Part shown: piece after piece, positions 1 through 64,000 of the stretch
Numbering within the stretch: position 1 is the first letter of the stretch
Layout of the letters: each line of letters starts with the position of its first letter
NCBI RefSeq assembly: GCF_963576615.1
Contig: NC_088712.1
Coordinates: 30,905,870-30,969,869, forward strand
DNA: 64,000 nt
Reading direction: 5' to 3'
Origin: Watersipora subatra
Taxonomy: Eukaryota; Bryozoa; Gymnolaemata; Cheilostomatida; Watersiporidae
Notes under the pieces: model-generated
The model's input: the letters and a program-made list of their open reading frames with translations, nothing else
What the model was told of the DNA's origin: nothing
The model's database searches: none
Translations under genes and position numbers: made by a program

Positions 1-299
1 GAATTGGTAGTCGGTACTAAGATGTTTACACAGCATTTAGATGAAGCTAATATGACAAGTTTTTAATTTTCCTTGTTTGAAGCATTTGAGACATTGGTAA
101 TGATGTATCTGTAGCTGGATTTAAAATTTTATTTTAGCCAACATGAGCAAATACAAAATAAAATATATGCCAATAGAGTCGTGTAGGACTGGACTTTCAT
201 CACAAATAGCCGATGTGAATATGAGATATATTGACAGATATATCACGCGTGACATCATTTTGGGCAATTCTGGGCATGTTTTTTTGGCCTGAGCGTTTT

Positions 300-1128
300 T
301 ACCGCGATCAGATTGTTTCGATTTTAATCTTCAAATACCTTGGCAATGAGATCGCCTAACACGACAAACAACATATCAACTGATAGAGAAAAAAAATCCT
401 TTATTTTAAGATCAACTCCAATTTGACGCAACCACATCTTTAAGGAATATTTTTCATAAAGTTCAATTACTATATCTGGGGTCAAGGCCAATTCTTTTCA
501 CGAGGACAACTATATTGTCTCCGTGGGAAAAGCCTCGACATTATCTCTCCGTTCGGTCAGACAAAGACAGTACGATATCTCATTTTTACATTTGTACCAT
601 TATTGAGAGGTACCGGTATCGTTGTATTCAAAGTTTTGGTAGATAGCTTCTGTTGGAACAGTAACCTTTTTTATACACACACACACTTCTATGCAAGAAT
701 TGTTATTATTAATTCTACATATTCAGGATTTCTATTTTGTTTTCTCAGTTCGTATTAATTGTATCATTACCGAATCATCTTTCATTGTAATCGCAGCAAA
801 ACCGCCTTAATTTAGCTATTACTTGCTAATTATCTCACATCTAAACATTTTTATAGTCGTTTTATTTTTATTTTAATTTATTTGACCTGCATAAAACATT
901 TTCCTCACGATATGAAGTTTGAAAATTACAGTTGTTTGACAAAATTTAAAAACCGTTATAGTTGTTTTATTTTCTTTTAAGTTATTTCAACTACACAAAA
1001 CACCTTTCTCATGATATCTAGTTAGAAAAGTTAGAATGGCAAATGTCATTATACGTTAAATACAACTGAACTTTCCGAGCATAGACTTTTTATTACCCGG
1101 GCAACGCCGGGTAGCACAGCTAGTAACA
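300..1128 (-). mobile_element. Composite mobile element copy, palindromic head at right end
   Basis: The right end (about 1093-1128), read on the minus strand, gives the head ACTAGCTGTGCTACCCGGCG followed by a reverse-complementary CCCGGGTAAT. The inner part (about 480-830) is clearly the reverse complement of 12640-13000 in the plus-strand copy at 12441-13344. The leftmost 300 bases could also belong to it, but I find no second copy here to compare. No coding frame. The same family occurs at 12441, 19571, 29276, 46745 and 49941. Confidence 0.65.
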
Positions 1129-1478
1129 TCATATAACGCAGATCCCAACAATGTTACTAGTCCACCACATATTACATCAATAGATTATTTTTTTTACAAC
1201 TTCAAGCTTAAAATACAATATATATTTTCTACAAAAACAGACTAAATATGGAGTATTCACTGCGCTTCCATGCTTCGAATGGGTTTGGAGTTGCTTTCAC
1301 CTCGAATCATAGAAACGATAAAAACCGAACACACTCGAACACTGTTTTGCTTCGCTAAACTTGTGCCAACACAGTCGATGTAAGAATATTTTGACATCAT
1401 AGAAACAGTCGCTGCTGATGGATCCAAATCGATACTCGGCTAAGTTCTCTCAAGTGAAGGAAAAAAGATTTGAGCGCA
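1129..1478. other. Intergenic, nothing recognised
   Basis: AT-rich sequence without exon-like frames, tandem structure or transposon ends that I can recognise. Confidence 0.4.
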
Positions 1479-1745
1479 CAACCGGGCGGGTCTCTGTTAC
1501 GATATGCTCTATTGCCACACACAACCAAGCGAGTCTCTGTTACGATATGCTCTATTGCCACACACAACCAAGCGAGTCTCTGTTACGATATGCTCTATTG
1601 CCACACACAACCAGGCGGGTCTCTGTTACGATATGCTCTATTGCCACTCACAACCAGGCGGGTCTCTGTTACGATGTGCTCTATTGCCACACACAACCAG
1701 GCGGGTCTCTGTTACGATATGCTCTATTTCCACTCACTACGGTTT
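1479..1745. repeat. 43-bp minisatellite, about 6 copies
   Basis: Copies start at 1490, 1533, 1576, 1619, 1662 and 1705 (spacing exactly 43) with the core GTCTCTGTTACGATATGCTC. Because 43 is not a multiple of 3, the three overlapping open frames between 1418 and 1859 are the same repeat read in rotating frames, and none is taken as a gene. Confidence 0.93.
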
Positions 1746-2155
1746 CTGCTTGACTTTTCACCTTACATTAACCTGCCAGAGACGAGTTGCTCGCATGAAA
1801 AAGATGAAATAATACCTTCGTTAGTCAAACTAGTTGACTACGCACGAGTTAAAAAGTGACTGTGATCCGAAAGCGAGTCTACTTTAACAAGTTCTGTTTT
1901 GAGGGATTCATCACGAATGTTGGATAGATCTATAGTGAAACTCCGAATCGTTGAATTGGTAAGGTACAAATTCATCGGCAGCGGGCAACTCTGAACCTAT
2001 TCAAATCATGGAAACACGTAAATAGATAAAGGTTAGCCTTAGAGTCAATTGGCAAGTAGCGTCACTTACCCTTCTGCGAGGTTTGAGTCCGAGAGTTGGT
2101 GATGCTCTTATTATTTGGTTCATACTTGGTCTCTATCATAACACTGATGATGGTA
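1746..2155. other. Intergenic, nothing recognised
   Basis: No exon, RNA gene or repeat could be supported here. Confidence 0.4.
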
Positions 2156-2252
2156 ACACTAAAAACAGAGAGGAAATAAGTCTATCAACACTAAAAACAG
2201 AGAGGAGATAAGTCTATCAACACTAAAAACAGAGAGGAGATAAGGCTATCAA
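2156..2252. repeat. 32-bp tandem repeat, 3 copies
   Basis: Three head-to-tail copies of a 32-bp unit beginning ACACTAAAAACAGAGAGGAG, differing at one or two positions. Confidence 0.9.
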
Positions 2253-3075
2253 CCACCAAACATAATGTACTGGTAAGAAGGGAGGAAGGATATCTGTCGG
2301 AATAAATTTAAAATGGTATTATGGTGTTGTTTGCTCGGTATAATTACAGTTAACTGACAAGTGTTGAAGGCTCATACATGTACTGACATCATGTGACATT
2401 GCGTGACAGGGATGTATGACATGACACTTCATTTTGCACTGAAATGGAGTCTCATGATGCAAAACATTGTGCTATGGCATGATGCAACATATTGAGCTTC
2501 CTTACCAATGTATGATAACATATGATACAGTGTAATATGATTACAATATAGTAAGATGCAACACAAAAATTATGACACGATTATCCAAGGATATGCCGGT
2601 GGTGTTTAGATACTATCAACAGAATGCGGTGTAACGTGACAAAATCTTGTATAAAATAGCAATACATGTTATAAAATGGTAAGATTTCAATACAAGATGG
2701 TGAAAGGCAACATATACTGGTAAGATCACGATAAATTCTGGTAAGATCATGAAGAATGTAGTAAAATATGTTGCACAGTGGTGAGATTTAATACACTTCA
2801 AAATTATTGCGTGATGCAATCAAGGAAGATGAAGCGATACGTAAAAAGGCAGAAATCAAGAAAGAATGAGATGATGAAGAAATATACTGCACTGAAATTG
2901 ATGTCCGTTGTATCATTGTTCGCACAAAATAAAACCTGACATCGTGATCTGATTTTTATATACAACAAAAGGATACAGTATTCCCCTCACCTCCCAGTTT
3001 CTCTGTATCACAGGTTTTTCAATGACCTTAATTTGTAAATGTATGTGTAAAGTGTGATACACTTTCAGTCCCGAT
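2253..3075. other. Intergenic, weakly repetitive
   Basis: About 2390-2560 is rich in variants of ATGACAT and ATGCAACA, and 2650-2790 has several spaced TGGTAAGAT motifs. No gene is supported. Confidence 0.4.
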
Positions 3076-3429
3076 TCTAAAAATGTCTGGTTCTTATATA
3101 TGCCGCAAGCACCAGCGACAGCACCGCAGGCTATCAGCGATGAAATGTGAACCTACACGTCGAGTACCGCGGGTAGTTGCCGGCGGTCAAGGCAAAAGTT
3201 CAGGGTTGTTCAACTTTTGCAAAAAAACACAGGCAAAGCCTTCTCAAAATGCACTGTACAGGTGAAGGTCAGCACTTTTGAGACGGCATCGCTAGCGGCC
3301 ATATTTACACGATCACCAGCGACACAGCCTCATGTGAACATTAGCCGCCGAGCCTTGCGCCGCAAGTGTTTTATTTCGCGCGATTACTGCCGGGGTCTCA
3401 CATTCGATACGGGAAACAGGCTTAAGGGA
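3076..3429. mobile_element. Non-autonomous DNA transposon (MITE), TTAA-flanked family
   Basis: The inner part 3112-3216 is the reverse complement of about 32955-33075, so this and the element at 32757-33111 are two copies of one family in opposite orientation. The right end, read inward from TTAAGCCTGTTTCCC, matches the ends of the other copy (TTAAGCCTGGTTCCC). The left end is more diverged. The element is more GC-rich than its surroundings. Superfamily unsure: TTAA or TTA targets suggest PIF/Harbinger or piggyBac. Confidence 0.75.
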
Positions 3430-3976
3430 GAGCAGAGTTCATGGACAGGAAACTGAGGAAAGTCCGCTTAGCAAAGAGCTGGTTGATGTCAGCAACTTTG
3501 GTCTCTCCTCCTTCATTTACGAAGAATCGCCACTATGCGCCACTGGCTAGACTACTAGAGTATGCAGCACTGACTTTGCCTCTTAGATGCTCGCCCAGTC
3601 ATGCTTTGCAGTAACAATTCTCATTAATTTACTACTATATCTACTAATCTATACTACTATCACTATACAGTACTGATAGTAGTATAACACTATGCATATA
3701 ACAGTATGTATATTATTAGTAGTTATTATTATTACTATCATATCATTACTATAGCAGTACACTACAATAGTACTATAGTACTATCACAGCATGCTATACA
3801 AGGAATCACACATAGACATACATGTACTCACATGTCAAGTAATTGTGAGAGTTTAGAAAGCGGATTGAGTGTTATCAAAGGTTAAAATTACTTACAAACA
3901 ATAAAATAAAATCGCACAAACCCACATTTGAAAAAAAATTTCCATTATGCGGAACCTTTCATTACACAGTTGGATA
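3430..3976. other. Intergenic with ACT/ATA low-complexity DNA
   Basis: 3625-3795 is a degenerate run of ACTACTAT and TATTATTA type sequence. The rest shows nothing recognisable. Confidence 0.6.
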
Positions 3977-4400
3977 TGGAATGTAACCCCTGTGAGAAGG
4001 ATCTGGAATGTAACTCCTGTGAGAAGGATCTGGAATGTAACCCCTGTGAGAAGGATCTGGAATGTAACCCCTGTGAGAAGGATCTGGAATGTAACCCCTG
4101 TGAGAAGGATCTGGAATGTAACCCCTGTGAGAAGGATCTGGAATGTAACCCCTGTGAGAAGGATCTGGAATGTAACCCCTGTGAGAAGGATCTGGAATAT
4201 AACCTCTGTGAGAAGGATCTGGAATGTAACCCCTGTGAGAAGGATCTGGAATGTAACCCCTGTGAGAAGGATCTGGAATGTAACCCCTGTGAGAAGGATC
4301 TGGATTATAACCCCTGTGAGAAGGATCTGGAATGTAACCCCTGTGAGAAGGATCTGGAATGTAACCCCTGTGAGAAGGATCTGGAATGTAACCCCTGTGA
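3977..4400. repeat. 27-bp minisatellite, about 15.7 copies
   Basis: Unit begins GAATGTAACCCCTGTGAGAA and is 27 bp long, with scattered substitutions. As 27 is a multiple of 3, several frames on both strands stay open for over 450 bases, the longest 228 codons (3928-4614) with a nine-residue repeat LECNPCEKD. Frames open on both strands at once, the lack of splice or family context, and similar arrays elsewhere argue for a non-coding satellite. A secreted Cys-rich repeat protein is not excluded. Confidence 0.92.
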
Positions 4401-4977
4401 AGTAGGAAGGATTACCGTAATATGTCAAAGCGAAGAAATGAAGCATAGTTCTTACATTCCGAGAAACAAGATGGTGACCACCATTCTTCTAACAGTACAC
4501 AACTCAATCATGGTGGCTCAAGACTCCAGTAAAACTCTCCCACCAGGAATAAATAGTTCTGAAATCAGAAAGCATCAGAACATGCAGATGCATTACAGGC
4601 ACAAAAATTACTAATCATAGTACATTTTGTGATCAAAGCTGATTTATAATAGTCATGAAATGCCAGAGATAACTTTTCAAGTTAATAAAAAATTTTCTAT
4701 TAGCTTTCAATATTTGATGTCCAATATTGTAATCGATTAAGATCAAACCCTTAATATGGTAGGGCACTAGTTTTGCATTCCTTAATGAAGATCCTTTCAG
4801 ATAACTGTAATGTGAATTTTGTTTCAAGTCAACCTTTAATGAAGACCTTTTCAGACAATTTGGGAGTGCCAACTAATAAAGTAATATTTGGCTCCTTGCT
4901 GAGCTAATCAATTAGCAGTCCTGTTTCAGATATAATCACTTGTTTAAAAAGCATTGAACGATATAAAGTAAGTTAAG
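4401..4977. other. Intergenic, nothing recognised
   Basis: AT-rich. A motif near 4808-4840 (GTAATGTGAATTTTG then CAAGTCAACCTTTAA) recurs near 40987-41020, so it is probably the relic of a dispersed repeat. Confidence 0.4.
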
Positions 4978-5050
4978 TAAGTCTCTATCTATCGATCTAT
5001 CCATTGATCTATCTATCTGCCTATCTATTTATATACGTGTATATATATAT
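4978..5050. repeat. Microsatellite (ATCT)n then (TA)n
   Basis: Imperfect ATCT tetranucleotide run followed by TATATATA directly at the left end of the transposon starting at 5051. Confidence 0.85.
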
Positions 5051-6884
5051 ATACCATAAAACCTGAATTTGAACGCCACCTTTATTAGAAGACCACCTGT
5101 ACTTGAAAGCCACTATAGAATGGTTAAAAATATAATGCCACCCTTTATTTGAAGGCCACCTCCATTTGAAGGCCTCATATATTTGAGCAGCTCTGACATT
5201 CGACTAAATAGTGATCAAAGGTGCCCAACTAGGCACATTGTACTAAGAGGCCAGTGCGAATTTCGCATCACAGTAGGCTCCTACAACGTTCCAGGCGCTC
5301 CTAATTTGTTCCAGGAACGTTTACGTTATAGGGAATTTACGTTATACAAACATTATAATACATGTAAATTGCCTAATCTGTTCCAAGAGCTTTCCAAACT
5401 CACCCCTTTAGCCATGCAAAAAGGAAAAAAACTTGACTTAACTCTTTTAATTTGTGGGCTGTACCATAACTGCAGTATTACTGGTTTGCATGGACAACTT
5501 TTCTCCTTTTTATGATCAATCTCACTGGTTTTATAGACCATGATTGTGGTAATTTTGCAACAAGTTGATGGGGACTGCACATTTTTGACGTTCATTTACA
5601 ATGATTTGCTTATTTTTCTAAACAGCAGTCTATTCTGCAAAATAGAACTATTAACAAATATTTTGTATGTCTACAATAAGGCAAAGCAACAAAATCTTTT
5701 CACTATAAAAAGCGGATCTACCTGGTCATCTATCCTGTACCTAGGGATCAAGGTTAGGATAAATGATAACTTCCACGATACTCCAACTCGTGACATTTAG
5801 ATTGGTAGATCGACGGTGTAACATCTGCACCAATCGATTGCCTTTGTTTTATGAACAATTGTGCAGCTATCGTATTCTCCTTTTTGACGATACATTTAAT
5901 GATCTATTACGACGAACTGGAATATCGCAAAAGTTATATATAAGTTATACATAACACGAGACAGAAGGCGCTTTTCTTTGCAAGTGCGGTAAGATAAACT
6001 ACCAATCAAACCGAATTTGAAAATTTGCCCGACTTCACACTTTACGTTATAAAGAAATTTTTATGTTGTACGAAGCAAAAACTTGACAGAAAGTTTTTAC
6101 GTTATCTGGAATTTACGTTATAGGAGCGTCTACTGTATCGGTCACGCATCAATCGCGTAAATAAACACACCTGGCTGATGCGTATTACTAGTTTGAGCCT
6201 ACTACATTTAGGCATTGGCATTCAATTAAAGTGCTCCTACTGCATAGTTGTGTGCAAAACCTGCTCAGAACTCTATGAGAGCATACCTACAAACTTTAGC
6301 AGACAAGTCAAGCACGCACGAACCCGTAGACGCTAATCGTAAAGTCGTTTAAGGGGTGTAGGCGGACCAACGCTCTAGACTGCTCTGCAAATAACAAGAT
6401 TCCCTCTTTTCAGGTCAGACGGCCCAATTAAGACTGGACCAGAATGTCTCTAGCAAGCGCCGACCAATGCTGGCTTAACAAATGAAAATGACATTCGACG
6501 CTGATGAGCAAGTTCTAGAGAGTGACGAGGACTGTTGCAAAGGTGATGTATCATTTGATTTTCAACATTAAATATTTTATTACTTACCAGTTATCACCAT
6601 GTTATTTGTTTCATATATCTTGTATCATATTTCTTGTATAATAACTGTATGTTGGTTGTTATTTTAACTTCGTTATTGATTAAACTATTTTGTGTTGAAG
6701 AATTTTATGATGGATGTTTTTATGATGGATGTTTTGTTATCTTTCGTTGTTCCTTAAATGAAATTTAACTTTCAACAAAATCCTGAGAAGCTTGTTGAAA
6801 AATTGAACACAACCGTTTTATTGAAGGCCATTTCAAATTAAACGCCATCATAAAAGAAAGGTTGAAAATAAGGTTTTCCGGTAT
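5051..6884. mobile_element. Unclassified DNA transposon relic with a nested element
   Basis: The left end reads ATACCATAAAACCTGAATTT. The right end, reverse-complemented from 6884, reads ATACCGGAAAACCTTATTTT. Both ends carry subterminal blocks of the type TTTGAAGGCC or AACGCC (5080-5172 and 6825-6850). No transposase frame remains. The body is interrupted by the element at 5271-6135. The superfamily cannot be assigned from the ends. Confidence 0.65.
5271..6135. mobile_element. pogo/Tigger-like non-autonomous mariner element
   Basis: The left end is CAGTAGGCTCCTACAACGTT. The right end in reverse complement is CAGTAGACGCTCCTATAACG. Internal subterminal TTTACGTTATA motifs repeat at 5320-5345 and 6098-6122. 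CAGTA-starting ends are typical of pogo/Tigger members of the Tc1/mariner superfamily. The expected TA duplication is present on the right but not intact on the left (CA). The small frames inside show no transposase. Confidence 0.7.
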
Positions 6885-8968
6885 CTATCTATTGTAGTGA
6901 AGGGCACTCAAATAACAATTCAACCTTCAGGTTAATTTCTCTTAAGGCTGAATGAATAACTGGAAAAATTATGCCTGAATCAAGCAGTGCTTGGTCAATC
7001 TGCAGTTTTTGCAGTAGTACTGCAACTCACACAGTTAAATCTGTTGGAGAGGTGTAAGCAACTTAATGGTTTAGCCATTCATTTTCTTTAAGTTTACTGC
7101 TACAGATTGAAGTTATTTTTAATTAGTATCACAAGTTTAGTTTGAGCTAATCATTTGAAAACGTTCCATTTCAATATCAAACGTTACACATGGAATTAAT
7201 TGAGCATTACCAAATACATTTGAGTGCCATGATAATGTTAGAATATCTTTTACAGACGGCAGCTGCTACAATAATTCCACATGACGTTGGTTTCGATGTG
7301 AAGTAATTTCATGCATAACCCACTTGACTTGCTAGCCCTCTTCACTGTTGCCACCTGTTGTTCCCTATCATCCCTGACCGGTACAAAAGTAGCTTGACAC
7401 GACCTTCTTTAAAGTTTCGTTGACGCACGGATGAGTCAGTTAACGGACTGGTTAAATAAAACCCTTACGTTGCACAGTACCACCAATACTGCTGGCAACG
7501 TAACGCCCAAAACTACACATATACTCAACTGAAGTATTTTGCAAAGTCCTGCTCATCTACTGCATGTCAAATTTTGACCTATTGCCGTAACAGACAGGAG
7601 CAACCAGCTGTTCGTTGACTACAGCAAGTTGATCCTTTGGTATGCAACTGGTAAGCATCTGCAGAATGAGTCTATTTTTATCGTTGTTTGAAACCTTCTC
7701 AGTGGCTCACTCACTCCAGTTTCAATTTTGTACTCAAACCATGTCTTCATGTAAAAGTGCAGTGACCTTGTACATAATTGTTATGTATCATAGTAGTCAT
7801 GTCAAGGAGACATGAACTGTCTATATTACTAATTATTTGTCCGCATAAACTGTGTACTAATGTGATTAACAGCTATTACAGTAACTGGCAGCTCTTTCTG
7901 TGTAACATAGTTGACAGTTTTATCGACTAGAATATATTTGAGTAATACGCAATTAGTTATTTTAACACATTATTTTTTGGCGTGAGACAAGACTATACCA
8001 GCACCTACTAGGATACAGGAATAATCTAGTAGAGTCAGAATTGTAAATAGGGTTGGGCACTTTTGAAGAATGTAGAAAGCATGTTAGCACGCTACCATGC
8101 AACGCCAAGTTTGTGTAGTTTAAAAACTGTTGGCTCAAAAGTTTAGAAAAACTACTGTTGCCCTACATCGCAAAACACTTGCACACACTTATCTGCGCAC
8201 TAGCTTCCACCTTCTCACTTTGGTCAGTTACTGTAATTACATGTCCTAAATATTTTACTTGCTACATTTCATTTTTAATCTTGACCTTGCTATTAAAAAC
8301 TTCTGCTAGACACTTCAAATAGGTTTTGAATGCCTCAAAAAAATGGTGCAACATAGGCAAAAAAGAACTTTGCAATGTAGATCTTTTAGAACAATCTCGA
8401 TGAGACACCCAAAAACGAAAAATGCCAAGATCAAAAAGAGACATAAAGCGCGTAAAGTGGGAGAAGGATAAGCCACGGCAAAACCTTTTATAGGAAGCTG
8501 TTGTTTTCATGATGCTCAACTTGCTAGGAGTTAATAACTACATTCAAAAGGACAAGCTGCCTGCTTTTTTGTAGAGCATCTTCATTGTCATTAACGCATG
8601 CCAAGAGGGTAATCATTTAGCTGTTGTATTACCAAACAACAGCTTCATGACCGATTTTATTTAATCATCTGTGATGTGCAATATTAATAATTTTGTAATT
8701 AACAAACTTGAAAACTAATCAGCAAATAAAAATGTGTATGTAAATCTTAGAAAATGGTGGAAAAGGAATGATATGACACAAATGAGCTATGCAAAGATTA
8801 CAGGCTAAGCAGATGAACTTTATGTCCTCTATGTAACAAGCAGGCAACATACAGTAAGGCCAAATACAAAAGAGCGTCACTGCTAATTTTTGCAAACAAC
8901 TTACTGATATGCTCACTGAGAGACTCCATAGTCTAATAATGAGAACGCCCAGTTAAATAAATGCACAC
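6885..8968. other. Intergenic, nothing recognised
   Basis: About 2.1 kb of AT-rich sequence. A short minus-strand frame at 8262-8519 (85 codons) has no recognisable family, no splice context and no start context. I see no RNA gene or repeat. Confidence 0.4.
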
Positions 8969-9111
8969 ACCCCAAACTAGAGTTGCCTCTACTCCAAACT
9001 AGAGTTGCCTCTACCCCAAACTAGAGTTGCCTCTACCCCAAACTAGAGTTGCCTCTACCCCAAACTAGAGTTGCCTCTACCCCAAACTAGAGTTGCCTCT
9101 ACCCCAAACTA
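8969..9111. repeat. 22-bp minisatellite, about 6.5 copies
   Basis: Unit ACCCCAAACTAGAGTTGCCT plus CT, almost identical between copies. Confidence 0.93.
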
Positions 9112-10680
9112 CTATTTAAAGCTACTACTTAAAACAAGATTATCTAATATTCCCCACTCACTTGATCTACTAAAACTCAACAACAAGCAATCATTACATA
9201 TAGATGACAGAGCTCAACATGTGTGGCTCTCATGAGCTCATTTAAATATTGATAATATGTTAGCATTTGTTCAGCTTCTAGATGACCAATATGGTTGTGT
9301 AATGATAATCAGTGTTAGTTGGTTGGTTAATTAGAATCTCTGGGACTGTCACTCAGTGTTATTAACAACTGCGTTTTAGTATAACTTCGACTACCAAGCG
9401 TAACACATCTGACATACAAGAACAATCAAGGAACTTTACATTGTACAAATACTACAAGATGACACTATTTCATAATCTCTGTACGCCCTACATGTGGAAC
9501 TTGAGATGTATTGGTGCATGCTTTTACGAAAATCATGTTATCAACTCTTTTGCACCCGGAAAAATAAGTGATAAACGTGCTTTATCATTTTATTCTATGT
9601 TTAGTTTGGGTGCTCAGTAGAGCCTCTTTGCTTTTACTGCCGGCCAAAACTCTCTATCTATGAACTGTCACGACTTTCATTTGACTGTCGAGACTCACAG
9701 CTATATGGGACTGAGCAAATGAACATGGAGGACCTCTGGAGTAAGGGTGTAACATTCATTGGCTATTTTAACCTTTGGTCATTAATATTATAGTTTTATA
9801 ATTTTGTTAGCTGTGCAGTTTAGTTGTTGGATTTATAGAATAAAGAATACCTATAAAATGAAGCAGTAACTTTTACTGGTAAATATTAGTATTGCTTATA
9901 ATAGCTTACCGCCTTCATTAGTACCTGAACCAGTAATAATCAAATTAGTTCCCATAAGCTAAGCAAAACTGCACAAACTAAACATAGTCAAAATAAAATA
10001 AGATGAGCAAGCAAATTCAGCGCTGATGTTGAATGTGAGTTCAAACTAGTTATGCATACATAATTTCTCCCATAACCACTCATAACAGCATTTATAAAAC
10101 TTAACGTATAACATAGGTCATACAACAGTGACAAAATACAAGGTAATATTCCTTTACATAACTATGAACTCTTACTAAAGCAACATTCAATTACATTCGT
10201 AGTAGTTTTTTCATAACAAGTATTACGCAAGTTTGATGTAAAAGCAACAATAATGAAACAGCTTATAAAAGGCTGAAAGCTGTTGATAATGGATTTACCG
10301 TTGGATTTTTTACGTGACTGCTAAATCACATCAGCTTACATTAGTAATACTTCATTTGTTTTAGACACGTTTTGTAAGCGTACAATGATACCGCGTTAAA
10401 CTGATAGGTCTAAAAACTACTTCACATCATCAAAAATGAGTCACGACAAGATTAATCATGGCTTGTAATTTGTCCTTGACGCAGTTATTGCCTAAGTTCT
10501 ACGTTCAATGAACTCGCAGCTTCCTTGCAACAGACAAACAAGAAACGAAATTATAGTATTCCTTGCACAATGCGATTTATAACCCTAGTATAGTACTTAC
10601 GTTACTAATGACGTTCTACCTGGTCAAGGTTAAGTCAACAGTAATTTTAGTAAGTTGAGCTAAGGCTTTCGACCTTGACA
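9112..10680. other. Intergenic, nothing recognised
   Basis: No exon, transposon end or tandem array recognised. It lies upstream of the SPATA6-like gene. Confidence 0.4.
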
Positions 10681-10875
10681 TGCATTGAATATAACGCGCG
10701 TGCGTAGTGCTTGCTTGTTGCCACAGTGATTAGCTGATGTGTAGTTCGTTTTCCTCCGAGTAGCCTTCTTTGCGCGTTATTGTGCTTAACTTGGGACCAG
10801 ATGTTGTATTAAATTTGAAGAACTTTAGCAGAATTGTTTTTACGTTGCAGAATTTATCCAAATTTACTAAGAATT
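10681..10875 (+). promoter_or_regulatory. Probable 5' flank and 5' UTR of the SPATA6-like gene
   Basis: A small CpG-containing patch (ACGCGCGTGCG, 10694-10704) stands out in AT-rich DNA. GTTGCC at 10717-10722 is an RFX (X-box) half-site, a motif often found upstream of ciliary and flagellar genes, but no second half-site is convincing. TTTTTACGTTGCAG ending at 10850 could be the acceptor of a 5' UTR intron. Transcription start not determined. Confidence 0.35.
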
Positions 10876-10923
10876 ATGCCTAGAAAAGCTCAAAAGTTAT
10901 ATGTCGAATTAACGGTCAGCAGG
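10876..10923 (+). CDS. SPATA6: SPATA6-like exon 1 (residues 1-16)
   Basis: Encodes MPRKAQKLYVELTVSR, then donor GTAAGT. Ends in phase 0. The basic start followed by a beta-strand-like stretch matches the family N-terminus. Confidence 0.85.
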
Positions 10924-13900
10924 GTAAGTACACATCGCCAAACGTTATCGTTAGTTTAACATATCTCTTAAATTTTGTATTTAAAGACGTATTGCTGGAT
11001 TTTTAGTTTCAAGTAAATCAAATTTAAGCTAGTATTTTACGTGATTGTCTTTTATTATAGCTTTTTCGTTTTAACTGATCCTAGTGCAGGGCACTAACAT
11101 CATCTGGTAACAATTAATTAGGTCACCTGTGCTCCGCTACGACCAATGAAGGAATCGCCAAGATGCATTGTGAGATCTTTGATAAACGTCGTTGCTTTTT
11201 TATTTATTGTTTTAATATGGCCACTAATAATGATACACATATCTGATAGGAAAATGATGTAATAGGAAATCCGCAGTTTGAGTGTTTTTCTTCACCCTTT
11301 CCATATGAACCCTGCCCAGTGTGTTTTGAATGTCTGTAGGTGTCCTGCCCTGGAGTTTGGCTCAGAAATACCAACGAGCTTTATCTAAGCATTTGCTTGT
11401 TTGGAAAGTACCAGCGTACATCGCTTGTGGAGCCTGTTTTTCCTGCTATTATTATGGAGAAGTTCAAGTTCGATAAAGTTTTCTACACAGCAGTTGATCC
11501 TGCAGAAGTATCTGACTTATTGGAAGGTAATCAACAAAATAATATTAAAACAGGTTGTTGAGCCACCATGAAAAAATTGTGGCATTGCTAAAAAAATTCA
11601 GCTAACCGCTAAAATAGTTAATAACTATGTGAAGCATAACTCTATTGCTAGCTATTAGCATGTTTTTGAAACTGTATGATATAAGTATTTGTGTTCTACA
11701 TATGTAGAACACAAATGTACCATGTAGAGGTTTTAAGTAAGTTTTGCATGTAATCAATTTTCAGCGGTGCATGAGTTCACGCTCCAAAATGATTAAACAG
11801 TATAATTTATACTACTTGCACATTACTTAAGAGTTGCCCACCCCTGTAGGAGAAACTACAGGGGTTACAGAAACTGCAGGAAACTGTTACAGAAACTACA
11901 GAAACCACATATTGCTTCTTGATTCTTCTTCTTCTTAATTTGCTTACAATTATGTCAGGCTGAGTTAGTTGGGTTGCAACTTTTTTCTTTCCTGATGCAA
12001 AACTTTAGCAAGGCCTGTTTTAAACAAAGGTTCCTTTTAAGGTTCCCTCAAATGTTTCCTTTAAGCCAGTCATGCCTTTCAGCCTGCCTTAACATTGAAT
12101 CGTTTATTGAGGAGGCTCGGTGTAGTGTTTCTGTACAAGTTTTCCTGGTAATATAATATTGAGAAAAACTAGTGCACTCCTTTAACATGTGTGGGACACG
12201 GCCCCTAGCCTCCATAAATTTTTATCTAACTCAGTTTAGCCATTTTGTAAGGATTTTAATAGCTCATTTGATCATCAGCCGTTCGTAACTGAAAAAACCA
12301 ACAAATTAGAAAATTTACATTTTGAATGTTTGGCTGCAGTTGGATCTTTACCATTGGTAATGCTATTATAAAGTAATAATAATGCTCAATATTAATAGTA
12401 AGTCGTTATAATGCTTGGTATTTGGTTATTAGATCTTATAAGTTAACTAGTTGAAGGCCCGGCGTTGCTCGGGTAATAAAAATCTTTGCACAGAAGATTT
12501 ATTTTTATTTAACGACAGTTACCATTCTAACTTTCCAACTTCATATTATGAGCAAAGTGTTTTGTGCAGCTTAATTAAATTTTTAAAAAATAATTCAAAT
12601 ATAAAAAGGTTTAGATGTAAATGTGAAATAATTAGCAAGTAATAGTTAATTTAAGTCTGTTTTGCTACGATTACAATACAAGATGATTTGGTAATGATAC
12701 AATTAATATGAACTGCGAAAACGAAATAAAAATCCTGAATACGTAGAATTAATAATAACAATTCGTGCATAGAAGCGTGTGTATAAAAAAGGTAATTGTT
12801 TCAGCAGAAGCTATTCATCAAAACTTTGAAAACGACGATACTGGTACCTCTCGACGCTGGTACAAATGTAAAAATGAGATAGTGGACTGTCTTTGTCTGA
12901 CCAAATGAAGAAAGAATGTAGAGGTTATTCCTACCCGAGATAATACCATTGTCCACATGAAAAGTATTGACCTTGACCGCGATGTAACAATTGACCCTTT
13001 TGAAAAACCGAAAATAGAAGTTCATGAAAACTCGAAAAAGCATTGCATTTCATAGAATTAACAGGATTTCAATTAATACATCATTTAGCGCGTGCAATCA
13101 AGAAAAGAGTGTATAGGGTATATAGTAAAAACTATGAATCGTAAGAGCTCTTGTAATCTCGTGGATAGAAAATTAGATTGCAAACCTGCGGTTCGGTTGC
13201 AATCTTCGTGAGTTCGAATCTAGCAGAATGCGAAATTTCAATATCTAACTTTTTAATAGCTATAGCCGGTCAGACAAACAGATATCCAAACAGATGAGGA
13301 CAGACAGACGACAAACCTTGAGAAATATATATATATATATAGATAATCAAATCTTCGTTACTTATGCTGCTTTGTAATTGTCATCTCATGTACAGTTGTA
13401 ATTAGCATTTCATTTACAGTTGTAATTGTCATCTCATGAACAGCTGTAATTGTCCTCTCATGAGCAGTTGTAATTGTAATCTCATGTACAGATTTTTAAG
13501 ATGATCAAGGGATTTGCGTAGTCAGTTTAGATGAGCAGATAAATCTTACGGCAGGATTTTAGCAAGACAAGCTGTTCATTCCATCTGTTAAACTGGCGTC
13601 GAAGTCGAGTTGATTTTGGATGTCTCTCTCTACAGGGTGAATAAGATGTATCATTCTACCTTCACATATTACGAGACTGAAAGTTAAACTCTTGGAGTCT
13701 TAAGTAGCGAGAATTTTAATTTTTAAATTTGATAGCCATCTGACAATTTATACCAGTTTACCTGCTGGTTGATGTCAAGCTCAGAGACTTTTGAGGGTGA
13801 CTCGGTGACATATTTGCAAGTCTTTCCAAGGCCTGTTTATAACTATAGGTAGGAGTAGTCTTTCCAAGGCCTGTTTATAACTATAGATAGGAGTAGTCTT

Positions 13901-16900
13901 TCCAAGGCCTGTTTAGAACTATAGATAGGAGTAGTCTTTCCAAGGCCTGTTTATAATTATAGATAGGAGTAGTCTTTCCAAGGCCTGTTTATAACTATAG
14001 ATAGGAGTAGTCTTTCCAATGCCTGTTTATAACTATAGATAGGAGTAGTCTTTCCATCATTTGTCACTGACAAAGGAGCTTGGTCAGAGCATTGCTCTAT
14101 AGCAGAAAGTCAATTACACAAATGGCATAAGCTGTCGGAGTAGTCTGCCCACTCGGTGACATCACTTTACTTGCTCAGAGATATATTCAGAGCAGCCCTG
14201 GCCTAGAGCTATAGAATGTCTTACTCGCAAACAACAGCTTGGAGGTTAAATTCTTGAAAAAAGTGTATTTCTTAAACATACGGTTTTGATTTTCAGATGA
14301 GGATGTGATATTCGAACTGGTACAGCTGTCACCTGACTCACCGGAAGGAGCAGTTCTTTTGGCATCCTTCCAGCGAAACGTTAGGGATTTCTTGTATCCG
14401 TACCCCCAGCTGTTGCCTTCATACGGATCTGCTGATCGAGAGGTTCTCATGGAGAAAAGCTGGGATTTTCCAGTAAGTGCTAAGTGTGTGAGCTGCAAAC
14501 TTTGAAAGAAATAAGAGTAAGAACTATATACAAGCAGCATTTTTGTTGATTTTTTGTTGTTTGTGAACATGTTTATCATTGTTGACAATATGGAAATTAC
14601 TAGCAAGGATGACAACCACTTGCTCGCCCATGTCATCGGATACTTGACACTGAAAAGCATGGTGTTATGCATTCAGGTTCAATCTGTGTAGTGTCATCAT
14701 GAACATATATGACAACCACTTTCTCTTCGGTGTTATAGGAAAATGAGCACTTGACACTGAACAGCATGACTTATTCCATGCAACTTTTTTGTGACGTTTT
14801 TAATAGCATACACGGTGACCAACTGATTTCCCATGCCATAGATTATACAGCATTTTGTAATATTTCAAGAGTGTAACATATAAAATTGCTCCGGTTTTAA
14901 ATTTTGACTTTGAAATATGTTTTGTTGTCGGCTCCAAAACAAGACTGCTATTATAGTTGGCGCATATCTTGTTTTAACTCAGCGGTAAAAACACTTGTAT
15001 CTGTTTAGGGCATTGCACCGAGGTTAGAATTTGGATCTCATGCTAAGATCAAGGAAGTGAAAATACCCAAGTATATGCAATCCTCGCTGAACACTGACTT
15101 TTTGGTAAGAACAGATGTCCCAATGCTTATATAATTTATTTATATTATTTTGTGTGTCTATAGATATAAATATCAGTCTTCGTCCAGTTATAGCGATAAA
15201 GTTTTCACAATGGAAAATCTGCTTCGCATTGGATTTGAACTTAGAGCTTCCAGTTCTTCAGATGGGCGATCTAACCCAATATATTGTGCTATTCCTGCCA
15301 TACTATGAATTAATTAGGCACATATTTATGCATCGCTTGCGAAAACACTAGCACGCTTTAAGTTCATGGTTGCGTTATAGATCATTACGCGTAACGTGAC
15401 AAGCTGGCTTCAGATGTAGGACCATAGGCTCTGATCATAGTAAGTTACTCTAGCCTAAGCTACTCAAGCTCATAGAGTAACTATTTCATGACTCTATGAG
15501 TAACTATCTCATGACTCTATGAGTAACTATTTTATTACCTGTACGATCACCTAGTCTACCTATATGATTTTATATAAAAATGTTGCGGAAAAAGGTTTTA
15601 AGTAAATAAACTTGGATTGGCTTCACCTGAATATGTTTCTAGCCAAAGCTGTGCATATTAAACATTGCCATTCAGAAGACATGACTATACTGCTATAAAC
15701 CGGAATTCACCACAGGGGATACAAGTATCGATAACTCCAAAAATATTTGTTTACGTTGTGGCGGAGTAGTATAGCCTGTTTTAGTTATGCGCAATTTTTT
15801 TCTGCATATGAAACGAAACTCATCAATGGTGGTGGTCTTCTCTTACCCTTGGTAAGTTAACCGTTCAACTAATATTTCAAATACATGTACATGTTAATAG
15901 CCAAATTACTGAGTACTATTGTCAGTCCTTGTTTTTGGTTTGCATCGAACCACTAAAGAAAACTTTGTTAAATCTTAATCTTGGATGGAATAATTGGAAT
16001 ATGATTGGTCAACATAATATCTGAAGTTGTCTTTTCTTGGTCAACATAATATCTTGAGTTGCTTTTTCGTGAAGCAAGTTGTTTGATCAACATTTTAAAG
16101 GCAAGTTTTCTTTGTATGATAGTTATTACAAAGTTTAATGCTGGTATCCGAGTATCTAATTTGTGATAGAAACAGTTATGGGTTGTGACGTGAGGAGACA
16201 ATCCTCTGTCTGCTATATATCAGCTCCGCATAATAGAGTTTCACTGATGTAATGCTGTTTTCCATTACATGCAAAAAACAATGAAAAGATAAATCCAGAA
16301 TTATTAAGTACATTAAGTTGAATAGATTTGTTTTAAAAGTTGGTAATCTATTATTATTGCTGAGGAATCGGGATAATAAATTGAAGGTTGTGGTGACAGA
16401 AAGTTCATAAAGTGAAATATATAATGGTGGGTGTAGTATGTTGGCGTGTGTATGATTACTATATGTATAGTATGATTATATGTACTATACGGTAATTGCT
16501 GCCTCAAAGTATGTACATGTTTCATTGAGGTAAGTGTTTGTTACCGTTATTCCCATAGCCAGTTGGACGTTCAGTCAGGGCTAGAGCGAGGAGCCCCTCT
16601 CCAAGAACATATATGTATCCAGACTCAGAGGAAGAAGGAAAAGGCTACCAAGATCCAACTGTGGCTTCTATAACGAGGTCACAATCTCTCTCCCCCAGTA
16701 GGAAAACTCGTTACAAATCTCTGGCTAATAGACCTCCATTTCTAATACAGCGGGTATGCATGTCTGTTTATCAATTGTGTGTTTTTCTAGAGATAGCCGA
16801 GCTAGCCACTAGTCGCTAGCCGTACTAGTCGCTAGCCGTACTAGTCACTAGCCGTACAAGTCGCTAGCCGTACAAGTCGCTAGCCGTACAAGTCGCTAGC

Positions 16901-19900
16901 CGTACTAGTCACTAGCCTTACTAGTCGCTAACCGTACTAGTCACTAGCCGTACTAGTCACTAGTCGCTAGCCGTACTAGTCACTAGCCGTACTAGTCGCT
17001 AGCCGTACTAGTCACTAGCCGTACTAGTCACTAGCCGTACTAGTCACTAGCTGTACTAGTCACTAGCCGTACTAGTCACTAGCCGCTAGCCGTACTAGTC
17101 GCTAGCCGTACTAGTCACTAGCCGTACAAGTCGCTAGCCGTACAATTCGCTAGCCGTACTAGTCGCTAGCTGTACTAGTCGCTAGCCGTACTAGGCGCTA
17201 GCCGTACTAGTCACTAGCCGTACTAGTCACTAGCTGTACTAGTCACTAGCCGTACTAGTCACTAGCCGCTAGCCGTACTAGTCGCTAGCCGTACTAGTCA
17301 CTAGCCGTACAAGTCGCTAGCCGTACAATTCGCTAGCCGTACTAGTCGCTAGCCGTACTATTCGCTAGCCGTACTAGTCGCTAGCCGTACTAGTCGCTAG
17401 CCGAACTAGTCGCTAGCCGAACTAGTCGCTAGCCGAACTAGTCACTAGCCGTACTAGTCGCTAGCCGTACTAGTCGCTAGCCGTACTAGTCGCTAGCCGT
17501 ACTAGTCGCTAGCTGTACTAGTCGCTAGCCGTACTAGTCACTAGCCTTACTAGTCACTAGCTGTACTAGTCGCTAGCCGTACTAGTCACTAGCTGTACTA
17601 GTCGCTAGCCGTACTATTCACTAGATGTATTAGTCTGAACCCAAGGGCATGCTCAGTGAATGAACAGGTAATGAAACTTGCATTCACTACATTTACATTA
17701 AAAAAATAAATCGTCCAATCAAACTCACTAAAATGTGTCGCCATCTCAACAGTGTAATGTCATTCCTGAAACTTCTGTTCAATCTTTGTGTGATGCCAAT
17801 GTAGAGAATGAAATGGTTGGAAAGACTAAAGTGATAGCATTAAACCGTCCAATCCTATGCGAGCTTTGGATAGGCATGAACATCTTTGTGGCTGCCAAGT
17901 TTTTGGCTTCGATTGTTTCATCGACTTTCTTCTATCGTGGTTTCTGATGTCAAAAGTAAAATGAGAATTGCTAATACTCCTAGTGCCAGTGTCAGCCTTT
18001 CTATGAGTCTTTTGCAGAGCACTCTGCATGTTGAAATTGCAAGCAAAATATTTTGTCTAACATCTACCCTGTAATCTTTTTTATATATGTTTTTGTATAA
18101 ATTTTACATAATTTTATTTTAAAGCCTCAAGACTGTTACAGCGTTTGGGCTAAGGCTCATGTCAAATTTAGGTTAATTTACAAAAACTTACAAAGGGGTG
18201 TAAAAGACCACCTACGAAACACCCGCAGTAAAAGCATGAAATTTTAGCTATTTAGTCGGATGTCCTTAAATTATCTGCAGCCTAACCTTGACTACCATCC
18301 CGACAACAAGGGTTTTAAGAAACTTAGGCTGGTGTTTATATAGCAAATAGGCTAATTTCTAGCAGGGTAGGACAGGGCAACCAGGGGCAATTGGTGACGC
18401 CGTCGATCCTTAGGTTCTCTCACCAATCGACCCTCTTCCTTATGCTACAATTTGAAGGTCTATGTCGTTTCTAGAGGCCCTAGATCTATGATAGATCATA
18501 CGCTTACTTCAACAAGACTTATTTTTTCAACTGTCTGCAGTTAGACGATTCGGTAATCCACAGAAAACCAGGCTCACCGAGTCCTCGGAGCAAGAAAGGA
18601 ATGCGTACTCAATCGGCACAGACAAGTCTTCGCAGACCATGTAGCAGGGTAAGTAGAAGAGATCATTTATATGTAGGTCGTGTGAGTAGGTATATAGGTC
18701 ATGGGAGTTTATATGTAGGTCATGCGACTACATTTGTAAATTATCTGGTGAGGTACATGACATCTGACTAGATGAACCGTTTTTAAGATTGAATGCATAC
18801 ATTGTATGACTTAGTGCATAGATGATATGACAAGGTACACAGAACATATGACGAGATGCACAGATCATATGACAGGATATCGTGAGCCAAAGTATATAGA
18901 GGATGAACTAACATGCTTTAGCAGGGGTGTATCTACAAGCATGCTTTCGGGTGCATGCTTGTAGATGCACCCTATCAAACAATACATGTAAATTAGACAT
19001 GCTCATGTTGAGGCTAGTTTCTCTCTGCTGCCTCATTGCAATCTTTGGCAGCATGAAGCAATCATGAGCATTTATTTTAGATGCCATCTTAAAATTAATA
19101 AAACCTATCACCTAAAACTCCACCCCTACCTTTTACTAGAACAGTTTTATCCCAACTGAAGTTATAGCGAATCGTCATACAAGATGGACAAAATTGTTTC
19201 GATAAAGATTTTAGTAGAACTTTTATTTATTGAGGCTGTCTGTTCGCTTAGAACTCTATTACAACAGGATGTGAGCTGGTAGTGAGTTGGTAAGTTAGCA
19301 AGCTTTTAAAATAATACTACCATGGTTCTATTTATAGGTGCAAGACTCCGCTGCAGCACCTCCGTACTACTCTGATGAAGGTCAGGTATAGGTCATGCAT
19401 TTTGTCCTGACTTGTCAGTAGAGTAGTATTAGGCCTTATTAATACTGATTAGTACTGGTGCAGTTGATGGTTTGCTCCATGAGCAATTATGGAGATCATG
19501 GAGACCTTAGTCACTTGGTTTGGACAAACATTCTCAAAAGTATTACAACTCTATATATATATATACATATACTAGCTGTGCTACTTGGCGTTGCTCGGGC
19601 AATAGAAAAGTCTTTTGACAGAAAAATGATTTGTGTTTAACATATAACATTTGCCATTCTAACTATTAAACTACATATCATGAGAAAGGCGTCTTGTCTT
19701 ATAAACAATGAGAAGTAGTGGGAGTTGCTCGCTATTAGCCAGTTTAATAACGTGAGCGAACAGCTTGTCGTGACGTTACGCTATGACCCGCGTCATATAC
19801 AAAGCAGTTAGGTATTTGCTCTCATATAATGACTTATATTCTGTAGTCTAGTGGGTAAGGCGTCAGACTGGTGGATGGCAGGGTCCGAGATCGAATCTTC

Positions 19901-22900
19901 TTCAGTACGGAATATTTATTCCAAGATTTTAAGATCTATCAATTGATCAATCAATCCTACAAACAACAAACTTTGAAAAATATATATATCAATTGAAGTG
20001 TTCGTCATATGTCTAGTTAATAGTGATTATTTGAAATACTCGCAGTCAAGTGCGCTGTGAGAGATCATCATGTGTAATGATTATATGTACAATTATTCCG
20101 AACTGGTGCATTCGGAATAATTATTCCGAATTGGTGGTTTAGTGGTAGTTCGCTTGGCTTCACATATGTGCATCCGAATGTACAGGTTCGATTCTTGTGA
20201 GGTGCAATGTTTTTTCTAATTCTCGTTGCCAGCTTGAAACAACAGACATAGCTCTTATTATAGTAAAAGTTAACATATTAGCGTAAGTTACTAGCTTAAG
20301 TTACTAGCTTAAGTTACTAGTTTAAGTTAATAGCTTAAGTTACTAGCTTAAGTTACTAGCTTAAGTTACTAGTTTAGGTTACTAGTTTAAGTTACTAGCT
20401 TAAGTTACTAGCTTGAGTTACTAGCGTAAGTTACTAGCTTAAGTTACTAGTTTAGGCTACTAGCTCAAGTTACTAGCTTAAGTTACTAGCTTAAGTTACT
20501 AGCTTAAGTTAATAGTTTAGGTTACTAGCTTAAGTTAATAGCTTAAGTTACTAGCTTAAGTTACTAATTTAGGTTACTAGCTTAAGTTACTAGTTTAAGT
20601 TACTAGCTCAAGTTACTAGCTTAAGTTACTAGCTTAAGTTACTAGTTTAAGTTACTAGCTTAAGTTACTAGTTTAGGTTACTAAAAAATTCTTTGGGTAA
20701 AGAAACTTAAGCCAACAGCAACTACACCTGCCACTGTTTATAAACTATTTTAAATCTTCAACGAGTGTTTAGCATATGTAAGAAATGTTTGCCAATTACC
20801 TATTTTAGCGATTCCTTGAGCTTTCAATATTATGCATTGGTTGGACACACACAGAAATATAAAATACATGTACTGTCATTTGAAAGTTACAACGGTATAT
20901 GTTGTATGTGTTGATTAAAAATAAATTTTCTATGCAAAACCTTTTTTAGTGTCCGTACAACGCCGCCCATTCATCTAGTTACAATAAAATATGGCATTAG
21001 TAGTTTTCTGGCCTGTTTCTAATGATAGGTAAAAGAGATTCCTTCAATTTTATTCTTTGCCACTGGAAAAGAGGAGTTTTAAGTTACATACTTGTAAGGA
21101 CCATCCAATAATAATATACTTGTTTTGCATGTCATTTGACTCTAAACGATGAATGGCCAGCCGCCAAATTATTTGAATGTTAAATTGCAGATCTTACAAA
21201 GTATCTCCTATGCTCATCGGTCTTCTTTGCAAAGGGTTTATTAAGTTTGTAATCTTTACAGAGTCCGATGTGGAATATACCGGAAGCTATCGTAGACGTC
21301 AGACCCGATCAGTACCTGAAATAACTCTTCCTCCTAGAAGAAGTGTCAGTCCTGTTACATATCGTCGTTCATTACGAGAGAGGTATGGCTCATTTCTCAG
21401 CAAATCGATCGTTGACAATTACTTTCTAGAAGGTGCTCAGAAATTATTGTAACCACCTATTAGCTAAAGACTATTGTTGTCAGCAGTAGCACTGGGCCAT
21501 AAGCTAAGGCAGTTTATCTTGCATTTCCGTTGGCACCTCTTTTCAGTGGCAATTTTTTGCACTTAGTAAATAGATTTGATGGTGTAGAATTTATATGCAA
21601 TGAGTTGCCATGCTTACCATTCCCACTAGTGGGAGAATTTTCCCATTTTAGGTTTGATAGATTTTAAGGAGCTGTCTCTTTTCACACTGAGTTGTAATTG
21701 ACTCTTTACGGAGTGAGTCACAGTTTATCCATTTATTACAAAGGTCAAGGTCAAAGCAACGCCCACTGTAATTTGTTTTCTTGTCGTGCATTCATTGTTT
21801 GAGCTTTGCTATGGCTTGTGTAGCCCACATAGATGGCTCTCATAAAATTAATTTGATAATATCGCCTGAGCCCGCGTGTCAAACACTTAGTCATTGTCTA
21901 AAAAGCTGAAAAAATACTTTTTAAAAAGCCTGAAAGGTCTGTTTCAAATGGTGCATGTCTTCAACTTGTCTGGAAGGCTCTCAAATTCACAGAGCATGCT
22001 ATCAGAGGCTGACTAACAACAGCAAGATTGAGCTTGCTAGGAAAAAACACAGTGAGGTGAGTGCGTATTTTTTTTAGATTTGTGATACTTTTAAAAAAGT
22101 GATACTTTTTGAGTGATACCACCCAAAAATTTAAGGTGAGATAATGCGACTTTAAATTATTCTATAAAATAATGATTGTGGTGGCCAACCAAGATGCTTG
22201 TATTCATTTTGAAAAATAAGTAAATTTTAATCCAGCCAGACGTTAACTATTAGCCTTGCCCTTGTTTATCAAATAGACAAATCATGCATGTATTCACTCT
22301 GGTCTATTGGTCTAAGCTGACTAAATGATAATGATTTCCCCAGTCAATATTGTCCTGGCATTCATTTAGCCACATAAAAAGAGTTGGAAACCCGCTACTT
22401 ATGATACAACTTATCAAGATGAAGATGAGCCACCAAAGAAAATAACAAGATCTAAGTCTGCTGTCTACTTCTACGCATCAAGGCCAACACTTGAATGTGA
22501 ATATGTGATTTGTGAAAAGAAAATGCGGTACTACTCACACAAATCAACTACTCGCAAAGTTGTCCTTCAAGTAGCCAAAACTGTGTGTGCTGGTGTGTCC
22601 ATATATCCTATAAATTAACGTGAGGCATGATTGCTTCAGTTGTTTCGACTATGATAAGTAATTTATATATTGTTTTGTATTGTTTTGCAGTCCAGCTTGT
22701 ACTGGTATGGTACCAATGATTGGCATCACATCACGTTGCAAGCAGCTATGACCTCCACAGCTGATTTAAACTTATATCGACATGTTCAAGCATGGTTGTG
22801 CGTAAAAATCTTGTTAATTTTGCGAGCGGTGCACCTGCCTACATATTCAGGTGGATTGAATAATGCTGCTACCATCAAACAGGAAGAACATATACTTTCT

Positions 22901-25900
22901 AGAACTTTCATCAAGATACGGTTGCTTTAGAAATGGCCCTCATAGCAAGTGTTATGATGAGTATATCTGCGTCATACTCGATACACAACTGCATAAGTGG
23001 CGAAAATATTGATCAATCTTGAATCGACAGAATCAATTAAGAAGATTGTTCAACACTTACCTATGGTACCTTGGAACTTTTTATGTAAAGGGATAGCAGA
23101 GAGCTGTGTCTTTAACTGTAGTTTGTGGATATTTTGGCTCACGTTCCCTGAAGTAAACTGAGTTAGAAACCTTATCAGAAGACTAGTTCATATCTATAGC
23201 AGATATGATCAAATTACTATAAATGCAGTGACTCCAAGCTATTGAGGATGTGGGGCCATTTCTTGTAGATGCCATGGTGCCTATCCAAGCTCTGCCTACT
23301 ATATTGCTATTCTTTCCACATTCCATCAACTTGCTGATACCATTCTTGATGTGCTTGTTGCTCATGCTAAGAAGTACAAGGTTGCTTGTGTGGATTTTGT
23401 GATTGAAAACTATTACAAGAAGAGAGTCAAGAGGAGTAATGCAAAAGGGGATAAGAAACTACAAAGCAATTTTCATGTTAGTAATTAAGCTGTGAAGATA
23501 TCAAACTGAAAAGCTTCTGTAAAGTCTGATATGAAAGCTGATGTTGGCATTCATTGTTTCACGCTGGAAGACTGCAGTCAAGCAGGATCCCCTGATACTC
23601 TACACAACAACAACAAGATCATGCTACTGGCTTAATATCAACCATTATGCTCAAACCACCACTATAGGAGGCGACTACTTTGGCTTGCGATTACAAGGAG
23701 GCAGACACGCGTCTCGTGCCGCATGCATGTCACATTGCTGATGACTATTCACAGGCGGTGATTGAATCTTTTAACATAGACGTCACCATCATGGCACTTG
23801 TCTATGGTAGGAATATTAATTGCTTACTCTGTTTTTCTTATTGGACAGAGGGATGAGAAGTGGCTATTAGATGTCAGTGCAATGGCTACTAATAATTTAC
23901 CAATGTGAAAGTCTCATAGGTTTGCATGGTTTCTCTGGCTGTGGTTCAGTTTCGTCCTTTGCATGCGAAGGAAAAAATAATCATAGGAAACTCATCAAAA
24001 CAGACGTATACTGTCAGCAGGCAATAGAAGGACTTAGAGAATCATTTAAGTTTCGAGGCAACTTTATTCTCTCTGTGAGACTTACCCACACAGACTCTAT
24101 GGCCAAGAAAATAGCACCTAAGAATGACACAGACTTCAACTGACTAAAGTACAGGCTATTTGTGTCCAGATCTGGAAAAAGTCAGTCCCACCCTCCCAGC
24201 CATCAATCGCTGAAAGAACACGCGCATTTTGCCAATTATGTAGCAGCTACCTACATGTATATAAAAAGAGGCAAGAACACAACTTGCCAATGCCCATTTT
24301 CTTCTTTACATGGGTGGATACTGGATATGAGTACGCAGTGAAGTGTCATACCAGAATCATCACCCCACCTGATATTCTACAAGCAGTTCTATGGAAGTGT
24401 CAAACATGCAGGTGCCGAGGGAACTGATGTGCCAGTATCATGGCAAAGCTGATTTTCGTGCACTTGTGTGCAATAAAAAAAAACTGAAGCAGCAGTAGCA
24501 GAGAATGCTGATAGTGAGGACAATGACTAAGAACTCAACATATTGAACAAATAGATAGGATATGCGATATTATGAAGTGACCCAGCTCATGTTGTAAGAC
24601 TGTTGATATTAGTATTACTACTACCGTATTAATCACCATGTTCACAGTGCTTGCAGCATTCTGGTTATTTTCTATGATTCATCAGTGACAGGTTATAAAC
24701 ATAATTATAGTGTTTTTAATTTCGTTGTAAAATAAAGCTATTGAACCATATACAGTATATATATACATGTATATATATGTGTGTATATAGTTTACATTTA
24801 CGTGTAACAATTGTAGGATATGGAATGTTAGACAATAGATAGAAGATGAATTTTGACTTCATCACTGACATCCTCAATTACTGCAAAATAATTATATAAT
24901 AATCTGCAAATCTTATGCTTCTATGGAAGGAATTCTATTGACAGTCTTAAAAAATAATTTTTATCAAGCTTCTCACAGAAGCGAAAATAACAACTACGGC
25001 AACTTTTCAGTTTTCAATTCTCCATACCCAAATTAGTCTAAATCACTGCAGAAATTGTCACTGAAAGGGGTTGCCAAAGAGACTTCATTTCTAGAGCTGT
25101 TTCGTCTGTTCGGCCCTCAGCTTACAGATAACTTTTATGATCACTTCAAGGTTATTGCTAACCACTATCAATACAAAGATCCTTAGTTGGGAGTATTCAG
25201 GCTTTGATTTTGGTCATTAAGTTGTGAACTGGTAAGACATGAAACTAAACTTTTTAAAACCAGCCTATTGAGTCACCAATCTTTCTGTTACTGCAACCTA
25301 CAATTCTCTATACTGACTCCTCCGCAATTCTGTTAGGTTACTAACTTTTAAATCACATTTGTTCAACTTAATCAATAATTCCTGATTTCCGTCTTATTAT
25401 TATTGTTGTTGCTGTAATGAAAAATGTCATTTTCGTTGAAGATTTGTCAATAAAAAGTTTTACAAACCAAAACTGCTTACACCAAACTGTTTAGCTATTC
25501 ATAACAACTAAACGCGCGCCAACTTTAGTTTTCTTCCATTTATGAAGATCACTCGTGTTGCAGATACCTCGACAATGAGACTGTAGATGAAGAGTGGAGA
25601 AGACGTCGCGTTGAGAGAGCCGAGAGAGCCTTAGCGGAGTCTCTCGCCAGCTCGTATCGTGCTGTACGTTAAGTACAGTCCAGCCAGATATAGAATTGAC
25701 AGGCTTTTTGTAGATTCTAGATTTAACTGAATGGTGAATGCTTATTGAATCATGTGTACCATAGTATGCTAATCACTGACTTGGTATTCATAGAAAAAAA
25801 CTGTATTGGTGATGTTGGCATGTCTGCTATTTGTAGAGGTCATTGGTTAGCTATGACGACTCGTTGGAAGACTTGGCCGATGACTTCGACCGATCCCGTC

Positions 25901-25914
25901 TCTTTGGCTATTAG
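10876..25914 (+). CDS. SPATA6: Spermatogenesis-associated protein 6 (SPATA6)-like, 10 exons, 383 aa
   Basis: SPATA6 proteins are needed to build the sperm connecting piece, the head-to-tail joint. Exons, all with GT donors and AG acceptors: 10876-10923, 11340-11526, 14297-14472, 15009-15104, 16559-16753, 18541-18648, 19338-19380, 21262-21382, 25564-25663, 25837-25914. They sum to 1152 bases, one open frame of 383 codons plus TAG. Residues 1-155 form the conserved SPATA6 N-terminal domain, with family hallmarks VSCPGVWL, FDKVFYTAVDP and GIAPRLEF. The later part is the usual Arg/Ser/Pro-rich basic region (RARSPSPRTY, NRPPFLIQR, YRRSLRER), followed by a charged helix (EEWRRRRVERAERA) and an acidic tail ending LFGY. 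It is shorter than vertebrate SPATA6 (about 490 residues), mostly in the middle, so a skipped small exon is possible. The start is the first Met of exon 1 and fits the family. An AATAAA at 26429 could serve as poly(A) signal. The family assignment rests on remembered family features; splicing was inferred from sequence alone. Confidence 0.9.
11340..11526 (+). CDS. SPATA6: SPATA6-like exon 2 (residues 17-79)
   Basis: Acceptor TGTCTGTAG, donor GTAATC. Contains VSCPGVWL, YLSICLFGKYQRTS and FDKVFYTAVDPAEVSDLLE, the most recognisable part of the family domain. Ends in phase 1. Confidence 0.92.
11687..11716. repeat. Perfect 30-bp palindrome
   Basis: ATTTGTGTTCTACAT followed directly by its exact reverse complement, with no spacer. 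Inside intron 2. Confidence 0.95.
12441..13344 (+). mobile_element. Composite element: palindromic head, tRNA-like part, AT tail
   Basis: Head at 12441-12480 (ACTAGTTGAAGGCCCGGCG, then CTCGGGTAAT). A long AT-rich body follows that is shared, inverted, with 480-1128. A tRNA-like segment at about 13150-13245 has a B-box GAGTTCGAATC. Next comes the common tail module TTTTTAATAGCTATAGCCGG, a GACAGACAGAC-type run, then CTTGAGAAATATATATATAT. No coding frame. The tRNA-like promoter sits inside rather than at the 5' end. Confidence 0.7.
13371..13494. repeat. 24-bp tandem repeat, about 5 degenerate copies
   Basis: Unit TTGTAATTGTCATCTCATGT plus ACAG, with several substitutions per copy. Confidence 0.85.
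13819..14056. repeat. 38-bp minisatellite, about 6.3 copies
   Basis: Unit begins TATAGATAGGAGTAGTCTTT and is 38 bp long, with few differences between copies. Confidence 0.92.
14297..14472 (+). CDS. SPATA6: SPATA6-like exon 3 (residues 79-137)
   Basis: Acceptor TTGATTTTCAG, donor GTAAGT. Encodes FELVQLSP, FQRNVRDFLYPYPQLLPSYG and ending EKSWDFP, all typical of the domain. Ends in phase 0. A minus-strand frame over the same bases is a shadow. Confidence 0.9.
15009..15104 (+). CDS. SPATA6: SPATA6-like exon 4 (residues 138-169)
   Basis: Acceptor CTGTTTAG, donor GTAAGA. Encodes GIAPRLEFGSHAKIKE and onward. GIAPRLEF marks the end of the conserved domain. Confidence 0.9.
15105..16558 (+). other. 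Intron 4 of the SPATA6-like gene
   Basis: A 23-bp direct repeat (TATGAGTAACTAT core, three copies) lies at 15474-15536. Otherwise I see nothing recognisable. Confidence 0.6.
16559..16753 (+). CDS. SPATA6: SPATA6-like exon 5 (residues 170-234)
   Basis: Acceptor TATTCCCATAG, donor GTATGC. Arg/Ser-rich with SPSPRTY and SLSPSRKTRYKSL, ending NRPPFLIQR, which corresponds to the family's PPFVIR motif. Confidence 0.88.
16795..17632. repeat. 16-bp CTAG-rich minisatellite, about 50 copies
   Basis: Unit GTCGCTAGCCGTACTA, with frequent variants GTCACTAGCC, GTACAAGTC and GAACTAGTC. It starts about 40 bases after the exon 5 donor and fills nearly half of intron 5. A block of about 176 bp (near 17084 and 17265) recurs, suggesting a higher-order duplication. 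Confidence 0.95.
17633..18540 (+). other. Rest of intron 5
   Basis: A frame at 17735-17947 follows an AG and stays open for about 65 codons, but it is hydrophobic at its end, has no donor giving a family-like product, and is bypassed by the clean exon 5 to exon 6 join. Confidence 0.5.
18541..18648 (+). CDS. SPATA6: SPATA6-like exon 6 (residues 235-270)
   Basis: Acceptor ACTGTCTGCAG, donor GTAAGT. Encodes LDDSVIHRKPGSPSPRSKKG and onward, a basic Ser/Pro-rich linker. Phase 0 on both sides. Confidence 0.85.
18925..18972. repeat. Hairpin-forming inverted repeat in intron 6
   Basis: Arms of 20 bp (left arm GGGTGTATCTACAAGCATGC) with one mismatch, separated by an 8-base loop. Probably the relic of a small inverted-repeat element. 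Confidence 0.85.
19338..19380 (+). CDS. SPATA6: SPATA6-like exon 7 (residues 271-285)
   Basis: Acceptor CTATTTATAG. Encodes VQDSAAAPPYYSDE. Two donors are possible: GTCAGG at 19381 and GTATAG at 19386. Only the first (phase 1) joins to exon 8 without a stop, giving SDEESDVEYTG. Confidence 0.75.
19571..19989 (+). mobile_element. Composite mobile element with tRNA-like part
   Basis: Head ACTAGCTGTGCTACTTGGCG with CTCGGGCAAT. A tRNA-like segment at about 19844-19915 has an A-box TAGTCTAGTGGGTAAGG and a B-box GGGTCCGAGATCGAATC. Tail CCAAGATTTTAA, then AAACTTTGAAAAATATATAT. Same order of modules as at 46745-47188. In intron 7. Confidence 0.75.
20041..20272 (+). mobile_element. Second tRNA-derived SINE-like element
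   Basis: Shares its start (GCTGTGAGAGATCATCA) and its end (CTTATTATAGTAAAAGT) with 47911-48187. In between lies a tRNA-like segment with A-box TGGTTTAGTGGTAGTTCG and B-box CAGGTTCGATTCTTG. No coding potential. Confidence 0.7.
20280..20681. repeat. 13-bp minisatellite, about 31 copies
   Basis: Unit TTACTAGCTTAAG with C/T and T/A variants. In intron 7, right after the SINE-like element. Confidence 0.93.
21262..21382 (+). CDS. SPATA6: SPATA6-like exon 8 (residues 285-325)
   Basis: Acceptor AATCTTTACAG, donor GTATGG. Encodes ESDVEYTGSYRRRQTRSVPE then VSPVTYRRSLRER. The SLRERF-type motif is conserved in SPATA6. Ends in phase 2. Confidence 0.88.
21900..24545 (+). pseudogene. Decayed transposon-type gene in intron 8
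   Basis: Fragments in shifting frames, in the order seen in a family of large, probably mobile ORFs common in invertebrate genomes. A basic Cys-containing part at 22371-22617 (KKMRYYSHKSTTRKVV). 23330-23485 (AHAKKYKVACVDFVIENYYK). 23690-23810 (EADTRLVPHACHIADD then DVTIMALVYG, matching the family's EADTRL...HA...DTDV pattern). 23925-24005 (HGFSGCGSVSSFACEGK, like HAFTGCDS..F.GKGK). 24195-24480 (HAHFANYVAATYMYIKRG, HGWILD and a Cys-rich end). Frameshifts and stops separate them, so no product is expected. I do not know a formal family name. Confidence 0.65.
24546..25563 (+). other. Rest of intron 8
   Basis: An AT microsatellite lies at 24748-24790. Nothing else recognised. Confidence 0.5.
25564..25663 (+). 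CDS. SPATA6: SPATA6-like exon 9 (residues 325-358)
   Basis: Acceptor CGTGTTGCAG, donor GTACGT. Encodes YLDNETVDEEWRRRRVERAE and onward. If the donor is ignored the frame ends two codons later (VR then TAA), which gives a possible alternative C-terminus. Confidence 0.82.
25837..25914 (+). CDS. SPATA6: SPATA6-like exon 10, C-terminus (residues 359-383)
   Basis: Acceptor ATTTGTAG in phase 0. Encodes RSLVSYDDSLEDLADDFDRS then RLFGY and TAG. The acidic tail fits the family's C-terminal half. Confidence 0.8.
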   Translation, partial: RSLVSYDDSLEDLADDFDRSRLFGY

Positions 25915-26822
25915 TAGACAGGAAAGGAGATCATCTCTATTTCACGAGTTCCACTAGTTCTAATTGGCTAGTTGTAACGCTAGAGAATTTTGTCTGCAAA
26001 GTAGGGATTTATTTATTGTCTTCACTTTATTTATTCCTAAACCCGCACACTATGCATACTTTCTCACAAGGCACGTAGATTTCTAGATTTTTGGTTGATA
26101 TGAACCATTTGTGTTCATCACAGCTTTTGTGTATAAGCCTCCTGCTCTCCATTACTTCATATTGCCGAGTGTTTTTACTGTTTTTGAGTCTCCGCTTTCA
26201 TTCCTCTATTTTCGCACAACGATGTCTTTATGGCTTTTCCTCTTGAGCATTAAAATTGAAACCAGTTGTTATTCTACGCAAATAGGTTCTGGCGTGTATA
26301 TCTGTTTGTCATAATTATATTCAGAAGAGTAAATTAAGTGTGAATTGCTCCTATTATTATAGGAAGACAGAGAGGGCTCTTATTTTAATGGAAGTTGAAT
26401 TATGATCAAGAAATAACTTTTTAAACCAAATAAACTCAATTTTTTAAACAAAATTGAAAAAGAAAGTATTTTTGAACGGCTTTAGTAAAGAACTAGTGAA
26501 ATGGAAGAAGTACGAAGGCAATGAGATGATGACCTGAGAACTTGGGAAGGTTTCATCACAAAGGTGAGACTAATGGGTAAAAATAGTAAACAATACCAAA
26601 GTAAAACTAGTAAATAGAAATCTAGAGAAAATTTTATGTTTTTTAGATATTTTCAGTCATTTTATTGCTTTGTCATGGAGCATATGCATTCTGTTTGTAT
26701 TCATGATCTTGATGTACAGAAATATTCTCTCAATGAGTTTGCATATTGTATATATTAGGCATCGACACAATTGGTCATGTTTGTCACTTACATTTTTATT
26801 AGTTTTATGCAATCCTCCTGAT
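25915..26822 (+). other. 3' flank of the SPATA6-like gene
   Basis: Likely contains the 3' UTR. An AATAAA at 26429-26434 is the clearest poly(A) candidate. No other gene seen. Confidence 0.45.
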
Positions 26823-27212
26823 TAAGTGAGTAATGGTTTACAGGGAGCAGACAAGCAACACATCTGTTGTAACAAGTGAGTCATGGTTTACAGGGAGCAG
26901 ACAACCAACACATCTGTTGTAACAAGTGAGTAATGGTTTACAGGGAGCAGACAACCAACACATCTGTTGTAACAAGTGAGTCATGGTTTACAGGGAGCAG
27001 ACAACCAACACATCTGTTGGAACAAGTGAGTCATGGTGTACAGGGAGCAGACAACCAACACATCTGTTGTAACAATTGAGTAATGGTTTACAGAGAACAG
27101 ACAACCAACACACCTGTTGTAACAAGTGAGTCATGGTTTACAGAGAGCAGACAACCAACACACCTGTTGCAACAGGTGACTAATGGTTTACAGGGAATAG
27201 ACAACTAACACA
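26823..27212. repeat. 50-bp minisatellite, about 7.5 copies
   Basis: Unit begins AACAAGTGAGTCATGGTTTA and is 50 bp long. Divergence rises towards the right end. Confidence 0.93.
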
Positions 27213-27526
27213 CGTTTTTTAACCTATTGTAACAAGTCAAACAATGTTTAAGATATATTTAAACCAACAACATCCTCAGTTGATGGCTGATGGTCAAGTT
27301 GGTAACATTCTAGGTCAATGAGGCATATCTGTCCTTATGTTTTACAAAATTCTTCAACCTAATTTGTCATAAACAATGACAATCATAAAGTAACATAAAT
27401 TACATCAAAAGCTCAAGTCACAAATAAAACTTATGAAAATAGCTTAAAAAACTAAAATTCTATAGCCAGATGACTTCTTTCCATAAAAATAACAACTCTT
27501 CGAATTCTGTAGATATTATTATGGTT
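27213..27526. other. 3' flank of the first caspase-like gene
   Basis: AT-rich. No canonical AATAAA was seen on the minus strand just after the stop. Confidence 0.4.
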
Positions 27527-28917
27527 TCAAATGATCTTTTGCGACTCCAATATTTTAATCAAGGAGAGTTTTTTGGAAAGTGAGGAACTGATGTGTGGCT
27601 GTTGTTTGCTCAGAGATGGTTTCTGAATTGTCTCTATCATTGTATCTAAGACATTTTCTATTCTTGCCTTCTCATCTTCTGTCAAGCTCTCAATTTGTAG
27701 TTTCTTGATGCGCGTGAAAGCTTGCACATTGTGCCATAGGTACATCAGCATGGGCCATGGATGAGCTAGGCTTGTTTGGATAACAACATGTTTATTACTT
27801 TTTGGAAGATTAAGGCGATCAAGAGCGTGTGTTAAGCTATTAATCAGCCGATGTTTTAGAAGCTCTGGGTTTTTTTTATAATCGCGCTCGAGGCATTCAG
27901 ATGAATTTCTAATTATCCTACCAATACCTGTTTTGTCATTGATAATGACCCCACATAATAACAAATAATTAGCGACTAAAGAGGTGGTTCTTTGGCAGAC
28001 ATTCATAATCCAGCCTCCCATCAACTCTTCTTGTAGGCGAGTCATTTCTTTAATAACTTGCGCATCAACACCTGCTTGTTGTTGTAGCTTGGTTACAAGT
28101 TCCCGATGACTTCTAGAGTTCCTTACCAGCTCGGTAATTGATTTACAAAAGCTTTGTATGAGTATCGACCCTTTACACCATAATGAAGCTGTACTTGTTT
28201 TGTTTTTACACAATTTTTTAACAGCATATGATACGTATCCTTCCACTGATGCCCAAAAGATAAACACATCATGTCTGTTCGGTAAAAACAATTCAGTCGA
28301 AGATGTAGCGGGCTGCAAAGAATGACCTTGTCCTTCAACCCCTTTAAGGTTACCTCGACAACATTGAAAAACAAATATTTTTGGAATTTCAGCCTCCGGA
28401 AAGCTTCCACATATCTTATCAACAATATCCGTGACGATGTTGCGAGCAAAGCATTTTTTTGTTAGCCGATGTCGGGAATGTTTTGCACAGCATCCTTTTT
28501 TAGAAACATATTCTGTTTTCTTTTTCCGACTAAGTACCTTGTTTCCATGTTCAGCCAAAAGAAAGTCACCATTCTCAAAACCATGGGTCATAAGAAAGAA
28601 CATGATGAATGCAGGTTTATTCTCCGCGTCTTTGCCATAGCCGCATACATCTTCATGCATGAACTTGTCAAAAGAATCATTGCCCTTGGTGTTAGTCAAG
28701 TTTTCTTTGCGGAGTAAATTTCTGGGTTTGCCAAGTAAATTAAATGTTTCTCGGATCGTGGTCTCGTCTGACCCATAATCTAGAGTGTGTCGTTTGCTCC
28801 AGTCAGTCTTTTGGTTTCTACACAAACTGGGATCAAAATGCAGCCTATGTATCGTCTGTCTTACTATGACAAACAGTCCTTGTTGTTTCTTTTCCCACTC
28901 ATACTGCATCTTCAGCT
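27527..28917 (-). CDS. Caspase-like cysteine protease, large 3'-terminal exon
   Basis: First in-frame Met at 28909, giving 460 residues. The exon begins at 28917 after acceptor ATATCTGTTGCAG, so the true N-terminus may lie in an unseen exon. Family features in order: GLFVIV strand (11-16), YGSDETTIRETF (45-56, compare caspase LRETF), catalytic His109 in FFLMTHGFENG, catalytic Cys184 in IFVFQCCRGN, small-subunit strand SVEGYVSYA (221-229), GSILIQSFC (247-255), and the closing strand KQQPHISSSLSKKLS (435-449). Oddities: the arginines that bind the substrate Asp (caspase-3 Arg64 and Arg207) are replaced by Asp44 and Ala229. The linker between the subunits has no obvious Asp cleavage site. About 180 residues separate IQSFC from KQQP, where typical caspases have about 45. 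No CARD or DED prodomain is seen in this exon. Catalytic activity is plausible; Asp specificity is doubtful. Confidence 0.88.
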
Positions 28918-29275
28918 CTGCAACAGATATCTTCGTGCATGTAGGAATGTACTTCTTGTTATGGTGTATTGGCTATAAGTATGTCCAAAATAGCTTTACT
29001 AGTCACAAGAGTTCAGAATTAACCTTGTAGTAGTTATCAGTGTTTTAAAATATCCATAACTTTGTAAGGATAGAACATTTTAGAACTCCAAGCTTATCTG
29101 AAAATATTAAATTTACTCGCTAAGGTTTACTAATTAGAAACTCCTGATGTCTCTATTGGTTTAATAAACTGTATTCTAACAGTTAATTTACACGCTTGGA
29201 CTATGGTACCATTTCAAGTAACTTCAATCTCTAACCAATTATCTCTAGTAGTTTTTGTTATACTATATGTGTACT
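28918..29275. other. Upstream (intron) of the first caspase-like gene
   Basis: Expected to hold the intron that ends at 28918. No upstream coding exon was recognised. Confidence 0.4.
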
Positions 29276-29668
29276 GCTGAATGCGCGGCGTTGCACAGGT
29301 ATTAAAACAGCTTATAAACAGTTGCAGGTAATGTAGTTGCCTGCCACTTAGAATTAGCCTGGCACATTACCAATGGCTAATTTGAGTGAGCTAGTAACCT
29401 ATTGCTAAAGTTACTAATAAGAGCCGTGAGAGCAAGCTTTAGTCACACTGCGTGACACAGAATGCTATGCCTATTTTAACCGACATGATGGTTCATGTCA
29501 CTTCAAAATTCAATGCATCTCGTGTAGCTTAATTGGTAAGATATTGCCTGGCAAACCTGAGTTTCCGAGATGAAATCCAGCATCAAGCGGAAATTCCATT
29601 CTTAAATTTTAATAACTACAGCTGGACAAACCGACACACACACACAACCTTTGAAATCTATATACATG
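29276..29668 (+). mobile_element. Composite mobile element with tRNA-like part
   Basis: Head GCGCGGCGTTGCACAGGTAT, followed by the body shared with 46745-47188 (TTATAAACAGTTGCAGGTAA and CTGCCACTT). tRNA-like segment at 29520-29585 (A-box GTGTAGCTTAATTGGTAAG). Tail AATTTTAATAACTACAGCTG, GACAAACCGACACAC and CTTTGAAAT. Confidence 0.72.
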
Positions 29669-30124
29669 TACACAAATTCTCGGTGTCCTCAGTACATTTG
29701 ACCCATTCGATTTAATTCATATGAATCAATGCCAGTTTCCTACAGAATCTAAGTTGGTAAATGATTTTAATAGTCAGTACTGCTCCTTTGTGGTCTGGTT
29801 AGGCAATGCCTATGTAAAACAATCTGTCAAGACTCTGTTAAGGTGGGTCTTTTATGTGGAATGACCAAATATCGGATCATTTAAAGCCTTAGTTTTTCGT
29901 AACTGGCTAAAATGTTCCACATATTTGGTTATGGCTCCAAAAGCACCTATGGTGTTCAACCTTGACTTGACGTCATACAAAATAACTATTAATAGATATT
30001 GCTATGGGAAAGAAACAAAGCTATGTTAAAAATTTGGTTCTGCCACAACAAGTATAAATCAAGTGATGGAAATTGGTTAAAAACATTCAGACTAACTGTT
30101 ATTTTAAGCTTCAAAGCTCTCTAT
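29669..30124. other. Intergenic, nothing recognised
   Basis: No exon or repeat structure supported. Confidence 0.35.
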
Positions 30125-31902
30125 GGCTGACTAACCAAAGGGATTCGCTCATCTGCTATTACAGAACAAGTCACATGACCGCACAGAAACTTCAATCAAT
30201 TACCTGCTACTACTTGTCACCCTGACTAATCAAAGGGATTCGCTCACCTGCTATTAGAAACTAGGTCGCATAACCACATCGAAACTTCAAACAATTACCT
30301 ACTACTTGTCACCCTGACATTCCAGAGAGATTCTTTCACCTTCTATAGCCAGAGTGAACAGTCTGAGTAACTTTATACAAAACTTACCGTCCAGTATCTA
30401 TAGTAAAATTACTGCTTTATGCACGCAGAGACGGCTTACAGCTGCTTTGCTAGTACTGTCTCTATTGTTTGCATATATAATTATTGATTTACGCAACTGA
30501 GCCATGCAAAGTGACGCAGTCAAGCTTAACCTCCTGCTCATTTCATTATGGTAGAACCAGTTTGTGAACAGTCGCATTAGCCTGTGAGTCTATTAGCTAT
30601 TCAAACAATCCTTGTGCAAACAAATCATATCTCTGATGATTCTAGGTCAAGCTAAATCATAGACTAGGAACTTTAAAAACAGTTACAGCATCTGTGGGAG
30701 GGCAGCAATAACGGCCCTATCTGCTGGCACCTGTGTTCGCATTATGCCATAGCCTTGTTTTTTTCTATAACATACTTCCTAGTTCAAGGTTCTGTTCCTT
30801 GTGGGAGGAGACTAGTTAGCCCGTTTTGTCTATCTGTTGCACTAATTGACCAGTCTACTGAGTGATTGATTATTAGTTATCTATCTGTCATACACAATTC
30901 TTTATGTCTAGTCTAGTGATACTATTTAGTTATAGTTCAGTTAAGTCAGCTGACCTGTTATGCTTCACTCTCTACAAGAGAGCTCACTCTGTGAAACATA
31001 CGGTTTACATCTGGTGGATTAGCAGAAATGTCAGCTTATTCTGTCCTTTATTTGATATCAGAGACTTAACAATGAAGCTTGAAACCTATACAAAGCTATA
31101 TATGGTCGTGAGCACTAGCCTACCTTAGATAGTTAATCTCTACTAAACATTTGATTTAATCTTAATTTTATTCATCCCAATCCCAGTAAAGCAAATCAGG
31201 TTGTATGAAAAAAATAACATGAAAAATCGGTAGTATTTAAAATAGAAATTATTGTGATATAAAGAGGTCCTATATGTAGATATGTATTCAGGCAAGATGT
31301 TTATATGTGGCGAGTTCAAAGGTTTATATTCGCTGAATGTAGCTATGAAACGGTTGGTGGGATATATTCATGTAGGATAGTCTATTGGAGTAACATAGAC
31401 AGCAGAGATTCAGATATACTAGAATTTCCTAAAGCCAAGGGCTTCCGGTCATTGGTCATAATTATTTACACAAGCTGTTGCAGTTTTTCTAAAACCTTTA
31501 AATCGCTACCTGACAAATATGCAAATCAGCTAAGAGCCGTTATATTACCAATACTACCAATATGGCAGGCATATCGGTACTCATAGTGGTCTAGTTGGAG
31601 AGTAGCATTTATGTTTATCATTCTGATTTTGTGATCAAACATGATCAGAGATCTGTGTTATAAACTCTACTATAGATGTGCTATGTTCAGCCTTCGCTAA
31701 GTGAAAGATGCCTGCATAGATTGTTGTTAAACATAAGTATGAAATGCTCTAACTAGACAATATTTCTCTGTCTCACTTCTTTACTGAAGCTTCGTTTTTA
31801 AAACAATCATGATGAAGTTCTACCAGAAGACAATTTTTTGTATCTCCACTAAAGATATTGGCAGACACAATGCTGAGCGAGATGTGCCATTTTTATGGCA
31901 CT
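30125..31902 (+). repeat. Left arm of a long inverted repeat
   Basis: The reverse complement of 38121-40235 matches along almost the whole length with moderate divergence and small indels. Internal 100-bp direct repeats with TTGTCACCCTGAC cores lie at 30190-30330. The arm ends near GAGATGTGCCATTTTTATGG. Two short frames (30904-31128 and 31305-31586) have no recognisable product. The two arms surround a retroelement remnant and later insertions. Confidence 0.88.
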
Positions 31903-32154
31903 TGTAGAAACATGTCAAACATGTCAGTCATGTCAGCTGATCTATCTCCTTAGTCACAACTGTGTTGACATGCTGCCTGTATCTTATGGATGACCTTATT
32001 AATATACATTGAATATCTATGTGCCTTTCAACCTATGTTAAGCATCTATGAGATGTTTTGTCTGCGTGAAAAAACATTCAAGGGTTACCGAGAGTGTGTG
32101 AGCTAACTCTATTGCTCATTATTGCGTCTGATAGAGCCAATGTGAATAGAAAAG
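31903..32154. other. Start of the interior between the inverted arms
   Basis: No feature recognised. Confidence 0.35.
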
Positions 32155-32227
32155 GCTGGCTCTGCAGAGGCATCGCTGCCTCTGCAGAGCCAGCGATGCC
32201 TCTGCCTTTTCTGCAGAGGCATCGCTG
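32155..32227. repeat. Two overlapping perfect hairpins
   Basis: 32155-32194: 18-bp arms (GCTGGCTCTGCAGAGGCA) around a TCGC loop. 32191-32227: 15-bp arms (CAGCGATGCCTCTGC) around CTTTTCT. They share CAGC at 32191-32194, so only one can form at a time. Confidence 0.95.
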
Positions 32228-32317
32228 CCTCTGCAGAGGCTGGCAGAGCATCTAGTTTAGAGTCTGATTTGAGTCAAGCAAATCTCACACTGGTGTTTAT
32301 ACTCCAGAATAAGAGAC

Positions 32318-32495
32318 AAACATATGCATGTATCTCACATATTCAGAAACACTTTGTCTTGATACAAACATATGTATGTATCTCACATATTCAGAAACAC
32401 TTTGTCTTGATACAAACATATGTATGTATCTCACATATTCACAAACACTTAGTCTTGGTACAAACATATGTATGTATCTCACATTTTCAGAAACC
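32318..32495. repeat. 48-bp tandem repeat, about 3.7 copies
   Basis: Unit begins CAAACATATGTATGTATCTC. As 48 is a multiple of 3, short frames stay open on both strands. They are not taken as genes. Confidence 0.92.
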
Positions 32496-32534
32496 ATTCA
32501 AGGTGCCTTACTTTTACCCTTACCCATACTCTTC

Positions 32535-33797
32535 AAGGTGCCTCAGTACTGGGGATCTAGGAATGTAGATTACCTTATCAGCCGGTTCCAAAAAGTAGCC
32601 GAGGCCAATGCTTGGACAGAAGGTGCCGTGTTGCTCACCTCCGAAAGGACTTGAAAGTGACAAAAAACTGCAAGCAAGCCAACTGCAAAGAGGCTGTCTT
32701 TGAGGCACTATGAGTGCAGTTCGGTCTCTCCTCTAAGCAGGTAAGCTAAGCACCCTTAAAGCCGGGCTCCCATATCGATCGCGAGACTGTGGCGGTAACT
32801 TGCGCAGCAAAACGTTTGCGACGCTTGACTCAGCCGCATGTGTTCACATATAAGCTGCATCGCTAAACATAATCGCGTAATCAAATAAAATGTTAGTTCG
32901 CCATGTCGTTTCTATAATGGTGACCTTCATCTGTATAGTGCATTTCAGGAAGGTTTAGCCTGCGGTCTTTTGCGAAATTTGATCAGCGCTAAACTATTGC
33001 GTTGCCGCCGGCAACTACCGGCGGTACTCAGCACGTAGGTTCCCATTTCACTGCTAATTGCCTGTGGTGCTGTCGCCGGAACTTTGCGACGTATATGGGA
33101 ACCAGGCTTAAGCGAGCCACAGCCACAACCCTCCAGGGGCACGCTTGTTAAGTGGAACAATTGTTCTGGTTAGCCTACAGTGACTTGCCAGTCCATACAA
33201 AGCCGACTTGTCAAGGGAGCTATTCTGTGGCTCCGTAAACATCACCAGCTTGCAGCAGCACTTCTTGGCCATGCTCATGACTAAGCTGATAAAGGCTGTT
33301 TAGGCAAGAACCGAGTTCCTCAAGGTCAAGCCGGAGGGCAACGGAGTAGCAGACATTCGAGCGGTAAAAGGGGCTTCTGAGGAATGGATCACTGTGATCC
33401 AAGAACACATCACCGGCTAGTTGGCCTTAGTCGTGCAGCGATTGACACAACAACAGGTTGAAACACTTGGTCGACACTCAACTACCATCGGCCAGACAAT
33501 GCCTGCTTACAAAGTGCCGTTTAAAACTATGCCAAGCAGACTGGCAGCCGAGACGGCATTAGAGATTCATGAGCATCTTAACTGGGTAGAGAAAGTAAAG
33601 AAGGCTGAGTTGGTCAAGCCGGCTCAGGTCTTCTCTTGCGTGTCAGAAATCGAGTCTATTTGGTCGCTAGCCTTTGCACAGCCATCTCTGAGGAAACTAC
33701 GGATAAAATTGGCCAAGCTTACTAGCTGAGCCGAGGAAGGAAATTGTCCTCACGGATTGATATATTATTGGTTCAACCTGAGAACAGATATGTGAGA
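32535..33797 (+). pseudogene. Ty3/gypsy-like gag remnant, interrupted by a MITE
   Basis: 32535-32650 reads FKVPQYWGSRNVDYLISRFQ then KVAEANAWTEGAVLL, which resembles the start of Ty3-type Gag (a target, a residue run, then F..VAE.N.W). It continues past the MITE at 32757-33111 with stops and frameshifts to about 33797 (for example IYYWFNLRTDM at 33760-33793, which recalls the integrase zinc-finger region). GC-richer than its surroundings. No intact protein. The retroelement assignment is moderate; the exact family is not determined. Confidence 0.5.
32757..33111. mobile_element. MITE with TTAA-flanked inverted ends
   Basis: The left end after TTAA reads AGCCGGGCTCCCATAT. The right end in reverse complement reads GCCTGGTTCCCATAT, also after TTAA. 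Inner sequence is shared with 3112-3216 in opposite orientation. It splits the gag-like remnant. PIF/Harbinger or piggyBac type. Confidence 0.85.
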
Positions 33798-34463
33798 CCT
33801 TAAAGCAGTGGTTCCCAACCTGGGGGGAATTCCCCCCTAGGGGGGAATTTGGCATTTTAAAGGGGGGAATTTTAGTTTTTATAATTTTACATTTTACGAA
33901 CGGCTTTTAAGCCTTAACAAAATCCTAGATGTGTTTTCTGTTCTCATTCCTCTTCTATTACATGTATATTCTGGCTGGGGTAGTAGACCAAGTACCTTTT
34001 ACTGTACATTCATTGTAATACAGTCTGCATGTAGCTACTGTAAATGTAATAATCTTTGCCAACAATTTGGAAAAATTCCAATAAGCCAGCTTGACCTTAA
34101 TTAATGACCTTAGTAACTAAGGTCAAACTAAGGCTTGGTTTGACATTGTGCTGCTCACAGTGCACATGTATTTGACACAAGGACACACTCACTTGTCAGC
34201 TAATGCATCAAATGTAAAAGAAAAAATCTGTAAGATTCTTTGTACAAGTATAATTACATATATGCTCACATTATTGTTTCTTATTATCACTTATGTTGTC
34301 TTACTTGCTTTTCTGCAAATAAGTCACATAATCATGTATCTATTATAGTAGTAGATTAAATAAAAAAGTTTAATACAGTCCAGATGATTATTATTGTACA
34401 AACAGATACTAGATCGTTTATAATAATTTTTAGCGACCGCTTTATTTTTGCAACTACTAATTA

Positions 34464-37325
34464 GTGCAAGATGTCAAAACAAAGGCAAAGAAACAAACCT
34501 ACACTGAGAGTTACTTAGATTATGGGTTTTCGTATCTGATGAAAAACGGTCGTCGGCCTCCGCAATGTGTGATATGCCTGAAAACTTTCTCAAATGACTC
34601 CATGAAACCCTTTCAGTTGAGGCAACACTCGCAAAAAATTTACCCCACACTAGCTGAGAACGACCGGAATTACTTTTAGTCCAAAAAGCTGCAAGTAAAG
34701 AGAAGTCGACTTGATGCAAGTGGAGATCTCTATGCTCATAGTAATGCATTTCTACAGCTTCATACTTTGAAAACTAGCTGGGCAAAAATTTCAAGACATT
34801 CCACCATCCAACAACACTGTGAAGCGATGCATTGATGATTGCAGCAAGTATTGAAGAGAAATTAGTTGCTAAGATTAAAGCAGCCCTATTTTGAGCCAAA
34901 CAACTTGATGAGTCAACTGATGTTGCCAGTCTTTCCCAGCTACTGGTGGATGGTAGATATTTGCATGACACATCCATTGAAGAGGAGTTTCTGTTTTGTC
35001 AGCCCTTGCTTCGAACAACTTCACCAAGAGATGTGTTAAAAATAGTTGAAAATTTCCTTTAAAAGGCCAAGTTAGGTTGGGAGAACTTAATAAGTGTATG
35101 CACTGATGGATCACCTGCTATATTAGGATGTAGATCAGGCTTTGTAAAACAAATCAAGCAGAAGAACCCTGATATAGAAGGAGTGCATTGCTTCATTCAC
35201 CGTGAAGCATTGGCATCAAAAACTCTTCCACAAGCATTGAAATCAAACTTGGATGTGAACATAACAGTTGTGAATTACATCAAAGCATCAGCACTAAATA
35301 CCAGATTGTTCTCAGCACTATGTTCTGAAAGTGATGTCATGTTTACAACTTTGTTATTTCATACTGAAGTGAGGTGGTTGTCCAAGGGAAACATGTTAGG
35401 CAGGCTCTTTGAGCTGCATACGGTATGTCCGAGGTTATGAAATTTCTTGAAAATAAAAGCCAGCATGAACTTTTAGCAGCCATGAAAGCTGATAACTATG
35501 TATTTGAGACTGCATACCTGGTTGATACATTTGCCTAGCTAAACAAGTTGAACTTGAAGTTACAAGGGAGCAATCATCATTTCTTTGCCTTTCATGACAG
35601 CATTGATGCTTTCAAAGCAAAGCTGGTACTGTGGCATAAACGAACCTGCACTGGGAACACGGTATCCTATCCCACACTCACTGAACTATTGGAACACAAA
35701 ACCTGCTCCGGGTAGTCTAGTGGCAACCATTACTAGAGGTGGAACGAGACACGAGACGTCTCGAGTATCGACCTGTCTCGTATCGATCTCGACTTAACTA
35801 TTGCCAAACTCGAGACAGGAAATAGAACTAAAGCGCCTGCGCACGGTTGTTAAAACATGGCTTCTCGCGGTAGCAACAACTCTATATATTGTAATAGATT
35901 GCGGACAACTGCCTTATACCCGGTCCGTTACTATTTGTTGCTATTGATTATGTTGGCCACCGGGTCTAATCATGTAGTCCGGACAACGGCCCTGTTAATA
36001 TATTGTAGTTCGGTTCTGTGTCCTTAAAACAGATATCGGGTCGTATCTAATCACCCTTCGGATAATCCAATTTAATAAATAAGACTTGCGGGTAAAATGT
36101 CTGTATTTTATCATATCGTGTCTAAACACTAATCTGTGTATCGTGTCTAAACAACTGCCCTTGATAAAATTCGGGCCTTTTTTATATACTAGCAATCGCG
36201 GGTAAAAGTTGCCCGGACACTGAGAAACGAACGAAAGGCCGTGTCGACCATAGTCCGTGTTCGGCTAACAATGACGTTTTGTTAGTTCAATATAAGAATA
36301 TACGTGTACATGTATACAATAATTAATATAATTTCCTGAGTACAATTTAAATAAAATTCACACACTACAGTTAATACACAAACAAAACTTAACATTAATG
36401 AAACGATAAGAATGAAAGTGTTATCGTGTGTTCTTTTAGTTGCGGTATTTCTTTGTAGAGCGACGGCTATCGGTTTCATTACACATTACATTAAAAAGTA
36501 AGACCTATTCAATAGATGGTAAAAATATACATGTACAAAGCAATATGTTTATAATAATTATTATTAATCAAGCTCAAAATTCTTAGAAATATATAACTTC
36601 GGTATTTTAGAGCTGTTTGTGTCACTTTTGTTTACAAAAACTACATGCATATCACTATTAAAATGTTGTATTTAAATCGTTTACACCAGGTGAAAATTCA
36701 ATTTAAAAAGAAGTTGTCAATTTTATATATACCAAGTAGCTAGCACTTGTGTAGTGAAATCACCACCAAATGCTCATTATTTTACTGTCTCGTGTCCCGA
36801 GTCTCGAATTTTTACAAGACAGTGTCTCGAGTCTCGTCTCGAACTTAAAAAACCTGTCTCGTTCCACCTCTAACCATTACTGAACATCTGTTCGATCTCA
36901 TAACAGAATTTAGATGCTACTTCCCTGAGCTACCTTCGGAAAAAAAGAAGATGCTCAACATCACACGAAATCCATTTCAACGCACTGTTGAAGAAATTCT
37001 AGTGGAGCTACAATAGGAGTTTGTTGAGTTGGTTAACATTTCTGCACTGAAAGATGATCTCAGATCAATGTCTATTGACCAGTTTTGGCTCTCAGCGAGA
37101 AAAAATTCTCTACTCATTGCTAAAAAGGCAATAATGATTCTGATGCCATTTAGCTGCACGTAAAAATCCTTCAGCATTGATGAAAATCCTACACGTAGTA
37201 GGATTTTCATCAATGCTGCACCTTAAAAATGAGAAAAGAAATCGACTTGACCTTGAGAGCGACTTGAGATGTGCATTATAAAAACAAAGCCTGATTTGTG
37301 AAAACTTGCACAGAGGCATCAGCAG
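34464..37325 (+). pseudogene. Broken hAT transposase (BED zinc finger, ZBED5-like)
   Basis: 34464-34679 starts with Met and contains a BED-type zinc finger: ESYLDYGFSYLMKNG, CVICLKTFSNDSMKP, then LRQHSQKIYP (Cys-x2-Cys ... His-x5-Tyr-Pro, where the family has His). It stops early. Later pieces in other frames still fit the family: 35183-35440 (IKASALNTRLFSALCSE, LLFHTEVRWLSKGNMLGRLF), and after the nested element 36873-37320 (LFDLITEFRCYFPELP, ITRNPF, LVNISALKDDL). Several stops and frameshifts make it non-functional. Confidence 0.88.
35734..36872. mobile_element. Non-autonomous hAT element nested in the hAT transposon
   Basis: Ends TAGAGGTGGAACGAGACA (left) and its exact complement at the right. 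A perfect 8-bp target duplication ACCATTAC lies at 35726-35733 and 36873-36880. Subterminal GTCTCGAGTATCG and CTCGAGTCTCG motifs repeat near both ends. No transposase. It must be younger than the host hAT copy. Confidence 0.96.
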
Positions 37326-37616
37326 GAGCGGTCTTGTTAAAACTCATAATCTCACCCCAAACCCGTTGAGTGTACCGGAATAACAATAATGTTGACGTGA
37401 TTTATTACTATATGTGCTACTCTCAGTTATTTAACAAATAAATATATGTATATATGCTGCTGACCTACATATATGTACCTGTGTAGCCCTTTCAGTGAAT
37501 ACAATATATAGTAGGCCTATAAGTTCACACTTCACTTTTTCCAGGGGGGAATTTGTATTTGAAAATTTTGCAAAGGGGTAAAAGCAAAAAAAAGGTTGGG
37601 AACCACTGCCTTAAAG

Positions 37617-38117
37617 GAACCTGGCAAATGCGGCCTGTGATGTGTGGCTACCAGTGTTCGTAGGAACCAGCAGCCTGTGTTGCAGCATTTTGCTATTTAT
37701 GTCTGCCTCTGCAGGTACTAGCACAGCTTGCGGGGCTAGCTTATGGCACATAGGAAGACATGCCGAGACGCCGATGTGGCGATGTAGTGTACTTGATCAA
37801 CAGGGCCCGCTGAAAGTACCTCTTGTGCGCCAGAGGATAGCCAGCCGACCATGAGGTGCGATCTGACCCTCCAACACTGACTATGGCATACTACTCTAAA
37901 GAGAGCCAGCGGCCTAGCCAGCTGCTGTGAGTAAGACAGTCCAGAAGAAGAAACAACCAGCTAAGAAGGTGCCGGAACATAAGTTGACTCAGAGACCCAA
38001 GCTGCTGTGACACAACTGAGACTGTCTGGACCTCCCGAGCCTAAAGCCACCAGCCCGCCACCCAAGGAGAGGCCTGCTCCTGCTCATCAAAGGTCACCCT
38101 CACCGCAGCCGAGGATG
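37617..38117 (+). pseudogene. Retroelement remnant, possible integrase C-terminus
   Basis: Continues the GC-richer sequence broken by the hAT insertion. DVVYLINRAR then KYLLCARG (37784-37840, one stop) recalls the DV.Y.I...R...VVH..RL segment that ends Ty3-type pol. A Pro-rich stretch follows (KATSPPPKERPAPAHQRSP-like, 38040-38105). No intact frame. Confidence 0.4.
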
Positions 38118-38120
38118 AAC

Positions 38121-40235
38121 CATAAAAATGGTACATCTCGTTCAGCATTGCAAGTGTCAATATTATTAGAGCAGCTCTAAATTATTGCTTGCTGGTAGAA
38201 CCTCAACATGGTTGTTTTAGAAACAAAGCTTCAGTGAAGAAGTGAGAGAGAGAAATATTGTCTACCCTAGGACACTTATTTCGCTAGTATTTAGTTTCGT
38301 GAGTAGCACACAGAGTAAAATTTCGCTGCAACTTAATTTAGCGGCTTTGATGAGTGCGAAAATATAGTGATGTGAAAATAAATGCAATGGAACAAACAGA
38401 TTAGATTCCTCGGGTCCAGTTTGCTAGTAAGAAAATTTTTGTAATTTGCGACTAGTTTGTATTTGTAAACCGCAGGTAGAAATGTGTGTGAGAGATCAAT
38501 AATTCAATTTGATCGCTTGATGCCATTTGTTTCTTGGACTATCAATGACTTCTAAATCCCTCTATATGACGATTTTATTGTGGATATCAATGAACAAAGC
38601 TATTTAATTTCATGTTTTCGCTCATTTGTTATGATAGTTTAGTTTCGCTCATGAAATTTTCGCGAGAGGATGACTCCGCGAAAACGCGAAAGTTAGATGA
38701 CGCAAATGCATAAGTGTCCTTGGGTAGTTAGAGCATTTCATACTTATGTTTAACAACAATCTGTGCAGGCATCTTTCACTTAGCGAAGGCTGATCATAGC
38801 ACATCTATAGTAGAGTTTATAACACAGATCTCTGATCATGTTTGATCACAAAATCAGAATGATAAACATAAATGCTCCTCTCCAACTGGATCACTATAAG
38901 TACCGATATGGCTGCCATATTGGTAGTATTGGTAATATAACGACTCTTAGCTGATTTGCATATTTGTCAGGTAGTGATTTAGTGGCGCTAGAAAATCTAC
39001 AACAGCTTGTGCAAATAATGACTAATGACCCCTTGGCTTTAGAAAATTCTAGTTTATCTGAATCCCTGCTGTCTAAATTACTCTAATAGACTATCCTATA
39101 TGTCCCACCAACCGTCTCATAGCTACATTCAACGAATATAAACCTCAGAACTCGCCACATTCACACATCTTGCCTGAATATATACATGTATCTAGAACAT
39201 CTTTATATCACCGTAATGTCTATTTTAAATGCTATCCATTTTCAGCGTTATTATTTTTTCACTGCATTATTGGGATTAATAAAACTACAATCAAATCTGA
39301 CTCAAATGTTGATTAGTGCCTAGTCTCTGATATCAAATAAAGGACAGAATAAGCTGACATTTCTGCTAATCCACCAGATGTAAACCGTATGTTTTACGGA
39401 GTAAGCTACCTTTTGAAGAGTAAGGCGTAACAGGCCAGCTGACCTTGACATAACTGAACTATAACTAAATAGTATCACTAGCCTAGACATAAAGAATTGT
39501 GTATGACAGATAGATAACTAATAATCAATCACTCAGTAGACTGGTCAATTAGTGCAACAGATAAACAAAAAGGGGTAACTAGTCCCCTCCCACAAGGAAC
39601 AGAACCTTGAACTAGGAAACATGTTATAGAAAAAAACAAGGCTATGGCATAATCCGAACACAGGTGCCAGCAGATAGGGCCGTTATTGCTGCCCTCTCAC
39701 AGATGCTGTAACTGTTTTTAAAGTTCCCAGTCTATGATTTAGTTTGACCTAGAATCATCATAGATATGATTTGTTTGCACACGGATTGTTTGAGTAGCTA
39801 ATAGACTCACAGGCTAATGCGACTGTTCACAAACTGGTTCTACCATAATGAAATGAACAGGAGGTTACGCTTGACTGCGTCACTTTGCATGGCTCATCTG
39901 CGTAAATCCAAAATGATATATGCAAACAATAGAGACTGTACTAGCAAAGCAGCTGTAAGGCGGCAGTCTCTGCTTGCATAAAACAGTAATTTTACTATAG
40001 ATTCTGGACTGTAAGTCTTGTATAAAGTTACGCAGACTGTTCACTCTGGTTATAGCAGGTGAAAGAATCTCTCTGGAATCTCAGGGTGACAAGTAGTAGC
40101 AGGTAGTTGTTTGAAGTTTCGATGTGGTTATGCGACTTAGTTTGTAATAGCAGGTGAGTGAATCCCTTCGGTTAGTCAGGGTGACAAGTAGTAGCAGGTA
40201 ATTGTTTGAAGTGTCATGTAATTATTTGATTTAGT
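38121..40235 (-). repeat. Right arm of the long inverted repeat
   Basis: Reverse complement of the left arm 30125-31902, from ATAAAAATGGTACATCTCG at the inner end to the TTGTCACCCTGAC repeats at the outer end. It is interrupted by the MITE at 38265-38724, which the left arm lacks. Confidence 0.88.
38265..38724. mobile_element. TA-target MITE inside the right arm
   Basis: Inverted ends CCCTAGGACACTTAT and, at the right in complement, CCCAAGGACACTTAT. Flanked by TA on both sides. The other arm preserves the empty site (CTAACTAGACAATATT at 31753-31768), which has one TA at the insertion point. This proves a mobile insertion with TA duplication, as for Tc1/mariner elements. Confidence 0.9.
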
Positions 40236-40589
40236 TTGTAATAGATTGATAAATTCTGGAATGCTACCTGATTTGTAGGCAATTTAGAAACTGCACATAA
40301 TTAAAGATTTGTGGCCTCTACACTGGAAGCTCAATCTTATAAAACATGGCAGGTATGTTTGTTTCTGTTACTACTGGTATCTAAGCATATAAATTCAACT
40401 CTCTAGAACTTTCTTCAATACTGTATTTTGTACGGAAGAGATAATTCTCTTGACCAAGAGTAAATGCCTTTCAGATGAGTTAGTAAAAATCTACTGAAGA
40501 AAAACTATTAACTTGTTTAGAATTCTTTTTCAAGCTCATATATGTTGTTATCATCAACCATTTGTTATTTAAGATTTATAGCGATTGCT
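40236..40589. other. Intergenic, nothing recognised
   Basis: No feature supported. Confidence 0.35.
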
Positions 40590-43500
40590 GCTGAACCAAA
40601 TCAAAATGCATATTTTGCCCTAATTTGGCAAAACCTATTATCAGATCAATTTTTCTCTGTTTTTACAGCCTATTAACATTAATTATAATTTTGTCGCCTA
40701 TTGATAAAGATTCTAGCTTGCTGACAATTACCCGGACAAAGTTTGACTGGCTTAATCTCATTGTCCTGCCTGCAAATCCATTGTGAGTTGTTATGCCTGC
40801 TAATATTTCCACACCATTGTTAGATAATACTCTGGCAAAAGGCATTATCAGCTAGTAATATGTTTTACCTGCACATTTTGAAGACAATTAGCAGTGCTTT
40901 GTACAAGGTAATGTAGCGGAAGCTACTGCGATTTGTCTGGCTAATAACAGAGTAAGACATGGTGAATCTTTTCATATCAAATAGCGGTAATGTGAATTTT
41001 GTAGCAAGTCAACCTTTAAACTTCGCTGTTTATCAATGATAGATGATATGAAATTTCTGTTTCTGGAAAGAGAGAGATATATATTTAATTTTAACAAGTT
41101 TTAATATCCTTCCACCGATTAAGATTAGAATAAAAGAAGAAAAATAGAGTAATTTTGACACAAGGACATCATATAAAAGAATACTACAGTTCTACATCAT
41201 GCTCAGGCAAAATTAATCAATTAAATCCGAGGCATTGCTCGTGGGGATGGTCTTCCAGAAAGTTTGGCGAGAACTTGGCATATATTTACAGAGATTAGTT
41301 ACGATGTCATTCTTTTTAGAGTGAGATATCTCTAGGAATCAGGTTGCTATCCACGGTGGCTGATATATTGTACTTTGACTTCAGGTAGTCAAATTTAGAC
41401 CATTCGTTGTCTGTATGCAGCTTCTTGTAGTACAAAATTTTGCTACCCCGGCGAATCTGTAGTTGTCGAATCTCAGCTACCATGGGGCGGTTTTGCTGCC
41501 GGAGTTCGACGATGCTTTGATGTCCCTGGTGCTTTTTGAAATCAGTAGCTGCCATTCCAATTACTTTGCACCCAGCGGCTTCCACGCATTTCACAAAAGC
41601 ATCCATATAGCAAAGATTAACCATTTTTTTCATTTAGCGTTCTACTCGAGCGTGGCAACTGTCAGCAGAGATAAATGTATGGCCAGCTCCTAGATATTTT
41701 AGAGTTATTGTCTGTGCAGAAACATCCTGACTGTTCACCAGCTTGATCAATGACGTGAACAGCGTGTAGTTTTTATTTTGGACGCAGCAATTGTCCATAA
41801 AGTAGATCAATTCTTGCTGATCACGGTTTTGGTGCACAGTAGATATTACAGCGAATGCGATATCCTCGCACTTCCGTCCGGATATAGCCTCGTGCCACAG
41901 AGATGCCCCTCGTGCCACAGAGATGGGCTTCATAGTCTTGGTGTATTTGCCCATCGGTGCGAAAGTATGATGGAAGGTGACCAGACGTCTAGTGAGGCAT
42001 ACTGACTTGAATCCCGTCAGCCGAGGAAACATTATAACTGTCTGCAAGTCAATTGATCGAACAACTTTTGTAGATTCTACTGCGCTGCCATCATTTTCGT
42101 ATTCTTGTTTCGCTTCCTGAGCAGGAGCAAGATGATCCTCCTTCTTGCGGCACGTGGTACAAGAGTCAACACAAAGATCATTTTATTTCTCTTGTGGCGT
42201 ATTGTCTAGTTCAGCACACTGCTCGCACTGCTCCTCTCCCAGTTTGCTGAAGCTGATGATAAGAGCTTGCATTTGCCACTAATATGTCGAATAATAAATA
42301 GATGGGCCGGTCTTGGTGCTTTGAGTGATAATCTGAGTGTATATCTCTAATAGAAATTTTGTGTGGAAGATAGAGCTGATGTGGGGCATGTTTCCTCCTG
42401 TAGTGAGATATGCAAGGGTTGTAGCGTTTGATGTGATTGTCGATCACTTGATGTAGTTCTTCGTCAGCTCCATGTCGCTCTCCTCAAGAATCTGGGAGAG
42501 GTGAAACGCTGGATGTTGCTCCGGCTTTAGCATGCAACACTACACTAGAAGTATTGCTGTATCTAGTCGTTGCAAGATAGAACTCTTTACAGTCAATTTG
42601 CTGACATCCCCTTTCATCAGCGAGACGGTAGATGTAATATTCCTGACAACAAAACAAACCGTCAAAAGAAAAACTATCACCAAAAGACAGCATATCATGT
42701 CACAGTTGAACAATCGTTAGTTAAGTAAAACACTAGGATTCACAGCAAGATGTTGAAGACTGTTACATGTTTCCTTTTCACAATTTTTCACTGCTTTCAC
42801 ACTGAACACAAGCCTGTGCAGTTTGCGTTGCATAATATAGAATATTAACACTACTAATACTATCTTTTGAAAAGTGAAAAGTTTCTGAACTCGCCGATCG
42901 GTTCCTTGATGATAATGTCTTAGTATTAGCCTCCAGTCTTTCTACACTATAATGTAGGAAGTTTTTTCTCTCTAAGTAGCCGAGCTTCCAAAAACCTGTA
43001 TAGATTTTCACTTTTGATCTAGAATCTACTCTTTCGATACAGCGTTGAGGGCAACATCATAGAAATCTCATTTTGTGCTTCTCCACTTCATGCTTTAGTT
43101 TGTCCTTTAGAGAGCGCCTACGTTTGGACTTAGGGGGTAGCGCAAGGTGAAGACATGACGCTTCGACCTCAGATCAAGATGTCATGACAAACTGAGTGTA
43201 AATAGCTTAACTTATATCTGCAGCTGGCACAAGCTAAAAAATTCAATCGATAATTTCATTGGAAAGATTGTAACAATTGAAGATATTGTCCGGCACAAAG
43301 AAATGCTCATTGTCTTCAAAATGTGCAGGCAGAACCTATTAGCAGCCGATAATGCCTTTTGCCAGAGTATTATATAACAATGGTGTGGGAATATTAGCAG
43401 GCATAACAACTCACAATGGATCAGAAAACAGGACAATGGGATTAACTCAGTGAAACTTGGTCTGGGTAATTGTCAACAAGGTAGCAACAGATACCTTAGC

Positions 43501-43620
43501 AGTAGGTGGTAAAATTATAATAACTCTCAGTAGGCAATAAAAACAAAGATATTTTAGTGAGATAATAGGTTTTGCCAAAATAGAGTAGTATTGGATTGGG
43601 CATTTTGCCAAAGTTGCAGT
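40590..43620 (-). mobile_element. DNA transposon with about 300-bp inverted ends
   Basis: 40590-40905 and 43305-43620 are inverted copies of each other (shared blocks TAATGCCTTTTGCCAGAGTA, GCAGGCATAACAACTCACAA and TTTGGCAAAACCTATTA, read in complement on the left). Between them lies a broken minus-strand transposase-like gene. The outermost ends and any target duplication could not be fixed. Confidence 0.7.
41316..42460 (-). pseudogene. Broken transposase-like gene (DDE-type features)
   Basis: Read 5' to 3' on the minus strand. 42211-42447 has IKRYNPCISHYRRKHAPHQL and YLPHKISI. 42047-41634 has LVTFHHTFAP, LWHEAISGRKCEDIA, YFMDNCCVQNKNYTLFT and GHTFISADSCHARVE, where spaced acidic and His residues look like a DDE/RNase H-type core. 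41633-41316 begins KKMVNLCYMDAFVKCVEAAG. These motifs are familiar from intronless transposon ORFs widespread in invertebrates. A frame break and stops separate the blocks. Further decayed upstream coding may reach 43100. No formal family name is offered. Confidence 0.65.
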
Positions 43621-43954
43621 AATTTTGGAAATGGCAGATTCACTATGGACATGATTTTCTGTTTGCGATAAATAGGTAGATAGTCATTCAAAGCTTTACA
43701 TGATAAGAAAAATAGAAAAAGGCTTGTTTTGGCACCAATGCTCTTTCTCTATATATATATATACCTTTCAGTATTGTTACAGGCAGCATTTAGGCATTCC
43801 TGTTTGTATCTAGGTTACACATAATACAAATCTGTTTGATGGAACTCACTATAAAAATAGAGAAAAAATATCAATATTTTAATAATTAAAAATGCTGTTT
43901 TTGGCTTATAGTACATAGTACATAGTATGTATGTACTACATACATTAACAAGAG
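43621..43954. other. Intergenic with a TA microsatellite
   Basis: (TA)n at 43752-43763 and a GTACATAGTACATAGTATG run at 43911-43935. Nothing else. Confidence 0.5.
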
Positions 43955-44108
43955 ATTATCTCAAAGCTATTTGACAGACCCTGAACCAGAGAGTATCTCA
44001 AGGCTTGTTGACAGACCCTGAACCAGAGAATATCTCAAGGCTTGTTGACAGACTATGAAATAGAAAATATCTCAAGGCTTATTGACAGACTATGAAATAT
44101 AGAATATC
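43955..44108. repeat. Degenerate tandem repeat, about 37-46 bp, 4 copies
   Basis: Repeated ATCTCAAGGCTTGTTGACAG blocks followed by ACCCTGAACCAGAGA or ACTATGAAATAGA. Confidence 0.8.
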
Positions 44109-44480
44109 ATTTTATATTGTAACAAAACACTTATATAATCTAAGAACTTTGTAGATCTCAAGAGTATCTCTCTGGCAAAGCTGCACTAGATAGTGAACTC
44201 AGTTTTTATATGAAAAAGTACAGTGCGGCAAGTTGACAGAAAAATAGATAAATAGAGAAGACAAAATCACAATAAGAACAACTATAGAAGATCAGCTCTG
44301 TCACCTATGGCGGAAACACTCCGTGAGAGAAACAAAAAAGAATACATAAGCTCATAAAATTTTTAAGGACAATTTTTTTAAACTTTTATTCCAGTTTTTG
44401 AAGAATTGGATCTCTCAAGCTTCGGTTATAAATGCACTAGAGAAAACATAAGCAGCAAAGCATCAGACCAGAAACTTGGC
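44109..44480. other. Intergenic, nothing firm
   Basis: A short frame at 44307 (MAETLRERNKKEYISS) starts with a reasonable context but stops at once and has no donor. Confidence 0.3.
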
Positions 44481-45458
44481 AAACAGTAGCTCCGAGTTAC
44501 AAACAGTAGCTTCGAGTTACAAACAGTAGCTTCGAGTTACAAACAGTAGCTCCGAGTTACAAACAGTAGCTCCGAGTTACAAACAGTAGCTCCGAGTTAC
44601 AAACAGTGACTCCGAGTTACAAACAGTGACTCCGAGTTACAAACAGTAGCTCCGAGTTACAAACAGTAGCTCCGAGTTACAAACAGCGGCTCCGAGTTAC
44701 AAACAGCGGCTCCGAGTTACAAGCAGTAGCTCCGAGTTACAAACAGTGACTCCGAGTTACAAACAGTAGCTCCGAGTTACAAACAGTAGCTCCGAGTTAC
44801 AAACAGTAGCTCCGAGTTACAAACAGTAGCTCCGAGTTACAAACAGTAGCTCCGAGTTACAAACAGTAGCTCCGAGTTACAAACAGTAGCTCCGAGTTAC
44901 AAACAGTGACTCCGAGTTACAAACAGTAGCTCCGAGTTACAAACAGTAGCTCCGAGTTACAAACAGTAGCTCCGAGTTACAAACAGTAGCTCCGAGTTAC
45001 AAATAGTAGCTCCGAGTTACAAACAGTGACTCCGAGTTACAAACAGTAGCTCCGAGTTACAAACAGTAGCTCCGAGTTACAAACAGTAGCTCCGAGTTAC
45101 AAACAGTAGCTCCGAGTTACAAACAGTGACTCCGAGTTACAAACAGTAGCTCCGAGTTATAAACTGTGGCTCCGAGTTACAAACAGTAGCTCCGAGTTAC
45201 AAACAGTGACTCCGAGTTACAAACAGTAGCTCCGAGTTACAAACAGTAGCTCCGAGTTACAAACAGTAGCTCCGAGTTACAAACAGTAGCTCCGAGTTAC
45301 AAACAGTAGCTCCGAGTTACAAACAGTAGCTCCGAGTTACAAACAGTAGCTCCGAGTTACAAACAGTAGCTCCGAGTTACAAACAGTAGCTCCGAGTTAC
45401 AAACAGTAGCTCCGAGTTACAAACAGTAGCTCCGAATTACAAATAGTGGCTCCGGAGT
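44481..45458. repeat. 20-bp minisatellite, about 49 copies
   Basis: Unit AAACAGTAGCTCCGAGTTAC, highly uniform, with variants AGTGAC, AGCGGC and TTCGAG interspersed. About 1 kb in all. Confidence 0.97.
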
Positions 45459-45719
45459 TAGCAAGTCTGGAGAGCTTAGTTCTGAAGACCATGATCCAAT
45501 GGAACTGTCTTCACCAACCCAATGAACTGCATATGATGATGATATTAATTATTGTAACATTCTTTCATGCGCAACATGAGTATAAAATGCCTTTTAAAGG
45601 TTTCAGCTGCTGTGAGCAAGATCTTGTGCGTATTTGAGATAGCTTGTTGCAATTTCCCCTTCGCCCATTCATATAAATTTCCTAAAACATTATATTATAC
45701 TATAGCATTTACAATCTTC
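45459..45719. other. Intergenic, nothing recognised
   Basis: Short frames only, no family. Confidence 0.35.
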
Positions 45720-45875
45720 AATTCAGCAAGGTGGTCAAATGACTGGCTGCAAAATGCAATATGTAAGTTCGATTCCCATTCAAAGCAATCGCTTTGCCTA
45801 AATCTTTTAACGTGGCTACGCACAGACAGACAAACGAACACAAATCTTACTATAGCAAAGATTTTTATCTTCAAA
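45720..45875 (+). mobile_element. tRNA-derived SINE-like fragment
   Basis: A-box-like CAAGGTGGTCAAATGACTGG, B-box AAGTTCGATTCCC (45767-45779), then a CACAGACAGACAAACGAACAC run like the tails of the composite elements. Confidence 0.55.
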
Positions 45876-46744
45876 CTCTTTTCTAATTAGGTCACCGCAC
45901 GGATAGAAAAATTGACAAAGAGTGTTTTTTATACTATGATTATATACTATGGTATCGCTATGATCTAGAGCTGACGTTTGTTGTTCATCTCTATTAAACC
46001 AAAAGCTTTTTAGAAAACGCGATAGAATGCTAAAGCATTTTCACACTTTACTGTAATATCTTATACTTTAATACTTTAATATCATATAATACTTTGTTAT
46101 AATGCAATGTACTATGTTTATATACATTTATTAGATTATGATCTTCCCTTCCGCAGTCGGTTATTTCGACAATGAGTGTCTTTTGGTTTAGGCTCTATCA
46201 GTGACTTCCATGCAGCTCTGCTTTCCACCTTCTCTTGTCATCTGTTTGTTTTATAATACCATATAATGCATTAATTATAATAGATAATAACATATTCTGT
46301 TATATCATACTATGTCATGTTATTATATTGTAATGTGCTATATAACAATTTATAATATGCCATGTTATATTGCATTATATTTATATATTATGTTTCTTAT
46401 ATCATATTATTTATATGTCATCAGAGTAAACAAAATAAACTAAAGCAATGTTAGTTCAGCATGTTAAGGAAGCGTTGGGCTTTGGGAGAGTATGTCAGAA
46501 ATGTGAAAACACTAGCGCCTAGACTGGAAGGCAAAGGGTCTACTTTATGGTCCCAGTTTGTGGACTGTAGGAAAAAATAAAGAGTCATGCGATCATGCGG
46601 CAGGTCTGATTAGACAATTTTAATGCTCCTGGGTGGAATAAGACCTTTAAAAAAATAAAAGGTAGAACATTGGTGAGGAGAGCTCTCCCTTTTAACACAA
46701 TGTCTTAGAGATTATGGCCATTATAAGCTACCCGCAATACCAGA
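45876..46744. other. Intergenic, AT-rich
   Basis: 46250-46430 is a degenerate TTATATCATA/TAATAT low-complexity stretch. No gene. Confidence 0.45.
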
Positions 46745-47188
46745 GGAATGCCTGGCGTTGCACGGGTATTAAAAATCAGTTTATAAACTATGAGAGGTGA
46801 TGTAGTGGCCTGCCACTTGCTACTAGCCTGGTACATTGCTAATAGGTAATTTGAGTAAGCTTACTAATAAGAGCTACAGTAACTACTTGCACTAATGATT
46901 GATCATGCATAAAACTATTCAGCCGCTCTCCATGGTGTTGCGCATCACGTTGCACCATAACAGAGAGCGGTAGCGTATTTGCACCTATATAACAACATAC
47001 ATCGCCTAGTGAATCCATCAAGCTTGTTTGGCTTAATTAGTAAGCGATTGGACTGGTGAATGGGAGGGTCCGAGGTCAAATCTTCTGTGACACGGATTCT
47101 TTATTCCAAGATTTTAATTGCTATAGCTAGACAAACACAAACGCCAATGCCCAAAAAAGCACAGACAAACTTTGAGAAATATATATAC
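46745..47188 (+). mobile_element. Composite mobile element, best-preserved copy
   Basis: Head GCCTGGCGTTGCACGGGTAT. Body with an inverted repeat around 46920-46970 (CCGCTCTC ... GAGAGCGG). tRNA-like segment 47025-47095 with A-box TGGCTTAATTAGTAAGCG and B-box GGGTCCGAGGTCAAATC. Tail TTCCAAGATTTTAATTGCTA, TAGCTAGACAAACACAAA, then AAACTTTGAGAAATATATAT. Confidence 0.78.
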
Positions 47189-47378
47189 ATCTATGAGATA
47201 CATATACAATATACATCTATGAGATACATATACGATATACATCTATTAGATCCATATACGATATACATCTATGAGATACATATACGATATGCATCTATGA
47301 TATGCATCTATGATATGCATCTATGATATGCATCTATGATATGCATCTATGATATGCATCTATGATATACGTACATCT
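47178..47378. repeat. 26-bp and 13-bp tandem repeats grown from the element tail
   Basis: GAGATACATATACGATATAC ATCTAT-type units pass into seven copies of ATGATATGCATCT. The array starts exactly in the ATATAT tail of the element to its left. Confidence 0.9.
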
Positions 47379-47910
47379 ATGATAACGTAGATTAGACACT
47401 CACTACATTTAAAGGACTCTTATTCAATAACCAGATAAAACATCCTGTTTATCAGTATCGACATTTAATTGTTTTCACGAGATTTAAATGAGAGATGTTT
47501 ATTTGCGTGCTTTTTGGCGCTCAATATTTCATTTTTTTTTTACTATTTTGGCTCTACAGTTTCTATATTTCTATATCGATTGTAAACTTTTGTTTTATAT
47601 TGCTAAAGAATGGTATTATTATTGTTCAATAGAGCTTGGCAGATATTCATACTCTCCGTTATTACGAGCTCTCTGCTTCATTTACATGTACTGTATATTG
47701 CTTACTCCAAGTTGCCTCTTATTATATAAAGTAACACAGCTTCCTTTTATTATATTATAGTATGCTATCTTATGGTATATTATATCAAATGATACATATA
47801 TACTTTATATACATTATATATATTGTATATAATATACATAGTATTTATTATATGTCTTAAATAATATAAAATATGTAATAAATTTCATATAATATAAAAT
47901 ATGGAAGTAC
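47379..47910. other. Intergenic, AT-rich
   Basis: 47750-47900 is TATATA-type low-complexity sequence. No gene. Confidence 0.45.
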
Positions 47911-48187
47911 CCTGGTATTCCGGTGTGCCTTGAGAGATCATCAGATGTAATAACTATGTGTACAATTATTCCAGAATGCTGCAAAATAGTCAATTACACA
48001 AAGGGTTAGCATGTCGGTCTACCAAAAGAGTCAATTACACAAAGGGTTAGCATGTCGGTCTACCAAAAGAGTCAATTACACAAAGGGTTAGCATGTCGGT
48101 CTACCAAAATGAATGTTGCAGATTTGAATCGTTTATGATGCAGTCTTTTTTTCAATTTGCAGCCCAGCACTTATTATAGTAAATGTC
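47911..48187 (+). mobile_element. Second-family SINE-like element with triplicated A-box segment
   Basis: Starts like 20041 (GCCTTGAGAGATCATCA) and ends CTTATTATAGTAAATGT. The segment GTCAATTACACAAAGGGTTA plus GCATGTCGGTCTACCAAAAGA is present three times at exact 41-bp spacing (47989, 48030, 48071). A B-box-like GCAGATTTGAATCG follows at 48117. Ends about 60 bases before the caspase-like exon. Confidence 0.65.
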
Positions 48188-48246
48188 GTGGCATATAATT
48201 TTGATTTTAGTCTAAATTAATTTGTCTTCCCTTTGTTTATTTATAG

Positions 48247-49688
48247 TGGCTTCTGCCAAAGGATCTGAAGACAGAATGAAATACCCCATAACCGAACCAG
48301 GTCTATTTGTAATTATTCATGAGAAGGAGCACAACATTATTTATGAAGGAGAAGATTTTCAAGGAAGAGAGCTCAACTATGGCAGCGATGAGAGACGCAT
48401 TCTCAAGCTGATTCACCCGAAAGCTGAAAAAAAGGGAATAAGGAAGCTTATCGATTACCTGAAACATGAAGAAAAACCGCACAATATCAAGGTTGGAGTG
48501 AATTTGACTAAAGGTGATGGTAAAGATAGCTTTAACTATTTTATGACAAAAGAGGTTCTAGAATACGCAAAGAAACACTCACCATCATTCGTCATGTTCT
48601 TTCTTTTGACCCACGGGTTTGAAAATGGCCGGTTCTTGTTGGCAACGAAGAACACCAAGGGAGCTTCAAGCTCTGAAGGGAATTGCTGCAATGCCATGGC
48701 TCCTGGCGATCCGCATCAAAAGAACTCCAACTGTCATGCTAGACATATCGTTCATGACATAATAGCGAAAGTAGCGACGGAATACCCAAACATTCCAAAA
48801 ATCTTTGTGATTCAAAGCTGTAGAGGAAGCATGTCTGGTATTGAGGAAAAACACAAAACTAAACCAGAGTCAGAACAAGATACTGCAAGTTTGTCAGATG
48901 GTTTGATTGAGCTTTTCATACCAGACATAGAAGATACCCTCGTGCTGCGGGCGTGTGTAGAGAGGTGTGGAGCTTGGGTTTTTTATAGAGAAGATCTACC
49001 AGAAGATTTTCCTGAAGGAGGCTCCCTTCTCATTCAAACCTTTTGTGATGCCGCTGAAGAGCTCATAAAAACTGAAAAAAACTACGAAAAGCTTCTAGAT
49101 GGCTTGAGTAAAAAGGCATCAAATGAAAAAAGCGACATTGTTGAACAGCTAGAAAAGTGTCGAGAAGATGTTACTGGAGGATGGATTATGAACATCTGCC
49201 AGCACACCAGTAATAGAGCTACCAACTACATGCCTGGTGAAATTATTTCATTACCTGGTACTCTCGGACGCATGCTTCAGCAAAGTAAGGAAAAGTTATT
49301 TAGTAACTCTAATAGCATTAACCAGAGCAAGTTGTTAAAAGGACTGAAAGGTTGGAAAACCCACGCTGAAGATCCAAAAGAAATTCAAGAACTGATAGAC
49401 TTATGTGAACACCAGAAAAAAGGAAAAAAACGTGCACTCATAATGCTTGAATATTTATGGAAAAATGTGATAGAGGCCAACCCAGTAAATCCTCTTCAGA
49501 TGTCAGCGAAACAAGCAAGAAATGCAGATACTCAAGCAGCCCTCAATAGAATAATTGCAAATATGAGAGCACATGCTAAAAAAAGAATTGACAAGCAACA
49601 ACCTCACATTAGCAGCTCCCTTTCTCGAAAACTATCCTTTTTAGAAATATTGGATTCACAAAGACGCTTAGGCAACTCTATTAACTGA
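48247..49688 (+). CDS. Caspase-like cysteine protease, large 3'-terminal exon
   Basis: The exon begins at 48247 after acceptor TTGTTTATTTATAG. The first in-frame Met of the exon is at 48276, giving 470 residues. An open frame also runs back to 48222, but that part is the intron end. Residue numbers here count from 48222. Features: GLFVII (27-32), YGSDERRILKL (53-63), catalytic His131 in FFLLTHGFENG, Cys200 in IFVIQSCRGS, CGAWV (249-253), GSLLIQTFC (267-275), closing KQQPHISSSLSRKLSF (458-473). As in the gene at 27527-28917, the two substrate-Asp-binding arginines are gone (Asn52 and Val253) and about 180 residues lie between IQTFC and KQQP, sharing GGWIMNICQ and MLEYLW blocks. The linker does contain Asp residues (220, 226). 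The last residues GNSIN come from a tandem repeat. Upstream exon and any prodomain not found. Confidence 0.88.
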
Positions 49689-49782
49689 AAGGATAAGGCA
49701 ACTCTATTAACTGAAAGGATAAGGCAACTCTATTAACTGAAAGGGTAAGGCAACTCTATTAACTGAAAGGGTAAGCCAACTT
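49671..49782. repeat. 26-bp tandem repeat carrying the caspase-like stop codon
   Basis: Copies at 49671, 49697, 49723 and 49749 (GGCAACTCTATTAACTGAAA plus GGATAA). The first copy supplies the last codons and the TGA stop at 49686-49688. Confidence 0.93.
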
Positions 49783-49940
49783 CAGATAACTGCAACATAG
49801 TCGAGCGAGTCATGCTGAAATACATTACTAATATATGTATAACTTCTTTCAACAACTATGTGTTTTCCGTTGAGTATCGTAACGCTAGCAGGAGCTGTAG
49901 AGATGACACCAGTTACAAAACTGTCTGTTATTTTTAAATA

Positions 49941-50425
49941 ACTAGCTGGGCTACCCGGCATTGCCTGGGTAGTAAACAAGTCTTTGGAGAAAAATTGATT
50001 TGTATTTAACATATAACAACATTTGCCATTCGAACTTTCAAACTACATATCATAGAGAGAAGTGTAGTTGAAATAAATTAAGAAAAAAAATAAAAACCAC
50101 TGTAGAAGGTTGTCCAACTTTGTCAAACAACTAACTTTCAAACTCCATATCATGAGAAAAAGTTTTGTGCTAGGCAACTAAATTATAAATAAATAAAACA
50201 ACTGTAAAGGTTTTTAAATAACTGTAAGTTTAAAATTTTATAACTTGAAAGAAGTGTTTCGTTGAAATAAATTAGAAATAAAAATGTAAAAACATTTAAT
50301 TGTAAAATCATTAGCAAATAATGGCTAAATAGTCTATTTCGCTACAATTACAATGAAAAATTATTTGGTATACAATTATGATTTCAGTTCGTTTCAGTGT
50401 TGGCATGCGAAAATATCATAGGCTA
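49941..50425 (+). mobile_element. Composite element, head and body only
   Basis: Head ACTAGCTGGGCTACCCGGCA followed by CCTGGGTAGT. The body matches 12480-12710 (fragments ACTTTCAAACTACATATCAT and GCTACAATTACAATG). The tRNA-like part and AT tail are missing. Confidence 0.7.
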
Positions 50426-50446
50426 TAGACTTGCATAGAGTGGTAG

Positions 50447-50477
50447 AAAAACCCATAGTCTTTATCTATGGGTTTTT
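50447..50477. repeat. Perfect hairpin, 12-bp arms
   Basis: AAAAACCCATAG, seven-base loop TCTTTAT, then the exact complement CTATGGGTTTTT. Confidence 0.9.
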
Positions 50478-51535
50478 AAATGCAATCACCTCCTGGGAAA
50501 AATCATCATCATTAAAAATAGTACCAAAATACTATGGTAACCTTAGTAACTATAGTTACCTACAATGACTTTAGTGCATTTTGTGGTTATGATTCGCAAG
50601 ATAGTGTAACATTACAATGCACTATGTGAAGAGTTCTTACCTTCTGACCTGTGTAGCCAGCAAAACTTTAAAAATACTGCTGTTCAGTAGGACCTTGATC
50701 AATGCCCTTGATCATATGTGTACACATATCCATCAAGGTCAAGATTAATAGTGTAGGTAGTAGTGTTATTATTCCAAAATACTGTGCCCTGTAATATTGA
50801 ATGATGTTAGTATTAGACTTTGTACAAAGATATATCTGTATAACACTAACAGGGAAAAATTATCAAAAATACAATATCACAGAAGTAAGCAGATTAGCAT
50901 CAAGTTCCACATACAAAAGCAATGTTGCGTATTAAGTCAAATAAAACCACATAATATAGTACACACTTACAATTATTAACCTGTATCAGTAAAAGAATGC
51001 TCTACATTATTGATTGCACATGTGTGGGAATCAGGGCTCTACAAATGTATCCATACATCATTTAATTAGAAGAAAATTACTCTCAACAAGAAAACTTACA
51101 GAACATAAATAAGAACAGTTTTACAGACTCATTTAATAAAAAATAGTAGTATTCCGCAAGTGGCATATCAAATTTAAGTTTTGCATAAAGTCCATACAAA
51201 ATTGTCAACACATAAACTTTACTTTACATTAATAAACTTTTAGAACTTAGCATCTGAAACGACTTACATTAGCAGTAGTCTATAGTAGTCACGTATAGCA
51301 GATATGAAGCTAGACCACTTCATCAACCATCTTCCAACAACAAGATGTGGTATAATCCATACACAAAGCTTTATAATATCTCAGCTATTTGAACCGAACA
51401 GCTGAGATATTATCAAAAAGCATAAGCCTTAGCTTGTTTCCAAATACAATAATTATCAAGAGAACATTTTGCCAATGTAATCCTATTCATACTTTAACAG
51501 GTAACAGTTACGATATAAGCTTGTCTTTTATTTGT
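50478..51535. other. Intergenic; one perfect inverted repeat
   Basis: 51373-51386 (ATAATATCTCAGCT) and 51400-51413 are exact inverted copies 13 bases apart. Otherwise AT-rich without features. Confidence 0.5.
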
Positions 51536-52313
51536 AATACTATAGTACCTATGCTATAGTACCTATGCTATAGTACCTATACTATAGTACCTATGCTATA
51601 GTACCTATGCTATAGTACCTATACTATAGCACCTATACTATAGTACCTATGCTATAGTACCTATACTAATAATAGTACCTATGCTATAGTACCTATGCTA
51701 TAGTACCTATACTATATAGTACCTATGCTATGGTACCTACGCTATGGTACCTACGCTATAGTACCTACGCTATAGTACCTACGCTATAGTACCTACGCTA
51801 TAGTACCTACGCTATAGTACCTACGCTATAGTACCTACGCTATAGTACCTACGCTATAGTACCTATACTATAATACCTATGCTATAGTACCTATGCTATA
51901 ATACCTATGCTATAGTACCTATGCTATAATACCTATGCTATAGTACCTATGCTATAGTACCTATGCTATAGTACCTACGCTATAGTACCTACGCTATAGT
52001 ACATACTCTATAGTACCTATACTATAATACCTATGCTATAGTACCTATGCTATAATACCTATGCTATAGTACCTATACTATAATACCTATGCTATAGTAC
52101 CTATGCTATAATACCTATGCTATAGTACCTATGCTATAGTACCTATGCTATAGTACCTACGCTATAGTACCTACGCTATAGTACATACTCTATAGTACCT
52201 ATACTATAATACCTATGCTATAGTACCTATGCTATAATACCTATGCTATAGTACCTATACTATAGTACCTATGCTATAGTACCTATGCTATAGTACCTAT
52301 GCTATAGGAACTA
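51536..52313. repeat. 14-bp minisatellite with higher-order structure, about 55 copies
   Basis: Unit ATAGTACCTATGCT with T/C and G/A variants. A rare variant block (ACATACTCTATAG) recurs 182 bases apart (52001 and 52183), that is 13 units, with matching neighbours on both sides. This shows a 182-bp higher-order duplication. Confidence 0.95.
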
Positions 52314-52470
52314 TTACTACTAAGAGATGCACACCAAATGGATAAATTATGTTTTGAGTTGCCCAGGTTAACTGAAATGTCCTACAGCAAGGTGTTCAGC
52401 ACTAAGCAATCCAGCAACAATTCATGGTTTAAAGTGGTCTTTTGAACGTCAGCAGACCTAGGATGGCAGC
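52314..52470. other. Spacer between arrays
   Basis: Nothing recognised. Confidence 0.35.
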
Positions 52471-53254
52471 GAATGTACTCCAGTAATCGTGCTGGTATGT
52501 TAGAGGGAATCTGTACTCCAGTAATAGTTCTGGTATGTTAGAGGGAATGTGTACTCCAGTAATCGTGCTGGTATGTTAGAGGGAATGTGTACTCCAGTAA
52601 TCGTGCTGGTATGTTAGAGGGAATGTGTACTCCAGTAATAGTGCTGGTATGTTAGAGGGAATGTGTACTCCAGTAATCGTGCTGGTATGTTAGAGGGAAT
52701 GTGTGTACTCCAGTAATAGTGCTGGTATGTTAGAGGGAATGTGTACTCCAGTAATAGTGCTGGTATGTTAGAGGGAATGTGTACTCCAGTAATCGTGCTG
52801 GTATGTTAGAGGGAATGTGTACTCCAGTAATCGTGCTGGTATGTTAGAGGGAATGTGTACTCCAGTAATCGTGCTGGTATGTTAGAGGGAATGTGTACTC
52901 CAGTAATAGTGCTGGTATGTTAGAGGGAATGTGTACTCCAGTAATAGTGCTGGTATGTTAGAGGGAATGTGTACTCCAGTAATAGTGCTGGTATGTTAAA
53001 GGGAATGTGTACTCCAGTCATAGTGCTGGTTTGTTAGAGGGAATGTGTACTCCAGTAATAGTGCTGGTATGTTAGAGGAAATGTGTACTCCGGTAATAGT
53101 GCTGGTATGTTAGAGGGAATGTGTACTCCGGTAATAGTGCTGGTATGTTAGAGGGAATGTGTACTCCGGTAATAGTGCTGGTATGTTAGAGGGAATGTGT
53201 ACTCCGGTAATAGTGCTGGTATGTTAGAGGGAATTTGTACCCCAGTAATAGTAG
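52471..53254. repeat. 38-bp minisatellite, about 20 copies
   Basis: Unit begins GTGTACTCCAGTAATCGTGC and is 38 bp long, with C/A variation at one site and CCGG variants clustered at the right end. Confidence 0.95.
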
Positions 53255-53334
53255 CCTACTAGTATGCTGCAATGTGTGCCATAATAATAGAACTATACCT
53301 TGAGTGTTAGGAGTGTTAGTGTCCTTTCATTCAT

Positions 53335-53460
53335 TGTTGTAGGTAGAGCACCAGAGGTGTTGGTATGATGTACAAAGTTGTGTACTAAAGCATTAGCGTT
53401 GGTATGATGTACAGAGTTGTGTACCAAAGCATTGCCTCTGGTATTTATGGTGAATTGTGT
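53335..53460. repeat. About 50-bp direct repeat, 2 copies
   Basis: GTTGGTATGATGTACAAAGT and GTTGGTATGATGTACAGAGT with similar surroundings. Confidence 0.8.
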
Positions 53461-53527
53461 GCCATAGAATGGCATATGCTACAGTGGAGTGTGTTGCTAC
53501 AGGCATGCCGGGATGTAATGTGATGAC

Positions 53528-53873
53528 TAGTGCTGCACGATAAAACGATATAATTCGATGTGACGATATATTTCAGCGGTCGATTTTATACTTGGTCAGT
53601 TTTTAAATCAATATGAAAATCGAAGCCTCAAAATATCGAATATTAAAATATAGGCTTATTTTATTTTGCAAAACTGGAGTTGTCCATTCTTCTAATTGTA
53701 AAGAGGGCACAACTCCTTATTTCAACCGATGTTAACCAAAATCCTCTCATATCGTTCGTGTTAAAGCCTATCACTATATATCGAAAGAAGACAACTCCAA
53801 TGTTTGATATTTTTCAATATATTTCTAGAGACCAAATAATCAAATGTACATGCAAAGATATTGTGCAGCACTA
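53528..53873. mobile_element. hAT-type MITE, 346 bp
   Basis: Ends TAGTGCTGCACGATA and, in complement, TAGTGCTGCACAATA. Perfect 8-bp target duplication GTGATGAC at 53520-53527 and 53874-53881. No coding frame. It lies about 150 bases beyond the stop codon of the SMPDL3-like gene, possibly in its 3' UTR. Confidence 0.96.
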
Positions 53874-54024
53874 GTGATGACCGTGTACTGGAAACATAAG
53901 ATTGGGGTAATCATACATAACATCCCACAATCTTGTAAACATTCACATACTTTCATTTTAAAAAGTTACAAAGGTACGTTAGTGGTAAACAAAAGCTTTC
54001 ACTAAGCAACGTAGAGAACAGTTT

Positions 54025-54172
54025 CTATCCACAATAAGCAATGTAGAGAAGAGCAGTTATCCACAATAAAGTGAGATCAAATCTAAGATGCTGCCCCTTA
54101 CTGGTTATGGCTGCTACACATGCTTTTGCTCCTGTCTGGCTCACTTCAAAGATGGCACAAGACAATCCAGCT
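54025..54172 (-). CDS. SMPDL3-like last exon
   Basis: Acceptor AATCTTGCAG in phase 2. Encodes AGLSCAIFEVSQTGAKACVA then AITSKGQHLRFDL and the hydrophobic tail, stop TAG at 54027-54025. The tail and stop fall in a 32-33-bp tandem duplication (about 54010-54073). Confidence 0.8.
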
Positions 54173-57100
54173 CTGCAAGATTAGATGTAGTTTGACATAC
54201 CAACATTTCTACTCTCAAACATATTTATCAAAGTTCAAGTAGTTTATTTTAAAATAGACAAAATTGGTAAATATATGAATGATCACATCATGCTTCATAT
54301 TATGACAAGCTCAAGCAGGTTGTTGATTTGTCAGGTATGTAAAGCTTTAATCGCTACTGCGTGATCTATCAGCAATTGATTGCCATGAATAGGAAATTGA
54401 CAGAGGCTGCTTGTACCATTGGGTCAATGTACAAATCTCATGTATGCTTGAATCTTGGAGTTATTCTTTGCACCACTTTTTGCCATAGCATTCAATATGG
54501 TAACTCCTCTTTCGATTAGAGAATAAACCATAAACAACATAATAACAGGTTTTTAGCCGTCGAAGGTCTGCTTAGCCCACCACAAGCAGAGGCCATGAAC
54601 ATTTTAATGAGCATTGTGGGAGCAATGTGTCTGGAGCACGGCATTGTGGGAGCGATGTGTCTGGGGCACGGCATTGTGGGAGCGATGTGTCTGGGGCACG
54701 GCATTGTGAGAGCGATGTGTCTGTGGCACGGCATTGTGGGAGCGATGTGTCTGGGGTGCGGCATTGTGGGAGCGATGTGTTTGGGGCACGGCATTGTGGG
54801 AGCGATGTGTCTGGGGCACGGCATTCTGGTAGCGATGTGTTTGGGACACGGCATTGTGGGAGCGATGTGTCTGGGGCGTGGCATTGTGGGAGCAATGTGT
54901 CTGGGGCACGGCATTGTGGGAGCGATGTGTCTGGGGCACGGCATTGTGGGAGCGATGTGTCTGGGACATGGCATTGTGGGAGCGATGTGTCTGGGGCACG
55001 GCATTGTGGGAGCAATGTGTCGGGGGCACGGCATTGTGGGAGCGATGTGTCGGGGGCACGGCATTGTGGGAGCGATGTGTCGGGGGCACAGCGTTGTGGG
55101 AGCAATGGCTTCATTTTTATGACACATAATCCACAAGCTTGCGTCATTCAAAAAATCCACCTGAACTCTGACTTTCTGTTCAAAGGTCAAGAGCTATAGA
55201 CCACTGAGCCCTGGCTGCAGTTTAAATTATTCCTTTTTATTAATCAACCAAAGACGATCATAAATAAATTAAAGATGCAGAAACTGTTATCGACACGCCA
55301 TGTTTAGGTTTTTGGGTTTTTACTGTCTTTGTCAATGAGCATTAGTCTTATTCCTTAGACATGCTACAGATGATGAAATGTCGGGCCAGATAACTTTAAA
55401 TAAGCTTCATAGGGTACGATGGAGGAGGTAATGTTTTCCTGAAACTAACTGCAATCTGCATCTTTTTGAGTGAGTGAATTATTATTTTTTTAATACATTA
55501 TTTATTGTGATACTCGACATTCATAACAAAAAAGCATGTTTTTCAAGACGTACCACACACTAATCTAGATATGAAGCTAAAATATAATATGAAGGATAGA
55601 ACATAAGCAATTGAATGTGAAAAATATATTGTGCTGATTCCGTGACTAGTAACAAAAAACGAACATAAAACAAATACGACATTTGATGAGCATTTACAGG
55701 CGGTTACAGTATTAGCAGGTATAGTAGTAATATCATATGATTTGTCCAAAAGAGCATGGTATTGGTGTTGTTGTTGGATGGCATACAGAGAGTTAGGGTT
55801 ATGCAAATTGGCAAAAAAGATAAAGTTTAAGGTTAGTTTTAAAAGAGTTAAGGGCCATGGCTCATAATTTTTTGGGAAGAGAGTTGAAGTTTCTCAAAAT
55901 GTTTAGGTTTAATTGGTTATGATGTGAGAAGCTATTGAGTAGGGTGTGGAGTGGGCCATTATGTCTAGTTTATAAGAACATGAATGTATTACACTCAACT
56001 TCTCATAAATGCATCCGGTAAACAATACGGTGGAAGTCAGCCGGCCCTGTGTCCAAACAAGCCACAGGGAGTTGTCTGAACAATGTGAGGGCAACTCCCT
56101 AATCATTACTCTATCTGTTAGTACCAGTCTGAGCAAACAGTCATTCATCATTCATCAACCAGTTTCAACTATCAAAGTCGGTTCATAAAACCAACTTGTC
56201 ACAAGTTGCGATCAGATACCACATGATTGAGCCTACTGTGTGATTCAAGCATTGAAGGTTAAATACCTAGCGATACAAGGTACCTACTATTGATACTGAA
56301 AATGACATGGAGAATGGAGCTCTTTTTGTAAATAAACCATTGCATGGAGTATGGGGAAAAGTTCTCCTAATAAACAAGCATTTAAACAAAGAATAGCCAC
56401 ATCCATACACTAAACCACGATTATGTAATTGTGCAATCAGCATGCATTGAGTAAATAAACACAAACATTGTCTGGCATAAACGAACAGATTGAAATATCA
56501 CAATGAATAAAATAATGAAATGCTACTAGCTGAAAGTAATAGAATGAAACTGAATAAAATACAATAATATGTCATATAAAAGATTTATGTTCAACTATCA
56601 CTGCACCTTCTCCCACTACAGTATTTATTCCATATGTAAATACATATATAATATTCTTGACTACTGTACAGTTGATAGATTAGTGTGGTGATCCATAAAA
56701 GAGTCTTTCAGGCTTCCCTTACAACAGGAGACTTGCTGAAACGTGCTAGAACCTGCTGAAGATAAACTATTCTGAGCTTACTCCTACTTTTCAAAGCTTC
56801 CTGCTACAGTGACTTAAACCTCAGTGTATAATGCAGGTTGATTGTCTCAATACTCAACAATTTACCTGCAGTCATCGTCGCAGGACTCCACATCTTTCTT
56901 ACAGTAATATGATTGGAGGTACTCCGAGAGCTTTTTGTCATCTCTGATAGACTCGGCCACCTACCATTACAAAATACTACAGGTTTGAAGGGCAGCAGTG
57001 GTCTAGTGGTCTAACACTCCTGACCTACAAACAACGGGCCGGGGTTCAATCCCCAACACGGCTACTGGTAGTGATAGAAATCACATCTAACCTTAAATTG

Positions 57101-60100
57101 CTCTTGGTGGGTGGGTATGTCTCCAGTCACCCGTTCTTTTGTGGCTGAACATGTTTGTTTGTACAACAAAGCTCTTAAAAACGCGTGAACGTGAATCATT
57201 TGCTAAGCAGATATTCTGGGGGATCTTTGAGGGAGTCACACATACTATGTGTTGTGACAACAAACACAAGCAAATACAAAACTAGAGCAGACGGTAGCAG
57301 CCATTCAACGAACTCTTGTCAACTACAGCAGTTTCCTTTAGTCTCTTGTTGCAATTGACATCGCAAATGATTCGCTCTCAAAAACCTTGTGCACTAGAGA
57401 TAGTGATTCTCTCTTTTGTCGTGCGCTTTTACTCAAATAGAATGTTACTGAGTTGAAAAAAGAAGTGAACTTGTTTGAAACTGCCAGACATTAGTTACAT
57501 CTCAACAGCTACTTCAGAGATGCAAAATTCAACAAGGTCAATATTTGTCACAAAACTAGCCATATTTTATTGGTGAGACAGATTAGTCAAAGGTTATAGG
57601 TCAAAGGTTATAGGTCACAGTTTATAGATCATAGGTTAATTTTGGGAAAAAGATTTTGGCAAAAATTTATGTAAATAATATTTATCAAATGTTAATGCTG
57701 AATGCTTTACAACTTTAGAAAGGCACCTATATGCCTTTTAAGTGTTTTTAAAATTTTTAAAATGTAAGTTACAAATGTTTAATATTCAAAATTTTTAGAT
57801 CAAAGAAGTTAGTTCCATAGCCATCATGTATTTAAAAGCAAGTTGAGTTTTTATTTTGAAGAAGTATTTCGCCAGTTTAGTTAATCTCTAGCAGTCATTA
57901 TTTTTAAACAAAGTGCGTCTATTTTAAACACTGAATACCTGAGTATGACAATAAAAACTTTGACAATGAGAGTGGTGAGAATCAGAAAGAGTGTGGTGGT
58001 TGATTGCTGAGGCCAGGGCTGAGAGCGAGAGGCACATCGATGCCAAGTCCGGGCGAAGCCTAGCCAAGCCAGAAAGCCACATAAGATGCCGCAAAAGCGA
58101 TAGAAAGCAGAGCACCTGAAAGTCTCACACTATGCAGTTATTTATGTTTATTGTATATTTGACTTATATAGAGATCGTCAGGAGTGCCGTTAGAGATCGT
58201 CAGGAGTGCCGTTAGAGATTGTCAGGAGTGCCATTAGAGATCGTCAGGAGTGCCGTTAAAGATCGTCAGGAGTGCCGATACAGATCGTCAGGAGTGCCGT
58301 TAGAGATCATCAGGAGTGCCAATAGAGATCGTCAGGAGTGCCGTTAGAGATCATCAGGAGTGCTGCTAAAGATCGTCAGGAGTGCCATAAGAGATCGTCA
58401 AGAGTGCTGATAGAGATCATCAGGAGTGCCAATAGAGATCGTCAGAAGCGCTGTTAGAGATCGTCAAGAGTGCCGCTAGAGATCGTCAAGAGTGCTGATA
58501 GAGATCATCAGGAGTGCCGCTAGAGATCGTCAGAAGTACCTTTAGAGATCGTCAAGAGCGTCATTAGAGATCGTCAGGAGTGCCGATAGAGATGGTCAGG
58601 AGTGCCGTTAGAGATCATCAGGAGTGCCGATAGAGATCGTCAGGAGTGCCGATAGAGATCGTCAAGATTGCCGTTAGAGATCATCAGGAGTGCCGATAGA
58701 GATCGTCAGGAGTGTCGTTAAAGATCATCAGGAGTGCCAATAGAGATCATCAAGAGTGCCTTTAGAGATCGTCAAGAGTGCCGTTAGAGATCATCAGGAG
58801 TGCCGATAGAGATCGTCAGGAGTGCCGTTAGAGATCATCAGGAGTGCCGCTAGAGATCGTCAGGAGTGCCGTTAGAGATCGTTAAGGGTGCCGTTAGAGA
58901 TCGTCAAGAGTGCCGTTAGAGAGCGGCTCTCAGAGTGTCAAACTAGCAAGGTGAATGTTGTGATTTCGAAGCCTGGTTAGAGTCTTTTATTTCACTCAAC
59001 CTCTAACCATCAATTTGGATAAAAGGATGGATACATCTCTTATTAAAGCAAAGATTTCACAAAAAGATAATAGCCATAGAGTTATGCTTAACACTAACAA
59101 TATTGCAACTTATGATGTTAACTTTGCAGCTAGCTCAACATAATTAAAAAGAATACTGGTAACTCTATATGAGATGTTAGTAAAAACATAGATGGTTGAA
59201 TAATGCCATTACAAATGCTTTGTATATAAATACCTTTTGCATTGACGGAGGACTGGCATCACGGACTCCGAAAGCTTCAGTTAGCCTGAGCAGATAACTC
59301 CAGGTTACATTCTTTTTCCCTGCAACAACAGAATGTAAGCCATTATAGTCATGATTTTCAATATTTAAAACTCATTGTATCACATCTCTGTTTGATTCAA
59401 CAGAAAAAAAGGTGCACTACAGAGAAAGAAGTTGGTTTATTTGCGGCAATTAATAAAAGAAATTTAACATTTTAAATTTTACTTTACAGATTTTGTTGTG
59501 GAATATTTTGTGAATATTCAAGGCTTTCCTATGATTAGCCAGTAATAAAAAAGCTAGTTTTCACTAAAATCTAGGAGACTGTTAGCAAAACCCGCTATAT
59601 ATAAGCAGCAAATCAACCTAGAGGGGAGCCTCAATGAGGAAAGCAAATTGTGTGAACTGAGTTAGTGAGTTGCCACGCCTTTCTTTTTTGTCTGACAGGA
59701 AACTGTCAGCGTGTGGTGTAGACAGATAGCGGCGGAGGCTGGTGAGTTGGTATTAGCTTGTGCGCAAGTGTCCGCAGTACAAACTACCGTGAGGTTAGTT
59801 ATAGCCATTGTGCTACGGGTGTGTAACGCCATGGTGGCAAAGGCTGGTGGTGAAGAAGAGGCTGGTCTGCCATCGTTGCTGGGGGGCCGCGTAACAACTT
59901 TTTGTTGTTTTGCTCACAGTTGTTGGAGAAATAGCAGAGTGAGACAAAGGAGTAATATCACAGGGAAACTAGCAGAGTCAGACAGAGGAGTAACATCACA
60001 TGGAAACTAACAGAGTGAGACAGAGGAGTACCATCACATGGAAACTAGCAGTCAGACAGAGGAGTAACATCACATGGAAACTAGCAGAGTCAGACAGAGG

Positions 60101-60864
60101 AGTACCATCACATGGAAACTAGCAGAGTCAGACAGAGGAGTAACATCACATGGAAACTAACAGAGTGAGACAGAGGAGTACCATCACATGGAAACTAGCA
60201 GTCAGACAGAGGAGTAACATCACATGGAAACTAGCAGAGTCAGACAGAGGAGTACCATCACATGGAAACTAGCAGAGTCAGACAGAGGAGTACCATCACA
60301 TGGAAACTAACAGAGTGAGACAGAGGAGTACCATCACATGGAAACTAGCAGAGTCAGGCAGAGGAGTAACATCACATGGAAACTAACAGAGTGAGACAGA
60401 GGAGTACCATCACATGGAAACTAGCAGTCAGACAGAGGAGTAACATCACATGGAAACTAGCAGAGTCAGACAGAGGAGTACCATCACATAGAAACTAGCA
60501 GAGTCAGACAGAGGAGTAACATCACATGGAAACTAGCAGAGTGAGACAGAGGAGTACTATCACATGGAACTAGCAAATTGCATCACTGAGTTTGAATAGG
60601 CACTAAACCAGAGATCAAGAGACTTCCATGTTGGGAATTAAAAATTATTCACAAACACTCAAATTTTTTTCAATCTAGTGCAACCTGCGTTGGCCTCTCT
60701 CAGGTCGAAGTAATACTGTGTGTAGTCCATAATTTGATTTCCGTCATATTCATAGAGTAGAACGGATGGGTTGTGGTAAGGTGACTCAACTCCATCGGGT
60801 GCTATGTACCTCCATGGAGTTATCGAGGGACAAAGATAAGCCACTGATACCACTTCTTTATCAT
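54025..60864 (-). CDS. Acid sphingomyelinase-like phosphodiesterase (SMPDL3 type), C-terminal four exons
   Basis: SMPDL3 enzymes are secreted or GPI-anchored, zinc-dependent metallophosphoesterases related to acid sphingomyelinase. Known members act on nucleotide-type phosphodiesters or on membrane phospholipids. Exons in transcription order: 60864-60685, 59319-59234, 56960-56866, 54172-54025, all GT-AG, with compatible phases and one open frame. Product: SVAYLCPSITPW, HNPSVLLYEYD, MDYTQYYFDLREAN (family: SVTPW, NNPAIRV.EYD, TYF.NL.QAN), then VTWSYLLRLTEAFGVRDASP (family: W...Y.LTEAYGV.DAS), a helical part, and a cysteine pattern C-x3-C ... SCA ... AC as in the family's C-terminal domain. The final 15 residues are hydrophobic (LTLLWITALLYIAY), which would suit a GPI-anchor signal. 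The metal-binding catalytic residues lie upstream, outside the window. Introns are filled with tandem arrays. Whether it is closer to SMPDL3A or SMPDL3B is not decided. Confidence 0.87.
54173..56865 (-). other. Intron between the last two SMPDL3-like exons
   Basis: Holds the 30-bp array at 54604-55105. The remainder, including minus-strand frames at 55543-55806 and 55909-56151, shows no recognisable family. Confidence 0.55.
54604..55105. repeat. 30-bp minisatellite, about 16.5 copies
   Basis: Unit begins GGGGCACGGCATTGTGGGAG and is 30 bp long. A multiple of 3, so up to five frames on both strands stay open for 90-220 codons. It is intronic and not taken as coding. Confidence 0.95.
56866..56960 (-). 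CDS. SMPDL3-like third-from-window-start exon (penultimate)
   Basis: Acceptor TTTTGTAATGGTAG, donor GTAAAT. Encodes VAESIRDDKKLSEYLQSYYC then KKDVESCDDDC, containing the family's C-x3-C pair. Begins in phase 0, ends in phase 2. Confidence 0.85.
56990..57260 (+). mobile_element. tRNA-derived SINE-like element
   Basis: A-box CAGTGGTCTAGTGGTCTAAC, perfect T-arm with B-box GGGGTTCAATCCCC (57053-57066), and an anticodon-like loop. The acceptor stem does not pair, so this is not a tRNA gene. A non-tRNA body follows to about 57260, with an inverted repeat near 57230-57250. Confidence 0.65.
57261..58169 (-). other. Intron sequence, nothing firm
   Basis: 57585-57640 has three degenerate copies of CAAAGGTTATAGGT. 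No exon was recognised. Confidence 0.45.
58170..58923. repeat. 22-bp minisatellite, about 34 copies
   Basis: Unit AGAGATCGTCAGGAGTGCCG plus TT, with many G/A and ending variants (GTT, GAT, AAT, GCT). Confidence 0.95.
58924..59233 (-). other. Intron sequence, nothing recognised
   Basis: No feature supported. Confidence 0.35.
59234..59319 (-). CDS. SMPDL3-like second exon in window
   Basis: Acceptor TTGTTGTTGCAG, donor GTATTT. Encodes KKNVTWSYLLRLTEAFGVRD then ASPPSMQK. Begins in phase 1, ends in phase 0. Confidence 0.88.
59320..59937 (-). other. Intron sequence with a GC-richer patch
   Basis: 59700-59930 is GC-richer with an open frame on the plus strand (59711-60010), but it shows no family match and runs into the array at 59938. 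Confidence 0.4.
59938..60572. repeat. Minisatellite with 33/38-bp units, about 17 copies
   Basis: Unit AGCAGAGTCAGACAGAGGAG, then TAACATCACATGGAAACT. Alternating forms (AACAGAGTGAG, AGCAGTCAG, TACCATC) make a higher-order pattern of about 180 bp. Confidence 0.93.
60685..60864 (-). CDS. SMPDL3-like first exon in window
   Basis: Acceptor TTATTGTTACAG (the exon starts with two bases of a split codon), donor GTTGCA. Encodes DKEVVSVAYLCPSITPWRYI, VESPYHNPSVLLYEYDG and MDYTQYYFDLREANA. This is the most diagnostic exon. Upstream exons are expected beyond the right edge. Confidence 0.9.
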
Positions 60865-60945
60865 CTGTAACAATAAATATTACGACCTTTCATTAAAACC
60901 AAAACAGTAAGCTACTAAGAAGTTGTATACTCTTGAAGAGTTTAA

Positions 60946-61958
60946 CGAATGATAGAATGCATGCGCACAGGTCAATACAGACAATTGCCAACTTAAAACA
61001 TACATGTATGCTGCCCATGAATGATAGTATGCATGCACACAAGTCAATACAGATAGTCACCAACTTACAACATACATGTATGCTGCCCATGAATGATAGA
61101 ATGCATGCACACAAGTCAATACAGATAGTCACCAACTTACAAAATACCTATATGCTGCCCATGAATGATAGTATGCATGCACACAAGTCAATACAGATAG
61201 TCACCAACTTACAACATACATGTATGCTGCCCATGAATGATAGTATGCATGCACACAAGTCAATACAGATAGTCACCAACTTACAACATACATGTATGCT
61301 GCCCATGAATAATAGTATGCGTGCACACAAGTCAATACAGATAGTCACCACTTTACAACATACCTGTATGCTGCCCATGAATGATAGTATGCATGCACAC
61401 AAGTCAATACAGATAGTCACCAACTTACAACATACATGTATGCTGCCCATGAATGATAGTATGCATGCACACAAGTCAATACAGATAGTAACCACCTTAC
61501 AACATATAGATATGCTGCCTATGAATGGTAGTATGCATGCACACAAGTCAATACAGATAGTCACCAACTTACAACATATAGATATGCTGCCCATGAATGA
61601 CAGTATGCATGCACACAAGTCAATACAGATAGTCACCAACTTAAAACATACATGTATGCTGCCCATCAATAATAGTATGCATGCGCACAAGTCAATACAG
61701 ATAGTCACCACCTTACAACATACATGTATGCTGCCCATGAATGATAGTATGCATGCACACAAGTCAATACAGATAGTCACCAACTTACAACATACATGTA
61801 TGCTGCCCATGAATGATAGTATGCATGCACACAAGTCAATACAGATAGTCACCAACTTACAACATACATGTATGCTGCCCATGCATAATAGTATGCATGC
61901 ACACAAGTCAATACAGATAGTCACCATCTTACAACATACATGTCTGCTGCCCATAAAT
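60946..61958. repeat. 72-bp minisatellite, about 14 copies
   Basis: Unit begins ATGAATGATAGTATGCATGC and is 72 bp long. A multiple of 3, so a 352-codon plus-strand frame (24-residue repeat) and a 268-codon minus-strand frame both stay open. It lies in the presumed intron of the SMPDL3-like gene and is read as non-coding. Confidence 0.93.
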
Positions 61959-62012
61959 GGCTTACTTCAAAATTGCTCAAGACCTAATTAATTTTTTAAA
62001 TTGACCTTATCA

Positions 62013-62335
62013 CGTTTTGGACAGCTGACCTTTTGGACAGTTGACCTTTTGAACAGCTGACCTTTTGGACAACTGACCTTTTGTACAGCTGACCTATTGG
62101 ACAACTGACCTTTTGGACAGCTGAATTTTTGGACAACTGACCTTTTGGGCAGCTGACCTTTTGAACAGCTGACCTTTTGGACAGCTGACCTTTTGGACAG
62201 CTGACCTTTTGTGCAGCTGACCTTTTTGGCAGCTGAACTTTTGAGCAGCTGCATTTTTGGGCAGCTGACCTTTTGGCAGCTGACCTTTTAGGCAGTTGAA
62301 CCTTTGGGCAGTTGACTTTTTGGGTAGCTAGCAAA
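62013..62335. repeat. 16-17-bp minisatellite, about 19 copies
   Basis: Unit GACCTTTTGGACAGCT and close variants (GGGCAGCT, GAACAGCT). It leaves open minus-strand frames that are not taken as genes. Confidence 0.93.
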
Positions 62336-63120
62336 AATGCCAAAGTGAGACTGTTTTGCAACCACTTTTACAACCAGTGACAGCAATCCAGAAAGTCGCT
62401 CAAATTTAAGTCATGGTTTGCCAAAGACCAGTGATGAAGACATTTATTACTGTTGTATGTTGATATAAATACATGTGGGTGATAAAAAAATGTTTTTTAT
62501 GCCCAAACAAATTTTTTTCTCCGTTCAATATTTCACATGTTTTGAACAAGATAAACACTGTATACTGCGGTATGCCAAGTTTGATTTTAACATATCATTA
62601 TCGTTAAATAATTATAATTATCATATTTAATTATATTATTATACAATTTTTATCATTATAAGAAGCAGCACTAAATGCAAATAAATTTTATGATCTTCTA
62701 TAAAACGTAAAATAATTGATGAAGAGTCAAAATACCGTTCAAACAGGCAAATGAAGTAATAAACAAAAAATGTTGGTAATATATAAATATATAATAATTA
62801 TAAAAACATTCAACAGCACAACATGTGATTATTTAACAAACCTTTACAACTGAATCGCTATTGGTTGACGTACGAGCAATCTGTTTACAACTAATGAAGT
62901 CGTAAGTCGACTGCTACCTGTAGACCGTTTCTAACCAAAATTATCAGTCAGGAATTCTATTACACATTGACTCAAAGGTGAATAACCAGTTTGAGGAAGA
63001 CACAAATTTTGAAACTAAATTAAATTTTCTAGTTATAAACAATAAACAATATTATAATTACAATATATATACTTATATACATGTAATGTATATAATTATA
63101 TATAATATGTTATAATGATT
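62336..63120. other. AT-rich, nothing recognised
   Basis: 62580-62680 and 63040-63115 are TTATAATTAT-type low-complexity DNA. No upstream exon of the SMPDL3-like gene was found. Confidence 0.45.
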
Positions 63121-63170
63121 AGTACCCTAATGGTCTAGTGTGCTGTGAACTATCATCAGCTGTGCTGAGA
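63121..63170 (+). mobile_element. Head fragment of the second SINE-like family
   Basis: AATGGTCTAGTGTGCTGTGA then ACTATCATCAG resembles the start of the elements at 20041 and 47911. The rest is absent. Confidence 0.5.
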
Positions 63171-63215
63171 AAGCGTGAAGAATAAATATATGCATTATTA
63201 CTTGAAAACATTGCA

Positions 63216-64000
63216 AGCTGTTTGATTAGTCTGGGTGGTAGGGTGATGCACTCTAAAGCTGTTTGATTAGTCTGGGTGGTAGGGTGATACACTCTAAAGC
63301 TGTTTGATTAGTCTGGGTGGTAGGGTGATGCACCCTAAAGCTGTTTGATTAGTCTGGGTGGTAGGGTGATGCACCCTAAAGCTGTTTGATTAGTGTGGGT
63401 GGTAGGGTGAGGCACCCTAAAGCTGTTCGATTAGTCTGGGTAGTAGGGTGATGCACCCTAAAGCAGTCTTATTAGTCTGGGTGGTAGGGTGATGCACCCT
63501 AAAGCTGTTTGATTAGTGTGGGTGGTAGGGTGAGGCACCCTAAAGCTGTTTGATTAGTCTGGGTAGTAGGGTGATGCACCCTAAAGCTGTCTTATTAGTC
63601 TGGGTGGTAGGGTGATGCACCCTAAAGCTGTTTGATTAGTCTGGGTGGTAGGGTGATACACCCTAAAGCTGTCTGATTAGTCTGGGTGGTCGGGTGATAC
63701 ACCCTAAGGCTGTTTGATTAGTCTGGGTGGTAGGGTGATACACTCTAAAGCTGTTTGATTAGTCTGGGTGGTAGGGTGATGCACCCTAAAGCTGTTCGAT
63801 TAGCCTGGGTGGCAGGGTGATGCACCCTAAAGCTGTTTGATTAGTCTGGGTAGTAGGGTGATGCACCCTAAAGCTGTTTGATTAGTCTGGGTGGTAGGGT
63901 GATGCACCCTAAAGCTGTTCGATTAGTCTGGGTAGTAGGGTGATGCACCCTAAAGCAGTCTTATTAGTCTGGGTGGTAGGGTGATGCACCCTAAAGCTGT
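63216..64000. repeat. 41-bp minisatellite, about 19 copies, runs off the window
   Basis: Unit begins CTGTTTGATTAGTCTGGGTG and is 41 bp long. Each copy contains TAGGGTG-ATG-CACCCTA, a 7-bp inverted repeat, so the array is a chain of potential hairpins. Some copies read CACTCTA or GAGGCACCCTA, weakening the hairpin. Confidence 0.95.

Follow-up and report, generated by a model that had tools for sequence, protein, structure and literature searches.

Two arginines in the S1 pocket make caspases cut after aspartate. Caspases are of the Asp type, and para- and metacaspases have S1 pockets of the Arg/Lys type. In para- and metacaspases (C14B), an Asp stands two positions ahead of the catalytic Cys, and MALT1 Asp462 occupies the place of the Gln in the caspase QxC motif.

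Asp specificity is treated as a defining property of caspases in the available portion of PMC11121540, and the acidic S1 residues of MALT1 are given as Asp365, Asp462, and Glu500 in that of PMC4357240. Caspase homologs without caspase activity, such as cFLIP-L and caspase-12, are described in excerpts of PMC7586951 and PMC11121540. Loss of S1 arginines has already been reported for mussel caspases, according to the accessible sections of work on Mytilus coruscus, in which one caspase gene is intronless (PMC10967218), and on M. galloprovincialis, in which Arg341 is substituted in two caspases and Arg179 is conserved in all (PMC3037946).

Two caspase-like genes, each in a single open reading frame

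The window, which is the whole stretch of 64,000 nucleotides of Watersipora subatra DNA analyzed here, contains two caspase-like genes, P1 and P2.

27527..28909, minus strand: gene P1, caspase-like, single ORF, 460 amino acids from ATG (ORF list and Pfam profile)
48276..49688, plus strand: gene P2, caspase-like, single ORF, 470 amino acids from ATG (ORF list and Pfam profile)
28918..28929, minus strand: splice-acceptor-like tract tatctgttgcag, 8 nt 5' of the P1 ATG (by eye)
48229..48246, plus strand: splice-acceptor-like tract ccctttgtttatttatag, 29 nt 5' of the P2 ATG (by eye)

The longest form of the P2 ORF begins at a TTG (48222 to 49688, plus strand, 488 amino acids). The ATG at 48276 is the more likely start because the acceptor-like tract precedes it at so short a distance, and the same tract suggests that P2 may have a 5' exon.

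A Peptidase_C14 profile search, proposed as a check on the original prediction, scored 37.2 bits for P1 and 35.7 bits for P2 (scanned as the 488-amino-acid form) with a cut-off of 21.4, and family members L011 and L015 were also above the cut-off. When single sequences were searched against solved structures, P1 had 0 matches at E ≤ 1 and P2 had one weak, unrelated match; a six-row family profile, the only form of query to reach caspases, matched solved caspases at 1e-7. AlphaFold2 models, each made from a two-row alignment of P1 and P2, had pLDDT values of 42.0 (P1) and 37.6 (P2), and a Foldseek search of the PDB with the P1 model returned a best E of 0.31, with none at or below 0.001 and no caspase in the best 50 of 362 matches. 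Three frames of the 8 kb upstream of each gene contained no death-fold Pfam domain (DED or CARD prodomain). Matches to DUF5067 and NAD_kinase_C in this upstream scan were all below their cut-offs and were taken as chance.

The catalytic dyad is conserved

28583..28585, minus strand: P1 catalytic-type His109, in THGFENG (alignment)
28358..28360, minus strand: P1 catalytic-type Cys184, in QCCRG (alignment)
48612..48614, plus strand: P2 catalytic-type His113 (alignment)
48819..48821, plus strand: P2 catalytic-type Cys182, in QSCRG (alignment)

The original prediction had noted His in THGFENG and Cys in Q-x-C-R-G in both proteins, and alignment confirmed these as H109 and C184 in P1 and as H113 and C182 in P2 (ATG numbering). 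In each MAFFT mode, the 8 dyad-bearing rows agreed without exception at H109, G110, Q182, C184, R185, and G186 (P1 numbering), whereas about 14% of the ungapped columns were invariant overall (36/257, 36/258, and 35/267 in the three modes). Such conservation of HG and QxCRG is more than would be expected by chance, and dyad conservation favors the view that P1 and P2 may have retained the chemistry.

Both S1 pocket arginines appear to be missing

28784..28786, minus strand: P1 Thr42, most likely equivalent of Arg64 (two of three alignment modes)
28223..28225, minus strand: P1 Ala229, equivalent of Arg207 (family profile, MAFFT, hhalign)
48369..48371, plus strand: P2 Glu32, most likely equivalent of Arg64 (two of three alignment modes)
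48978..48980, plus strand: P2 Val235 (Val253 in TTG numbering), equivalent of Arg207 (family profile, MAFFT)

Three MAFFT modes placed Ala229 of P1 and Val235 of P2 in the column of caspase-3 Arg207 (caspase-1 Arg341). The same register was obtained when the family profile was compared to solved caspase-3, and by hhalign for P1 and for the family profile. Across the family, this site was Arg in 0 of 14 members in all three modes, being occupied by Ala, Val, Leu, Ile, or Thr. In the column of caspase-3 Arg64 (caspase-1 Arg179), two of three modes placed Thr42 of P1 and Glu32 of P2, which are the most likely equivalents; this register is less sure than that of Arg207, as one MAFFT mode was gapped and the hhalign alignment is limited to where p20 ends and p10 begins. 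The two modes that fill the column had Arg in 0 of 8 dyad-bearing rows, with C7 rows left out of the count because the three modes disagree there.

The original prediction had named D44 and A229 in P1 and N52 and V253 in P2 (TTG numbering; N34 and V235 from the ATG). All four residue letters were correct, and the match of Arg207 with A229/V253 stood in three MAFFT modes, whereas that of Arg64 with D44/N52 is probably two residues off. The absence of the S1 arginines survives this shift, with no Arg at the Arg64 site in either register and none at the Arg207 site. The alignments support an apparent loss of both arginines across the whole paralog family, beyond the P1/P2 pair. A MALT1-like acidic S1 pocket was set aside because these proteins retain the Gln and have a mixture of T, E, K, and D at the Arg64 site.

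The linker between p20 and p10 had 0 Asp residues in P1 and L011 and 1 or 2 in the other six dyad-bearing rows, P2 being one of those with 2, and no linker Asp was common to all eight. From these sequences, an Asp processing site in the linker could exist in P2 and not in P1.

Other caspase fragments in the same genome provided a control. The R-x-G site (first S1 Arg) was Arg in 14 of 14 fragments read from at least 31 listed places beginning at profile position 1, these canonical controls having been chosen from Pfam matches in a way biased toward Arg-bearing places. The second S1 Arg was present in 7 of 8 p10 segments read, a set made up of all four p10-only places among the matches listed plus L001, L002, L005, and L008, the last being the exception.

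As a side observation, L001 is a fifteenth control place with the first Arg, and L002, L006, and L007 also show it by a pattern able to find Arg only.

A Cys/His insert follows the His loop

28451..28492, minus strand: P1 Cys/His insert CCAKHSRHRLTKKC, residues 140-153, after the His loop and ahead of the helix that precedes QxCRG (alignment)
48684..48734, plus strand: P2 Cys/His insert CCNAMAPGDPHQKNSNC, residues 137-153 (alignment)
27608..27952, minus strand: P1 extra region preceding the last strand, about residues 320-434 (alignment)
49242..49592, plus strand: P2 extra region preceding the last strand, about residues 323-439 (alignment)
27578..27607, minus strand: P1 KQQPHISSSL, probable counterpart of caspase strand beta6 (alignment; family profile, 0.1 bits alone)
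49593..49622, plus strand: P2 KQQPHISSSL, probable counterpart of caspase strand beta6 (alignment; family profile)

A pattern of C-C...[H/C]-x5-C was found at the same place after the catalytic-His loop in 12 of 14 members, including P1 and P2, and arose in 0.2 to 3.8% of 2,000 shuffles per protein. These 12 have a conserved set of four candidate Cys/His ligands, as in a zinc-binding finger. Few columns, 12 or 13, were invariant across the 14 members; C153 was one of them under every one of the three MAFFT modes, and C140 under two. The insert is degenerate in the C8 rows L044 and L045, and its His is replaced in L046 and L047 by Cys, which is compatible with a metal ligand. The insert is a new feature reported here and a sequence tag of the family; the original prediction had mentioned neither it nor the paralog family nor the clade without the dyad.

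The extra region of the P1 type is absent from paralogs L013 and L015. The KQQPHISSSL block that follows it is identical over 10 residues between P1 and P2; the profile support for its beta6 assignment in P1 comes from one of five alignments listed.

A paralog family includes a clade without the dyad

The family in this genome has 14 or more different ORFs without breaks; of the 14 aligned, 8 are dyad-bearing and 6 are in clade C7. Before these counts, L014 was dropped because it encodes the L013 protein with a single nucleotide difference, L016 because of a frameshift, L018/L043/L063 (a single place) because of an in-frame stop, and L065 because it is a fragment of 64 residues. L044 does not have the start codon found in its C8 neighbors, and its row was taken from a Gly about where they have the start Met. 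A Peptidase_C14 scan covering three of the C7/C8 rows gave 17.4 bits for L045 and 15.0 bits for L019, both below 21.4, and no C14 match for L031. Searches of viral and genome contig collections for relatives outside this genome, using two short peptide patterns each that can miss distant ones, confirmed none.

All six C7 rows, a clade with support of 100/100, have lost both the catalytic H and the catalytic C. Three close C7 pairs had dN/dS values of 0.43, 0.57, and 0.57 (one range extends to 1.03), and the clade looks partly constrained despite dyad loss. This suggests that the caspase fold can serve a noncatalytic role.

Peptidases with a neutral pocket or noncatalytic regulators

With a probability of roughly 0.45, P1 and P2 represent a family of caspase-fold cysteine peptidases and pseudo-enzymes that has lost the caspase Asp pocket. 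Both proteins would belong to a Peptidase_C14-like family with a predicted caspase fold, each encoded in one exon-like ORF, and the dyad-bearing members would still be cysteine peptidases. Their S1 pocket would be mostly neutral, with the Gln kept and Arg replaced by a small aliphatic residue or Thr, and as a consequence they would cut after a residue other than Asp and would not mature by caspase-type Asp cleavage. The insert would be a putative structural metal site, and the six genes of the C7 sister clade would probably be pseudo-enzymes. Gene turnover and rapid change of the proteins would be in keeping with a role in stress or immunity, which is speculative. P1 and P2 appear unable to be Asp specific in the manner of caspases, and perhaps they are neutral-pocket peptidases or cFLIP-like regulators. 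The inference of the original prediction, that these are intact proteases or pseudo-receptors whose P1 preference is altered or lost, is partly supported: the kept dyad speaks for retained chemistry in P1 and P2, and the C7 clade for a possible noncatalytic use of the fold. An extension of this reading, in which the family would be a third S1 type in C14 that accepts a neutral residue at the substrate P1 position and has a metal finger by the His loop, beside a dead sister clade, seems unlikely.

It is possible, if doubtful, that all members, including P1 and P2, are nonproteolytic modulators that pair with canonical caspases via the last strand like cFLIP-L, or bind adaptors or substrates, with the dyad retained for fold reasons or through recent descent. 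C7 lost both dyad residues while its close pairs kept dN/dS below 1, the likely beta6 segment does not differ between P1 and P2, the Asp pocket has been lost, and cFLIP-L provides a known pattern, as described in the available parts of PMC7586951 and PMC11121540. Retention for the sake of the fold is harder to reconcile with the HG and QxCRG set, which is invariant in 8 of 8 non-C7 rows; because its loss is tolerated in C7, the fold seemingly does not need it. The 8 kb upstream also contained no death-fold prodomain for recruitment.

P1 and P2 are very unlikely to be normal caspases with Asp specificity whose S1 pocket has acquired an Arg or Lys from elsewhere in the protein. The candidates are P1 R40 and P2 R31, which lie two positions and one position from the Arg64 site, but neither is common to L010, L011, L013, or L015. 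The Gln of QxCRG is kept, and the six C2/C5 rows have just two invariant arginines, R156 and R185, the latter being the Arg of the QACRG-type motif. However, R156 is retained in the dyad-less C7 rows of a nine-row alignment as well and is therefore not tied to catalysis. None of the 14 members has Arg at the Arg207 site, and the linker lacks a conserved Asp for self-processing.

Decay of duplicates under little or no selection would account for the frameshift in L016, the in-frame stop in L018/L043, the missing start codon of L044, and a dN/dS of 0.97 (0.60-1.64) for L010/L013, by which constraint on some copies may be weak, but it is improbable for a family in which the frames of P1 (460 codons) and P2 (470 codons) have stayed open at an identity of 34 to 38%, with dS between them too high for estimation, and in which four other close pairs had dN/dS values of 0.43 to 0.57.

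Comparison with known systems

A caspase-fold family without the Asp pocket, the reading preferred here, bears on whether expanded invertebrate caspase sets hold enzymes of other specificities. One genome with canonical caspases, a group with the dyad and without the pocket, and a group without the dyad offers a natural series for the separate loss of specificity and catalysis, and the Cys/His insert can be used to find the family in other animals.

Like caspases (C14A in MEROPS; for example, caspase-3 and CED-3), P1 and P2 have the Pfam signature, the His-Cys dyad, HG, and Q-x-C-R-G, and align across the final part of p20 and the first part of p10. Unlike them, they lack both S1 arginines and a conserved linker Asp, carry the insert after the His loop, and have their coding part in one ORF; P1, P2, L010, and L011 also have an insert of roughly 100 amino acids before the last strand. 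Expanded bivalve caspases show S1-Arg losses without one named family, whereas here the loss is family-wide, and the accessible sections of those reports make no mention of a Cys/His insert (PMC10967218, PMC3037946). The C7 clade resembles cFLIP in being without the dyad (6 of 6 rows), while P1 and P2, unlike cFLIP-L and caspase-12, keep the dyad and have no DED or CARD in the regions scanned. The paracaspase MALT1 and metacaspases (C14B) have, according to the available portion of PMC4357240, a caspase-like fold and an S1 pocket that does not take Asp, as is predicted for P1 and P2. Unlike C14B, all 14 family members have Gln two residues before the Cys site, with an aliphatic residue or Thr at the Arg207 site. 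The P1/P2 family represents an atypical form of a known enzyme family rather than a new kind of system.

Two caspase-like genes in the window

Two long open reading frames (ORFs), P1 and P2, are prominent in the window, placed head to head 19.4 kb apart. The sequence around and between them contains the following features.

27527-28909, minus strand: P1, 460 aa
48222-49688, plus strand: P2, 488 aa from a TTG (48222) or 470 aa if begun at ATG 48276
30127-40215: large inverted repeat in the interval separating P1 and P2, arms reaching 517 nt at 95% complementarity
34464-35440: two ORFs inside the large inverted repeat
40620-43583: inverted repeats, arms 95 and 190 nt, 75 and 87% complementary
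41637-42047, minus strand: ORF enclosed by the 40620-43583 repeats
49670-49781: 26-bp minisatellite (4.3 copies) overlapping the last codons and stop of P2

The large inverted repeat is a 10-kb element or a palindromic duplication, and a Pfam scan of the two ORFs inside it gave no significant match. The 40620-43583 region looks like a DNA transposon remnant; its enclosed ORF matches DUF7869 barely above cut-off (27.1 versus 26 bits). Tandem repeats are dense across the 64 kb: Tandem Repeats Finder gave 50 rows, several of which overlap, with units of 6 to 188 bp.

P1 and P2 share 34 to 38% identity, varying with the alignment. In the profile search against Peptidase_C14 proposed with the original prediction, they scored 37.2 and 35.7 bits, respectively, versus a curated cut-off of 21.4. 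Both have a splice-acceptor-like tract immediately 5' of the ATG, as (by eye) do most of the paralogs inspected; the distance from tract to ATG is not of one phase, and the paralog L015 has in-frame stops between the two. This arrangement suggests that P1, P2, and their paralogs are genes with a single coding exon plus a non-coding 5' exon.

The catalytic dyad is kept and both S1 arginines are absent

As originally predicted, both proteins keep the His of THGFENG (H109 in P1, H113 in P2) and the Cys of Q-x-C-R-G (Q182-C-C184-R-G in P1, Q180-S-C182-R-G in P2). A six-member family profile matched 162 distinct solved sequences at an E value of ≤1, the top match being caspase-3 (1e-7), whose Tyr-Ser-Trp-Arg pairs without gaps with the family consensus Val-Ser-Tyr-Val. 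This profile and three MAFFT modes, run against three references (CED-3, one caspase from a fly, and L001, a caspase-like ORF from this genome), place Ala229 of P1 and Val235 of P2 (Val253 in the original numbering) opposite caspase-3 Arg207, the residues first proposed; hhalign of P1 and of the family profile gives the same register.

The other S1 arginine, Arg64, had been aligned with Asp44 and Asn52 (Asn34 when P2 is numbered from its ATG). Its absence stands, as the site is never Arg in whichever register, but the positions probably shift: two of three MAFFT modes place Thr42 (P1) and Glu32 (P2) there, two residues upstream, and the third has a gap. In the full-length globalpair mode the Thr42/Glu32 register is gap-free, with the Asp of YGSD opposite the conserved Asp of RxGxxxD. 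Arg40 (P1) and Arg31 (P2) lie close to the site; four paralogs (L010, L011, L013, and L015) have no Arg at those places. AlphaFold models of P1 and P2 (pLDDT, 42.0 and 37.6) were too poor for a three-dimensional test of the pocket. At the level of sequence, the combination of a kept dyad and two absent S1 arginines is confirmed.

A paralog family with a dyad-less clade

The 784-Mb genome (239 contigs; C1 to C10 range in length from 61 to 79 Mb) was searched exon by exon, with P1, P2, L015, L031, and L045 as family queries. Unbroken ORFs encode at least 14 distinct family proteins, P1 and P2 included.

Unbroken family ORFs by contig
C2: L010, L011, L013 (L014 encodes the same protein as L013)
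C5 (NC_088712.1), besides P1 and P2: L015
C7, 20.05-20.13 Mb: L019, L030, L031, L041, L046, L047
C8: L044 (without the start codon of its neighbors), L045

Broken copies include L016 (frameshift) and L018/L043 (in-frame stop). L013 and L014 (C2:22234528-22235433 and C2:22330966-22331871) lie 96 kb apart, differ by one coding nucleotide, and have no counterpart of an insert of ~100 aa in their neighbor L010.

Arg occurs at the Arg207 site in none of the 14 proteins (A, V, V, V, V, A, L, L, V, V, V, I, V, T). Among the eight that bear the dyad, the three MAFFT modes give 36/257, 36/258, and 35/267 ungapped columns without variation, each time including H109, G110, Q182, C184, R185, and G186; across all 14 rows only 12 or 13 columns are invariant. 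An Asp in the p20-p10 linker is not conserved: between QxCRG and the next strand there is none in P1 and L011, and one or two in the other six.

All six C7 proteins have replaced the His (by Pro, Gly, or Ala) and the Cys (by Ile or Val) and retained the Gln. They form one clade (100/100) in a tree where three caspase references form another (100/99); the order of other branches is unsettled, and the rooting is uncertain owing to long branches. Nei-Gojobori dN/dS ratios of close C7 pairs were 0.57 (0.39 to 0.93), 0.43 (0.29 to 0.62), and 0.57 (0.32 to 1.03; ranges from 200 codon bootstraps), by which the dyad-less clade seems to have been kept for some role. The C8 pair gave 0.43 (0.31 to 0.60); constraint was not evident for L010/L013 (0.97; 0.60 to 1.64), and P1-P2 dS was beyond estimation.

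Other caspase-like loci

Peptidase_C14 is very largely expanded in this genome: scoring 150 of the 494 candidate places gave at least 158 matches (exon counts). Clusters lie at C9:13.0-19.2 Mb, C10:20.2-23.2 Mb, C8:3.8-6.7 Mb, C6:36.7-40.1 Mb, and C2:44.4-48.8 Mb. As a control, 18 other caspase fragments were hand-picked among the Peptidase_C14 matches listed. The R-x-G Arg was present in 14/14 N-terminal fragments read (14 of at least 31 places starting at profile position 1) and the second S1 Arg in 4/4 p10-only fragments, or in seven of eight p10 segments after adding L001, L002, and L005 (Arg present) and L008 (absent). Judged from these fragments, the control shows that Arg-bearing caspases are numerous here; because Pfam matches favor Arg-bearing places, it does not extend to all others keeping the arginines.

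Two single-ORF relatives differ again. L001 (C3:67351135-67351953) keeps both S1 arginines and the His and has lost the QACRG Cys (FFDASFG), the mirror image of P1 and P2. L008 (C2:69553333-69553932) has SHG, no QxCRG (IDANSQ), and a p10 segment without Arg (GYTALHN).

A Cys/His insert

In the same alignment region, after the His loop and ahead of the helix that precedes QxCRG, 12 of the 14 family proteins carry an insert of the form C-x(0-4)-C-x(1-9)-[H/C]-x5-C, a pattern matched anywhere in 0.2 to 3.8% of 2,000 shuffles per protein. All three MAFFT modes show C153 as invariant in 14/14, and two of them show the same for C140; the His is Cys in L046 and L047, and the pattern is degenerate in L044 and L045. 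Metal binding would be the natural reading. No report of a caspase family carrying this insert was found in the literature listings covered, which mostly exclude subscription papers; papers listed for zinc fingers or insertions in caspases describe none in their titles or abstract openings.

Comparison with known systems

Caspase-1 grips the substrate Asp through Arg179, Arg341, and Gln283 (PMC10088814), and MALT1 recognizes Arg via acidic Asp365, Asp462, and Glu500 (PMC4357240). With both arginines gone and the Gln kept, an Asp-specific pocket would not be expected in this family, and, unlike in MALT1, acidic S1 residues are not consistently present. On these grounds we favor, at a probability of roughly 45%, a neutral S1 pocket in P1 and P2, in which peptidase chemistry would be retained. 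The main rival, a cFLIP-like regulatory role for P1 and P2, is a real if rather doubtful possibility. The original interpretation, of proteases or pseudo-receptors with a different or lost substrate preference, is supported as to S1 Arg loss in sequence; the choice between its two alternatives is unsettled.

A literature search joining the caspase S1-pocket arginine with pseudocaspases found nothing, most subscription papers lying outside its coverage. S1 Arg loss like that in the P1/P2 family is described in two mussel reports. In Mytilus coruscus, the S1 Arg and Gln are lost or mutated in many caspases, for which broader substrate recognition was suggested, some copies are without His or Cys, and one gene is intronless (PMC10967218); in M. 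galloprovincialis, every caspase keeps Arg179 and two have a substitution of Arg341 (PMC3037946). The central observation here is thus of a kind already on record.
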